The notes under the pieces were generated by a model, which saw only the letters and a program-made list of their open reading frames with translations, searched no databases and was not told the DNA's origin. This document shows, one piece after another, positions 1-64,000 of a stretch of 64,000 nucleotides of DNA. Within the stretch, counting starts at the first letter, position 1; each line of letters starts with the position of its first letter. Made by a program: the position numbers and the translations under genes. The DNA comes from Rhodamnia argentea (taxonomy: Eukaryota > Streptophyta > Magnoliopsida > Myrtales > Myrtaceae), in contig NC_063153.1 in NCBI RefSeq assembly GCF_020921035.1, positions 10,726,001 through 10,790,000 of the forward strand. Direction: 5' to 3'.

Positions 1-530
1 TTCATATTTTGATCAATTTTTATTTTCCATATTTTTTATCAAGAGCTGCTAAATAATTAAATCAAACTTTAATTTTTGGCTTTGAGATAAGGTTTCACTC
101 ATACTATTTAGATAAAATGGCAAATAATTTTGTGTTCATAAGCTATCATATATAAAAAATTTCTTGTGAATAGAATTATGAGTCCATAAATTAAAATTGG
201 CAATAACTTCCAGGCAAAATGATAATAAGATATGATAAATTGATATCATGATGGGTGTAATGGAGCATTTGTATTATGAAATTAATGAGAAATAGGATAG
301 AAATAAAGGCAACTTTGTGGACTAGCCTCATAAAGAAAGTAAAAATAAATTGAAGAGAGAAGAGAAGGGTATGTCGGTATGTTAATTAAAAAAGGAGTGT
401 CGAAGCTAAAATAGGGGTGGAAATAGCGCTGCCCATAATTTATAGCGTCACTTTAGTTTTGTCTTACGTGATGGTCTTCTTCTAGCTTCCAAGCGGGCGG
501 TCGTCTTCAAGTCCGAATCACACACGCCAA
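1..530. other. AT-rich intergenic DNA, nothing recognised
   Basis: No long open frame and no repeat ends could be recognised here. The stretch is AT-rich with short A and T runs. It precedes a GC-rich gene fragment that begins around 535. Confidence 0.5.
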
Positions 531-559
531 TAATTGCTGATGGGAAGCCCTTGCCGACA

Positions 560-803
560 TCATCAGTGGTCCTGCCGCCGCCTCCTCCTCCGACCTTGTC
601 TTCTTACTCTGCAACACCGCCCCTTCTCCTTCTCCATCTCCTGCCTCTCCTCCGGCGACGTCCTGCTCGACACCTCCCCGTCCGACCTGTACAGTTTCAT
701 CATCTTCAAGGACCAGTACCTCCAGCTCTCCTCCTCCTTCCCTCTATGGAATCGGAAAGCACACGAAGCCGTCGCTCCGGCTCCAGCCCAACCAAACCCT
801 AAT
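560..803 (+). pseudogene. GH31 alpha-glucosidase N-terminal fragment
   Basis: Fragment of a glycoside hydrolase family 31 gene (alpha-glucosidase/alpha-xylosidase type, a secreted cell-wall or storage-glycan enzyme). The readable pieces are [14 protein letters not shown], then [19 protein letters not shown], then [16 protein letters not shown], then [20 protein letters not shown]. They match in order the N-terminal beta-sandwich of plant GH31 proteins, where FKDQYLQ and LYGLGEHTK are hallmark blocks. The pieces lie in different frames, so at least two frameshifts separate them. Nothing of the catalytic barrel follows: sequence after 803 is unrelated AT-rich DNA. GC content is much higher than the flanks. 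It is a dead stub of a host gene that presumably has intact copies elsewhere. Confidence 0.75.
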
Positions 804-931
804 TGATTAATCAACAAATTATTGCTACTGTCATTTAATTGAATTTGATTCCACTATTGACTTGCTTTATGAGTTTATTCTCTCATGGAGATGACACTGG
901 TCAACACTCTTCACTGATTAATCAACAAATT
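804..931. repeat. 17-bp direct repeat pair around a short insert
   Basis: The 17-mer TGATTAATCAACAAATT occurs at 804-820 and again exactly at 915-931. The 94 bp between them show no recognisable element. This may be a target-site or slippage duplication immediately downstream of the GH31 stub. Confidence 0.55.
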
Positions 932-999
932 GTGCGTGTTAAGCTCAACTGGGAAGAAATCTTAAAGGCATTGCATGTTTTCCTCTGAAAACCACAGCT

Positions 1000-1285
1000 T
1001 CCCGACCCCCAGCCAAAGCCAAATTTTCGAAAAAAAGGAAAAAAAAGAATAATTAAAAAATAATTTTAAAAAAATTAATAATAAGATATCCACGTTAGCA
1101 CCGGCCATCCTACGCAATCTTGTCGGCGTCCACGTCGGTGATTTCCGGCCAAAATTGACCGGATAGACTAAATTGGTACCAATGCAAAAAGGTTTATGAC
1201 TGTATTGGTTTAATTGCAATATTTAGGACTGAAGGCGTACCAATGAATAGATTTAGAACTTTTTTGGTACTTTTTCCCATTGTTG
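1000..1285. repeat. Right-end fragment of a dispersed inverted-repeat element family
   Basis: The segment ending near 1285 resembles the right arms at 3600-3735 and 21724-21780. Shared words include GACCGGATAGACT, TTGGTACCAATGCAAAA and AGGTTTATGACTG. No matching left arm is seen nearby, so it is a truncated copy. The complete relative in this window is at 21053-21780. Confidence 0.55.
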
Positions 1286-2290
1286 GTGTGGTTTACAGAT
1301 TTATCATTGGTTGATTGCCACGTGAAAGAATTTGGTTACATATTTACCTTCAAGTATACATGTCCATAATCCGTTTGTGAGTGTACAAAAGTCCTGTTGT
1401 GCTAGCGGTGGATCTAACAATTTTATATATATATAATTTTCTCGGTTCGTATACATAAAGAGCACACAACAGGAGCGTTAAGGTTTTCTCTCTATGAGTT
1501 TTTTTGGGAAAGTTCTTTAAGAGAAATTATAAGATAACAATTGTAGGTTTGTTTTGAGTGCTATATGGGATTGGGAAATACTTGGGAGATGATCGAGCAA
1601 TTATAATTCTGCAATTCTCCAAAATTGAAAGTGGCTTTCTTTGCGATGACTCTCTCCGTGAAGTAAGTATCCACGTTTCGACCAAATCACATAAAGCTAC
1701 GGTGTCCTTATTGTCTTTTTATTGGTTTCTTTAATACTTTCTTCTTCTCGATTTATGTTTCAATTGCAAGATTTATTAACTTCTATTACACACATTGAAC
1801 TAATGCATTATGGAAATTGGAGCAACATGTGATGGTGAACAACTAATTTGATTTGCACATATTAACAAATTGGCTGCTGAAGTAGCAAAAAGCCAGCTTA
1901 GCTGATAAGGACCGTGGAAGTAAAATTCTCGTAGTGAGCACATGGAATCAAAATCGCTTCACCACGTTGGCATAAGATGCTTAGAAGGTGGGGGACTGGC
2001 TACCTCTATCTTACAACCTAATCAACGGATTATAAAATTCAAAAAAGGAAAAAAAAATCAATATATAGAAACAACACAAGAGATAAGCCAACATAGTTTA
2101 TTGGAAGAATCTAATCATTAGTACGCAAATTACAATTTAGAAGAGAAGATGAAGCAAAGATAAGGGAACTTCATGTTGAGATTAGATCTCCATGAAATGC
2201 AAAACATAACCTCGATATCAAACACAATCTTGCTGAAATTATTGAAAGCATGCATAGTCAATCAACTAGAGGAATCACATCTTTCTCACT
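1286..2290. other. 3' flank of the first LFS-like gene
   Basis: No gene is recognised. The stretch from about 1425 to 2290 is diverged from, but alignable with, 5515-6070: both hold the words TTTCTCGGTT and GTATACAT, and an 'AATCAACTAGAGGAATCACA' block next to the stop codon. It is therefore the common downstream flank of two duplicated LFS-like genes, with indels between the copies. Confidence 0.5.
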
Positions 2291-2797
2291 TCACCCACTA
2301 GCTTCCTGAATTGCACTTTCGATCTTCTTGGCCATAGATTGGAGGCAAAAATCAAAGAAAGACCTCATATCTTGGAACCCCCAACCCTCGACAGGATCAG
2401 CCACAAAAGACCACTCAATCATGCACCCAACCATCTTACCATCCTCATCATTCATGGGCATCAATCTAATTGTGGCAACATAGAACTTCATCCCAAGATT
2501 GTTGTCCAAGACCTCATAGCTGAAGCACTTGTCACTAGGGTCCATCATGAGGAGCCGCTCGTTGGCCCACTTGACCTTGGACGAGTCTGAATCGTCGCCG
2601 GACATGGTGGAGGCAACGTACCGGACGAGGCCAGGCTGGCCCTGGACGCCCTCGACTCGGTGGCACGTGTCGAGGGTGGGAAGCAACTTGTGGAGGTTGC
2701 AGAAGTCCTCCAAGAGTGGCCACACTTGGTCTGGTGTTGGCCCTTTCAGCTCAGCAATGAGCTTGGCTTCCCATCTTGGTTGGGTTTCTTCTGCCAT
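2291..2797 (-). CDS. LFS-like SRPBCC-fold protein (copy L1)
   Basis: Single-exon gene for a 168-residue protein of the lachrymatory-factor-synthase-like branch of the Bet v 1/START (SRPBCC) superfamily; onion LFS is 169 residues. The family fold is a helix-grip pocket. In onion it rearranges 1-propenesulfenic acid, but plants without that chemistry have many homologues of unknown substrate. Seen here: the N-terminal PDQVWPLLEDFCNLHKLLP block, LVRYV with Arg59, and WANERLLMMD with Glu80; the onion catalytic Arg and Glu fall in these same two blocks. EWSFVADPVEGWG and a C-terminal helix follow. The start is the Met of MAEETQ at 2797. The frame stays open upstream, but a GA/CT repeat and a TATAAAT box there mark that part as 5' leader. 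It is the most diverged of the three whole copies. Substrate not known. Confidence 0.85.
   Translation of the reverse strand: MAEETQPRWEAKLIAELKGPTPDQVWPLLEDFCNLHKLLPTLDTCHRVEGVQGQPGLVRYVASTMSGDDSDSSKVKWANERLLMMDPSDKCFSYEVLDNNLGMKFYVATIRLMPMNDEDGKMVGCMIEWSFVADPVEGWGFQDMRSFFDFCLQSMAKKIESAIQEASG

Positions 2798-2800
<3 letters not shown>

Positions 2801-2833
<33 letters not shown>
2801..2833. repeat. (GA)n microsatellite in the 5' leader of L1
   Basis: About 16 perfect GA units directly upstream of the L1 start codon; on the coding strand this is a CT repeat, common in plant 5' leaders. It lies between the TATA box and the ATG, so its length would change only the untranslated leader. Confidence 0.9.
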
Positions 2834-2835
<2 letters not shown>

Positions 2836-2863
2836 TTGTTGGGTTTATCGCAAAGATGGAGAC

Positions 2864-2870
2864 ATTTATA
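2864..2870 (-). promoter_or_regulatory. TATA box of LFS-like gene L1
   Basis: TATAAAT on the minus strand, 67 bp upstream of the L1 ATG. Spacing leaves a leader of roughly 35-40 bases made mostly of the CT repeat. This supports the short 168-residue start over the upstream open frame. Confidence 0.6.
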
Positions 2871-3185
2871 AGAAGAGGCCCAAACAAGGGACAATTAGAT
2901 CCCTTTCTCTTGCGGTAGCTAGTTGATTCCCTTTCTCTTGTGGTAGCTAGATTCCCTTTGTCTTGGTATACAAACAAACAAGGGAAAAAAGGAGGAAGAC
3001 AGTCTATAAAGCTTCTAAATAAAATGAATGAGGACATTTTTTTTTTTTCACGTTTTGTGACCGTGAGCGAGAAGCATTTGGCTTTGTGCAGAGCCCAAGT
3101 GGTGTAATTGTCCATGCCAAGATGTTTTCAAAACTGGGAATACTCAGTGGTGAAGGAAAGTCAAATCTTGAATGTTAAATATTAA

Positions 3186-3735
3186 TGTGAAAAAATCACC
3201 AAAAACTGTAAACCGTGCCTATTGTAACACATTTATCTCGAACTTTTTTTTTGTGACACTAAAATCCCTAAACTTGTACCTATGACACGTTTTCCCAAGC
3301 TTTTCTTGTGACCAAAATTATATCCATATGGCATATTTACCCCGAATTATTTTTTTGTGACATCTAAAACCCCAAATTCATAGGCATGTGATACGGTTAT
3401 CCCAAATTTTAAGGTAAATATGTCACACGGATACAAGTTTATGATTTTTATGTAGTTTGGGGTAAATTTGTCGCATGCCTATGGCCAACGAGAGTGTCCT
3501 GGCCCTCACCCATCTAAGGGTTTGAAAAAAAAAATAAAAAGGAAAGGAAAAAATAAAAAAATCATACAAATTCAAAAATTATTAAAATATTATTTGCAAA
3601 AGTTCACGTCGGCACCAAGAGTGCTACGGACGCATTGGCCGGCCAAGTGGAATAAATTGGTACAAATGCAAAAGGTTTATGACTGAATTGACATAATTAC
3701 AATAAGTATAGAGCTATTTTGGTAATTCTCTTGTG
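3186..3735. repeat. Two overlapping dispersed-repeat fragments
   Basis: 3186-3480 is built of repeated phrases such as CCCTAAACTTGTACC, ATTTACCCC and TTTTTTGTGACA in both orientations, typical of a degenerate fold-back family. Related pieces recur at 4026-4170 and 50385-50510. 3600-3735 is a second right-arm copy of the family at 1000-1285 (AAATTGGTACAAATGCAAAA, GGTTTATGACTG). No coding potential is seen. Confidence 0.5.
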
Positions 3736-3769
3736 ATTCTGTTCAAGGAAGAGGGAAAAAAGACGCGGA

Positions 3770-4170
3770 AAAGAAAATTGACAAATGATAAAAATAGTAC
3801 AAAATGACAAATGTATCGGATTCTAAGTAGAAAGAAATTATTCAAATAATGTAAGTAAAATTTTTCGGTAGCTTAAAACTAACGACTTCATAAACAAATT
3901 CAACTTCATAATTTTACTAATTTAAGATCGATTGCATGTTTACTGCATATTTTAGAGCCTTTTGTGCACCTATCCATAAAAACACAAGCACTATAGGTCA
4001 AAAAAGACCGCACGTCTTTTAACGTGAGAGTTAATACCATAAAAAATTTCAAACTGGTATATATGTGATTAATTTGTCCCAAACTATTTTTTTTTATCAT
4101 TAAAACCAAACTAGTACACCTTTACCACAAATTATTTTTTTTACCATAAAAAAATCATAAACCGATGCAC
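3770..4170 (-). other. Decayed 3' flank of LFS-like copy L2, cut by a repeat fragment
   Basis: 3780-4000 aligns loosely with the downstream flanks at 6440-6620 and 10030-10200: all three carry a TTGATAAATGATAAAA-like word and a minus-strand stretch reading like FMRKCMKGFKIC. 4026-4170 belongs to the fold-back repeat family also seen at 3186-3480. No independent gene is evident. Confidence 0.45.
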
Positions 4171-4189
4171 GTCCTTTATCATTATTTTT

Positions 4190-4595
4190 CGATCGATGGC
4201 GAACGATCATCCGATCATGCATCCACCTTTGACGTCTCCGTCGCTAGAGTTAATCTTAATCGTCGACACGTATGAAATGGACCTCATGTTAGAGTCCACC
4301 ATCTCGCAAGTTAACCTTCGTTTGATCGGATCTACACTGAACAATCACTCGTTGAACCCAATTGATGGGGAGGGATTGTCGCCGACGGCGAGATTGGGAG
4401 GGAGAAGCCGGTGTCATATTGCCTGTAACCAGGCTCGCCGCACCTGCCATGGATTCTGTGGCGATCGGATAGGCCTGAGAATCATTTGTGGAGGTTGAAG
4501 AGGTCCATGAAGAGTGGCCATATCTGGTCTGCCCTGACCTTTGTGACCCTCGTAGACACCTTGCCTTCCCGCTTGGGACCTAATTGGGACTCCAT
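4190..4595 (-). pseudogene. Decayed LFS-like gene (copy L2)
   Basis: The start region reads MESQLGPKREGKVSTRVTKV, then DQIWPLFMDLFNLHK, aligning with MGSQFGHKWEGKVCARVTKA of copy L4. The rest of the gene can be followed on the minus strand down to the region matching TIEWSF, with substitutions, small indels and frameshifts. The C-terminal third (DPVEGW onwards) is gone: near 4190 the sequence passes into repeat DNA. This is a sister of L4 and L6 that died before their recent duplication, judging by its much greater divergence. Confidence 0.8.
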
Positions 4596-4742
4596 CTGAT
4601 TCACGCTTCAGTAACATTTTTTTTTTTGTTTGGCGCCAGAACATACATTAAAAGAAGGTAATTTTGAATGTCTTGTGATTGGGACATTCTCTCCAAGCAT
4701 ATCTAGTCGAGTACAAAATTTGGTAAAGTTTGATCCTAAATA

Positions 4743-5452
4743 AATTATACAAGGGAAAAGTACACTTTTTAGTGCCAAAAGTTATGTACGGAGATCACGT
4801 TGGTGCCAAAAGTTTTAATCGGATTACTTAAGTATCAAGTCGGAAACAAAATGGTCACTTTGGTGCCTCCGACAAAAAGTTCTAGCCATTCTCAATAAGT
4901 GGCACTTTTAATTAATTTTTAAAATTTAAAAGGCATTTTTTTAAGAAAAATGAAGTCCACGTGGGCTTCCACATGGACTTCAAAATTTTTTTAAAAATAA
5001 AATTATATTTTAAAAAATAAAAATTAACAGAAAATTTTTAAAATAAAAACTTTACTTAAAATAGATTGAAATAAGCACAAAAAAAAAAAAATGCATATCA
5101 AGTGGCGAGGGTTTGCTATAACCCTCGCCGCCTGATCTGCAATCCTTTTTTTTTTTTTTTGAATTTTTAGCTTTTTTTGAATTTTTCAGATTTTTTTTCA
5201 AATTATTGTAAATAAAAAATTCAAATTTTGAAAAAATGCCACGTGGACTTCTAGCGAGCCACGTCAGCATTGTATATTAATAAAAAAAAAAGTGCCATGT
5301 CAGATTTCCGGCGAAGTATATTGGAGTTAGCACTTAAGTGATCTTTTTTTAAAAAATTTGGCACTAAAATGATTCAATTGAAACTTTTAGCACCAAAGTG
5401 ATCTCCGTACACAACTTTTGGCACTAAAAGTGTCCTTTTCCCAATTATACAA
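4743..5452. mobile_element. Non-autonomous Mutator-like element (MULE-MITE) with 10-bp TSD
   Basis: Element body 4753-5442 (690 bp). Its first ~60 bp (GGGAAAAGTACACTTTTTAG...) are the near-perfect reverse complement of its last ~60 bp (...CTAAAAGTGTCCTTTTCCC). Both sides are flanked by the identical 10-mer AATTATACAA (4743-4752 and 5443-5452). Long inverted ends plus a 9-11-bp target duplication are the signature of Mutator superfamily elements. The interior is AT-rich with short 'CCACGTGG' phrases and holds no transposase, so it depended on another element. The intact target duplication points to a fairly recent insertion. Confidence 0.88.
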
Positions 5453-5479
5453 TGAAGAAAATTCAAGTTTCCTAGTGTT

Positions 5480-6070
5480 AGTCTTCAAGTCATATAAGAA
5501 AACATAGAAACAAAAAATTTCTCGGTTAGTATACATTAGAGCAAAGGATAGGAGTGTTAATGTTCTCTCTCTGTGATCTTTTCGAACGAGTTCTTCACGG
5601 AAGATTATGAGATACAATTGTAGATTTGCTTTGAGTGTTATATGGATTGGACTGAGAAACACTTTACAGTGATTGAGCAATTTTAACGCTTAAATCTCTA
5701 GATTCATAATGGTTTTCTTTGCGGGTGACTCTCTTCGGGGGAGTACATATTGACCCTCGACCTAACGACAAATATCACCAGTGTCCTTTTTATTCCTTGT
5801 TGATTTTTTTTTTTTTGGTGTTTTCTTTTTGTCGCATTAGGCTTGAATGGAAAAATCTATTGTCTTCCGTCATTTCCCAACACATAGTAAATTAGAGACA
5901 TCTAACAAACTCATTATGTAAATTAGGTTTGAATGGCAAAATCTATTGTCAGAAAAAAGTATGAAGCAAAGAAAAACGAGATTCATGCCGAGATTAGATC
6001 TTCAAGAAATGCAAAACACGATTTTAAGATTTCAAACGCAATCATATTGAAATTATTAAAGCATGCATAG
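5480..6070. other. Duplicated 3' flank of LFS-like copy L3
   Basis: Diverged copy of the downstream flank of L1 (compare about 1425-2290): both carry the TTTCTCGGTT...GTATACAT word and the conserved block at the stop codon. No gene seen. Confidence 0.45.
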
Positions 6071-6400
6071 TTAATCAACTAGAGGAATCACATCTTTCTC
6101 ACTCCACCCGCAAGCTTCTTGAATTCCACTTTCTATCTTCTTGGCCATATATTGGAGGTAAAAATTAACGTAAGTGCTCAAATCTTGGAGCCCCAAACCC
6201 TCAACTGGATCCGACACAAATGACCACTCAGTCACGCACCCAACCATGCTACCATCCCCATCATTCATGGGGATCACTCTAATTGTGGCAACATAGGACT
6301 TGAAGCCAATATTGCCATCCAAGACCTCATAGCTGAAGCACTTTTCTCTAGGGCCCATCATGAGGAGCCGCTCATTGGCCCAATTGAGCTGTCTACTGTG
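6071..6400 (-). pseudogene. LFS-like gene missing its 5' half (copy L3)
   Basis: The minus-strand frame covers WANERLLMMGPREKCFSYEVLDGNIG to the C-terminus, closest to L1 (WANERLLMMDPSDKCFSYEVLDNNLG). Upstream of about 6400 the sequence switches abruptly to the downstream flank of copy L4, so the N-terminal half (including the RYV block) is lost. The L1 stop codon is not conserved: here translation would continue into WSEKDVIPLVD. The breakpoint coincides with the left end of the 3.1-kb duplicated segment (6391), suggesting the duplication or an earlier rearrangement cut this gene. Confidence 0.8.
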
Positions 6401-6770
6401 GCCAACGGTGGGAACGATTGATAATGATGATTTTGTTTGAGCAAGAGGGAAAATGAAAAAGGAAAAGAATTGATAAATGATAAAATATAACAAAATTACC
6501 TACGTTAAAAATGTTTGATTGCACGATTTTACTAATTTTTAGATTGATTGCACTTCTATCGCAAATTTTGAAACCTTTCATGCACTTACGCATAAAAGCA
6601 CAAGCAGTACCTGTCGACCAACCCCGCAGCCTTTTATTACATGGACGTGTATGAAGGGACAAAAGATAAAAATGGAAAAAAGGGACTTGCATCACACCAA
6701 CGAAAGGCCCAAAACCAGCATTAAACAAAAGCAGACTACATAAAATCAAGCACCATAGTTATTGGCTAAT

Positions 6771-7280
6771 TTAATTCGCAAATGAATCCTCCATTTTCTT
6801 AGCCATGCCTTGCAACCCCGCCTCATATACTTCCCTCACCAAATCCTCGCGCACCCACCCTTCCACTGGATCGACGGAGAACGACCACTCGATCGTGCAC
6901 CCGCCGTCGCCAACGCCGTCGCTGGAGACGACCTTGACCGTCCCTAGATACGAATTGAACCCGATGTTACTATCCAGCATATCATAGCTTAGGCTTCGCT
7001 CGACAGGATCTATATTGATCAATCGCTCCTTGGCCCAGCTGACGGGACGATTCTTGCCGACGTCACCGGCACCTTCGGACGAGAGGGAGAAGCCGGAGCA
7101 GTACCGCACGCAACCGGGCTCGCCGTTCTCCCCTTGGATGCCGTGGCAATCGGATAGGCCTGGGAACCATTTGTGGAGGTTGAAGAAGTCCGTGAAGAGA
7201 GGCCATATCTGGTCTGCACTGGCCTTTGTGACTCTAGCGCAGACCTTGCCTTCCCACTTGTGACCAAATTGGGACCCCAT
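6771..7280 (-). CDS. LFS-like SRPBCC-fold protein (copy L4)
   Basis: Single-exon gene, 169 residues, the same length as onion LFS. Blocks in order: GHKWEGKVCARVTKASADQIWPLFTDFFNLHKWFPGL, GCVRY (Arg59), SWAKERL (Glu85), LSYDMLDSNIGFNSYLGTVKV, CTIEWSFSVDPVEGW, and a C-terminal amphipathic helix ending DSFAN. Arg59 and Glu85 sit where the catalytic pair of onion LFS lies, so the pocket looks competent, but the substrate is not predictable. The start Met at 7280 is preceded by a TATATATG box about 45 bp upstream. No signal peptide or membrane segment is seen, so it is probably cytosolic. A near-identical copy (L6) lies 3.6 kb to the right. Confidence 0.88.
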   Translation of the reverse strand: MGSQFGHKWEGKVCARVTKASADQIWPLFTDFFNLHKWFPGLSDCHGIQGENGEPGCVRYCSGFSLSSEGAGDVGKNRPVSWAKERLINIDPVERSLSYDMLDSNIGFNSYLGTVKVVSSDGVGDGGCTIEWSFSVDPVEGWVREDLVREVYEAGLQGMAKKMEDSFAN

Positions 7281-7323
7281 TTATGCCAACACTTCAATGA
7301 GAAGATATTGAATGCAGAGCTTA

Positions 7324-7331
7324 CATATATA
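7324..7331 (-). promoter_or_regulatory. TATA box of LFS-like gene L4
   Basis: TATATATG on the minus strand about 45 bp upstream of the ATG at 7280. The same box, with the same flanking CCAAGAGTC word, is kept in the duplicate at 10915-10922. Confidence 0.55.
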
Positions 7332-7359
7332 GACTCTTGGGATGGTGCTTGAACCTCCA

Positions 7360-7880
7360 CGTGGCACTTAATTATTGGTTGAGATTACAACTCTCAATAA
7401 TGACATAACGACAGGTATGGAAAGATTATAAATTAGTAATTGCAGCTCTCATGAAGTTGGCGCACCCACCAATCTCTTCAGGACAATTATTTTAGGGACT
7501 ACTGCTGACAAGTCGGTTATAAAATACTGTGCAAAATACAGATCAACGATACAAAAGCTTCGATACCTCACTTCAAGCGCGGATTATTGCTACGGGAGCT
7601 TATCTTGCCATTTAAAGTTGAGAGAAAATATTTTTCTTCTCTTCATCTTAAGAAATACCTTGAAAAAATTTTATATCTCAAAATTCAGACGGACTAGTTT
7701 AAGGACTTGCTCAAGTCCGGAGTAATTGATGCTCACGTTTTCAATATAATGATAATGTTAAAAAAAAAAAATTACGTTGACCTAAGAAGTAGGGGTTTTA
7801 GTTGTCTCCCTCATAGCAGGCATTGGTTAAATTATATTCCAAATCGTTATCTAAATATGGGAGAAACGACGGGAGGGTGA
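7360..7880. other. Upstream region of L4
   Basis: Non-coding. It is well matched by 10960-11480 in the second duplication unit. It includes GAGATTRCAACTCTCAAT and TAAATTAGTA words, but I recognise no specific regulatory motif. Confidence 0.4.
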
Positions 7881-8880
7881 CAACTCTGTATGTACTAACT
7901 GTTATATGATTCATCAATTTTTAATTAAGTGACTTTCCAATTTCGTTTTCAATTAAATTACCGATTAGTTTTTTCGCTACCAACTCTTATGTAAGTTACC
8001 GCTAATGTTTATCTCATTCAACTTGGATTATTGGTTACCAACTTTTATTTGTATTCTTATAAACGCCTCAAATTTATCAACTCTTATATAAATTAACAAA
8101 CATTTATCTATGTGACTTACTAGCTTAAATCCGATTAGGTTACATTAATTGTGATGTATCAAGTCTCATTTTGGTTGCTTACCAAGTTAGATTGGTCACC
8201 AATTTTTTTTTTTTCCGATCAGGTTATCAACTAGTTTTGCGTTATCTACTTTAATTGGCTGTTTTAAATTACTAACTTCTCTTATCTCAACAAAAGACCT
8301 CTTATGTTTTACTTTCCTTTCTTTACTAATGGCTTAAGTTTACTAACAACTATTATACAAACTTTCCAACATTTCTTTGAGTAAACTACTTCTTTTCTTT
8401 GATTATGTTACAAATAGTTTTAGTTCATCAAATCTCATTAAATTGTTTAGGCGTTAGATATTTGTCTTTTGCTCATATTCACCAACTTTTCTACTGAGTT
8501 ACCACTTCTATTTGTCTTTCTTTTCAACTTTCGAAACTTACCAACTGTTTTTAGAAATTACTAACCTCAATGTTGATTACCAACATTTCTCCGTTTAAAA
8601 CACCAACTAGTTTACATCATCGACTCTTCTTTGAGTTAATTACCTATGCTTTTTCCCCAAATTACCAATTTTTTTTAGTGCTGACAATAAAACCCTCTCA
8701 TATCTTTCACAAAATATTGTTTTCTTTTTCTTATTAACGCCTCAAATCTATCCAGTATTCAACGAAATCACCAACATTTTTTTGCATGACTGGAGTTACC
8801 AACTAATTTTGAGTTACCAACTTTCATTTGAGTTGCTCGCCAATGTCTAGTTATTCCTTTTTAAATTTATCAACTTTTCT
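7880..8880. repeat. Degenerate TACCAACT-rich tract (unit 1)
   Basis: About 1 kb in which the phrase TACCAAC(T) or its variants (TATCAAC, CACCAAC, TACTAAC) recur roughly every 20-40 bp, linked by T-rich spacers such as TTTCATTTGAGTT and TTTTTCCG. The strand bias is strong (pyrimidine-rich plus strand) and the repeat length is irregular, so it is either a very old tandem repeat or a biased low-complexity tract. The duplicate is at 11500-12510. Confidence 0.6.
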
Positions 8881-8900
8881 ATTTGGTTTATCACTTTTAA

Positions 8901-9032
8901 ATGAAGGTTGAAGAAATCTTGCAGAAGCTGCCATATCTGGTCGGGACTACAGCTTCTCACTATTTCCTTCCCATTTTTTCCTTTGCTCACTAGCCAAATG
9001 GCCACAGGAATAGAGGCTTCATCAATTAGCAT
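8901..9032 (-). pseudogene. 5' stub of an LFS-like gene (L5)
   Basis: The minus-strand frame from the Met at 9032 reads MLIDEASIPVAIWLVSKGKN, then SPDQIWQLLQDFFNLH, matching the N-terminal SADQIWPLFTDFFNLH block. It stops matching after FNLH and runs into the TACCAACT-rich tract, which therefore replaced the rest of the gene. The same stub recurs at 12518-12649. Confidence 0.65.
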
Positions 9033-9420
9033 CTAGCTTCCGTTTATTTTGTGAAAAATTAATGATTTTGAAAAATATTCTCTTAAAAACAATCGCCTGT
9101 ATCTCTTACAAAAATGAATGAACGAAACAATTTTCATCGTTCAGGATAACATTTATACATAAATTGTCGCAGACAAGCCATGCAAGCGATTCTTTTAGGA
9201 AAATATTTTCCAGATCATTCATCTTCCGCGAAACAAACGAAGCCTTAGCATTAGATGCACAATATTGAAATACTGAAGGCACTAGTTGTCGGGGCATGAG
9301 AAGGTATATTTCGCATTGCCAATGGGAATCAAAGGGTTGGACTATGCTCTTCTTAGCGACAGCATTTCTTGTCTGTGTGTGAGAAGGCAAATTCCGGAAG
9401 TGGCATGGGAATCGTGTAAG

Positions 9421-9440
9421 CTCTCTCTCTCTCTCTCTTC
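9421..9440. repeat. (CT)n microsatellite at the duplication boundary
   Basis: Short CT repeat at the right edge of duplication unit 1. The equivalent tract at 13040-13064 is longer. Similarity between the two units ends just beyond it. Confidence 0.7.
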
Positions 9441-9490
9441 TCGTTGGGGATTTCGGAGGAGAAGAGGTGGAGGACAATCGGAGCATCACG

Positions 9491-9571
9491 ATGGACGCTC
9501 CCCATCCATCAGAGTTCTCTCCATCTTCTGATATCTTTCCATCTTTGATGGTTTCACCACATAGCCAACAG
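9491..9571 (+). other. Possible orphan first exon
   Basis: An ATG after the CT tract opens MDAPHPSEFSPSSDIFPSLM and runs 27 codons to CAACAG|GTTTTAG, a plausible splice donor. No downstream exon is recognised before the right duplication unit, and the segment is absent from the end of unit 2. It may be a captured exon or chance. Confidence 0.2.
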
Positions 9572-9784
9572 GTTTTAGATTTCTACTTTCAAATGTTTGA
9601 TTTTGTTTTGATCTGTTCAAAGGAAAAGGATTTTGATGGAGTTCCATTCTTCTTTTTCCAATTTAAGATGTTAAAGTAAGCGCGCTCTTTGATGACTACA
9701 AGGAGACTCGATGAGAGGGCCGGCGCAGGTGGTGGTGGTGGTGGCTGTGTCGGCCGCAATGGATGCACGTAGACATGGCTAAAT

Positions 9785-9939
9785 GGAACCAGAGGCCCGG
9801 AACCGGCCCTTTTTTAAAAAAAAAAAAAGGGGGAGGGGGGGCGGGGAGAAAAGAGTCGTTGAGCCCGAGAACAGGGCGATTCGAACCGAAACCGGAACCG
9901 GCCCTTTGAAGGGGCCGGTTCCACATTTTCTAGGAACCA
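9785..9939. repeat. Inverted-repeat segment with GGAACCGG phrases
   Basis: CCCGGAACCGGCCC near 9797 faces GGGGCCGGTTCC near 9910, and GGAACCAG at 9785 faces AGGAACC at about 9934. GGAACCGG-rich fold-back sequences of this kind are often seen in hAT-related plant elements, but no 8-bp target duplication could be fixed, so the family is uncertain. It is part of the ~530 bp of unique DNA between the two duplication units. Confidence 0.35.
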
Positions 9940-10360
9940 GAACCGGCGGTTTAGACAAGCTGGTCACGTCTAGATGTAGGTCTATCTACTGTGGCCAGCG
10001 GTGGCAACGGTTGTTAATGATGACTCTGCTCGAGCAAGAAGGAAAATGAAAAAGGAAATTGATAAATGATAAAATAGAACAAAATTACCTACGTTAAAAA
10101 AGTTTGATTGCACGATTTTACTGATTTTTAGATTGATTGCACTTCTACCTGCAAATTTTGAAACCTTTCATGCACTTACGCATAAAAACACAAGCAGTAC
10201 CGGTCGACCAACCCTGCAACCTTTTATTACAAGGACGTGTATGGAGGGACAAAAGATAAAAATGGGAAAAAGGGACTTGCATCACACCAACGAAAGGCCC
10301 AAAACCAGCATTAAACAAAAGCAGACTACATAAAATCAAGCACCATAGTTATTGGCTAAT

Positions 10361-10870
10361 TTAATTCGCAAATGAATCCTCCATTTTCTTAGCCATGCCT
10401 TGTAATCCCGCCTCATATACTTCCCTCACCAAATCCTCGCGCACCCACCCTTCCACCGGATCGACGGAGAACGACCACTCGATCGTGCACCCGCCATCGC
10501 CGTCGCCGTCGTTGGAGACAACCCTGATCGTCCCTAGATACGAATTGAACCCGATGTTACTATCCAACATGTCATAGCTTAGGCTTCGCCCGACATGATC
10601 TATACTGACCAATCGCTCCTTGGCCCAGCTGATAGGACGGTTCTCGCCGACTTCGCCGGCGCCTTCGGACGAGAGGGAGAAGCCGGAGCAGTACCGCATG
10701 CAGCCGGGCTCGCCGTTCTCGCCTTGGATGCCGTGGCAATCGGATAGGCCTGGGAACCATTTGTGGAGGTTGAAGAAGTCCGTGCAGAGAGGCCATATCT
10801 GGTCTGCACTAGCCTTTGTGACTCTAGCACAGACCTTGCCTTCCCACTTGTGGCCTAATTGGGACCCCAT
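10361..10870 (-). CDS. LFS-like SRPBCC-fold protein (copy L6)
   Basis: Single-exon gene for 169 residues, the recent duplicate of L4. It keeps all family blocks: GHKWEGKVCARVTKASADQIWPL, Arg59 in GCMRY, Glu85 in SWAKERL, EWSFSVDPVEGW and the C-terminal helix. About 14 residues differ from L4, including Phe29 to Cys next to the FNLHKW block, Val58 to Met beside the conserved Arg, and Pro92 to His. The frame has no interruption. A TATATATG box stands 45-52 bp upstream. It may have the same pocket as L4 with slightly altered walls; which of the two is expressed cannot be told from sequence. Confidence 0.88.
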   Translation of the reverse strand: MGSQLGHKWEGKVCARVTKASADQIWPLCTDFFNLHKWFPGLSDCHGIQGENGEPGCMRYCSGFSLSSEGAGEVGENRPISWAKERLVSIDHVGRSLSYDMLDSNIGFNSYLGTIRVVSNDGDGDGGCTIEWSFSVDPVEGWVREDLVREVYEAGLQGMAKKMEDSFAN

Positions 10871-10914
10871 TTATGCCGACACTTTACATGAGAAGAGACT
10901 GAATGTACAGCTTA

Positions 10915-10922
10915 CATATATA
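10915..10922 (-). promoter_or_regulatory. TATA box of LFS-like gene L6
   Basis: TATATATG on the minus strand, 45-52 bp upstream of the ATG at 10870, in the same context as the box of L4. Confidence 0.55.
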
Positions 10923-11499
10923 GACTCTTGGGGATGGTGCTAGAGAATCCACGTGGCACTTAATTATTGATTGAGATTGCAACTCTCAATCATGACATAA
11001 CGACAGGTATGGAAAGATTATAAATTAGTATTTGCAACTCTCCTGAAGTTGGCGTACCCGCCAATCCCTTTAGGACAATTATTTTAGGGACTGCAACCGA
11101 CAAGTCGGTTATAAGGTATTGTGCGAAATACAGGTCAACGATACAAAAGCTCCGTTATCTCACTTCAAGCGCGAATCATTGCTACATGAGTTTATCTTAC
11201 CCCTCAAAGTTAAGAGAAAATATTTTTCTTCTCTTCATCGTAAGAAATACCCCCAAAAAATTTTATATCCCAGAATTCAGACGGATTAATTTAAGGATTT
11301 GCTCACGTCCGGAGTAGTTGATGCTCACGTTGTCAATATAATGATGATGTTAAAAAAAAAATATTTACGTTGACCTAAGAAGTAGGGGCTTCAGTTGTCT
11401 CCCCTCATGGCAGGCATTGGTTAAATTATATTCCAAATCGTTATCTAAATATGGGAGAAACGACCCGGGGGGGTGGGGTCGGGGGTGACAACTTTGTAT

Positions 11500-12510
11500 G
11501 TACTAACTGTTGTATGATTTGTCAATTTTTAATTAAGTGACTTTCCAATTTCGTTTTCAATTAAATTACCGATTATTTTTTTCGCTATGAACTCTTATGT
11601 AAGTTACCGCTAATGTTTATCTCGTTCAACTTGGATTATTGGTTGCCAACTTTTATTTGTATTCTTATAAACGTCTAAAATTTATCAACTCTTATATAAA
11701 TTAACAAACATTTATCTATGTGACTTACTAGCTTAAATCCGATTAGGTTACATTAATTGTGATGTATCAAGTCTCATTTTGGTTGCTTACCAAGTTAGAT
11801 TGGTCACCAAAATTTTTTTTTTTTCCGATCAGGTTATCAACTAGTTTTGCGTTATCAACTTTAATTGGCTGTTTTAAATTACCAACTTCTCTTGTCTCAA
11901 CAAAAGACCTCTTATGTTTTACTTTCCTTTTTTTACTAACAGCTTAAGTTTACTAACAAGTAACAACTATCATACAAAATTTCCAACATTTCTTTAAGTA
12001 AACTACTTCTTTTCTTTGATTATGTTACGAATAGTTTTATTTCATCAAATCTCATTAAATTGTATAGGCGTTAGATATTTGTCTTTTGCTTATATTCACC
12101 AACTTTTCTACTGAGTTACCACTTCTATTTGTCTTTCTTTTCAACTTTCGAAACTTACCAACTGTTTTTAGAAATGACTAACCTCAATGTTGATTACCAA
12201 CATTTCTCCGTTTAAAGCACCAACTAGTTTACATCATCAACTCTTCTTTGAGTTAATTACCGATGCTTTTTCCCCAAATTACCAACTTTTTTTAGTGCTG
12301 ACAATAAAACCCTCTCATATCTTTCACAAAATATTGTTTTCTTTTTCTTATTAACGCCTCAAATCTATCCAATATTCAAAGAAATTACCAACATTATTTT
12401 GCATGACTGGAGTTACCAACTAATTTTGAGTTACCAACTTTCTTTTGAGTTGCTCGCCAATGTCTAGTTATTCCTTTTCAAATTTATCAACTTTTCTATT
12501 TTGTTTATCA
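11500..12510. repeat. Degenerate TACCAACT-rich tract (unit 2)
   Basis: Duplicate of 7880-8880 with the same irregular series of TACCAAC-type words and T-rich spacers. Between the copies there are scattered substitutions but few length changes, which argues against active tandem-repeat expansion. Confidence 0.6.
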
Positions 12511-12517
12511 CTTTTAA

Positions 12518-12649
12518 ACGAAGGTTGAAGAAATCCTGCGAAGCTCGCCATATCCGGTCGGGACTACAGCTTCTCACTATTTCCTTCCCATTTTTTCCTT
12601 TCCTCACTAGCCAAATGGCCACAGGAATAGAGGCTTCATCAATTAGCAT
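12518..12649 (-). pseudogene. 5' stub of an LFS-like gene (L7)
   Basis: Duplicate of L5: MLIDEASIPVAIWLVRKGKN, then SPDRIWRASQDFFNLR. The IWQLLQ block has further decayed to IWRASQ. Only the N-terminal block remains. Confidence 0.6.
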
Positions 12650-13032
12650 CCAACTTCCGTTTATTTTGTGAAAAATTAATGATTTTGAAAAATATTTTCT
12701 TAAAAACAATCGCCTGTATCGCTTATAAAAATGAATGAACGAAACACTTTTCATCGTTCGGGATAACATTTAGACATAAATTGTCGCAGACAAGCCATGC
12801 AAGCGAATTTTTTAGGAAAATATTTTCCAAATCATTCATCTTCCGCGAAACAAACGAAGCCTTAGCATTAGATGCACAATATTGAAATACTGAAGGCACT
12901 AGTTGTCGGGGCATGAGAAGGTATATTTCGGATTGCCAATGGGAATCAAAGGGTTGGACCATGCTCTTCTTAGCGACAGCATTTCTTGTCTGTGTGTGAG
13001 AAGGCATATTCCGGAAGTGGCATGGGAATCGT

Positions 13033-13065
<33 letters not shown>

Positions 13066-13069
<4 letters not shown>

Positions 13070-13650
13070 GTCGGGGGGTTTTTCAGTCTTTTTGGTTGTT
13101 GACTTTCTCTCTCTTTGACCAGTTACAAATGGGCCCAACGATTAGATTCGGCCTGAAAAAACAGTTCTGGTCTGGGTCGGGTCACTAGGGCCCTGGGCCT
13201 AGCTTAGGCCCGTTGCCTGGTCCCCGTGAGGAGGGCTGCCACCTCCTCAACCGCAGCTAACCCCTCACCTTCTCTTGCGTTTGATTCTTCTTATTAGATT
13301 TTTCTTGTTCCTCTTCTTTTTTTTTCTTTTTTTTGTGTGAAATTGGAAACAATTGCTTTGCCACGTAAGATGCCATGTCGGCATTTAACGCCCACACCAA
13401 CATTTTCCATTTATAGTTTTAACTGAAGGACCAATCTAACAAAATATTACATAGTTTAGGGACCTAATTACAGGAAAAAAAAAAAGTTGAAGGACCTGAT
13501 CGATGGGTCCATTTAAATTTGATAAGCTAGCGCAAAAAAAAAAAATTGCTAAATTTGAAAACTATAAGAAGGTTGGTAATTTCGTGAATATATCGGTAAG
13601 ATCCCAATAAATTACCTGAAAATAAAAAATAAAAAAAATTATTGCCTATC
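13066..13650. other. Intergenic DNA before the kinase array
   Basis: Contains T-rich runs, a GGGCCC-rich stretch near 13130-13215 and a fragment with repeat-like phrases (GGACCAATCTAACAAAATAT) near 13430. No gene is recognised. The CAACCGA promoter block of kinase copy A begins at 13653. Confidence 0.4.
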
Positions 13651-13652
13651 AT

Positions 13653-13692
13653 CAACCGAATTAACGGCATTTTGCCCTTCTTCGCGCGCAAA
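13653..13692 (+). promoter_or_regulatory. Conserved promoter block, kinase copy A
   Basis: CAACCGAATTAACGGCATTT followed by TTGCCCTTC and CGCGCGCAAA. It matches the block 230-300 bp upstream of the other kinase copies. The E2F-like word is altered here (CGCGCGCAAA instead of CGCGCCAAA). Confidence 0.5.
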
Positions 13693-13965
13693 AAGTAACG
13701 GTTGAAACGGAGTCAAAAGCACTCGGCCTCCCTCTCACAGGCTCACACTTCCCACTTCTATCTTCTCTCTGCAAAGAAACCAAAAAGAAGACTGAATCAA
13801 TCCAAGAAGTTGATAAAATTCTCAGCTTCCTAGTTCTAAGAAAATCCCCACGCACACATCTCAGATTTGTTCACTCGGAGGACAAGATTGCGGGGAAGAA
13901 GAGCAAGGAGGAGGAGAAGAAGGGGGCTTCGGAATGGTCGGTAATATTTTATAGACAAGATAGAC

Positions 13966-16900
13966 ATGGATGATTTTATTTCTCAGGCAAGTCACGTAGG
14001 AATTCCGGGACTTGAAGATGAGTGGCAAAGCGACAGTCCTCCAATTCCAGAGGAGGTACGTGATTTCTCTCGAGTATGTTTGGATATTTTGCTTTCTGGT
14101 TTGACTGAATCTTTTTTGCGCGTTTTCCGCGGTTTCCATGGATAAAGAAAAGGAAATTGCCCGTGAAGTCGTGTTCGATGGCTTGCGCATTTCGGGTCGT
14201 TCTTGTTCTCTTCTTTATGACTGCGCCAGAAACTCAATTCGAAAGAGAAAAGAAGTATGTTAGCGGATAATCTTCAAGGAAGTTTTCTGGCTATTTTCTG
14301 GGAATTAATGCTATGATGTAATTATCACAGATTAACACTTTAGGCCATCAACTACTTTTCCCTATTTGAGAATTCATGCATTCCCTGAAGACGTGGTAAC
14401 TGATCTATGGTTGCAATAGTTTTAGTTAAGTGCAGTTGGGTTGATGATTTCGCTATTAGCAAGCTTCGAGTACGCCTCTCAATGTGTACTACATATTGAA
14501 AGTTTTACTGTCTCAGGTACAGATTGATGACTCTCCAATTTACAGAATAGAAAGACAACTGGGTAGGGGAGGTAATGGCCTTGTATGTGCCGGTCGACCT
14601 ATAGGTCCTTCAACTCCTAGTGGTCAAACTGGTCCACGTCCACCGGAGGTACCGCCTTAAAGCTCCAATTGATTTTTCAGTTTTGCAGAGTCAATTCATG
14701 CTTTTTTGCTGAGATAATCAGTACAACACTATCTAGGTAGCGGTAAAGTTTCAGCGGAAGCATCCCAGTGGAAGCGAAGCCGGCATTCCTCATGAGTGGG
14801 AAGTTTATGAGTGAGTCACTGAGAATGTTTCCATGTTCGTTTTGTTTACATTGGATTCTAGCACATGAAATCTCATCAGTTATTCGAATCTCACATTCAT
14901 TCTTTTACTGCATGTTGTGCAGTGAATTGGGCGAAAATCACGGCATTCCACTGCCGCGGGTGCATTATAGAGGGCAACAAGGTGACTATAACATCCTGGT
15001 ATGCGCAATTCCCTTTGAAGAACGATTTCAAATTTTTTCTCAGATGCTTAAGTTTTTGATGATCTGCCTCGCATATGCAGGTCATGGATTTGCTTGGACC
15101 CAGTTTACATGCTCGGTTGATCGATAACTGTCCATCGTATGTGCCCTCTTGAAGTGCCTACTCTATGGTTTCTCTTTGAAAATCGAACGTTGTATCAGGT
15201 TATGCATCTTTGTTATACTAATTCTTACCTTTTCCATTGTTTCAGCATGCCATTGGCGGCAGTTGCTTGTGTTGCTGTTGAGGCGATCTCTATTTTCGAG
15301 AAGCTGCACTCTAGAGGGTAATGGACGGCGATCTTCTGATTTCGTTTCTGCTTTTCAATGTCCATCAAGTTGTTCCCTTTGTCGGAGTATCTGAGTTGAT
15401 TTCAGGAAACCAGTGTCTTTTCTTGGCAGGTACATTCATGGGGACGTAAAACCTGAAAACTTTTTGCTCGGTCCTCCAGGAACTCCCGATGAGAGAAAAT
15501 TGTTCCTGATCGACCTTGGATTAGGTTATCTGCAAGTTGCATATACAGACTTATATCATAAGAAACCGAAACTAGAAAACAATCTGTCTCATTGTTGTTT
15601 CATCATCTGCAGCTGTGAGATGGAGACATCATTCGAGCAGTTCGCATGTTAGGTACCATCAATCTCCGAACCAATTCAGGTGGGGTTCAAGTGGTTTTTA
15701 TCATCTTTACAGGCAATGCCCCGTCCAATGAGCCTTCACTCACCAATATACAACAAGTTAACTATTTGCTGCAGAGGAACGCTTCATTTCGCGAGCGTGC
15801 ATGCTCATCTCGGTAGAACGAGTAGCCGAAGAGATGACCTGGAGTCACTGGCATACATGCTTGCTCTCCTTATCCGCGGTCATTTGCCTTGGCTTGGATT
15901 TGAGGTTTCAATGTGCTTAAAACCAGAGAAGATGATTTTCAACCTGACAGATGAATCTGCCTTTCTAATTACTGCCGCTGTTTCAGGCAGAGGATAGGGT
16001 ATGCAAGAAAAAGATGGCCACTCCTTTGGAAGCTCTATGTCACTCTTGCCCTCCGCCTTTCCTGCAATTCGCTGAGTTTGCGGTAAACTTGAGATTCGAC
16101 GAAGATCCAAACTACGCAAGATACATCTCCCTTTTCCGTGGGATCATTGGTGAAAACCCATATGTTTGGCCTGTGAATGCTCATGCTGCTCAGGAGGTAC
16201 CGTCTTATTCATCTAAATATGCGGGTTTCGTAGCTTCTCGAGAAGCAAGATGTTTGTCAAATACTCTGATCGGAACTCGTTCTCTATGTGAGCCATATCA
16301 TTCTCTTGTTTTGACATGCATTTGTCAGTCAAATGAAGGCGACGTGCTACCAGAGAGCCCCCTATCGCGAAGGGGACTGAGGAGATCACGATGGATAAGC
16401 ATTTTCCACTCACATCCACCCATTAGGCAAAGGTGAGGACTTAGACCGACTTTACCTTGAGTCTGTTTACAGATCATTATGCCTCGGTTATTGACTTTGA
16501 TTGTCCTGGAAGATAAAGATGAAGTGCTCATCATCTCATCCACATCTTATTCTGGGTAGGATTTGCTACAATGTGGACGATGTGGACCTACCTCTATGCA
16601 TCGAGGAGGCACGTGCGGATGGAATGTATGTTAGCAGTGTGGCTTCCCACTTGGATTTGTGGGCCGTGGTAATGGATTCCGGCACTGGCTTCACTGATCA
16701 AGTTCATACTATTGCGCCCGACTTTCTTCCCCAGGTTGCACTCGTGCTGCCTTAAATTGGACTTTCATCTCAAAACGGTACATCAAGCCCCATCGACGGG
16801 ATCCCCGATTGGGCGTGACTTGACAGCTTATTTTTTGTTGTTGAAGGGCTGGATTAGGAGACAGTGGAGGAGGAACTACCACATCACTGCAATTGCCGGA

Positions 16901-17657
16901 GCAGATAATGGTAGCCTACTAGTTATAATGTCCAAGGGTTAGTCAGTGAATGACGCTTTAATCTCTATTTCCAGCAACAGCTATTGTTTGTACCTCATCG
17001 GTAATATGAGCTCTTCTTCATTTTACCGAATTCAGGGCCTCGCAAGTGTTGGCAATGTTACCGTGTCACCGGCACATTCCCTTACAGTTGGATTAAGAGG
17101 AAATGGGCGCTTGGTACTTATGTGACCGCCATGGCCACTGTGGGACAAAGCTGGGTAGTCGTCATGTCCTCTGCAGCCGGATTCGTCCGCCAGGTTTTGC
17201 CATTCTTCTGTGGTTCCTTTTTCTTCTTCTTTCCTAGATTTCTCTTTCGAAGTGTCTAGAACTGGAAAAACCAATCTGATTTTTGTTTCTTACAATGAAC
17301 TTTAAGGTTGTAGAGCTGGATTTTCAGTACCCGTTTGAGGGAATTTACGAAAGGTGGAATCAAGGCTACTTCATCACTTCGGTTGCAGCAACTCCGGCTC
17401 AGGTAGCTTTTGTCTTCAGCATTCCAGAAGAAGAAGAAGTGCCGGTAAGAGGATCTCAAGAGGCAGTCCAGACTTCACATTTTCCCGAAAGAGTAGTGAC
17501 GGTGATTATTTTAGGCCATTTTACGAGCATCTAGCTTTTGGTTGCATTGCTCTGATACTGTGAGATTCATATTGATTCTTATTCTCATCTTTTGCAGGAG
17601 AGTTGGACTAGGAATTACTACATGTCCCTTCTTTGCTACGGCAGAACTGTTTCGTGA
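13966..17657 (+). CDS. MUT9-like/HD16-like protein kinase, copy A
   Basis: Sixteen exons: 13966-14055, 14517-14648, 14737-14810, 14923-14998, 15081-15136, 15246-15317, 15430-15524, 15613-15679, 15775-15904, 15987-16196, 16329-16432, 16560-16734, 16847-16937, 17036-17193, 17307-17501, 17598-17657; 594 residues, all phases agree. The CK1-related kinase domain has a glycine loop LGRGGNG (46-51), VAVK with Lys78, HGDVKPEN (Asp172, Asn177; HGD replaces HRD as usual in this family) and DLG Asp195. The C-terminal half is the WIS...W-type repeat region of MLK/HD16 proteins, ending CYGRTVS. Known relatives are nuclear: Arabidopsis MLK/PPK kinases act on histones and photoreceptor signalling, rice HD16 on Ghd7 and SLR1. 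The N-terminus is only ~30 residues before the kinase, shorter than in those relatives. It is the most diverged full copy and looks active. Confidence 0.85.
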
Positions 17658-18509
17658 ACCACCAAGTATGGCGCGTGCATTTACTTGCGTTAACATGCTT
17701 TTTTTTCCATTTATATCCCGAGTTATGAGAAGCAAGGGTTAACAAGCCACTGATCGATCCTTGTACAGATATGAACCCACTTCCCCTGGTACTGTATATA
17801 ATTGGTTACTGACCAATTCTTGTTTTCCTTATATGCATGTTTGCATTAAAGTTTCATGCATTTGTGATGCTTCTGAAACATTTCAAGCAAACCAAAATCC
17901 GACAATGAGATCGCTCTGCTGATCAATTACCTTAGTACTAGTTGAGACTTGTGTTACATTACATGACTCAATCTGCTGTAATCCGATAGAATGAATGACA
18001 TGCTGTATGGAAAACTTTGGACTATAATTACAGAGCCAAGTTGACAGGAGTCTCAGAAAACGTGTTTCTTGAAGTCCTTATATGGATCTAAAAAATCTTA
18101 TGATTTAAGATCTAAACCTTAAGGAACTGTCCCGAGCTTAAATAGGATCTTGAGAGATGTCCGAAGTTGATTGCTACAATCATCGGGACTCAATCTTGCT
18201 TGTCGATCCAGTTTGATTTGGGGTTGTAGAAAGCAGTCCAGCCAAAGGACCATAAGATAATAACTTTAGCGAAGACATCGATTTCATAACAGAGGCTGAC
18301 CTAGGATTTGTCCTCCCCTCACCTATAATTGCATGCAACCAGACAAAAGTTCATGAATTTCCCAAAATTGGACACTGTTCAATTACGTGAATGATCAGTG
18401 GCTACTTCCTAAAAAATAGGGGAAAATTAGATGGCAAAAGTTTGTACGTAAAACGTGACAAGCAACTCGTGAAAATGAAAATGCCGGAGATGCGTGCTGC
18501 CGCGTTTGG
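17658..18509. other. Spacer between copy A and inverted copy A'
   Basis: Tail-to-tail spacer. It contains a degraded form of the 3' module seen after other copies (TGCAACCAGACAAAAGTTCA near 18335 matches 26300-26330). No gene seen. Confidence 0.45.
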
Positions 18510-20676
18510 TAGTTCGCGAAATAGTTCAGCTGTAGCAAAGAAGAGAAATATAGTGATTCCCAGCCCACCCTTCCTGCAAAAAGATGAGAGAAGTCAGAAG
18601 CCACAAATCACCCAGAATCAAAGTCAGTTCAACCAAAGCTATATGCTTGTGATTTCGAGTCCCTAGACTCTGCAAACGAATCGAGCAAATCAATGAAACA
18701 ATAGCATTTGCTGCTTGGAATAGAAATCAAGCATTATCATTCACCGACTTACCCTTGTACATTATAACTAATAACCAGCCGCTATAGACTCCAGCTACTG
18801 CAGTGATCTGGTAATTCTTGTATCCGCACAACTCTTCCCAAACCCAGTCCTTCAAACAACAACAAAAAGCCGAGTCAGGTTCCCAGCCCAATGCGGCTCT
18901 TCGATGCACCAGTTCAGGTCCACATCTTGCACATTGGAACAAATCCTATGAGAAAGAGATGCATTTGAAAATTGAAAAATTTATAATTGAGGTGTGATGA
19001 TCCGAGGACAAACTCAAGGTACCGTAAAAGAAGAACATGTGAGGCATAAGTCCTTACATCTGCAACATGCGTGGATGTGGATCGAAAATGCTTATCCCTT
19101 GTGATGTGCTCGACCCTGTTTGTGTTGGTGCTCTCTGTAGTGGCTCGTCTTCTTCATTTAACTGTGCACGAGCGTGTTGGTAAGCTCAGATTAAAAAGTT
19201 TGCAGACATCGCTTGCTTCTTCAGGGACCAAATCTGTCAATTGTGAGGAATAAGATAGTTACTTCCTGAGCAGAGTCAGCATTGACAGGTCAAACATGCA
19301 GGTTTCGACCCACCATCCGACAAAAAACAGAAATGTATCCTGCATAGTTTCGTTCTAACCTGAAGTCCAAGTTCCACACCAAATTGGTGAATCGCAGGAA
19401 CGGCCAAGGACGAGCTGCACAGAGGTCCTGGAGGAGTAGCCATCTTTTTGTCGCAAACAAGGAAAGGCCTACCGTCTCCCCGAAGCTGACCATAGTGGTT
19501 AAGAAGACAGATAACAATGCTCGAGGGTTTTTAAGAACCATCTTCTCTGGTTCTAAGCAAATTGCGGCGTGAAATCCCATGGCAAATGACCATGGAGAAG
19601 AAAAACGAGCCAGTAGCACAAGGACTCCAGGTCATCTCTTCGGCTTTGTTCTACCAACAAGAGCATGCACGCTTCCAAATCGAGCCATTCCTCTGCAACA
19701 AGAGCCTGCACACTTCAGGTTGTTTTTATTCTGTTGAATGTAAGCGATCATGAGACAAGGCAGGCATATCATATCACGTATATAGACGATAGAAACCACT
19801 TCTACCCAACCTGAATTTGACTGGAGATTGATGGAACCTAACATGTGAACCAGTCAAATAATCTCCCCATCGCACAGCTGTCATAAATGATAAAACAGAG
19901 AGACAGAAGTAATCTTTGTTCTTAGTTATTTTTACTTCATTAAGATATAAATCTTGACCTAATCCAAGGTCAACCAGAAGCAACTTTGTCTCTTCAGGAG
20001 TTCCTGGAGAACCAATCACAAGATTGGCAGGATTTCTGTCCCTGTGAATGTACCTGCCAGGAACGCCCAAGGATAAGCGAAAACTGAAATGGTACTAACT
20101 GACTTACAAAAGCGCTTCACCCAAGTATGCAAAGAATGTCGGGAAGCCTGGTTTTTGCGAGAATCATAAACTTGACACTTCGATGAAGAAAGCGATAACA
20201 GACATCGAGAACAGAAATGAGATTGTAAAATCGATCGGCCATTACCCTCTAGAGTGCAGCTTCTCGAGTACAGAGATCGATTTGACACAGCAAGACAACT
20301 ACCCTCTCCAGTGGCATGGTCAGTCGAAGAAAGGGAAGGGCTAAATATCAGAAAAAGCATAGAATCTGATACAACTGCTCAAACTTCAAAGAGAAACTAC
20401 AGCTTAGGCACTTCAGGAGGAAACTTAAGCTGGCCAGGTTTTAGTCAGACTTGTAAGCCCGGTCCAAGCAAATCCCAGACCTGCTAACCGTCAGGGTGTC
20501 TTCGCTCAAATCTAACACCACCTGGACAGTGGCGTAGTTAAATTCAAACTGCATGTGGACCAGTTTGACCCCTTTGAAGTCGAAGGACCAACGGTGTCGA
20601 ATGCCATGAACTTGTCTGAAAGTTCCCTCCCTGGTTGTCCTCCTACTCTGCAAATCGGAGAATCACAGGTCTGAAC
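18510..20676 (-). pseudogene. Inverted, decayed kinase copy A'
   Basis: Minus-strand remnant closest to copy A. Recognisable pieces, going right to left: exon 2 (from 20676), a fused exon 3/exon 5 remnant near 20450-20550, exon 6 (LEKLHSRG-type, near 20250), exon 7 (about 19960-20056, reading YIHRDRNPANLVIG, then GTPEETKLLLVDLGLG), exon 8 (AVRWGDYLTGSHVRFHQSP), exon 9, exon 10 (KKMATPPGPL to YISVFCRMVGRNLHV), the end of exon 11 near 19070, exon 13 (DWVWEELCGYKNYQITAVAG) and exon 16 (ends near 18510). Exon 4 and several C-terminal exons are missing, and in-frame stops occur (for example after NLHV and in exon 16). The catalytic loop has HRD where the array has HGD. It is tail to tail with copy A, so it probably arose by inverted duplication. 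Confidence 0.8.
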
Positions 20677-20689
20677 CTGAGAAAGTGGA

Positions 20690-21052
20690 ATTTTCGGTGC
20701 TTAAACGTTCATGGTGTAGATGAAACTTGCACATTGAAATTGTTGAACCGGCTGCATTGTAACAGAAAGCGTAAAGACTTGTCGGTAACATGTTCTTGAC
20801 AGGATGAACGAGTTCTCAACCGGAGCATAAGTAGTTGAAGACCCACGTTGGTCTCACAAGACTCGAGCCTCCTCCTTCACAATCTTGTCCTTAGAAATGG
20901 GAAAGAGATATATCTCTTCCTTCTGAACCGGTCGATTCGTCTTTGCCTTGGTCCAAATCGAGTTTTTGGTTTTCTTTGGAGAATGGCTGACTCATTTTGA
21001 CTTCAGTTGACCGTTATAAGACGTCAGTGGCAATTTCCAGCAGAATATATCT
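20690..21052. other. Intergenic DNA right of A'
   Basis: No gene or known motif recognised. This is the 5' side of the inverted copy, and any promoter block there is too decayed for me to see. Confidence 0.4.
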
Positions 21053-21780
21053 TAAACCTTCTTACATTTATACCGATTCAGTCTATTCGATCAATTTAGA
21101 TCAAAAACACATAGACGTCGGTCTTCCTAGGTGGCACGGCTGACGCCGACGCGAATATTTTTGTAATCTTTTAATAATTTTTTAATTTTTAATTTTTCTT
21201 AATTTTAATCTTTTCCTCCTTTCTCTCTTTTCTTTTCACCAGGGGCCAGTTCCCTCTCGTCAGATTTGGCGAGGCTTGACCCTTGCACGGACCAGGGCAG
21301 CCATGCCGGCGCTCGCCCTCACCCAAGCGGAGTTTGAGTGCGGGCGGTCGGTGGCATAGAGGATTGCTTTGTGTCGCTTCCTCCGTCGCTGATATAGACC
21401 TTCCGGCAGTCCACACCTTTTGGGCTCCTTCCTCACCTCCTCACCCTGCTCTGCTGCCTTCGCACTCGCGACTCTTGTGTCGTCGCTTGGTTCGGTGCTA
21501 CGTCTTCATCGTCGCCCAGACGAAACCTGGTGAGGCCAATCCTCACCGAAGTGACGCCAGGTGAGGGAGGCCTTGTCGGTGCTTACCTTCGCCGGCCATG
21601 CCACGTGGCCCATAAAAAAGAAACACGAAAGAAAGAAAGGAAAAAAGCGAGGAAAAAATAAAAAAAAATAAAAAAATATATACGGTAGCATTGGTTGCGC
21701 CATGTACACATCCGCATCAATAATTTTCAATCTAAATTGATCGGATAGACTGAAGCGGTATTAATGTGAAAAAGGTTTAG
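21053..21780. mobile_element. Inverted-repeat DNA element with a GC-rich core
   Basis: The left arm 21053-21108 (TAAACCTTCTTACATTTATA, then CCGATTCAGTCTATTCGATC) is the imperfect reverse complement of the right arm 21724-21780 (GATCGGATAGACTGAAGCGG, then AAAAAGGTTTAG). The ~0.6 kb between is AT-rich near the arms and sharply GC-rich in the middle (about 21230-21600). It has no transposase, so it is non-autonomous. Truncated right arms of the same family lie at 1000-1285 and 3600-3735. The ends could not be placed exactly and no clear target duplication was found, so age and superfamily are open; a Mutator-type element is possible. Confidence 0.6.
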
Positions 21781-21904
21781 AACTAAACGGCAATTTCTAA
21801 TTAAAACTATGCAAGTTGATAACCATAACTCAGGGTAGATCGGTCATTTTATTGAGGACCCCCTCGTGCATTGTCCCAATCAATTATAATAAGCATTCAG
21901 ACGT

Positions 21905-21964
21905 CAACCGAAATAACAGCATTTTGCCCATCTTCGCTTTCAAAAGTTCGTTTTTTCCGCCAAA
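21905..21964 (+). promoter_or_regulatory. Conserved promoter block, kinase copy B
   Basis: CAACCGAAATAACAGCATTT followed by TCTTCGCTTTCAAAAGTTC and CCGCCAAA, about 270-215 bp upstream of the copy B start. The E2F-like word reads TTTGGCGG on the reverse strand, a weaker variant of the TTTGGCGCG in copies C, E, G and I. Confidence 0.5.
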
Positions 21965-22178
21965 ACAAACAAGACTCATCTTGCACTGCCCCACTCATTC
22001 TCTTCAAGAACCCAAATCATTCTTTCAGAGAAAAAGAAACAAGAACTTGAAAGGAATAACTCTGCTTGATCGTGCCTTTCTCTTCCAAAGAAGATCTCCT
22101 CCGTATCAACTCAGGCCGACACCAGTGGAGACGACTGCAGTTCGAAACAGTCAAGAGTAGGATTAAAGCTGGGTCGAT

Positions 22179-25100
22179 ATGGATCAGTCTAGAAGTCAGA
22201 GTCCTAAAGGCAACTCTCCTCAAATCCCAGAAGAGGTACTTGCATTGTTCTTTGAAATGGGGGGTTTGGTAGAGGACGTATGAAAATGCAAGTCAGATCA
22301 CATGTTCAATAGTTCCCAAATTTTGGGCTATTCTTGCTTTTAGGTCTGAGGAATTCAAATCCCAAGGGAACCATCAGTGTCGTTCTTGATTTTGTGTTCA
22401 TTCAGCAAAATTAAACAGAGCAAAAGGGTCAAACACGACAAAAATTTAGGTGGGTCGTCTTCGGCTATTTCATCGGCTGGACAGAAAAAGGGGAAATTTT
22501 CGTCTATTTCAGATTTGTGTTTAAAATACCACGCCAAGTTTTATGAATTGAGTTTCTGTTATCTACTACGTTTGCCCCATTTGAGAAGTCAAATGCATGA
22601 CAATCTCAGATTATATGTTACCGACACTGGTAAAATTTGAGAAACGATGCAATCGGTTCAATAATTCACCATGCAAGTTCCAAATATGTACTGAAAATAT
22701 GAATGTCTCAGGTTCAGATCGGCGATTCTCCAGTGTACAGGATAGAGAGAAAAATGGGAGAGGGATTTTTACAGCAAGTTTATGTTGGGCGAGCCATCAG
22801 TCCAACTTCAAATCATCAAGCTGGTGTGGAAGCAACAGAGGTATGGCCTCGAGCTCTAATCCATTCATTTGCAGATAATTCAATGCATTGGCTTCGTTAC
22901 CCAAACTGATTTAAGGCGTCACTGTCTAGGTAGCCATAAAATTCGAGCATAAAGACTACAAAGGAGATGAAGGTGGCATCCTTAATGAGTGGAAAGTTTA
23001 TGAGTGAGTCTTCTAGTATTGTTGCTATATTGTGCTCTTGCAAGTGAAATTGGGTTAGGGTGTTGATTTTCGCATCTGCGTTCTGCATATTGTGCAGAGA
23101 TCTGGGTAAAAGCCATGGCATACCACTGCCACAAATACATTACAAGGGGCAACGAGGTGACTATTATGTCACGGTATGTGCATTCCCTTCGACTTGTATT
23201 TTGTATCTTAGAATGCGAAGTTTTTGATGATCTTCTTCGTATATGCAGGTCATGGATTTGCTTGGACCGAGTTTACTAGACTCTTTGGTCATCAACTGGC
23301 GAAAGTATATTTTCCGGTGAAGTTAACAGCTTTTACACTGTCTGCTCTTCAAGTTCTCTTAAAGAATCTCTGATTCTCTTTCAGCTTCTGATGTTAGCTC
23401 CTTCCTTACTACTTCAGCCTTCCATTGGAAGCAATTGCATGTATTGCCGTTGAAGCAATCTCCATACTTCAGAAGCTGCACTCTAGAGGGTAATAGCTGA
23501 CTAGCTTCCAATTGCATGTTTGTTAGCATTTTCTTTATCAACTGGTCAATCTCCATATTTCGCTGGTCTGACATTTTGTGACGTTTCTCATGTATCCTTC
23601 TTATCCGGGCAGGTACATCCATGGTGACATAAAACCAGATAACTTTTTGCTTGGCTCTCCAGGAACTCCTGAAGAGAAGAAATTGTTTCTGACTGGCCTT
23701 GGATCTGGTATGCGCCAATTCTTAAATTTGCAGCTACAAGATGGCGAAGGAGAAATGCATATGTCTCATCGTTTATTCACAACTTGCAGCTACGAGATGG
23801 CGAGATCGCTCCACTAGTTCCCACATTAAGTACAACCAAACTCCAGATGAATTCAGGTTCAGTCAAAATGATGTGAGCATCTTCATATGCACATACCACA
23901 TTCCCTCTCAAGTAATTACTGTTCCATGCACTACAAAAAAATTTCTTGCAGAGGAACAATTCCATTTGCAAGTGTGCACACTCAACTTGGTAGAACAAGT
24001 AGCAGAAGGAACGACCTAGAGTCTCTGGTTTACGTGCTCGTTTATCTTATCCGGGGTCATTTGCCTTGGCAAAGACATGAGGTTTCATTTCCTATTCCAA
24101 GAGAAGACTTCTTGAACCACACACCTGTATCCCGTCTTTTGATCGCCACAGTTTTTTCAGGGAGAGGATAAAGCTTCCCTTGTTTGCAAGGAAAAGATGG
24201 CCACTCCTCCATACACCCTGTGTGGCACTTGTCCTGAGCCTTACCTGCAGTTCGCCACATTTGTGCTTAATCTGAAATTCAATGAACTACCACATTATGC
24301 TAGATACATTTCCCTCTTCCATGAGATCATTGGTAACAATCCATATGTTTGGCCCGTGCACACCGGTGTCTCTCAGGAGGTAGCATTCTGTTCCTGCAGA
24401 AAGCAATAGATGTCAATGAAATTTCTAATTGAGCCATGTCATTCTCTTTCATGTGATACGACGTATCAGGTACAACGCAAGCGAGTGAGGTTAAATGATG
24501 ACGAAGACCCATCAAAATTACGAATGGGGTTGAAACTAACACAATGGATAAGCGTTTATGATATGTATCCTCCAACCATGAGGCAAAGGTAAGGACTTGC
24601 ATTTCAGATTTACTTAACTTTTCTGTGGTACCTGAGTTTATTGATAATCTTCCTCTTTCTTGCAGATACTTCTCTAATTTGGATTATGCCGACCTCCTCT
24701 TACACATTGAGAAGGGACATGAGGAGGGAATGTACATCACCAGTGTGGCTTACAGTTCTCGCTCTAAGTCATGGGCCGTAGTAATGGATAATAGCATCGG
24801 CTACACTGCTCAGATTTATACTTTTTCATGCGGCTCTCTTCCCAAGGTTCTGTTTGGAGCGGCTTTACTTTGGAATTTCATAGATAGATCCCAATAGTTG
24901 TATTAGACCCGTTAGAGTCGAAGATACATCAACCTCTTACAGTGGACTCTTCATTAGGACTATCTTGACTGCTTATTTCCTTTTTTGAAGGAATGGATTG
25001 GGAAAAAATGGTCGCAGGACTTCTACATCACTGCAGTGGCTGGAGCAGATGACAGCAGATTTTTAGTTATAATGTCCAAGGGTCGGTCTGTGAATGCTTA

Positions 25101-25794
25101 ATTGCTATATTGATGACTCCTTAGTGACGTTGTACTTTACCATTTACCAGTTTTTCTTGGTATGCACATAGGGCTCCAGAGTGTTCGGCAGGCTTACATT
25201 GTTGCTAGTCCGTTTCCTTTCGATTGGATCAAGAAGAAGTGGGCAGAAGGTCTTCGTGTCACTTCCATGGCCACTTACTGGAGGAATTGGGCAGTAGTTG
25301 TGTCCAAAGGAACCGGATTTACTGACCAGGTTCTTCTTTCTTATTCTCCTTTGCAGAGATCAGCCGATTACTCCTCATTTCAAGATTTTCCTTTGAAGTG
25401 TCTGGAACCTTAAGATATTGCTCTGATTTGGTTTCTTGCGCTGAACTTTTAAGGCCGTAGAGCTGGACTTACAGTATCCGGCCGAAGGCATTCGTGAAAG
25501 GTGGAAGCAGGGCTATTACATCACTTCGGTCGCGGCCACTTCAGATGAGGTTGCTTTTATCTTTAGCAAGATAGGAGGAGGACCAGCAACTGCAAGTGTA
25601 AAGCAAGAGACGCTTCTGACTTTCGATTTTCCTGGTGATAGTAAGATCGAGGTGATTATTTTGGTCCTTCCACAAAGCATCTATTTGGTTGTTTTAGCTC
25701 TGCTTCACCAAGTACTTGTTATCATCTTATGCAGGAGGAGAGGGCAAGGGATTCCTATATTTCTTCTCTTTGCTATGGTCGAACCATTGCTTAA
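22179..25794 (+). CDS. MUT9-like/HD16-like kinase, copy B (likely pseudokinase)
   Basis: Sixteen exons: 22179-22235, 22712-22840, 22930-23003, 23098-23173, 23249-23304, 23418-23489, 23613-23707, 23790-23856, 23952-24081, 24161-24379, 24470-24588, 24666-24846, 24991-25081, 25172-25329, 25454-25651, 25735-25794; 593 residues, uninterrupted. Lys66 of VAIK and HGDIKPDN (Asp160, Asn165) are kept, but the metal-binding DLG motif reads GLG (Gly183), and the glycine loop is GEGFLQ, losing its third glycine. Both changes hit ATP/Mg handling, so catalysis is doubtful although the frame and all splice sites are intact: a pseudokinase rather than a pseudogene. The C-terminal domain (exons 10-16) is complete and ends CYGRTIA. 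Exon 1 is short (19 codons). Confidence 0.85.
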
Positions 25795-27640
25795 GCTACC
25801 AAATGTATGTACCGATAAAGGATGTCTCAGCGAGGGACACGACCGCTCTGCATGCGTGTTTTTCCATCTATTGCCCATTTCATAGGACGCAAGTTCAACA
25901 AGTCGTTGATCAATCCTGTACAGAGTCGAATAATAGCCACTTCCTCTAATACGATATGGAATTAATTGTAGCCTCTTTGTCATACTTTTGTGCAGGAAGT
26001 TTTTAGTATTGATCCTGAAACTTTTCAAGCTTAACAAACAAACAAAAAAGAAAAAAGAATTAGGTCTACATTTGGTAAATTAGGCCAAAAGGTAACCAAC
26101 TTTTCTGCATGAGACGCAACAGTTCATGACAAATTTTGCAGAACGCGTTGTGCCTTGATTGTATGGATTGTTGGTCTTGGATGATTGAAGTTTCAGAAAC
26201 AAGATCAGCCAAACAACCTTGAGATAGTTTGTAACTTCAGCGATAACACGTCGACTTTGTATCAGCGAAACCTCAGGTTGACCTTCTATATGCATAAATG
26301 CAACTGGACAAAAGTTCATGAATTTCCCAGAAAGTTCTGCACTATTTTTCTACTACTACTTAGCAAGTTAGAAAGTAAAAAAATTGTCAACCGGCTTAGG
26401 AACATCGGGGTGGGAAGGAGCTGGCATCAAAGTAAGTATATATACAGAGGACTGACCCATTCTCTGAATACAAAGCCTAGGATTTGAGCGCTCGATTTTG
26501 CATCTGGTCATTTGGTACATTGTGTCGTTCAAGCCTAAATAACAAAAATCTGTTGAAAATAGAGACAGATGACCCCAAGATGGTCACTTTGCGACAAAGA
26601 ACAGTTTCAGAGCAAATGGAAACCAATTTCATTTCTGGGGGGGCTGTACCATACTGCCATGTTATGTAGTCCTCAAAGGTTTGGCTGCAGAGACTGCGAA
26701 TAACGATCATAGTTATTACAGCTAGAACGTGGTGGATGAACATGTTTACCTACGTCTACTGTGGCCACGGTGCATGCTACGGACTTTCATACGATCATTG
26801 CACTGCGTCCATGAAGTTCACCGTTGACCAGATACAGTATAGATGTCCACTTGCTGCGACAGCTCGAGTCAGATGCAAAAACTAGTCATTTGTCGAACGA
26901 TCAAGTGACTGGAGAGACGTTGCTCGACGAGACCATCACTCTTGTTACTGTACTGTTCCAATTGTGCTATCTTCCTTGCAATGAAGTTTGAAACTTTGAA
27001 AATGGATCTTTTCTTTTTTTTGGGTCGAAATGAAAATGGATGTTTAACTCTAGGTTATATTAAGCATTTCATATCGCATAGATTCAAAATAAGATTAGGA
27101 AAGATAGCAATTGTCATTGTAATTTTTTCATATTATACCACTTTGTGCTCTCTGTATTGGAAATTGCCATTCTACATCTTATCAGAAAGATTTACAAGTG
27201 AAAAGACTCTTATTGACCTTTTATCATATTTTTGCCTCAAAATCCCGCCGCCACAAACTCCGATCGTCATGGATGGACGACCTTAAAGAGAGAGGGAGAG
27301 AGCGAGAGAGTGCAAAGAAGAGAACGGTGCAAGCACCACACAAGACTGACAAACCATCGGCGGCAGGCAGTGGCAATGTGGGTGGTGGCTGAATTAAAGT
27401 TAGGATTTTTTTCGAGGATTTCGGTGGGCAAGGAACTCTGGATGGTGATGAGAGCATTTTGGAGGGAAAAATGGTGATTTTTAAAGAAAACCATAATGAT
27501 AACCGATTTCCGGTGCAATGCAAATTAGTAGCCACAACTCGGGGCGAAAACCAGTCAATAGTGGGAGGGGGTAAAAAGTGATATTAGCGTAAGAAATGTG
27601 GATGACTTAGCAATTTTCCCAACAAATTATCATAGGCAAT
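25795..27640. other. Intergenic: 3' module of B and upstream part of unit C
   Basis: Holds the conserved downstream module (about 26100-26760), with a GTATATATACAGAGG TATA-like word near 26438 and a minus-strand short frame starting MFIHHVLAVITMIVIRSLCS (26477-26743). Then come AT-rich spacer and the CCTCAAAATCCCGCC stretch with GA-rich runs near 27240-27310 that precedes most copies. No independent gene is proven. Confidence 0.5.
26477..26743 (-). other. Recurrent short frame in the 3' module (after copy B)
   Basis: An 88-codon minus-strand frame with a hydrophobic start (MFIHHVLAVITMIVIRSLCS, then QTFED). Related frames occur after copy C (32339-32587, MFIHHFVVILVMMIVIHGLC) and D (34792-34998, MFIHQVAVVITMIVVCGLCS). 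The frames diverge and differ in length towards their ends, so this may be chance conservation of duplicated DNA rather than a gene. Confidence 0.2.
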
Positions 27641-27647
27641 CAGAGGC

Positions 27648-27707
27648 CAACCGAAATAACGGCATTTTGCCTATCTTCTCTTTCAAAAGTTCTTTCTTCG
27701 CGCCAAA
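27648..27707 (+). promoter_or_regulatory. Conserved promoter block with E2F-like site, copy C
   Basis: CAACCGAAATAACGGCATTT starts 255 bp upstream of the ATG. CGCGCCAAA at 27699-27707 (TTTGGCGCG on the minus strand) fits the E2F consensus TTTSSCGC. The same pair at the same spacing is found before copies E, G and I. No TATA box was seen between the block and the ATG. Confidence 0.55.
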
Positions 27708-27902
27708 ACTAACTCCCTCAGCCTTGCACTGCCCACTCATTCTCTTCAAGAACCCAAATCGTCTTTTGAAAAAGGGAGAACTCTGCTTGATCGTCCCTTT
27801 CTCTTCAAAAGAAGATCTCCTCGACATCAAAGCTCGGTCGAGATCGGTGGAGACAACACAGTTCAGAACCATCAAGCTTGGGTTGAAGCCGGGAAGGAAG
27901 AT

Positions 27903-30900
27903 ATGGATCAGTCCAGCACTGGAAGTTGTCAAGTCAATGAGGGGCATCAAGATGAAAATCAAAGCAACCCCCCTCCGATCCCAGAACAGGTACTTGCATT
28001 GTTCTTGGAAATGGGTGGTTTGACAGAGAAACAACAAGTCAAATCCCATCACGAATAGTTCACAAAATTTTGGGCCGTCCTTGAGTTTTCGGTTTGGGAA
28101 AAATTCATTACCATGGAACGGTCAGTTCTTTCTTGTTTTGGTGTTGATTCAGCAAAGTTAAACAGAGCAGAAGGAATACATGACCAAGATTTTGGTGGGT
28201 CACCTTCTGCTGTTTCATACGCCGAAGAGAAAAGGGGAATATTTCATCTAATTCAGATTGATAACTAGAATCCCATGCAAATTCCATAAATTTTCTGTTA
28301 TCAACTACTTTTGATCCATTCAAGAGCTCCATGCATCACAGTGTCAGATTATAAATTACCGACAGTTGTAACGAAAACAGTTCAATGATTCATCACTCAA
28401 GTTCGTTGATTGTCTCAGGTTCAAATCGATGATTCTCCAGTTTACAGAATAGAAAGAAAACTGGGAAAGGGAGCTTACGGGCAAGTTTATGTCGGACGAG
28501 CCATCAGTCCTTCAACTTCAAGTGATCAAACTGCTGCGGAAGCAGCACAGGTATGGCCTCGAGCTCTAATTTTATCATTTTGAAAGAATTCTTTAACATT
28601 GGCGCCGTGACTCTACGTGATCTAATCCGGCACTATCTAGGTGGCTATAAAATTCGAGCACAAAGACAGCGAAGGATGTGAAGGTGGCATCCCTAATGAG
28701 TGGAAAGTTTATGAGTGAGTCCTTTAGGTCTATTGCATGTTAGATTTGGCTATATCTTGCTCTTGCATGTGGCATTGGACTAGGGTGTTGAATTTCATAT
28801 CTGCATTCTGCATATTGTGCAGTGATCTGGGTGAAAATCACGGCATACCACTGCCACGAGTACATTACAAGGGGCAACAAGGTGACTATTATGTCATGGT
28901 ACGTGCATTCCCTTCAACTTGGATTTTGTACTATTAGAATACAAATTTTTGATGATCCTCTTCGTATATGCAGGTCATGAATTTGCTTGGCCGTAGTTTA
29001 GAAGCCCCTTCGGTCAACTTTTCCTGGCAAATTTTCGATGACCTTCGCATAGGCAGGTCATTAATTGTCTCTCAGCTTGGACCTAGTTTGGACCTAGTTT
29101 AAACATTCTTGAATTCTATTTCAGCTTCTGATGTTAGCTCTTTCCTTGCTACTACAGCCTGCCATCAGAAGCAATTGCATGTATTGCCGTTGAAGCAATA
29201 TCTATACTTGAGAAGCTGCACGCTAGAGGGTACTAGAGCACTAGCTTCCAGTCGCATGTTTATTAGAATTTTTTTTACCGGCTGGTCAAATCAGTTTTTT
29301 GGTAGGCCAGACTATCGGAAATCTATGCCAGGTCTGTCTTTTCCCTGGCGTTTCTCATGTATGCTTCTTTTCTGGGCAGGTACATCCATGGTGACATAAA
29401 ACCAGGAAACTTTTTGCTTGGTCCTCCAGGAACTCCTGAAGAGAAAAAATTGTTTCTGACTGACCTTGGATTAGGTATCTGCGAATTGCATGAATACTTT
29501 TATGCTAGAAATTAGTGATGGCGAAGGAGAAATGCACTTCTCATCGTTTGTTCATGACCTTGCAGCTACAAGATGGCAAGATCCCTCGACTGGTTCGCAT
29601 GTTAAGTACAACCAAGCACCAGATGGTTACAGGTTTGGTCGAATGATGTTAACATCTTCATATGCAAATTCCACATGCCCTACCTGTTTAATTACAGTTC
29701 CAATGGACTGAAAAAAAAAATTACTGCAGAGGAACAGCTCGATTTGCAAGTGTGCACACTCAACTTGGTAGAACAAGTAGCAGAAGAAATGACCTAGAGT
29801 CTATGGTTTATGTGCTCGTTTATCTTTTGCGCGGCCATTTGCCTTGGGAAGGACATCGGGTATTGGTCTTTTCATCCTATAACTATGACCTAGAGGATTT
29901 CTTGAAGCATACACCTGTACTGATCTTTTGATCAACAAAGCTCTTTCAGGGAGAGGATAAAGCTTTCCTTGTTTGCAAGCGAAAGATGGCCACTACGCTA
30001 GACACTCTGTGTTACACTTGTCCTGAGCCTTACCTGCAGCTCACCACGTCTGTGCTTAATCTGAAATTCGATGAAGAACCGAACTATGCTAGATACATTT
30101 CTCTCTTCCAGGGGATCATTGGTCAAAATCCATACGTTTGGCCCGTGGCCACTGATGTCTCTCCAGAGGTAGTATCCTATTCTAGTGACAAGCAATAGAA
30201 GTTAATGAAGTTTCTCAGTTGAACTCGTCCTCTAATTGAGCCATGCCTTTCTCTTTCATGTGATACGCACATATCAGGAACCGCGTAATGATGATGACGA
30301 GCCGTCAAAGGAAATACGAATTGGGTCGAAAGTAGCACAATGGATAAGCATTTACGATATGTATCCACCCATGAAGCAAAGGTGAGGACTTGCATTGCAG
30401 ATTTATTTAGTTTTTCTGTGGTACCTGAGTTTATTGATAATCATCCTCTTTCTTACAGATACGTCTCTAATTTGGATTATATCGACCTCATCTTACACAT
30501 TGAGAAGGGACATGCGGAGGGAATGTACATCACCGGTGTGGCTTACAGTTCTTGCTCTAAGTCATGGGCCATAATGATGGATGATCAAGCTGGCTACAAT
30601 GATCAGATTTATGCTTTTTCAAGCGGCTCTCTTCATGAGGTTCTGTTTGAGCAGCTTTTTTTTTTTTTTTTTTTGAGTCAGGTTTGAGCAGCTTTACTTT
30701 GGACATTCGCCTATACATAACTGCATTTTACAATTCTGATCATAACTGGAAGAAGTTTTTTATTAGACCATTAGAAACATAAGTACATCAACCTCTCACA
30801 GTGGGATTCTAAATTAGGACTGTCTTGACTGCTTGTTTCCTTATTTGAAGGCATGGATTAGGAAAAACTGGTCGGAGAACTTCTACATCACTGCAGTGGC

Positions 30901-31592
30901 TGGAGCAGATGACGACAGATTTCTGGTTATAATGTCCAAGGGTTGGTCCATGAATTCTTGTTTTACCGGCTTTCTTGATATACAGAAAGGGACCCAGAAT
31001 ATTCGGCAGTCTTGTTGTGTTCTTGAGACATTTCCTTTCGAGTGGATCAAGAAGAAGTGGGCTGAAGGTTTTTACGTCACCGCCATTGCCACTTCCGGGG
31101 ACCAGTGGGCAGTAGTCTGCTCCAAAGGAACCAGATTTACTGACCAGGTTCTTCTTTCTTCTTCTCCTTTTTCACTACTACCCAATTACGCCTTACTTCA
31201 AGAATTCCCTTTGTAGTGTCCGGACGATTGCCCTGATTCGGTTTCTTGCACTAAACTTTTAAGGCCGTAGAGCTAGACTTTCAGTATCCGGCTGAGGGCA
31301 TTCATGAAAGGTCGAAGCAGGGCTATTACATCACTTCGGTCGCAGCCAATCCGGAAGAGATTGCCTTTATCTTCAGTATTCCTGGAGCAGTACCAGCAAC
31401 TGTAAATGCAGAGCAAGAGATGCTTCGGACTTTCGATTTTCCTGATGACAGTAAGATCCAGGTGACTAGCTTGGCCCTTTTACCCAGCATCTATTTGGCT
31501 GTATTACCTCTGCTTCACCAAGCCCTTGTTCTCGTTTTCTGCAGGAGAAGTGGGCAAGGAATTACTACATTTCTTCTCTTTGCTGCGGTTGA
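27903..31592 (+). CDS. MUT9-like/HD16-like kinase, copy C
   Basis: Proposed exons: 27903-27989, 28419-28550, 28641-28714, 28823-28898, 28974-29056, 29158-29229, 29380-29474, 29566-29632, 29730-29859, 29950-30168, 30278-30381, 30459-30639, 30851-31147, 31264-31461, 31545-31592; about 620 residues. The catalytic set is complete: GKGAYG loop, Lys77, HGDIKPGN (Asp180, Asn185), DLG Asp203. Three oddities stand out. Exon 5 is longer than in sister copies and its usual donor is gone; the donor CAG|GTCATT after 29056 restores phase. The intron between former exons 13 and 14 has shrunk to 48 bp without a stop, so 30851-31147 reads as one exon. The last exon ends four residues early (CGA to TGA). It is probably a functional gene, with exon 5 the weakest point. 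Confidence 0.75.
30646..30695 (+). repeat. Poly(T) insertion with 13-bp direct repeats in intron 12 of copy C
   Basis: TTTGAGCAGCTTT at 30646-30658 is repeated exactly at 30683-30695, flanking a T run of about 20 and GAGTCAGG. Sister copies have the word once. A poly(A) tail on the minus strand with a target duplication suggests an almost empty retroposition event. Confidence 0.55.
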
Positions 31593-33290
31593 ACCATTGC
31601 TTAAGCTACCAAGTACAATTGCAATCAAGGATGTTTTTTGCCACCAACCCAGTACAGAATGGGACTGATTGTAACCTCTTTGCCATAGTTTTGTGCAGGA
31701 AAATTTTCATATTGATTCTGAAACTTTCAAGCTTAACAACAACAACGATAACGATAGCAGGACAAAAGAGTTAGGCCTACATTTGGTAAATTTTTCCTGA
31801 ATGGTAACCGACTTTTCTGCACGAGGCGTGACATTTCTTGACAAAATTTTCAGTACACGTTAGGACTTGATATTGTCGATTGTTGGCCATGTAAAATTTG
31901 ATTTTCAGAAACCAGACCAGCCAAAGAACCGTGATAGAATTGTAACTTCAGTGGAAACATCAACTTTGTACCAGAGGTTACCTAGGGTTGATCTCGTACT
32001 TGCATAAATGCAACTAGACGAAATTTCATGAATTTTCCCGAATGCAGTCAAGCTCCCTTCTGCCTTTGCACTAGAGCGCCAATCTCCATCGGGACCGAGA
32101 ATACCCATGAGATGATCACCATTCCTAGCTGAATCGAATAGAACAAGCTGTTAGTGTTGGTGATCATGTCAAGTGATACATCAAACTATCAGGGGAGGAG
32201 AAATTCAGGAACATTAGCGTTGGATAAACCTGTCATCAAATAAGTATACATAGAAAGGAACGACCCCTTCTCTGAATACCAAGCAAATTGCAGACAAAGA
32301 CGGGATCTGAAGTGCTCGATTTTGTGTCTGCTTGTTTGCTACATTAGTTGTTTAAGCTTAATCAGCAAAAATCTGTTGAAAATAGAGAGAGATAACCCAA
32401 GAAGGTTGCCTTCCGACAAGATGCAGTCCAGACACAATGTTGGTTCTGCAACGGAGAACAATTTTGTTTTTGGGGACGTACCATACCGCCATGTATTCCT
32501 CAAGATCTGGCTGCAGAGACCGTGAATTACAATCATCATAACTAGTATAACAACAAAGTGATGGATGAACATGTTACTGTTGTCCACTATGGACTGTGCA
32601 TGCTATGGCTTCAACTTCAGGACTGCAGAGTCAGATACAGTAGCTTCTCGTCTCTCGAATGATCAAGTGGTTGGAGAGACATTCCTTGACATGACCATCT
32701 CTCTTGCTACTTGACCATTGCAATTAATTATCCTGTCTTTTGCAATGAAGGTTAAACCTTTGCTTGCTTGACGATGGATATAAGATGAAAAAGAATAATG
32801 TATCATTGAACATACTAGTGAAGATACAAGATTTGAAATTTGGGGGTTCGCCTCAAGCAATCCATTAAACTATCAACAGGCGGAAAAATTTAGGAACGGC
32901 AGGTTTGGAAGGAACTGGCATCAAAGATGTGTATATACCGAAGAACGACCCCTCTCTGAATACCAAGCAATTGCAGACCCAGTAAGGATCTGAGTGCTCA
33001 AATTTGTATCTGCTTGTTCGCTACGAATTACGATCGTATCATAATGCTTTACAAGTAAAAAGACTCTGACTGCCTTTCTGTCAAATTTTTGTCCCAAAAT
33101 CCATAATTTGTTTCCTCGAAATCCGGCCACCACAAGCTCTGACCACTCTCCACCCACCACCATCCCATCACGACGGCCATGGCACCTAGGGGTCGAGAGA
33201 GTGAGAGGGACGGAGTGAACGGCCGATGAGGAATTTGAATTGTGATAGGGGCATTTTGGGGAGGTAAATGGTGATTTCTATAGAAACACT
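31593..33290. other. Intergenic: 3' module of C and upstream part of unit D
   Basis: Contains the conserved downstream module (about 31790-32600, including TATA-like GTATACATAG near 32245 and the related minus-strand frame 32339-32587), AT-rich spacer, and a second partial module near 32870-33010 that suggests an internal duplication. The upstream stretch with TTTCCTCGAAATCCGGCCAC near 33110 follows. No gene proven. Confidence 0.5.
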
Positions 33291-33298
33291 ATAACGGT

Positions 33299-33361
33299 CA
33301 ACCGAAATAACGGCACTTTTTGCATATCTTCGCCGTCCAAAGTTCTTTCTTCGCGCCCAAA
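33299..33361 (+). promoter_or_regulatory. Conserved promoter block, kinase fossil D
   Basis: CAACCGAAATAACGGCACTT with CGCGCCCAAA about 50 bp on. It matches the blocks of the living copies with one extra C in the E2F-like word. Confidence 0.45.
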
Positions 33362-33546
33362 AAACTAACAAACTCACCTCGCGCTTCCTACGTATTATCT
33401 TCAAGAACCCACATCATCTTTTCCAAGAAAAGAAGAAACCAAATTGAAAGAAGATCTCCTCGATAATCAGAGCCTGGTTGAGACCGGTGCGGGCGACGCG
33501 ATTCGGAACGAGCAAGATTTGATTAATAAAGCTTGGGAGGGCAGAT

Positions 33547-34025
33547 ATGGATCCGTCTATGACTGTAATCCCCATGCGAGTTCCATGAATTGAGTTTCTG
33601 TCATCAATTACTTTTGCTCCATTTTGAGGACTTCGTGGATCACAATATGGGATTATATGTCACACACGGTTGTAATGCTTTTAGGTACGATGCAAGTTCC
33701 AAAAATGTACTGAAAATTTGATTGTCTCAGGTTTACATCGATGATTCTCCAGTGTCCACAATAGAAATAAAGCTAGGAAAGGCAGATTTTGGGCAAGTTT
33801 ATGCCGGTCAAGCCATCAGTCCTCCAACTTCAAGTGATCAAACCGGTTTGGAAGCAGCAAAGGTATGGCCTCGAGCTCTAATTTATCATTTTGAAACGAT
33901 TCTTTTACATTGGCGCTGTGACTTTACATGATCGAATCCGGCACTATCTAGGTGGCTATAAAATTCGAGCATAAAGATGGCAAAGGATGTGAAGGTGGCA
34001 TCCCTAATGAGTGGAAAGTTTATGA
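33547..34025 (+). pseudogene. Kinase remnant D (exons 1-3 only)
   Basis: The start of exon 1 (MDPSM) is fused into intron 1 sequence. Exon 2 is at 33731-33862 (VYIDDSPVSTIEIKLGKADF, then GQVYAGQAIS) and exon 3 at 33952-34025 ([12 protein letters not shown], then NEWKVY). About 35 bp after the exon 3 donor, the sequence jumps to the 3' flank normally found beyond exon 16 (GCCTTCTATTGCCGATTCCA at 34061; compare 39208). So one deletion removed exons 4-16 and another removed most of exon 1. Confidence 0.85.
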
Positions 34026-34029
34026 GTGA

Positions 34030-35210
34030 GTACTCTAGAATAACCGTGTGTTAGATTTGCCTTCTATTGCCGATTCCATAGGAAGCAAGTTGAACAAGAA
34101 AATGATCAATCCTGTAATGATTCTGAAACTTTGTCATACTTTTGTGCCGGAAGTTTCTAGTATTGATTCTGAAACTTTTCAAGCTTCACCAAGAAAAACT
34201 GAAAAAAGTGGAAAATTTTGCCCAGAGGTGACCAACTTTTCTCCGTGAGACGCAACACATCGTCACAGGTTTTGCAGGACCTGTTGGGATTCAGATCATA
34301 TGGATGGCTGGTGTTTTATGATTGGAGTTTTAGAAACCAGACTAGCCTAAAAACCATGACCAACTTTGTACCAGAGGTTGAACTTGCATGGACCTTATAT
34401 ATGTACAAATGCAACCGGTCAAAAGTTCATGAATTTCTCAGATAAGTTCGAATAATCTTTCTCCTACTACTTGTTCACAACAAGGGAGAAAAGAAAAAGT
34501 CAACTGTCTTAGTGTTGGCGATCATTTGAAGCGATAAATTAACCTATCAACAGGTAGAAAATTTTAGGAACGTCAGGTGTGGAAGGAGCGGGCATCAAAG
34601 ATGTGTATATACGGAGGAACGACCCCTCTCAATACTGAGCAATTTCAGACACAGTAAGGATCTGAGTGCTCGAATTTGTATCGGCTTGTTCGCTAAATTG
34701 TGTCATCTAAGCTTGACCAGCAAAAAAAAAAAATATCTGTTGAAAAAGGAGAGAGATAACCCCGAGATGGTCGCTTTCTGACAAACAACAGTCATCGTTT
34801 TAGGGGTGCTCTTAGTACACAGTGATAATGTTGCCAGATGCCGTCCCGATACGAGTTGGTAAGCATAATCTGCAAGGGGACCGATTTCATTTCCGGGCGC
34901 CGTACCATGCTACCATGTGTACAGCCCTCAATGATTTGGCTGCAGAGACCACAAACTACGATCATAGTTATTACAACTGCAACCTGATGAATGAACACGT
35001 TTATTGAAAGATCAAACAGTCTTGAGAGACGTTCCCCGACAAGACCTTCTCTCTGGTTACTTTGCCATTGCTATTATCCAATCTTCTTTGCTTTGATGGT
35101 TAAAACTCTGAGGAAAAAAAAAATGATAGCCCTAACTGAGGGGGTGAACCGGTAATTTTACATGAGGATGTCCTCATATAATGTCCCGATAGTTTTTCAT
35201 AAGCAATCCC
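34030..35210. other. Intergenic: 3' module after remnant D
   Basis: Well preserved downstream module (34060-35100) with TATA-like GTGTATATACGG near 34602, a plus-strand frame 34822-35007 (MIMLPDAVPIRVGKHNLQGD...) and the minus-strand frame 34792-34998. Upstream words of unit E (CTAACTGAGG, then TTTTACATGAGG) follow. No gene proven. Confidence 0.5.
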
Positions 35211-35214
35211 ACTT

Positions 35215-35275
35215 CAACCGAAATAACGGCATTTCTGCATATCTTCGCCATTCAGAGTTCTTTCTTCGCGCCAAA
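35215..35275 (+). promoter_or_regulatory. Conserved promoter block with E2F-like site, copy E
   Basis: CAACCGAAATAACGGCATTT begins 272 bp before the copy E ATG; CGCGCCAAA is at 35267-35275. Confidence 0.55.
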
Positions 35276-35486
35276 AAACTAACAGACTCACCTACTTTTT
35301 CTCTTCAAGAACCCACATCATCTTTTTCGATGAAAAGAAGAAACAAGATTGAAAGGAATAATTCTGCTTGATCGTCCCTTTCTCTTCGAAAGAAGATCTC
35401 CTCGGTTATCAGAGCTCGGTTGAGACCAGTGGGGACAACACGGTTCAGAACTGAGTAAGACTAGATTAAAGCTTGGGAGGGCAGAT

Positions 35487-38400
35487 ATGGATCCCTCTGG
35501 AAGTCGAAGTCGTGAAGCCGGTGACAGGATTCAAGATAAGAACCAAAGCAACGCTTCTCCCATCCCAGAACAGGTACTTGGATTGTTCTTGAAAATGGGT
35601 TGTTTAATGGAGACGGAATACAAAATGTGAGTCGAATCTGAAGTTCAGTTGTTCACAAAATTTTGGACCTTTCTTGCTTTTCGGTTTGAGAAATTCAAAA
35701 TTCAAAACAGTAATCAGTGTCGTTCTTGTTTTTGAGTTGATTCGGCAAAATTAAACACAGCAAAAGGGTCGAACATAACACAGATTATGGTGGGTCATCT
35801 TCAGCTATTTAATCAGCTGAAGAGAAAAAGGAAAATTTTGCATCTAATGCAGGTTGATAACTTAAATCACCATGCAAGTCCCATAAATTAAGTTTCTTTC
35901 ATCATCGACTTTTGCACCATTCCAGAACTCCATGGATCACCATATCATTTTTTATGTTACCAACAGTTCTAAAGCTTTTAGGTACCAATGCAATCTTTTC
36001 GATGATTGTCTCAGGTTCAGATCGATGGTTCTCCAGTTTACACAATAGAAAGAAAACTGCGAAGGGGAGCTTTTGGGCAATTTTATGTCGGTCGAGCCAT
36101 CAGTCCTACAACTTCAACTGATCCAACTGGTGTGGAAGCAGCAGAGGTATGGCTTTGAGCTCTAATTCTATCATTTTGGATTTTTCGTTACATTTGCACC
36201 ATTACATTACATGATTTAATGCGGGCAATATCCAGGTGGCCTTAAAATTCGAGCATAAAGACGGCAAAGGATGTGAAGGTGGCATCCCTAATGAGTGGAA
36301 AGTATATGAGTGAGTCCTTCAGGATTATTGCATGTTAGATTTGGCTATATCTTGCTCTTGCATATAAAACTGGATTTGGGTGTTGAATCTCACATCTGCC
36401 TTCTGCATATTACGCAGTCAGCTGGGTGAAAATCACGGCATACCACTGCCACAAGTACATTACAAGGGGCAACAAGGTGACTATTATGTCATGGTATGTG
36501 CGTTCCCTTCAACTTGGGATTTGCACTATTAGAATGCGGAGCTTTCGACGTTCTCCTTCGTATATGCAGGTCATGGATTTGCTTGGACCTAGTTTAGAAG
36601 AAGCCTCTTTGGTCAACAACTTCCGGATGTATGTTTCCTTGTGATGTTAACAGCTTTTAAAATGTCTGCTCTTCAGGTTCTCAGAAACTTTCTTGAACTC
36701 TATTTCAGCTTCTGATGTTAGCTCTTTCCTTTCTATTTCAGCTTTCCATTGGAAGCAATTGCATGTATTGCTGTTGAAGCAATCTCTATACTTGAGAAGC
36801 TGCACTCTAGAGGGTAATAGATGACCAGCTTCCAATCGCATGTTTGTTAGAATTTTCTGTTTTGATTAGGCCAGACAATCTAAAATCTATGTCAGGTCCG
36901 ACTTTTTGTGATGTTTCTCATGTATGCTTCTTTTCGGGGCAGGTACATCCATGGTGACATAAAACCAGATAACTTTTTGCTTGGTCCTCCAGGAACTCCT
37001 GAAGAGAAAAGATTGTTTCTGACTGACCTTGGCCTAGGTATCTGCTAATTGCATGAATACTTTTATCATCTAGGAATTGGTGATTGCGAGGAGAAATGCA
37101 TATGCCTCATCGTTTACTCATGACCTTGCAGCTGCGAGATGGCAAGATCTCTCCACTGGTTCACACGTTAAGTACAAACAAACTCCGGATGATTTCAGGT
37201 TTAGTGCAAATGATGTCAACATCTTCATATGTACAGACCACATGCCCTACTTGTGTAATTACTGTTCCAAAAAAAAAAATTGTTGCAGAGGAACAATTCC
37301 ATTTGCTAGTGTGCACTCTCAACTTGGTAGAACAAGTAGCAGAAGAAACGACCTAGAGTCTCTGGTTTACATGCTTGTTTATCTTATCCGCGGACATTTG
37401 CCCTGGAAAAGAGATCAGGTTTCATTCCCTATACCCAGTGAAGATTTCCTGAACCATGCACCCTTATCAGTCTTTTGATTGCCACAGCTTTTTCAGGGAG
37501 AGGATAAAGCTTTCCTTGTTTGCAAGAAAAAGATGGCCACTCCTCCAGACTCACTATGTGACACTTGTCCTAAGCCTTTCCTGCAGTTCACCGCGTTTGT
37601 GCTTAATCTGAAATTTGACGAAGAACCAAACTATGCTAGATATATTTCTCTCTTCCATGAAATCATTCGTGAAAATCCATACATCGCTGTCACTCATGAG
37701 GTAGTTTCCTATTCCAGTAAAAAGCAATAGACATTAATGAAATTTCTCACCGAGCCTGTACTCTTAGTGAGCCATGTCTTTCTATTTCATGTGATACGCT
37801 CGTATCAGGTACCTCGTAAGCGAGTGCGGTTAAATGACGACAACGAGCCATCAAAGATAATACGTATGGGGTTGAAACTAACACAATGGATAAGCGTTTA
37901 CAAAGTTCATCGACCCATGAAGCAGATGTGAGGACTTGCATTTCGGACTTATTTATTTTTTCTGTGGTACCTTGAGTTTATTGATAATCTCCTTCCTTCT
38001 TGCAGATATTTCTCTATTTTGGATGATGATGACCACCCCTTATGCTTTGAGGACAGATATGCAAAGGGCATGTATATCACCAATGTGGCTTACAGTTCTA
38101 GCTCAAAGTCATGGATATTTATAATGGATGATAGCACCGGCTACACTGCTCAAAGAACTTTTGGTTTTTCACACCTTCCTGAGGTTTTATTTGAGTGGCT
38201 TTACTTTGGACTTTCATCTATAATAGATCCCAACAGTTGCATGTTACAATCCTGATCATACATAACTGGAAGAATTTCGTATTAGCCCCTTTAGAAACAT
38301 AGATACATTAACTTCTTACAGTGGGATTCTCAATTAGGACTGTCTTGACTGCTTATTTCCTTATTTGAAGTTTTGGTATACCCTATATCGGTCGATGAAC

Positions 38401-38872
38401 TACTACATCACTGCTGTGGCTGGAGCAGATGACGGCAGATTTTTAGTCGTGATGTCCAAGGGTCGGTCCACGAATGCTTAATTCTATTACGATGACTCCT
38501 TAGTTACGTCATACTCTAACATTTACCAGTTTTTCTTGATATGCACATAGGGACCCAGAGTGTTCGGCAGTCTTATCATGTTGCTAACACATTCCCTTTC
38601 GAGTGGATCAAGCAGCAGTGGGCAGAAGGTTTTCATGTCACCGCCATGGGCACTTCCAGGAGCTGTTGGGCAGTAGTTTCATCCTATGGAACCGGATATA
38701 CCGACCAGGTTCTTCTTTCCCCTTCTCCTTTTATGAGACTACCTGATTACTGCTCATTTCAAGATTTTCCTTTGTCTGGGACTGGAAGATTTTGCTCTGA
38801 TTCGCTTTCTTGCACTAAACTTTTAAGGCCGTAGAGCTAGACTTTCAGTATCCTGAGGAAGGCATTCATTGA
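35487..38872 (+). CDS. MUT9-like/HD16-like kinase, copy E, C-terminally truncated
   Basis: Exons 1-14: 35487-35573, 36015-36146, 36236-36309, 36418-36493, 36570-36628, 36742-36813, 36943-37037, 37132-37198, 37289-37418, 37497-37700, 37809-37927, 38006-38183, 38371-38461, 38551-38708. Exon 15 starts at 38828 and meets TGA at 38870 because of one extra T (GGCATTCATTGAAAGG). The predicted product is 528 residues. Further on, the exon 15 donor is deleted, although exon 16 (39081-39140) survives as a relic. The kinase core keeps Lys77, HGDIKPDN (Asp172, Asn177) and DLG Asp195, but the first glycine of the loop is Arg (LRRGAFG). Exon 10 lacks five residues near its end. It is a truncated, probably dying copy; the kinase domain itself is still open. 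Confidence 0.65.
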
Positions 38873-39140
38873 AAGGTGGAAGCAGGGCTATTACATCACT
38901 TCTGTTGCGGCCACTCCGGATGAGGTTGCTGTTATATTTAGTAGGCGAGGAGTACCAGCAACTGTGAGTGTAGAGCAAGAGACGCTTCTGACTTTCAGTT
39001 TTCCTGGTGAACTTAAGCTCACGCATCTATTTGGTTGTATTAGCTCTGCTTCACAAAGCACTTGTTCTCATCTTATGCAGGAGAAGCATGCAAGGGACTA
39101 CTATATTTCATCTCTTTGCTACGGTCGAACCATTGCTTAA

Positions 39141-39970
39141 GCTACCAAATATATCTGCAACCAAGGCTTTCTTAGCAAGGGACACGGCGGTTCTGCTGGA
39201 TTTTTTGCCTTCTATTGCAGATTTCATAGGAAGCAAGTTCAACAAGTCACGGATAAATCCTGTACATAGTTGAAGAATAGCCACTTCCTCTAATGTCGTG
39301 AAGGAATTAATTCAAACCTCTTTGTGATACTTTTGTGCAGGAAGTTTTTAGTAATGATTCTGAAACTTTCAAGCTTAACCAAAAAAAAAAAAAAAGAAGG
39401 AAGCGGTTGCCAAGAGGTAAACCGAATTTTCTCCATGAGACACGACAGTTCATGACAAATTTTGCAGGACCCGTTGGGACTCAATCACATGGATTGTTTG
39501 GTCTTGTATGATCGGAATTTTAGAAACCAGACTAGCCTAACAACAGTTCATGACAAATTTCTGAATAGCAGGCAATTGCAGACAAAGTAAGGCTCTGAGT
39601 GCTCAAATTTGTGATTGCTTGTTCATTACATTGTGTCGTTTAAGCTTACTCAGGGAAAAAAAGTCTGTTGAAAATAGAGAGAGATAACCCCAACGTGGTC
39701 ACATTACGACAAACAACATTCATCGTTTTAGGTCTGCTCTTAGTTCAGAGCAATAATATAGTAAGATGCCGTCCAGACACGAGTCGGTAAGCATAATCTG
39801 CAAGGGGACCGATTTCATTTCTGGAGACCGTGCATACTGCCAAGTATACAGTCCTCAATGATTTGGCTGCAGAGACCGCGAACGCTGATCATTGTTATTT
39901 CAACTGCAATGCGATGAAATTCATTTCCGAGGAGCAATCAGTGTCGTGCCATGATCTTGCAATCAGTGTC
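39141..39970. other. Intergenic: 3' module after copy E
   Basis: Conserved downstream module (39190-39910), including GATGCCGTCCAGACACGAGT and GGCTGCAGAGACCGCGAA, cut directly into intron 1 sequence of remnant F near 39935. A mono-A run lies near 39380. No gene proven. Confidence 0.5.
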
Positions 39971-40300
39971 GCAAAAGAGAACTGGGAAAGGGAGGTTTCG
40001 GCCATGTTTATGCCGGTCGAGCCATCAGTCCTTCAACTTCAAGTGATCAAACAGGTGTGAAAGCAGCAGAGGTACACGGCCTCGAGCTCTAAATTTTGTC
40101 AATTAATTCATTATATTTGGCGCCGTTTCACACAGATTTAATGCGGCGCTATCCAGGTGGCCATAGAATTCGAGCATAAAGGCAACATAGGATGTGAAGG
40201 TGGCATCCCTCATGAGTGGAAAGTCTATGAGTGAGTCCTTCAGGATAATTGTGTTTACGATTTTGTCATGCCATGATCTTGCATGCGAAAATTGGATTTG
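39940..40300 (+). pseudogene. Kinase remnant F (parts of exons 2 and 3)
   Basis: The 3' module of copy E is joined within intron 1 to a partial exon 2 (about 39976-40071; GKGGFG-loop region onward) and a complete exon 3 (40157-40230). In exon 3 the ATP-binding lysine codon is changed: VAIEFEHK instead of VAIKFEHK. Similarity ends about 70 bp into intron 3. Confidence 0.8.
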
Positions 40301-40728
40301 GGTATTGTCAAATATGTCTTGAATTTTATGTACTTGGTCCGGTTCATCACCCGACCCGACATATTTTTTTGTGCGGCCCGAAAGTGGAGAAAAAATGGAG
40401 ATTTAGTTCGCGACGCGGAGAGTTGGACCGATAGGGGCAATTTCGGAAAACTACTCGAGTTTGTACAACAAGATGAACGAACTTCTTTTTTTTTTTTTTT
40501 TTTTTTTTTTTTGTGTGGACAAGGAATTGGAATTGTGATAGGGGCAATTTGGGGAGGCAAAGAAAAACCATAACGGTCACTAATGTCCAGTGCAATGCAA
40601 ATTGGTAGCCCTAACTGAGGGGTGAACCGGTAATTTTAGTAAATAGAGGGTGAAAATTTGAAATTATCGGAAAACATGAGGATGTCCTCACGTAATGTCC
40701 TAATAAATTATGATAAGCAATCAAACTT
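40300..40728. other. Foreign segment with a long T run, then upstream part of unit G
   Basis: About 200 bp (40300-40510) has no counterpart in other units and ends in a run of roughly 30 T (about 40484-40512). From about 40515 the usual upstream sequence of the unit resumes (GAATTGTGATAGGGGCAATT, compare 33238). The T run facing the unit suggests a minus-strand poly(A) end of an inserted retroposed fragment; the source is not recognised. Confidence 0.4.
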
Positions 40729-40790
40729 CAACCGAAATAACGGTCATTTTTGCATATCTTCGCCATCCGGAGTTCTTTCTTCGCGCCAAA
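40729..40790 (+). promoter_or_regulatory. Conserved promoter block with E2F-like site, copy G
   Basis: CAACCGAAATAACGGTCATT begins 265 bp upstream of the copy G ATG; CGCGCCAAA is at 40782-40790. Confidence 0.55.
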
Positions 40791-40993
40791 AAAACTGACA
40801 GACTCACCTCGCGCTACCTACTTATTCTCTTCCAAGAAAAGAAGAAACCAGATTGAAAGGAACAGTTCTGCTTGATCATCGTCCCTTTCTCCTCGGAAGA
40901 AGATCTCCGCAATATCAGAGCTCGGCTGAGACCAGTGGGGACAACGCTGTTCGGAGCGAGCAAGAATTAGATTAAGCCTTGGGAGGGGCAGAT

Positions 40994-43900
40994 ATGGATT
41001 CGTCTGGAAGCCAAAGTGGTGAAGCCGGTGAGGGGCTTCAAGATGAGAACCAAAGGAACACTCCTTCCATCCCAGAACAGGTACTGGGATTGTTCTTGAA
41101 AATGGGGGCTTTAATGGAGACAGAATCAAAAAATGCAAGGAGTGTCGTTCTTGCTTTTCGGTTGGAGAAATTCATTTCCAAGATTTTGGCGGGTCATCTT
41201 CGGCTATTTGTTCAGCCGACGGGGAAAATGGGGAAATTTTCATCTAGTTCAGATTGATAGTAAAAATCCCCATGCAAGTTCCATAAATTAAGTCTGTCAT
41301 CATCTGCTTTTGCTGCATTTCAGAACCCCATGGATCACTATATCAAATTATCTGTTACCGTGCAATAGATTCGATGATTCACCATGCAACTCCAAGTATC
41401 TAGTGATAATTTGATTGTCTCAGGTTCAGATCGATGATTCTCCAGTGTACAGAATGGGAAGAGAACTGGGAAAAGGAGGTTTCAGGCATGTTTATGTCGG
41501 TCGAGTCATCACTCCATCAACTTCAAGTGATCAAACGGGTGTGGAAGAAGAAGAAGTACTGCTTCGAGCTCTAATCTTTTCAATTAATTCGTCACATTTG
41601 CACCTACTCTACACGATTTCATGCGGCAATATCCAGGTGGCCATAAAATTCGAGCATAAAGACAACACGGGATGTGAAGGTCGTGTCCCTCATGAGTGGA
41701 ATGTTTATAAGTGAGTCCTTTGGAATAATTGCATGAAAGATTTTGCCATGCCATGATCTTGCATGTGAAATTGGATTTAGGTGCTGAACGTCGCATCTGA
41801 GTTCTGCATATTGTACAGTGATCTTGGTGAAAATCATGGCATGCCACTGCCACGAATACATTACAAGGGGCAACAAGGTGACTATTATGTCATGGTATGT
41901 GCATTCCTTTCGACTCGAATTATGTGCGTCTACATTGCAAGGTTTTCGGTGATCTTCTTCGTATATGCAGGTGATGGATTTGCTTGGACCTAGTTTAGAC
42001 ACTCCTTTGACCGACAACTTCCCCATGTATATTTCCTCATGAAGTTATCAGCTTTTGCGGTGTCTACTCTTCAGGTTCTCTTAAACAATCTCTCATTCAC
42101 TTTCAGCTTCTGATGTTTGCTCTTCCTTACTACTTCAGCCTGCCATTGGAAGCAATTGCGTGTATTGCCGTTGAAGCAATCTCTATACTTGAGAAGCTGC
42201 ACTCTAGAGGGTAATACCATACTAGCTTCCAACCGCATGTTCTTTAGTGTTTTCTCTATCGAGCAGTCAATTAAGGTTTTGCTAGACCAGACTATCCGAG
42301 ATGTATGCCAGGTTCATCTTTTGTGATGTTTCTCATGTATTCTTCTTTTATTTGGCAGGTACATCCATGGTGACATAAAACCAAGTAACTTTTTGCTTGG
42401 TCCTCCAGGAACTCCTGAAGAGAGAAGATTGTTTCTGAGCGACCTTGGATTAGGTATCTGCCAATTGCATGAATACTTTGATGCCCTAGAAATTAGGGAT
42501 TGTGAAGGAGAAATGCGCATGTCTCCCCATTTATTCATGACCTTGTAGCTACGAGATGGCGAGATCCCTCCACTGGTTCACACATTGAGTACAACCAAAC
42601 ACCAGATGATTTCAGGTTCAGTTAAATCATTAGCATCTTCACAGCACATACCACATGCCCTAACTCTGTAATTTCTGTTCCATGCACCAAACAACAATTG
42701 ATTGCAGAGGAACAATTCTATTTGCAAGTGTGCATGCTCAGCTTGGTAGAACAAGTAGCAGAAGAAACGACCTAGAGTCTCTGGTTTACATGCTCGTTTA
42801 TCTTATGCGCGGCCGTCATTTGCCTTGGCAAGGACATCAGGTTTCACTCCCTATACCCCAGAGAAGATTTCTTCCACCATACACCCGTGTCAGCCTTTTG
42901 ATCGCCAAAGTTCTTTCAGGGAGAGGATATGCCATTCCTTGTTTGCAAGCAAAAGATGGCCACTCATCCAGAAGTCTTGTGGGACACTCGTACTGGGCCT
43001 TACCTGCAGCTCACCTTATTTGTGCTTAATCTCAAATTCAATGAGGAACCAAACTATGCTAGATACATTTCTCTCTTCCATGAGGCCATTGGTCAAAATC
43101 CATACATTTGGCCAGTGCACACTGATATTGCTCAGAAGGTGGGATCCTATTCCCATAAAAAGCGACGGATGTTAATAAAAATTTCTGATTCGAGCTCGTC
43201 GTCTGATCGAGCGCAGTTAAATGATGATGATGAGCCATCAAGGGAAATTCGAATGGGGTTGGAATTATCACAATGGATAAGCATTTACAATAAGCGTCAA
43301 CCCATAAATCAAACGTGAGGAGTTGCATTTCATATTTATTTACTTTTATGGTGCCTTGATTTCATTTATAATCTACCTCTTTCTTGCAGATATTCCCGAT
43401 ATTTGGACGATGACGACCTGCTCTCACGCATTAAGAAGGGATATGCAGAGGGATTGTATGTCACCAGTGTGGCTTACAGTTCTTTCTCTAAGTATTGGGC
43501 CTTAATAATGGATGATAGCGCCGGCTTCACTGCTCAGATTTTTTACTTTTCCGACGGCTCTCTTCCCAAGGTTCTATTTGAGTGGCTTTACTTTGGACTT
43601 TCATGCATGGTAGATCCCAATCGTTGCTGGTTAAATCATGATGACATGTACCAGGAAGAGCTTTCGTATTAGACCTATTAGGAGAGTCTTGACTGCTTAT
43701 TTCCTTATTTGAAGGAGTGGATTGAGGAATATTGGTCAAAGAACTACTACATCACTACAGTGGCTGGAGCAGATACTGGCAAAATTTTAGTTGTAATGTC
43801 CGAGGGTCTGTCCCTGAATGTTAAATTTCTATTTCGATGACTATTGAATGACGTTATACTTTACCATTTGACCAGTTTTTATTGATATACACATAGGGAT

Positions 43901-44509
43901 CCAGTGGGTTCAGCAGGCTTATCATGTCACCAGTACATTTCCTTTCGCGTGGATCAAGAAGATGTGGGAAGAAGGTTTTCATGTCACCGCCATGACCACT
44001 TCCGGGAGTCGGTGGGTAGTAATTTGGACCAATGGAACCAAATTTACCAACCAGGTTGTTCCTTCTTTCTCCTTTTCTGAGACTGCCCATTTAATCCTCA
44101 CTTCAATATTTTCCTTTGGAACCAGAAGATTCTGCCTTGATTCGGTTTCTTGCGCTAAACTTTTAAGGCTGTAGAGCTAGATTTCGAGTATCCAGCCGAA
44201 GGCATTTATGAAAGGTCGAAGCAGGGCTATCACATCACTTCGGTCGCGGCCACTCCAGATGAGGTTGCTTTTATCTTTAGTAAGATAAAAGGAGCACCAG
44301 CAACTGCAATTGTAAAGCAGGAGACACTTCGGACTCCCAGTTTCCCCAACTATGATGTGATCGAGGTGATTAGTTTGGCCATTTTTTACCATCATCTATG
44401 TGGTTGCAGTGGCTCCGCTTCACCAAGCACTTGTTCTCATCTTCTGCAGGAGAGGCGGGCAAGGAATTACTATGTTTCTACTCTTTGCTACGGTCGAACT
44501 ATTGCTTAA
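40994..44509 (+). CDS. MUT9-like/HD16-like kinase, copy G
   Basis: Exons: 40994-41080, 41424-41555, 41637-41710, 41819-41894, 41971-42026, 42139-42210, 42359-42453, 42549-42615, 42708-42840, 42920-43138, 43217-43314, 43390-43570, 43715-43805, 43897-44054, 44168-44365, 44450-44509; 598 residues. Lys77, HGDIKPSN (Asp171, Asn176) and DLG Asp194 are kept; the third loop glycine is Arg (GKGGFR). The usual acceptor of intron 10 and the first codons of exon 11 are deleted. Either a new acceptor GCGCAG|TTAAAT is used, or the 78-bp remnant is retained, which also stays in frame (624 residues). Exon 9 has one extra codon. The donor at 43139 (GTGGGA) is weak. It looks like an expressible gene, but with an uncertain exon 10/11 junction. 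Confidence 0.8.
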
Positions 44510-45520
44510 GCTACCAAATATAAGTGCAATCAAGGACGTCTTAGCAAGCGACACGACAACTCTGCAAGCATGTTTTGCCATCTATTGTACATTTCTTACC
44601 GATCAAGCCTGTACGGAGTTGAATAATAACCAGTTCCTCTAATACCATATGGAATTAGTTGTATCCTCTTCGTCGTACTTTTTTGCCGGGAAGTTTTAGT
44701 ATTGATTCTGAAACTATTGAAGCTTACCAACAACCAGAAATAAAAGAATTAGACCTACATTTGGTAGATTTTGCCAATTGGTAACCAACTTCCATACATG
44801 AGATGCAACATTTCTTGACAAAAATTTCAGTACGCGTTAGGAACCGATGATGTTGTGACTGTCGGTCTTGCATGGTTGGAGTTTCAGAAACCAGACCAAT
44901 CAAACAAAAACCTGTGGCTTAATTCGTAACTTCAGAGAAAACATCAGAATATAGGGACATCAGGGTTGGAAGGAGCTGTCATCAGAGAAGTATTTATGCA
45001 GAGGAACGACCCCTTCTCTGTATGTCAAGCTGTTGCGGACAAGGTAAGGATCCGAGTGCTCGATTTTGCATCCGCTTGTTTGCAGACAAAGTAAGGATCG
45101 GCAAGAACATGTTGAAAAGGGAGGTAACCCAAGATGGTCGCCTTCCAACAAACAATAGTCATCAGGAAGGTAGAGTTAAATACGAGAACTACTTAGTTTG
45201 TTGAATGATCAGGCAGTTCAAGAGACACTCCCGGACAAGACCATCTCTGTATTGTTTCTTTAACATTGCTGTTGTCCTATCTTCTTTGCGATGAAGGTTA
45301 AAACTTCGCAAATGTATATTTAACTCTATGTTACATCAAGCAATATCGGTGGCGGCCAAGTTAAAGTTAGGATTATTTTAGGCATTTCCGTGGGTGAGGA
45401 ACGTGGAATCATGATAGGGGCATTTTGGCGACGGCAATGACAATTTCTGAATAATATCAGCGTAAAAACTAAGGATGCCTACATGTATTTTCCCAATAAA
45501 CTGTCATAAGCAATCAGACG
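44510..45520. other. Intergenic: shortened 3' module after copy G
   Basis: Diverged downstream module (44620-45300) with TATTTATGCAGAGGAACGAC near 44992, followed by the upstream sequence of unit H (TGATAGGGGCATTTTGGCGA near 45413). No gene seen. Confidence 0.45.
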
Positions 45521-45792
45521 TCAACCAAAATAACGGCAACTTGCCTGTCTTCGCTTTAAAAGTCCATTCTTCGCACCGAAACTAACAGACTCGCCCTCTT
45601 AATTCTCTTCCAGAACGCAAATCACCTTTCCTTATAAAAATACAGGAACAAGATTGAAAGGAAGAGTTCTGCTTAGTCATCCCTTTCTCTTCAAAAGAAG
45701 ATCTCCTCTATATCAAAGCTCGGTCGACATCAGTGGAGACGACGCAGTTCAGAACGAGCATGATTTGATCAAAGTTCACTGGGAGGCTAGAT

Positions 45793-48700
45793 ATGGATCA
45801 GTCCAGCAGCAGAAGTTGAAAAGGCGATGAGGGGCATCAAGATGAGAACCGAAGCAACGCTCCTCCTGTTCCAGAACAGGTACCTTGCATTGTACTTGGA
45901 AATGGCTGGTTTAATGGGGAGAGTAAAAGTCAAATCCCCTGCTCAATAGTTTGCGAATGCCGGGCCATTCTTGCTTTTCGGTTTGAGAGATCCATTTCCA
46001 AGGAGCAATCAGTGTCTTTCTTGTTTTTTTGTTTGTTCAGCACAATTAAACCGAGCAAAAGGGTAAAGCATGACAAAGATTTTCGTGGGTCATATTCGGC
46101 TATTTTATCGGCCTAAGAGAAAAGGGAGATTTAATCTAATTCAGATAGATGACAAAAATCGCCACGCAAGTTCTGTAGATTTTCTGTCATCAACTACTTG
46201 TGCTCCATTTGAGAACTCCATGCCTCACAGTGTCAGATTATAAGTTATCGACAGTTGTCAAGCTTTTAGATACAATGCCAACAGTTCAAGAATTCACAAT
46301 GCAAGTTCCATATACGTACTGAAAATTCTGATCGTCTCAGGTTCAGATCGATGGTTCTCCAGTTTACAGAATAGAAAGAGAACTGGGAAGGGGAGGTTAC
46401 GGGCAAGTTTATTTCGGTCAAGCCATCAGTCCTTCAACTTTAAGTGATCAAACTGGTGTGGAAGCAGCAGAGGTATGGCTTTGAGCTCTAATTTCTATAA
46501 GTTTGGATTTTTTCGTTACATTTGCGCCATTACATTGCACGATTTAATGCGGCAATATCCAGGCGGCCTTAAAATTCGAGCATAAAGACAGCAAAGTTGC
46601 GTAGTGATCTGGGTGAAGGTCATGCCATACCACTGCCACGAGTACATTCCAAGGGGCAACAAGGTGACTATTGTGTCGTGGTATGTACATTCCCTTCGAC
46701 TCGGGATTTGTTCTATTAGAATGGGGAGCTTTCAATGATCTTCTTTGTATATGCAGGTCATGGATTTGCTAGGACCTAGTTTAGAAGAATCCCCTATAGT
46801 CAACAACGTCCCAACATATGTTTCCTCTCGAAGTCAATAGCTTTTACAGTGTGCTCTTCTATTTCAACAACTTCTTTGTAAACATTCTTGTATTCTATTT
46901 CGGCTTCCGATGTTAGCTCTTTCCTTGCTACTTCAGCCTTCCATTGGAGGCAATTGCATGTATAGCCGTTGAAGCAATATCGATACTTGAGAAGCTGCAC
47001 CGTAGAGGTTAATAGATGATTAGCTTCCAATCTCATGTTTGTCAGCATTTCCTTTATCGGTTGGTGAAATCAGCATTTGGGTAGGCAAGACTAACGGAAA
47101 TATACGCCAGGTCTGAATTTTTGTGATGTTTCTCATGTATGCTTCTATTCGGGGCAGGTACATCCATGGTGACATAAAGCCAGATAACTTTTTGTTTGGT
47201 CCTCCAGGAACCCCTAAAGAGGAAACATTGTTTCCAACTGACCTTGGATTAGGTATTTGCCAATCCCATGAATAGTTCAACGGCCTAGGCATTAGTGATT
47301 GCGAAGCAGAAATGCACTTCTCATCGTTTGGCCTGTGCACACTGATCTCGCTCAGGTGGTAGTATCCTATTCCTACCGAAAGCAATAGATGTTAATGAAA
47401 TTTCTGATTCGAGCTCGCGCTCTAATTGGCCATGTCATTCTCTTTCATGCGATACGCAAGTACCTTGTACCGCTAAAGCCGGCGTAGTTAAATGGTGACA
47501 ATGAGCCATCAAAGAGAATACGGATGGGGTTGAAACTAACACAATGGATAAGCGTTTACCATGCGCGTCAACCCATGAAGCAAAGGTATGGACTTGCATT
47601 TCAGATTCCCTTTTTTTTTTTTCTGGGGTACCTTAAAATTTTTTATAATCTTCCTCTTTCATGCATATATTTCTCTAATTTAGACGAGGACGACCAGCTC
47701 TTACACACTGAGAAGGGACATGAGGAGGGAATGTACATCACCAGTGCGGCTTACAATTCTCGCTCTAAGTGATGGCCGTAGTAATGGATGATAGCGCTGG
47801 CTACACGGCTCAGATTCGTACTTTTTCAGGCGGCTCTCTTCCTAAGGTTCCATTTGAGCGGCTTACTTTGGGCTTTCATGCATAGTAGATCCCTATAGTT
47901 GCAGGCTGCAATCCTGATAATACATACCAGGAAGATCTTTTGTATTTGGCTTATTAGGAACATAGGTACATCAACCTCCTATAGTGTGGGATTATCGATT
48001 AGGACAGTCTTCACTGCTTATTTGCGCATTTGAAGGAGTGAATTAGGAAACAAGGGTCGAAGAACTTCTACATCACTGCAGTGGCTGGAGCAGACGACCG
48101 AAGATACTTAGTCATAATGTCCAAGGATCTGTCCTTGACAGCTTAATTTTTATTTTGATGACTCGTTAGTAACGTTATACTTCAACATTTACCCGTTTTT
48201 CTTGATATACACATAGGATCCCAGAAGGTTCGGCAGGCTTATCGCGTTACCGATACCTTTCCTTTCAAGTGGATCAAAAAGAAGTGGGCAGAAGGTTTTC
48301 ACGTCACCGTGATGACCACTTCAGGGTGCCGGTGGGCAGTAGTTGCGTCCAATGGAACCGCTTTTACCGACCAGGTTCTTCTTTCTTCTTCTCCTCTTCT
48401 GAGACCGCCCAATCACTCCTCGTTTCAAGATTTTCCTTTGAAGTGTCTGGAACCAGAAGATTTTGTTGTGATCCGGTTTCTTGCTCTAAACTTTGAAGGC
48501 CGTAGAGTTTGACTTACAGTATCCAGCCGAAGGCATTCATGAAAGGTCGAAGCAGGGCTATTACATCACTGCCAATCTAGATGAGGTTGTTTTTATCCTT
48601 AGTATACGAGACCGAGCACCGGCAACCAGTGTAGAGCAAGAGACACTACGGACTTTCAAATTTCCTGATGATAGGCACATCAAGGTGATAAGTTTGGCCC

Positions 48701-48826
48701 TTTTACCAGCATCTATTTGGTTGTATTAGCTCTGCTTCACCAAGCACTTGTTCACGTATTCTGCAGGAGAAGCAGGGAAGGAATTACTATATTTCTCCTC
48801 TTTGCTACGGACGAACCATTGCTTGA
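45793..48826 (+). pseudogene. Kinase pseudogene H
   Basis: Retains exon 1 (with a stop at its ninth codon), exon 2 (from about 46352), a truncated exon 3 fused straight to exon 4 near 46597, exons 5, 6 and 7, and exons 11 to 16 (the last 48767-48826). Exons 8, 9 and nearly all of 10 are gone: intron 7 is joined to the end of exon 10 near 47330. Further stops lie in exons 12 and 13, and the exon 6 donor is altered. At least six inactivating changes are visible. The promoter block (CAACCAAAATAACGGCAACT near 45522) has lost the E2F-like word (CGCACCGAAA). Confidence 0.9.
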
Positions 48827-49063
48827 GCTACCAAATATACGGGCAATCAAGGATGTCTAAAAGAGCGACACGACCGCTCAGCAATCAACAAGTCAATGAT
48901 CAATCCTGTACAGAGTTTAATACCATACTTTGGTGCAATTTGAAACTTTTCAAGCTTAACAACAACAACAACAACAGACAAAAAGAATTAGGCCTAGGTT
49001 TGGTAAATTTTGCCTTTCCCTCCATGATATGCAACATTGCTTGACAAAATGTTTCAGCATATT
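48827..49063. other. Short 3' flank of pseudogene H
   Basis: Part of the usual downstream flank (words such as GTCAATGATCAATCCTGTAC), ending abruptly near 49063 where unrelated inserted DNA begins. Confidence 0.4.
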
Positions 49064-50510
49064 TCCTGCGGGGAAGAGCAAAAGTCGCTCTTTTTAGAGC
49101 GACTTTTGTTTGCAAGTATGCTTCCAAGCGGGAAAACCTAACGTCTGCACGAAAACGCTTCAAAGGACCGGTGGATCTACGAGCTTGCCCTCCGTCATTC
49201 TCACGCGAGTTCGAACCATCGATTGCACGCAATCTCTCAAGGCTGCATCCGGATCACGGGCGCACGCCCTCGTGTGGTCATCCCACGGGCGTGGTACGGA
49301 GGAATTTAGGGGCGAGCACGGTTTCAAAATTTATGGTATAAAGGTAAATTTTTCATGGTCAAAAAATTGAGGAACCAGTTCTGATAAATAGGTGCCCGAG
49401 TGATATGAGGGGGAGTGTCGCAGCAAATGCATGTGATGAGGGCTTACTGTGATTAAAAAGAATAAGGAATATACTCACTAGAAGTCTTAAAACTTGTCAC
49501 AAAATTGCAATTGAGTCCTAAAACTCTCAAAAAATGCAATCAAGTCCTAAAACTTATTAAACTTGTTCAATTGAGTCCTTCCGTTAACACCGTTTATTGG
49601 CCTAATGAAAAATGCTAATGTGGTATTTTTAATAAATTTTTCTTTTCTATGTGGCATTTTTATCAATTTTTTTGCCAAATCTTATTTAAATTAAAATAAA
49701 AAAAACCAAGAACCGACAAAAAAATAAAAAATAAAGAAAATGCTAGTAATTAATTCTAAAAGTTAAAACTTAACGGGATTTGTTCACTAGAAGTCCTAAA
49801 ATTTGTCACGAAAGTACAATTGAGTCCTAAAACTTGCAAAAAGTGCAATCGAGCCCTAAAACATGTCAAGTTAATACAATCGAGTCCTTCGTTAACTTCG
49901 TCAAATTTGACTAACGGAAAATGCTAACGTGGCTTTTTAAAATATTTTCTCTCTCCTATATGGCTAAAACGATGTCGTTTTGGTTTAAATTTTATTTTTA
50001 ATGTAATTTTTATTTGAATTAATAAAAAGATAAGGAAAAAAAGAAAAAGTGAGAAGCAGAACCAGCCGAGAGCTTCAGCCCTCGTTGCCGCCGCTTCACC
50101 ATCGCTAGAAAGGGCTGGCGATGGTGGGGAACTGGTCGGCGGGAGTCGCTAGGCCCCGGTCGGTGGCCTACTGGCCCTCTTAGCAGCAAATGCGGCGAAG
50201 GGCTAGCCAGCCCTCGGGTGGCAATTGTGCCCTCTTCGTAGCCTCCTACTGCACACACAAGCCCATTCAATCAAACAGTTATTGAGGCATAGACGAGGAA
50301 TAGGCGCCTCACCGAGGTCGAGACAGCCACCGTCAGCGGAAACGAGAGGACGAGGCGGAGAAGAACAAGGAAAAAATATCTTGGGTAAATTTATTATAAG
50401 TATACCAGTTTGGGGTTTTTTTGTGGCAAAAAAGTATAATTTGAGATAAATTTATCGTAAGTATACCAGTTTGGAATTTTTCATGGCATTAACCCAATTT
50501 TTATCCCAAA
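49064..50510. mobile_element. Composite insertion of repeat fragments between units H and I
   Basis: The kinase unit is interrupted here. From left: a perfect 12-bp hairpin (49079-49108) in a larger imperfect fold-back; GC-rich DNA (49120-49320); two direct copies of an element end rich in TTGAGTCCTAAAACT phrases (49475-49640 and 49773-49930); a GC-rich core (50060-50350); and fold-back family pieces (50385-50510) related to 4026-4170. No transposase or other element protein is seen, so it is a nest of non-autonomous fragments. Confidence 0.5.
49079..49108. repeat. Perfect 12-bp inverted repeat with 6-base loop
   Basis: CAAAAGTCGCTC (49079-49090), loop TTTTTA, GAGCGACTTTTG (49097-49108). Outside it TTCCTGCGGGGAAG on the left faces CTTCCAAGCGGGAA on the right, extending the fold-back imperfectly. 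It probably marks a tip or core of a small fold-back element rather than a gene terminator. Confidence 0.75.
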
Positions 50511-50622
50511 CTTGCTCCTCAAAATCCCGTCTGCACAAACTCTGTCCTCTCTCCAACCACCACGACGGCCATGGTGCATGGTGGACGCCCTTGTTCTAAA
50601 CTCTTCCATGGTTGTCAGTCAT

Positions 50623-50673
<51 letters not shown>

Positions 50674-50929
50674 AGTGAAGGGCGGAGGCAATGTTGGTGG
50701 ATGAGAAATTTGAATTGTGATGGGGGCATTTTGGGGAGATAAATGGCGATTTCTAAAGAAAAACCATAACGGTCACTAATGTCCGGGGCAATGCAAATTG
50801 GTAGCCCTAACCAACTGAGGGGGTGGACCGGTAATTTTGGTAAATAGAGGGTGAAAATTTGATACTAGCGTAAAATATGAGGATGTCCTAACATGGTGTC
50901 CCCATAAATTATCATAAGCAAGCACAGTT
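50511..50929. other. Upstream part of unit I
   Basis: Resumes the common upstream sequence (CTCCTCAAAATCCCGTCTGC at 50515), holds the GA microsatellite and the GTAGCCCTAA...CTGAGG words found before copies D, E and G. No gene. Confidence 0.5.
50625..50672. repeat. (GA)n microsatellite
   Basis: About 24 GA units. Shorter GA-rich runs occupy the same place in units C (27285-27310) and D, so the tract expanded from an ancestral GA-rich patch. Confidence 0.9.
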
Positions 50930-50990
50930 CAACCGACATAACGGTTTTTTTGCATATCTTCGCCGTCCAGAGTTCTTTCTTCGCGCCAAA
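50930..50990 (+). promoter_or_regulatory. Conserved promoter block with E2F-like site, copy I
   Basis: CAACCGACATAACGG begins 280 bp upstream of the copy I ATG; CGCGCCAAA is at 50982-50990. Confidence 0.55.
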
Positions 50991-51209
50991 AAAGCTAACA
51001 GACTTGCCTCGCGCTGCCTGCTCGTTCTCTTCAAGACCCCACTTCGCCTTTTCAAGAAAAGAAGGAACCAGATTGAGAGGAACAATTCTGCTTGATCGTC
51101 CCTTTCTCTTCAAAAGAAGATCTCCTCGATAATCAGAGCTCGGCTGAGGCCCGTGGGGACGAGGCGGTTTGGAACGAGCAAGACTAGATTAAAGCTTGGG
51201 AGGGTCGAT

Positions 51210-54200
51210 ATGGATCCGTCTGGAAGTCGAAGTCGTGAAGCCGGTGACGGGATTCAACATGAGGAACGAAGGAACACTCCTCCAGTCCTAGGACAGGTAC
51301 TTTGGATTGTTCTTGAAAATGGGTTGTTTACTGGAGACGGAATGCAAAATGCGAGTCGAATCCCAAGTTCAATAGTTCGCAAAATTTTGGGTCGTTCTTG
51401 CCTTTCGGTTTGAGAAACTCAAAATTCCAAGGAGCAATCAGTGTCGTTCTTGTTTTTGAAGTTGATTCAGAAAAATTAAACAGAGCATAAGGGTCAGACA
51501 TGACAAAGGTTTTGGTGGGTCATCTTTGGCTATTTTATCTGCCGAAGAAGAAAAGGGGAAATTTTCATCTAATTCAGATTGATCACTAAAATCCCCATGC
51601 AAGTTCTATAAATCAAGTTCTTGTCATCAACTTCTTTTGCACCATTGCAGAACTCCATGGATAACCATATCAAATTATATGTTACCGGCAGTTGTAAAGC
51701 TTTTAGGTACAATGCAACTTCCATATATATATGCTGATAAGTTGATTTGATTTTTTCAGGTTCAGATCGATGATTCTCCAGTGTACAGAATAGGAAGAGA
51801 ACTGGGAAAGGGAGGTTTCGGGCATGTTTATGCCGGTCTAGCCATCACTCCTCCAACTTCAAGTGATCAAACGGGTGTGGAAGCCGCAGAGGTACGGCTT
51901 CGAGCTCTAATTTTTTCAGGTAATTCGTTATACTTGTGCCATTACTTTACATGATTTGATACGGCGCTATCCAGGTGGCCATAAAATTCGAGCATAAAGG
52001 CAACATAGGATGTGAAGGCGGCATCCCTCATGAGTGGAAAGTTTATGAGTGAGTCCTTTGGAATAATTGCATGAACGATTTTGCCATGCCATGATCTTGC
52101 ATGTGAAATTATATTCGGGTGTTGAATTCCGCGTCTGAGTTCTGCGTATTATGCAGTGATCTAGGTGAAAGTCATGGCATACCACTGCCACGAGTACATT
52201 ACAAGGGGCAACATGGTGACTATCATGTCATGGTATGTGACCCGTATTTTGTACTTCTATAATGCAAGGGTTTTGATGATCTTCTTCGTATATGCAGGTC
52301 ATGGATTTGCTTGGACCTAGTTTAGAAGAAGCCCCTTTGGTCAACAACGTCCCAACGTATGTTTCCTCATGAAGTTAACAGCTTTTACGGTGTCTGCTCT
52401 TCAGGCTCTCTTAAACATTCTTGAATTCTGTTTCAGCTTCTGATTTTAGCTCTTTCCTTGCTACTTCAGCTTTCCATTGGAAGCGATTGCATGTATAGCC
52501 GTTGAAGCAATATCGATACTTGAGAAGCTGCACTCTAGAGGGTAATCGATGACTAGCTTACAATCGCACGTTTGTTAGCACTTTCTTCATTGGTTGGTCT
52601 GACTTTTTGCTCACAGGTACATCCACGGTGACATAAAACCTGGTAACTTTTTGCTTGGTCCTCCAGGAACCCCTGAAGAGAAAAGATTGTTTCTGACTGA
52701 CCTTGGATTAGGTATCTACCAATTGCATGAATACTTTTTATGCCCCAGAAATTAGTGATTGCGAAGGAGAAATGCGTATGCCTCATCGTTTACTCATGAC
52801 CTTGCAGCTACAAGATGGCAAGATCCCTCCACCGGTTCACACATGAAGTACAGCCAAACTCCATATGATTTCAGGTTCAGTTAAAATTATTTGCATCTTC
52901 ATATGCGCATACCACATGCCCTAACTGTGGTATTACCATTCCATGCACCGAAAAAAAATTGTTGCAGAGGAACAACTCGATTTGCAAGTGTGCACGCTCA
53001 ACTTGGTAGAACAAGTAGCAGAAGAAACGACCTAGAGTCTCTGGTTTACATGCTCATTTATCTTATCCGCCGTCATTTGCCATGGCAAGGACAGCAGGTT
53101 TCATTCCCTATACTCAGAGAAGATTTCTTGAACCAAACACCTGTATTGGTCTATTGATCGCCACAGTTCTTTCAGGGAGTCACTAAGACTCTTGTTTGCA
53201 AGCAAAAGATGGCCACTCCTCCAGAAACCTTGTGTGACACTTGTCCTGAGCCTTATCTGCAGCTCACCGCGTTTGTGCTTAATCTGAAATTCGATGAGGA
53301 ACCAAACTATGCTAGATTCGTTTCTCTCTTCCATGGGACCGTTGGTCAAAATCCATACATTTGGCCAGTGCACACTGATGTTGCTCAGGAGGTAGTATCC
53401 TATTCCTATGAAAAGGCAATAGATGTTAATAAAATTTCTGATTCGAGCCATATCTTTCTCTTTCTTGTGATACCCACGCATCGGGTACCATGTAAGTGAG
53501 TGCAGTTAAATCATGACGGCGAGCCATCAAAGGACATTCGAATGGGGTTGAAATTAACACAATGGATAAGTGTTTACAATGCGCATCTAACCATGAAGCA
53601 GAGGTGAGGACTTGCACTTCCGGTTTATTTCCTTTTTTGGTACCTTGAGTCTATTTATAGCCTTCCTGTTTCTTGCAGATATTTCCATAATTTGGATGAT
53701 GTCGACCTGCGCTTACACATTGAGAAGGGACATGGGGAGGGACTGTATGTCACCAGTGTAGCTTACAATTCTCGCTCGAAGTCATGGGCCTTAATAATGG
53801 ATGACAGCACCAGCTTCACTGCTCAGATTCATACCTTTTCAGGCTGCTCTCTTCCCGAGGTTCTAGTTGATTGGCTTTACTTTGGGCTTTCATGCACGGT
53901 AGATCCCAATCGTTGCATGTTAAATCCTGATGATACGTACCAGGAAGAATTTTTGTATTAGACCTATTAGGACAGTCTTGACTGCTTATTTCCTTAGTTG
54001 AACGAGTGGATGAGGGAGTATCGGAAGAAGAGCTACTACATCACTGCAGTGGCCGGAGCAGATGGCGACAGAGTCTTAGTTATAATGTCCAAGGGTCGGT
54101 CGGTGAATGCAAAATTTCTTTCTTTAGGACTACTTAATAACGTTATACTTACCATTTGACCGGTTTTTCTTGATATACGCATAGGGATAAGGAGTGTTCA

Positions 54201-54807
54201 GCAGAGTTATCATGTTAGAAGTACATTCCCTTTCAAGTTGATCAAGCAGAAGTGGGCAGAAGGTTTTCATGTCACCGCCATGTCCACTTTTGGGAGTCGG
54301 TGGGTAGTAGTTTTGTCCAACGGAACCAAATTTACCAATCAGGTTACTTGTTTCTTTCTCCTTTTCTGAGACTACCCAATTACTCCTCTCTTCAAGATTT
54401 TCTGTTGAAGGGTCTGGAACCGGTAGATTGTGCTCTGATTCGGTTTCTTGTGCTAAACTTTTAAGGCGGTAGAGCTAGACTTCCAGTATCCGGCCGAAGG
54501 CATTCATGAGAGGTGGAAGCAGGGCTATTATATCACTTCAGTCGCAGGCACTCCGGATGAGGTTGCTTTTATCTTCAGTAAGATAGAAGGAGTAACAGCA
54601 ACTGCAAGTGTAGAGCAAGAGACGCTTCGGACTTCCAATTTCCCTGATGATAATATGATCGAGGTGATTAGTTTGGCCATTTTTCACCAGCATTCATTTG
54701 GTTGCATGAGCTCCGCTTCACCAAGCACTTGATCTCATCTTCTGCAGGAGAAGCGGGCAAGGGATTACTATATTTCTTCTCTTTGCTACGGTCGAACCAT
54801 TGCTTAA
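51210..54807 (+). CDS. MUT9-like/HD16-like kinase, copy I
   Basis: Exons: 51210-51296, 51760-51891, 51975-52048, 52157-52232, 52298-52356, 52470-52541, 52617-52711, 52808-52874, 52968-53097, 53176-53391, 53506-53603, 53679-53859, 53998-54094, 54185-54342, 54466-54663, 54748-54807; 599 residues, phases consistent. The catalytic set is the best preserved of the array: loop LGKGGFGHV, Lys77, HGDIKPGN (Asp172, Asn177), DLG Asp195. Two splice sites had to move. The ancestral acceptor before exon 11 is ATCGG and its first codons hold a TGA, so TGCAG|TTAAAT further in is used, as in copy G. The exon 13 acceptor GAAG became GAAC, and CTTAG|TTGAAC just upstream keeps the frame and adds Leu-Asn. The start of exon 10 reads GVTKTLV instead of GEDKAFLV. 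Likely functional if these acceptors work. Confidence 0.8.
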
Positions 54808-55380
54808 GCTACCAAATATATGTGCAATCAAGGGCGTTTTTAGCAGGCGACACGGCCACTCTTTGTCATACTCTTTTGCTGGAAGATTCTGAAACTTTTG
54901 GCAGATTTGGCATCCACTTTGTTTGCAGAAAATGTAAGGATCGGCAAGAATCTGTTGAGAATAGTGATAACCTGAGATGGTGGCTTTTCCAACAAACAAT
55001 AGTCATCTTTATCTTCAGGACCGCAAATTCAGGCACAAAAACTACTCAGTTTGTTGAATGATCAAGCGGTTTGAGAGACATCCCCTGTTACTTTACCATT
55101 TTTACATCTTATCAGAAAACTTTACCAGCAAATATGCACCAGTTGCCTTACAAATTTTTTCTCGAATTTGTTAATATGGTTCCTCAAAATCCCGCCACCA
55201 CAAACTCATGCCTCTTTCTCTCACCCACCACCATACCACGATTAGGTATGAGCACCGCCGAGGATCGAAAAACGATCTGCAGCTGAGTTAGAGTACGGAT
55301 TATTTTGGGCATTGTCCGTGGGTAAGGAACTTGGAGTTATGATAGGGGCGTTTTATGAAATGACGGGAATTTGCCTGTCT
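54808..55380. other. Intergenic: reduced 3' module after copy I
   Basis: Shortened downstream flank, then CCTCAAAATCCCGCCACCAC near 55183 and the upstream sequence of unit J. The CAACCGA block is mostly lost (TGACGGGAATTTGCCTG near 55361) and the E2F-like word is degraded (TTCATGCCAAAA). Confidence 0.45.
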
Positions 55381-55627
55381 TCGCTTTCAAAAGCCCATTC
55401 TTCATGCCAAAACTGACGGACTCGCCTGGCGTTGCCCACTCATTCTCTTCAAGAACCCAAATCACTTTTCCTGTTAGAAATACAGAAACAAGATTGAAAA
55501 GGAAGAATTCTGCTCGATCGTCCCTTTTTCTTCGGAAGATCTCCTTGACATCAGAGCTCGGTTGACAGCGGTTTCAGACGACACAGCTCGGAACGAGCAA
55601 GATTCGATCAAAGCTGGGAGGGAAGAT

Positions 55628-56130
55628 ATGGATCATTCCAGCCGTGGAAGTTGTAAAGGCGATGAGGTGCATCAAGATGTAAGCCGAAGCAACACTACTC
55701 CGGTCCCAGAATGGGTACCTTGCATTGTACTTAGAAAATGGCTGGTTTAATGGAGAAAGTGCAAGTCAAGTCCCGTCCCCTGCTCAATCAGTGTCTTTCT
55801 CTTGTTTTCGTGTTGGTTCAGAACAATTAGACAGAGCAAAAGGGTCAAACATGACAAAGATTTTCGTGGATCATCTTCGGCTATTTTATCTGGCGAAGAG
55901 ACAAGAGGGATCTTTAATCTAATTCAGATAGATAACAGGAATCCCCATGCAAGTTCTGTAGATTTTCTGTCATCAACTACTTGTGCTTCATTTGAGAACT
56001 CCATGCATCACAGCGTCAGATTATAAGTTACCGACAGTTGCAAAGCTTTTAGAGACAATGCAAATGGTTCAAGAATTCCCCATGCAAGTTCCAAATTAAT
56101 ACTAAAAATTTCGATTTGTCTCAGGTTCAA
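55628..56130 (+). pseudogene. Kinase remnant J (exon 1 and start of exon 2)
   Basis: Exon 1 (55628-55714) reads MDHSSRGSCKGDEVHQDVSR, then SNTTPVPEW, followed by a full intron 1. Exon 2 breaks off after GTTCAAATAGA (near 56127) and runs into a piece of the 3' module. A large deletion thus removed exons 2-16. It marks the right end of the array. Confidence 0.85.
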
Positions 56131-56638
56131 ATAGAAGTGCACGTCCTATGAGTGCTCGGCTCCAAATTCAGGACTGCAAGTCAGATACGAACACTCAATT
56201 TGTTCAACTATCAAGTGGTTGGAGAAGACCATCTGTCTTCGTTACTTTGCCATTGAAGTTATCCCACCTTCTTTGCAATGAAGGTTAGAACTTTGCTTGC
56301 TTGACAATATACAAAAGATGAAAAAGAACCATGTTCACATCAAACATGCTTTATCACAGTTGCATATTAACATCTGCCTAATCAGTTGTATCAAGCAGCA
56401 TCACAGCAAAAACACATGCATTCGCAGATAAAAGTGGCACTTAAGTTGAATACTCTACTAAATATATTATTTACCAAAACCCTATTATTCAAAGGGCAAC
56501 AGAGAACCATCAAACCAACAAAATTTGCCCCTTCGACCCATTATAACATGTCCTAGCAACCATAGACAGAAAGCAAGCCGAGAAGAAGAAAAACCAGCTA
56601 CTGGCTCTGAGAACAAAGTTTGAGCATGATATCATCTG
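56131..56638. other. Spacer between array and SHH gene
   Basis: The left part is 3' module sequence (GATCAAGTGG-like and CTTTGCAATGAAGGTTA words near 56205-56290); the right part is unique and probably includes the 3' untranslated region of the minus-strand SHH gene. Confidence 0.45.
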
Positions 56639-59600
56639 TCATATCAACGTCCAGCACAATCTCCTCAAGCGAACTCTCTCCTGACCAAAAAAAAAAATTC
56701 AGCATAATGACGATCACAAAAAGACAGGTGCATAATAACTGAGATACAAAAGCAGAATGTCAAGGGTCATGAACATGTGCCTCGGTGTTATCATGATCGT
56801 AGCGTATCAAGAAGAGGCACCTGCAGCCCCTAATATCATGCATTCTCCTCTGAATTCCTATGACATGAGCATCATAGTAAATGGCGTGATCCCTCCTCTC
56901 CTGCAGTTAAAAAAATTGTAAACGGAACAAAAATACAAAACAAAAAAAAAAAATCAGATAAGTGCCTTAACACGGACAGTAAAGTAATACAAATGAGCAA
57001 CACAAACAGGTTGAATCTATAAAAACCTGGAAGCAGAGGAGAAGGTCTCCAACTTTAACTTTGTCACATTCCGAATTTTCCAGGGGGACTGAGCGCTGTC
57101 TAATACCCTTTTTCACGTTAATCCATTCATCCTCCTCAGCCCCAAACCCAACAAATCTGACAAGAACTTCCTTTAAGAAATGGCAAATTGTTATGAATTT
57201 ACGCAACTAGTAGGACAAAACATAAACAGCTTGTTCGTTAAGATTCTTGTATAAGCACTTACAGCTTCACCTGAGCCTAAAAACCTGTGGCCAAGAAACA
57301 TATCTACATCATACCTGCATGGAGAAAAGTCTTTCAGCGACTCTCATAGTCCAGTTGAAAAGGAAGCTTCCATATATTTGTACATACACAACACAAGGAA
57401 TAACGAATCTAACCCCAAATTCCATGCACACAGGATTAGTTATAAATGAAATTTAGTATAGAATCACCAAATCAAGCGGTTGGCTGCTTCAGGGTGAGAT
57501 CAAACAGCATAAATTTCGTAACGGAAGGCAGAGTACTATTAGATTATTAGGTTAACTTTCATGGCCAAGGTATTGAATGAACAAGCAGCCTTGTCATGAG
57601 AGTACTGTTAGGCTCGCACGACATAATCGAATTTTAGCCGATAGCTGTTCACTGAGCCTTTAGACCTCATCAGATAATGTTCATGAGAGTACTGTTAGGC
57701 TCCCACCAAATATTCCTGTTTTTAGCTAATAGTTATCCATTGAGCCTTTATACCTTGAAAAATAATGTTCACAATCTGATCAAAGAAACAAAAATGTTAG
57801 CTATAGAGCCTTTATTTCAGACGACTGAGCTATTACCATGCCCCATCTGTTGATGACTTGGCCTCAAATTCCAGTTCTGATGAGTCTGTGATCTTTTGCC
57901 CTGCTAGTGAAACAGCAACACAAATGAGGCACTCCTATTTACAAGATCTGCCCTTACCGGTCAACTTCAAAACTAAAAAAATGTTTGTACTTGCAATCAC
58001 TAGCAAGCAAGAGGAAAATCTAAAACTAGGGCAAAAAAGGTAAATTCTGCATCTGGCTTGAGAGATAACTAGATCCCCCACACGAGCTGTGCACATGCAG
58101 AGTGCGTTTTGTCCTTGTTGCTTTTGTGCAAGATAGACACTGCAATTTTTCTCAAATCAATTCACAGGTATATATATATATATATATAAAGAAAACCATT
58201 TCCAATATAATAGGAGTAGGAAGATTTTTATTGGGATGTGGGCGAACATGAGTAGTGGAGGGTGAGGATGACAGTTATTCCTAGTGGAAAGGGAGAGTGA
58301 TGTATTGATGCATTTGTGCACGTATTCACTTCCCAAATTTTTTACACGTTCAGCCTGAACTTGATAAAGTGGTATCCTTGGAAACCACTAAAAGTAAGAC
58401 AAAACCCAATTTCAGCTTAAAATTTAAACATGTTTCTTGATTTTAGTTAATCCTAAACTGTTTGACCCAATGCTAAGTATTTTTTTTTTTTCAGCCGAAG
58501 ACCCAATGTTAAGTTAAGAAGCTGAATTACCATGTGTTCCACATTCTAGTACTTTACAATGCTACAACCAAGCATCCTTACCTTTCTACCAGAATTTTCC
58601 AATTTGACATTAGAGTCAAGGAAAGGTTTATGTGGTGATGCAAGATATTCCTATAATTCTCACGATACAACCAAGTATAAGCAAGGTAGCTTCAGACGGA
58701 GAATATCTTCTCTACACATAAGCTGGAGATACGTGGGACGGCATTAAATGATTGTCTATTAACCCGCCAAAATACACATGAATACAAATTCATCTGAAGG
58801 ATGTGTGCATTTAAATGATGCAACAGGAGCATAAGAACCTTTAGGCGTTTGAGAATTTTCATTTGTTTTATCAGTGGAGCAATTTGCTGGAATCTCGGAC
58901 TCATTCTTGCCAGAATTAGGGGCAAAAATTACTTTGGGGTGCTCTTGTTGCCTCTTCTTGAACCAACTCTGGACCTAGCATGTTCACAAACAGACATACA
59001 CAAGCAGAAAATCAGAAATTAGATGTGAGGGTGAGGATAAAGATGCAGGTGAAAATTCTCAGTACCTCCGTCCACTTTATCAAAGGCTTTCCAGCACGAC
59101 CAGCAGAGCGACTGTGAGTACACAAGGACAAGACAGGAAATTAGTGACCAAATGAGAACCAGAAGGATGGAATTTTTAGGAAACCCTGCATTCATATTGA
59201 GAGAAAAAGAAACTGTTCAATTACATTTTTCAGATAGAGAGAAAGATGAGCTTAAACTTACTTGAAACTGATTGCAATTTTCTGACAAAATTCCTTATTA
59301 CATGTTTCTTCTCTTGATTTTTCCAGCAACTTCTCCATTTTCTCAATCTGCTTGAAAGGGTTGGCAAGAGTTATCAGCGTCATAAGACTCTCTTAAATTC
59401 AATATTAACGCAAATAAAGCATGGCTTAATAACATAAGAAGATGTGAATTTCATGGTTTCTGTGATTGCGCCCTCGCTTTTAACCATTTCAATTCTATCC
59501 TAAACTCTCCAGTCAGTTTTATATCTGCCTCCTGCCCACCCCACTCAACATCTGTCCTAGAAAGTTCCATCAGATTAAAGTATATACTACGCCTTAATAA

Positions 59601-60571
59601 TATGAGTGCAGTAGATGAAAACCTTCCCAGGGCAAAAAGGGTACCATAAAAACCAGGGCAGAAACTAAACCACGTAAGCGATTTCTGTTGCAGGAGAAGA
59701 ATATCCTACCCGTTCTAAAACCCAACAACAAAAAAAAGTAGCAGACAATGTTCAGTGACCTTCAATTGAGTCCCTCAAAAGGAGTGAAAGATCCCCGCAG
59801 GGGGGGTATACAACTACCTCGTAGGTAAAGCATTCATAGGACACTCAACTAGCATAGCAAAGAACTCTTTTCCTCTCTTTCACAACCTTCCCAGGCTCTC
59901 TGCATTGCCAATGCCAAAAATAAGTAAGCGTCCCCTTCTGACCTGGCTTTTGGTGGAAATTTTAAGTTCAAAAAAATGCATAAAGGGAGATGAAAAGGTT
60001 TCAATTTTAAGATGTTATCTTTCTCCATCCCACTTCAAATTATCACTTGTCAATACAATTATTACAATCTACAATCTACAAGGCCTTTCCTCTCCAGCTC
60101 TTCACTGAAAACAAAAATACTTATTTCCCAGTACCTCCAAACAAGTCAAATATTCAATTATAACCCCCTCAACCACTTTCCCAAAAGCCCTACGATCAGC
60201 TCCCAAATCTTTCTTCGAAAACTCAACTAGCTTATGCGCCCGCAGTGTCATAAAAACGCAACAACACAAGGGACAAACCCAGTACAGACATCCGAACTAG
60301 CCACATTACCAAACCTTCCCTTCACAACACACGCGAACGTCATTCCAAGCAAGCCCACACAAGTTTCCAGCATATTTAGAAGAACTAAGCCACAATGCCT
60401 AGGGAGTTCACGATTCAAGCTTCCAACAGACCCAAACCCAGATAAAATGAATAGCTCGAGCAAGAGCATTAAAAAAAAAGAAAAGAAAAGAAACGAAAAA
60501 GATTGCATCTTTACCTCGGCATCTGTGAACCCAGAGAAGACCTCCCTGCGTCTTGGACGGAGACGATCCAT
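56639..60571 (-). CDS. SAWADEE homeodomain protein (SHH1/SHH2 type)
   Basis: Nine exons on the minus strand (5' to 3'): 60571-60515, 59347-59262, 59111-59066, 58974-58839, 57900-57837, 57314-57263, 57170-57027, 56900-56781, 56680-56639; 248 residues (Arabidopsis SHH1 is 258). A divergent homeodomain spans about residues 10-75: [20 protein letters not shown], then [20 protein letters not shown], and the recognition-helix motif [11 protein letters not shown] (64-74). An acidic linker follows, then the SAWADEE tandem-Tudor-like domain (about 127-245): [20 protein letters not shown], then [24 protein letters not shown] and RLC. In Arabidopsis this domain reads H3K9 methylation with unmodified K4 and recruits Pol IV for RNA-directed DNA methylation; the His and three Cys fit its zinc site. 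Exon 8 ends GAG|GCACAT, a GC donor; the TAGCAG before exon 5 is a tandem acceptor. Intron 1 is 1.2 kb. Head to head with a tRNA synthetase gene. Confidence 0.9.
57594..57775. repeat. Short tandem duplication inside SHH intron 5
   Basis: TCATGAGAGTACTGTTAGGC occurs at 57594 and again at 57681, and each is followed by similar GAGCCTTTA and ATAATGTTCA words, giving two diverged copies of an ~87-95-bp unit. Confidence 0.65.
58169..58188. repeat. (TA)n microsatellite in SHH intron 4
   Basis: Ten TA units in the ~0.9-kb intron between exons 4 and 5 of the SHH gene. Confidence 0.85.
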
Positions 60572-61740
60572 TTCCGCTTCAGCAGATGCGCATTTCAGAA
60601 CAAACCAAAACGAGAACGAGGTTTTGTCAACCTGGGATGTCCCAGGTTTCCGCCAACCATATCGGCAACAACTTTGTCTCCATGGGATTTGGACAGGAGT
60701 CGTTTCTTGACTATGGTGCGACTGCTGCTGATTGGAGAGAAGATGGTGGGCGGGGCGGGGGATTGAAAACCCTAGGACTTTATCGAATCCCCAGGAAAGG
60801 AAGCGCCTTTACGAGGCGAGTTTCTGGCGTTTCGTCGCCGTCTCCTGAGTAGGCCCCTTTGACTCGTCGGCACGTAAAAATGGAAGATCCACCCTTATGC
60901 TGTCCCGGAGAAAAGTCAAATTATTTTGAGCACAAAAAATAACATGAGTTAATTAAGAAACATGAAAGCGTAAGGTAAAAATTGTAAATTCCCATCTTAA
61001 TATTTGCCCTTCGTTGGCCGACATCTTCACTCTTCTTTTCAGTCCTTTAGTACTTTAAGATATGTCCCGAAAAAAGGACCGAAGACCCTCGTTGACCGAC
61101 TTTGACATGCATTCTAGCAGCTTAAGAAATGAAAACTCGATCCATGAAACCATCTTTTCTTTTCAAAGAAAGAGCTCGTTGAACCAACTCTCCTTGTCTT
61201 CGGACTTTTCATGAAATTCCTCCATTACTGAGTTGTCTTTTTTATTTTCATATTACATGAAATAAAAGTACAATTCTAGATTTATTATCGGATTATGCAT
61301 GGGAATTACAATTGTCTATTTAGACATTTGCTATGATTAATTATTTTCTCTTTGGCGAGATATAAACTACGGTGGAAGGATAGTTCCGATTTCGATCCTC
61401 AATTTTGAGATTACAGATTATCCGAACTTTACCTTTAAAGAAGACAGGTTTGGCATTATGTTGAACTATTTTTTAAGTATTCTTTCAAGGTTATGTCATG
61501 ACCCGACAAAAGAAAAAAAGGTTGTGCCCGGAGAAATTTTCTCCTAAAGAAATGAATTTAATTTGTCAGACGGCTTGCATTTTCAATTTGTTGCTTTTTT
61601 TTAATAACTAAAAAAAATACTCTTACCACTCTATAACACGAAATGGAAGAAATATGAAAATACAGGAGTTTTATTTTTATTTTTTATTCGACCAAAAAAA
61701 AAATTGTCTTTTTTATTTTTAACCTAAAGCAATAAAAAGA
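60572..61740. promoter_or_regulatory. Shared upstream region of the divergent SHH and TrpRS genes
   Basis: About 1.5 kb separates the two start codons. The part next to SHH (to about 60860) is GC-rich and likely holds its leader; 60900-61740 is AT-rich with A/T runs. No TATA box or other motif is assigned with confidence. Confidence 0.4.
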
Positions 61741-62070
61741 ATTCCACTTGTACCGAGAGTCGGGACTGAGCTCTCGCCAGCCATATCCGCTCTGCTCTTC
61801 CCCACCCGCAGAGCTGGAGAAGAAGAGATGGCTCGCTCTCTTCTCTCTCACTTCCCCATTCTCTCCAGCTCCACCTCTCCACTCGCCTCCTCTCTGTACT
61901 CTCTCTCTCTCTCGATCGATCGACTGTTCTGTACGGTTCTCTGTGTGGGTGTGTTTGTGGGTGGGTAGGTGTGGGGACTACTGCAATGCATGTGTAATGT
62001 CGTGTTTGAGCGTGCGTGTGGACGTAGAAGCATGTATGCATGTGTTCTTTGCAATCTTGAAACCCAATAG
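61741..62070 (+). other. Probable 5' leader of the TrpRS gene
   Basis: CT-rich stretch (CTCTCTCTCTCTCGATCGAT near 61900) followed by GT-rich DNA. It has no intact upstream frame leading into the synthetase; an in-frame TAG at 62068-62070 sits directly before the ATG. Confidence 0.4.
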
Positions 62071-62689
62071 ATGGCGGTTCCTCATTGCGTCATTACTTCG
62101 AACAGGTCGTGTGCCATTACTCCGAGCAAGTGCTTCGCTAGGCGTCTTTTTGTCAGGCCCAAGGCCTCGAGTTCTCAATGTTTCTGTACCCTCTCGCTCT
62201 CCGAACCTGCAGCCTCGGACACTTCCAGCTCCGCGAGGTGCGTTTTTTTTCTCTCTTTTTTTCCTTTTCTGCTTCTTTCTCTCTGGGTGCTGAAATGATT
62301 GCCCAATTGGTTTCTTTGGATTCGTTTGGTGATTTTGGCTTCGTTGCTTTGATGCCTGATTGATTTCTTTGGGTTCGTTTGGCGGTATTTCGCTTCGCTG
62401 CTTTGATTTGGCTCGACTTCGGAGTGTAATTGAGTGCGGAGTATTGTAGCCTGTTGATGCTCTTTGAGTTGCCTTCAGGAAAAGGATGGTTTCTGGAGTT
62501 CAGCCCACAGGTTCCATTCACCTCGGGAATTACCTTGGCGCCATTAAAAATTGGATTGAGCTTCAGGTTGATGTTGGTTTTCCTGTAAAGTTGCGGTTTA
62601 TACTTGTTATTTCTTCATTTATTCACTCCTGGTTTCGATGCTGCAGAACACATATGACACGCTCTTTTTCATTGTGGACCTTCACGCGG
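62071..62689 (+). CDS. Organellar tryptophanyl-tRNA synthetase, 5' part
   Basis: Three exons are visible: 62071-62237, 62478-62563 and 62646-62689. They read [20 protein letters not shown]..., then [30 protein letters not shown] and [14 protein letters not shown], which is the start of the Rossmann fold of class I Trp[10 protein letters not shown] is the HIGH-type ATP signature. The ~55-residue N-terminus rich in Ser, Arg and Cys before the fold looks like a transit peptide, as expected for the plastid/mitochondrial enzyme that charges tRNA-Trp. The start is fixed by an in-frame stop immediately upstream. The next exon (ITLPYD... in relatives) was not found before 64000, so the rest, including the KMSKS loop, lies beyond the window. 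No sign of damage. Confidence 0.88.
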
Positions 62690-64000
62690 TATGTTTTTGG
62701 TTCGTTCATAGTTTTCTCATTTGACGATTATTAAAGGATATGAGGGTCCCGGGTGATTTGTCCTTCTTACTATTTGCATCTAGTGCGACTGAGAGAAGAG
62801 CGAGTCAATTGATGTTTCTTGTGGTATAACTGACTGTGGAGGACAGCCCTCAACAGCATTATCTTTCCTGATATGCGTGAGGTTTATACATTTCCAGGAA
62901 AAGGTCCCATTTCAATCAGATCAGTTATATAGTTGCTCTTTTTCCAATAAGCTAGAGAACTAGGTCGTGCCAGATCATGTAGATTCATTATGCTATGCAA
63001 GACCAAAAACGTGCACCTTAATATTCCGAAAAAGACATCATTAGCGGTTCATAAATGCTGTCTCGCTGACCGACGCTATGGTCATCAATGGTATTCAAAA
63101 CGTGTCTTTGCAGAGAGTGTGGTTTTATATTCGGAGAAATTGGGTAGATGATGGGTGATTCACTTGAAGGAGTTACACACGGAGTATTACGGGCAAGTTT
63201 ACATTAGATCTAGGAGAATTCTCTTCCAGACAACATATCAGTATTGTGTTATATTTCTCATGTAAGCAGTGCAATAAACTCACTGGTGGACATAGGGTGC
63301 TGATGGGGCTTCTTCCTGATTGTCCCCCGGCTGTCTGACAAATTCCCCCTTAAAATCGACTTCTATGGCAAGTAACCTAAAAATAGTTAATATACTTTTT
63401 CATCGTTTTTAAGAAAGTCTTATATGCCTCCCTGATCCTGAACCGTAGTCACCATCGATTGAACTCTTATGGTAGGTTCTCAATATTAATGTCAAGCTTC
63501 CACCTTCTTACCACCAATCTTCATCCAACGTGATTACGAAATATCTACTTCATCTCAGTCATGTAAGAACTTGGTATAGAAGGAGATTTTTCTAGACTCC
63601 ATCTGGAAAGAAGAAAATTGATTTGGAAGACATGTTACTTCATGAAGGATGTCCTCTTCTACCCATTCGAGTGGGAGTCTAAAAAATGTAATCTTGACTT
63701 TCCCTGCTTTTGGATTTATGTGGATAGTTTCTCATTGAAGCCTCAATTTTCAGGTGATTTTCTCATAATTTTTTTTTTCTTATTTGGCATGGATATTGTG
63801 TGTTTAATCACCTTATAAGTCAATAGAAGATGTCTCTATCAGCTGGTTTTAGGCTTCTAAATAAGCTATCTAACGGACTATAATTTAATTATCAGCGAAT
63901 GACACTTAAAAATCAGAAGCTATATTCATGCGGACATGTCATACGCCGTAAACTTTTAGGTTGGGCAAGCACTGGCCCTTGGACTAAGTTTTTTCTACAA
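62690..64000 (+). other. Intron 3 of the TrpRS gene (incomplete)
   Basis: Begins with the donor GTATGTTT after DLHA. No further synthetase exon is recognised up to the window edge, so the intron is at least 1.3 kb. Short frames inside it (for example 63618-63818) resemble nothing known. Confidence 0.55.

What the first reader, a model, noticed from the sequence alone, without database searches (positions are those of the whole stretch)
13653..56130. Eleven-copy tandem array of a MUT9-like/HD16-like kinase gene
One 16-exon kinase gene occurs as five full-length copies (A, B, C, G, I), one truncated copy (E) and five wrecks (A', D, F, H, J) within 43 kb. Nine of them follow a direct repeat of roughly 5 kb that includes promoter, gene and 3' flank. 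The known families (Arabidopsis MLK/PPK, rice HD16) are small and dispersed, so a local burst of a chromatin and light-signalling kinase is unexpected.
Basis: partly seen in the sequence, partly recalled or inferred. Interest (0 to 1): 0.72.

Follow-up and report, generated by a model that had tools for sequence, protein, structure and literature searches.

The report
Tandem array of derived MUT9-like kinases
A plant chromosome carries eleven side-by-side copies, four of them apparently intact, of an offshoot of a normally solitary and very conserved light- and chromatin-signalling kinase, and this offshoot has lost the family's positive charge and evolves far faster than its parent.

Summary
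The array is real. An unnamed 346.7 Mb plant assembly holds five dispersed canonical MUT9-like kinase (MLK/PPK) genes. The window adds eleven units of one derived clade: A, B, G and I are open through 16 exons with every intron GT-AG; C and E are nearly intact; H, D, F, J and inverted A' are wrecks. A damaged twelfth unit (C4d) lies 6 Mb away on the same contig. Units are about 64-87% identical, so not an assembly artefact.

Trees, fourfold-site distances and exon lengths make the array one clade, nearest the canonical gene C4e (C4:20.577 Mb). E looks recombinant, which supports unequal exchange.

They are not simply extra copies. Net charge is -0.2 to -20 (A, B, G, I) against +10 to +20 in the five canonicals. 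dN/dS is 0.3-0.7 against 0.03-0.04. All seven copies tested keep the two residues shown in print to be catalytic; B has lost the DFG-type Asp. The short exon 1 is not special to the array: C4e has it too.

Best reading: an old duplicate of the C4e lineage that expanded by birth and death into weakly constrained, probably altered kinases. Expression, function and other plants could not be tested.

The parts
13966..17657 (+). copy A, intact, 16 exons, 594 aa; earliest branch of the array clade
   Evidence: 15 of 15 introns GT-AG
18696..20842 (-). A', inverted wreck
   Evidence: minus-strand matches of about 63-72% to other units; many frameshifts, stops
21817..26782 (+). unit B (promoter block, gene, 3' flank)
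22179..25794 (+). copy B gene, intact, 593 aa; DFG-type Asp replaced by Gly and third Gly of the glycine loop by Gln
27433..32608 (+). unit C
27903..31604 (+). copy C gene, nearly intact: donor of intron 5 not GT, stop 4 codons before the end
33296..34792 (+). D, wreck: promoter piece and exons 2-3 joined to 3' flank
35124..39918 (+). unit E
35487..39140 (+). copy E gene: open to exon 14, frameshift in exon 15, donor 15 lost; looks recombinant, switch near 36040-36290
39974..40307 (+). F, wreck: exons 2-3 only
40515..45309 (+). unit G
40994..44509 (+). copy G gene, intact, 598 aa; third Gly of glycine loop is Arg
45454..48887 (+). H, wreck: exons 8-9 and most of 10 missing, stops
50697..55084 (+). 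unit I
51210..54807 (+). copy I gene, intact, 599 aa; glycine loop, Lys, catalytic Asp and DFG-type Asp all kept; exon 13 uses an acceptor 6 nt upstream of the lost one
55357..56334 (+). J, wreck: promoter, exon 1 and part of intron 1 joined to 3' flank

Best explanation
The lineage of canonical gene C4e (C4:20.577 Mb) already had a short exon 1. A duplicate of it, on the same contig, spread as promoter-gene-3' flank units of about 5 kb by unequal exchange, with frequent death of copies (birth and death). At least A, B, G and I have been kept under weak purifying selection. They encode CK1-type kinases that have lost the positive charge of canonical MLKs and have a relaxed C-terminal (DUF7477/PPKC) domain. 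A and I, and perhaps G with its changed glycine loop, are predicted active; B is a likely pseudokinase. Shown: anatomy, clade, charge change, dN/dS, mosaic copy E. Inferred: that they are expressed, and that they act on other or fewer partners than canonical MLKs.
For: Gene models and splice sites. Pkinase + DUF7477 in A, B, G, I as in canonical C7. One clade, 7 of 7 rows, 100/100 without outgroup and 91/96 with the CK1 outgroup; array + C4e split 95/92 without outgroup. 4DTV to C4e 0.41-0.53 in 7 of 7, against 0.66 or more (or saturated) to the other four canonicals and 0.77-0.79 for C4e versus C2 and C8. Exon 1 is 87 nt in C4e as in C, E, G, I, but 116-134 codons in C2, C6, C7, C8; exon 2 is 132 nt in C4e and in 6 of 7 array-clade rows. 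pI 5.31-6.96 in A, B, G, I versus 8.79-9.27 in the five canonicals. dN/dS 0.59 (G-I), 0.60 (B-I), 0.73 (B-G), each bootstrap interval below 1; 0.31-0.38 for A versus B, G, I; 0.03-0.04 in the 2 of 10 canonical pairs that could be measured. Neutral simulation expects 5.1-7.0 stops on branches like those of B, G, I, P(no stop) 0.0035 or less. Catalytic Lys and Asp kept in 7 of 7. E mosaic.
Against: No transcript data. dN/dS near 0.6 also fits copies now decaying after a shared constrained past; the C-terminal interval of B-G and B-C includes 1 and exons 12-14 diverge about as fast as introns. With the CK1 outgroup the five canonicals group together (85/94) and C4e is not sister of the array. dS to canonicals is near or beyond saturation. 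The short exon 1 is shared with the constrained, basic C4e, so it is no sign of a new role. Charge does not prove loss of nuclear import; B and E keep RKRVRL and A has RRGLRRSR in the linker.
Confidence: 0.7

Rival explanations
1. A graveyard: all array copies are non-functional and the intact frames are leftovers of recent constraint.
For: 7 of 11 units are broken or damaged; dN/dS 0.5-0.7 among B, C, E, G, I; B lacks the DFG-type Asp; exons 12-14 diverge about like introns.
Against: Four frames and 60 of 60 of their introns intact; pairwise dN/dS of B, G, I below 1; stop-free survival improbable under neutrality (branch lengths set by hand); exons 3, 4, 6, 7, 9 at 0.89-0.92 identity against 0.765 for introns (average includes damaged C, E and C4d).
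Confidence: 0.2
2. The copies still do the canonical MLK job (nuclear phosphorylation of histones, PIF3, CRY2) and the array only raises dosage.
For: Same exon structure and domains, catalytic Lys and Asp kept; short exon 1 shared with constrained C4e; PPK1 binds PIF3 mainly through its kinase domain (PMC5437280, passages).
Against: Charge shifted throughout exons 2-16; C-terminal domain relaxed although it is needed for CRY2 interaction (PMC7084540, passages); dN/dS about 8 to 20 times the measured canonical values.
Confidence: 0.08
3. Assembly artefact or collapsed heterozygosity.
For: Tandem repeats are error-prone in general (general knowledge).
Against: Unit-to-unit identity is about 64-87%, far below allelic or mis-join levels; the dispersed unit C4d has its own lesions.
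Confidence: 0.02

Closest known systems
MUT9-like kinases / Photoregulatory Protein Kinases (Arabidopsis MLK1-4 = PPK1-4, also AEL); rice EL1/Hd16
   Same: CK1-type kinase domain followed by the DUF7477 (PPKC) domain; HGD-x-K-P-x-N catalytic loop; Lys and Asp equivalent to PPK1 K175 and D267; exon pattern of the five canonical genes of this genome; short exon 1 as in canonical C4e
   Different: Tandem array; near-neutral to acidic; 50-60% identical to the canonicals, which are 78-90% alike; two extra codons in exon 4; dN/dS 0.3-0.7 instead of 0.03-0.04; basic KRGR and KKKVR/KKKLR runs of the linker absent or partial
Tandem clusters of other plant kinases (clusters of Pkinase hits in this same genome)
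   Same: Several kinase genes side by side
   Different: Those clusters were seen only as Pkinase hits and not analysed; the other MLKs of this genome are single and dispersed

Membership tests
MLK/PPK family | CK1-like Ser/Thr kinase domain | tested here: met
   Pkinase above cut-off in A, B, G, I; best solved relatives of copy I are CK1 alpha and delta
MLK/PPK family | Conserved C-terminal PPKC domain (Pfam DUF7477) | tested here: met
   297-315 bits in A, B, G, I; 538 in canonical C7; cut-off 27. That DUF7477 is the PPKC domain is my reading from its place in C7
MLK/PPK family | Catalytic Lys and Asp (PPK1 K175, D267) | tested here: met
   7 of 7 rows A, B, C, E, G, I, C4d; role of the residues from PMC5437284 passages
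MLK/PPK family | N-terminal extension, 20 to 410 aa in print | tested here: inconclusive
   exon 1 encodes 19-30 aa, at the low end; canonical C4e 29 aa, C2, C6, C7, C8 116-134 aa; printed range from PMC7084540 passages
MLK/PPK family | Basic protein, pI 9.09-9.66 in Arabidopsis | tested here: not met
   pI 6.18, 6.96, 5.31, 6.25 for A, B, G, I; 8.79-9.27 for five canonicals; printed range from PMC7141126 passages. A property of known members, not a test of descent
MLK/PPK family | Nuclear localisation | not testable with these tools
   needs tagged protein in plant cells
MLK/PPK family | Groups with MLKs, not with CKL/CK1 | tested here: met
   tree with one CK1 outgroup row; DUF7477 present; only own-genome relatives available
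Active protein kinase (copy B) | DFG-type metal-binding Asp | tested here: not met
   Gly in B; Asp in the other 11 MLK rows and in the CK1 row

The most novel reading that the evidence does not exclude
The array is a rapidly turning-over family of MLK-derived decoys or regulators, for example partner-binding (pseudo)kinases that compete with or guard canonical MLKs, whose RCD1 complex is implicated in immunity and whose partner RCD1 is bound by a downy mildew effector in Arabidopsis. It would be a case in which a deeply conserved signalling kinase was turned into an arms-race gene family.
Probability: 0.1. Interest if true: 0.75.

Novelty: new variant of a known kind. Interest (0 to 1): 0.38.

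Why it matters
MLKs are few, dispersed and strongly conserved. An intact, charge-shifted side branch with dead copies, a mosaic copy and a likely pseudokinase, beside a constrained sister gene with the same short exon 1, offers natural variants for asking what the basic surface and the DUF7477 domain do, and whether a conserved signalling kinase can be released into a birth-and-death family.

Tried and rejected
Truncation as an array novelty: my first reading was that the array lost the long N-terminal extension. The claim was withdrawn; interest was lowered for it from 0.42 to 0.38, and the dosage rival raised from 0.06 to 0.08. Assembly artefact: rejected on divergence. Copies drawn from several ancient MLK clades: rejected within this genome. 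C10:2434923 hit: not an MLK retrocopy but an intronless CK1 (CKL-type) gene, used as outgroup. Clear positive selection: not found; pooled over B, G, I, pN exceeds pS in 1 of 28 windows (columns 400-450: 0.200 versus 0.183). A clade of the six window copies without C4d: weakly rejected (p-AU 0.045), so C4d lies among them. Rfam: 0 matches in the window at gathering score. Promoter block: no more conserved than introns (0.748 versus 0.765). Left out of the protein tree, dN/dS and 4DTV: A', D, F, H, J (5 of 11 units) because they are fragments or heavily broken; E was cut after exon 14.

Literature: nine answered searches. From titles and abstract starts in the listings, passages of six papers (PMC7084540, PMC8140429, PMC6175486, PMC7141126, PMC5437280, PMC5437284) and one section of the first, no tandem MLK array was seen; 'DUF7477' returned 0 papers. 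Most subscription papers are not held, and no paper was read whole.
Full report
Setting. The window is C4:10726001-10790000 of an unnamed 346.7 Mb assembly in 74 contigs, a plant by its genes. No annotation, expression data or other plant genomes were at hand. All gene models are my own, from a spliced aligner and a genomic alignment of eight units.

Observation. Self-BLAST gives nine units in direct orientation between 21.8 and 56.3 kb (B, C, D, E, F, G, H, I, J), an older relative A at 14.5-17.7 kb and an inverted wreck A' at 18.7-20.8 kb. Fuller units hold a promoter block, the gene and a 3' flank; start-to-start spacing of neighbouring copies is mostly 4.3-6.0 kb, and about 7.5 kb across wreck D. 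Identities between units run from about 64 to 87%, which argues against an assembly duplicate. A, B, G and I are open across 16 exons with 15 of 15 introns GT-AG each (for copy I an exon start mis-set was put right, and exon 13 uses a shifted acceptor). Their products are 594, 593, 598 and 599 aa. C has a GC as the only donor candidate of intron 5 and a stop four codons from the end. E is open to exon 14, then frameshifted with donor 15 lost. H lacks exons 8-9 and most of 10 and has stops. D and J join 5' parts to 3' flank. F is exons 2-3.

Rest of the genome. A search with C-terminal exons found 26 matches, all in this array, at C4:4.734 Mb, or at five other loci: C2, C8, C7, C4:20.577 Mb ('C4e') and C6. 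These five are intact from exon 2 on, with one exon pattern. C4:4.734 Mb ('C4d') is a whole unit on the opposite strand with promoter and 3' flank, the latter interrupted by about 3 kb, and two stops in the reading frame. A 337-base piece matching the region of exons 2-3 lies at C8:13993730.

Family. A, B, G and I match Pkinase and DUF7477, as canonical C7 does. Copy I's best solved relatives are CK1 alpha and delta. The Lys and Asp whose mutation kills PPK1 (K175, D267; PMC5437284, passages) are kept in 7 of 7 rows. B alone has Gly for the DFG-type Asp and Gln for the third glycine of the loop; G has Arg at that glycine; E has Arg at the first.

Exon 1. In C2, C6, C7 and C8 exon 1 encodes 116-134 residues; in the array clade 19-30. 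I first took this for a loss in the array. It is not: C4e, the nearest canonical, also has 29 residues, starting at a Met that matches an internal Met of the long forms, with stops in frame just upstream and a trace of the longer frame across one of them (51% over 51 aligned positions to C6). The short exon 1 (87 nt in C4e, C, E, G and I) and the 132-nt exon 2 (C4e and 6 of 7 array-clade rows) are therefore shared traits that support descent from the C4e lineage.

What is special to the array. Net charge at pH 7 is -8.4, -0.2, -20.0, -7.4 for A, B, G, I (pI 5.31-6.96) against +10.0, +11.3, +15.7, +10.8, +19.7 for C2, C8, C7, C4e, C6 (pI 8.79-9.27). Exons 2-16 alone give -0.3, 1.0, -14.7, -6.3 against +12.3 to +16.9 in the five canonicals. 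The linker's KRGR and KKKVR/KKKLR runs are present in five of five canonicals; B and E have RKRVRL; A has RRGLRRSR instead; C, G, I and C4d have none of these. Exon 4 is 76 nt in 7 of 7 array-clade rows and 70 in five of five canonicals. In print, MLKs have pI 9.09-9.66 (PMC7141126, passages), are reported as nuclear, and need the C-terminal part for CRY2 interaction (PMC7084540, passages).

Descent. The protein tree holds A, B, C, E, G, I and C4d together (100/100 without outgroup; 91/96 with CK1), with A first and G+I a pair. Without outgroup, C4e lies on the array's side of a 95/92 branch against the other four. With CK1 as outgroup the five canonicals group together (85/94), against a C4e-array sisterhood; the CK1 row is a long branch. 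Fourfold-site transversions favour C4e: 0.41-0.53 to all seven, against 0.66 or more to the others (4 of 7 comparisons with C6 saturated). A lies at 0.16-0.21 from the rest, the rest at 0.06-0.12. Founder, split of A, and later growth are thus successive events.

Expansion. At sites where G and I agree against B, E follows G and I at 0.89 before and 0.67 after a switch near 36290; where B and C also agree (100 sites) it falls from 0.89 to 0.30 near 36049 (0 of 1000 permutations as strong in either). The 5' tree joins E to G+I at 100/99 and rejects E with B (p-AU 7e-06). The middle tree puts E with H (84/89). The 3' tree puts E with B and C at 86/92, though E with G+I is only marginally disfavoured there (p 0.066). 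D and F also end near exon 3. Unequal exchange or conversion between units is the simplest account.

Selection. Only 2 of 10 canonical pairs have measurable dS; their dN/dS is 0.04 (C2-C8) and 0.03 (C8-C4e). B, G and I have 0.59-0.73 with all three upper bounds below 1; A against B, G, I has 0.31-0.38. For the C-terminal domain alone B-G (0.86) and B-C (0.84) do not differ from 1. Simulated neutral drift on branches of 0.08-0.105, set by hand from pairwise dS, gives 5.1-7.0 stops and P(no stop) of 0.0035 or less for B, G, I, indels not counted. Over B, C, E, G, I and C4d, exons average 0.835 identity and introns 0.765; exons 3, 4, 6, 7 and 9 reach 0.89-0.92 and exons 12-14 only 0.77-0.79. So the kinase part is still guarded and the middle of the C-terminal domain barely so.

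Mechanism. Most likely these are CK1-type kinases released from the strong constraint of canonical MLKs, kept in several versions and lost often. What they phosphorylate is unknown. A speculative form of this is a decoy or guard family: RCD1 binds MLKs and is bound by the downy mildew effector HaRxL106, and an mlk1,3,4 mutant has raised salicylate-induced PR1, though it showed no enhanced resistance to a bacterial strain (PMC6175486, passages). Nothing in the sequence shows it, and no clear sign of positive selection was found.

Novelty. Published counts of MLK homologs are 4-10 in listed eudicots and 5-15 in listed monocots (PMC7084540 Table 1). The nine answered searches named in Tried and rejected showed no tandem MLK array. 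The family is known; the tandem, charge-shifted branch is a variant of it. Clusters of kinase hits are frequent in this genome, which keeps the interest moderate.

Noticed in passing
window 6389-9442 and 9982-13060: A recent direct duplication (93.5% identical) of a ~3 kb block holding a Polyketide_cyc2 gene on the minus strand; another member at 2294-2770, and similar DNA continues left in L033.
   Followed up: partly
L031:3694-3846 (canonical C4e, exon 1): The canonical MLK gene nearest the array has a 29-residue exon 1 behind in-frame stops, with a trace of the longer ancestral frame across one of them.
   Followed up: yes
L035:3900-4796 (C10:2434.9 kb): An intronless, intact CK1 (CKL-type) gene with similar AT-rich stretches on both sides; looks like a retrocopy.
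   Followed up: partly
L027 (reverse complement) about 6040-9005: About 3 kb without a match to the array interrupts the 3' flank of the dispersed unit C4d, perhaps a transposon; not identified.
   Followed up: no
C8:13993730-13994066: A 337-base piece, 70% like the region of exons 2-3 of the array, about 12 Mb from the MLK gene on that contig.
   Followed up: no
window 49475-49964: Short tandem repeats (29-31 base units) in two blocks between H and I, similar to DNA near C4d (L027 rc 866-1051).
   Followed up: no
C7:9.00-9.18 Mb, C2:22.2-22.5 Mb, C9:20.98-21.12 Mb: Dense clusters of Pkinase hits elsewhere in this genome.
   Followed up: no
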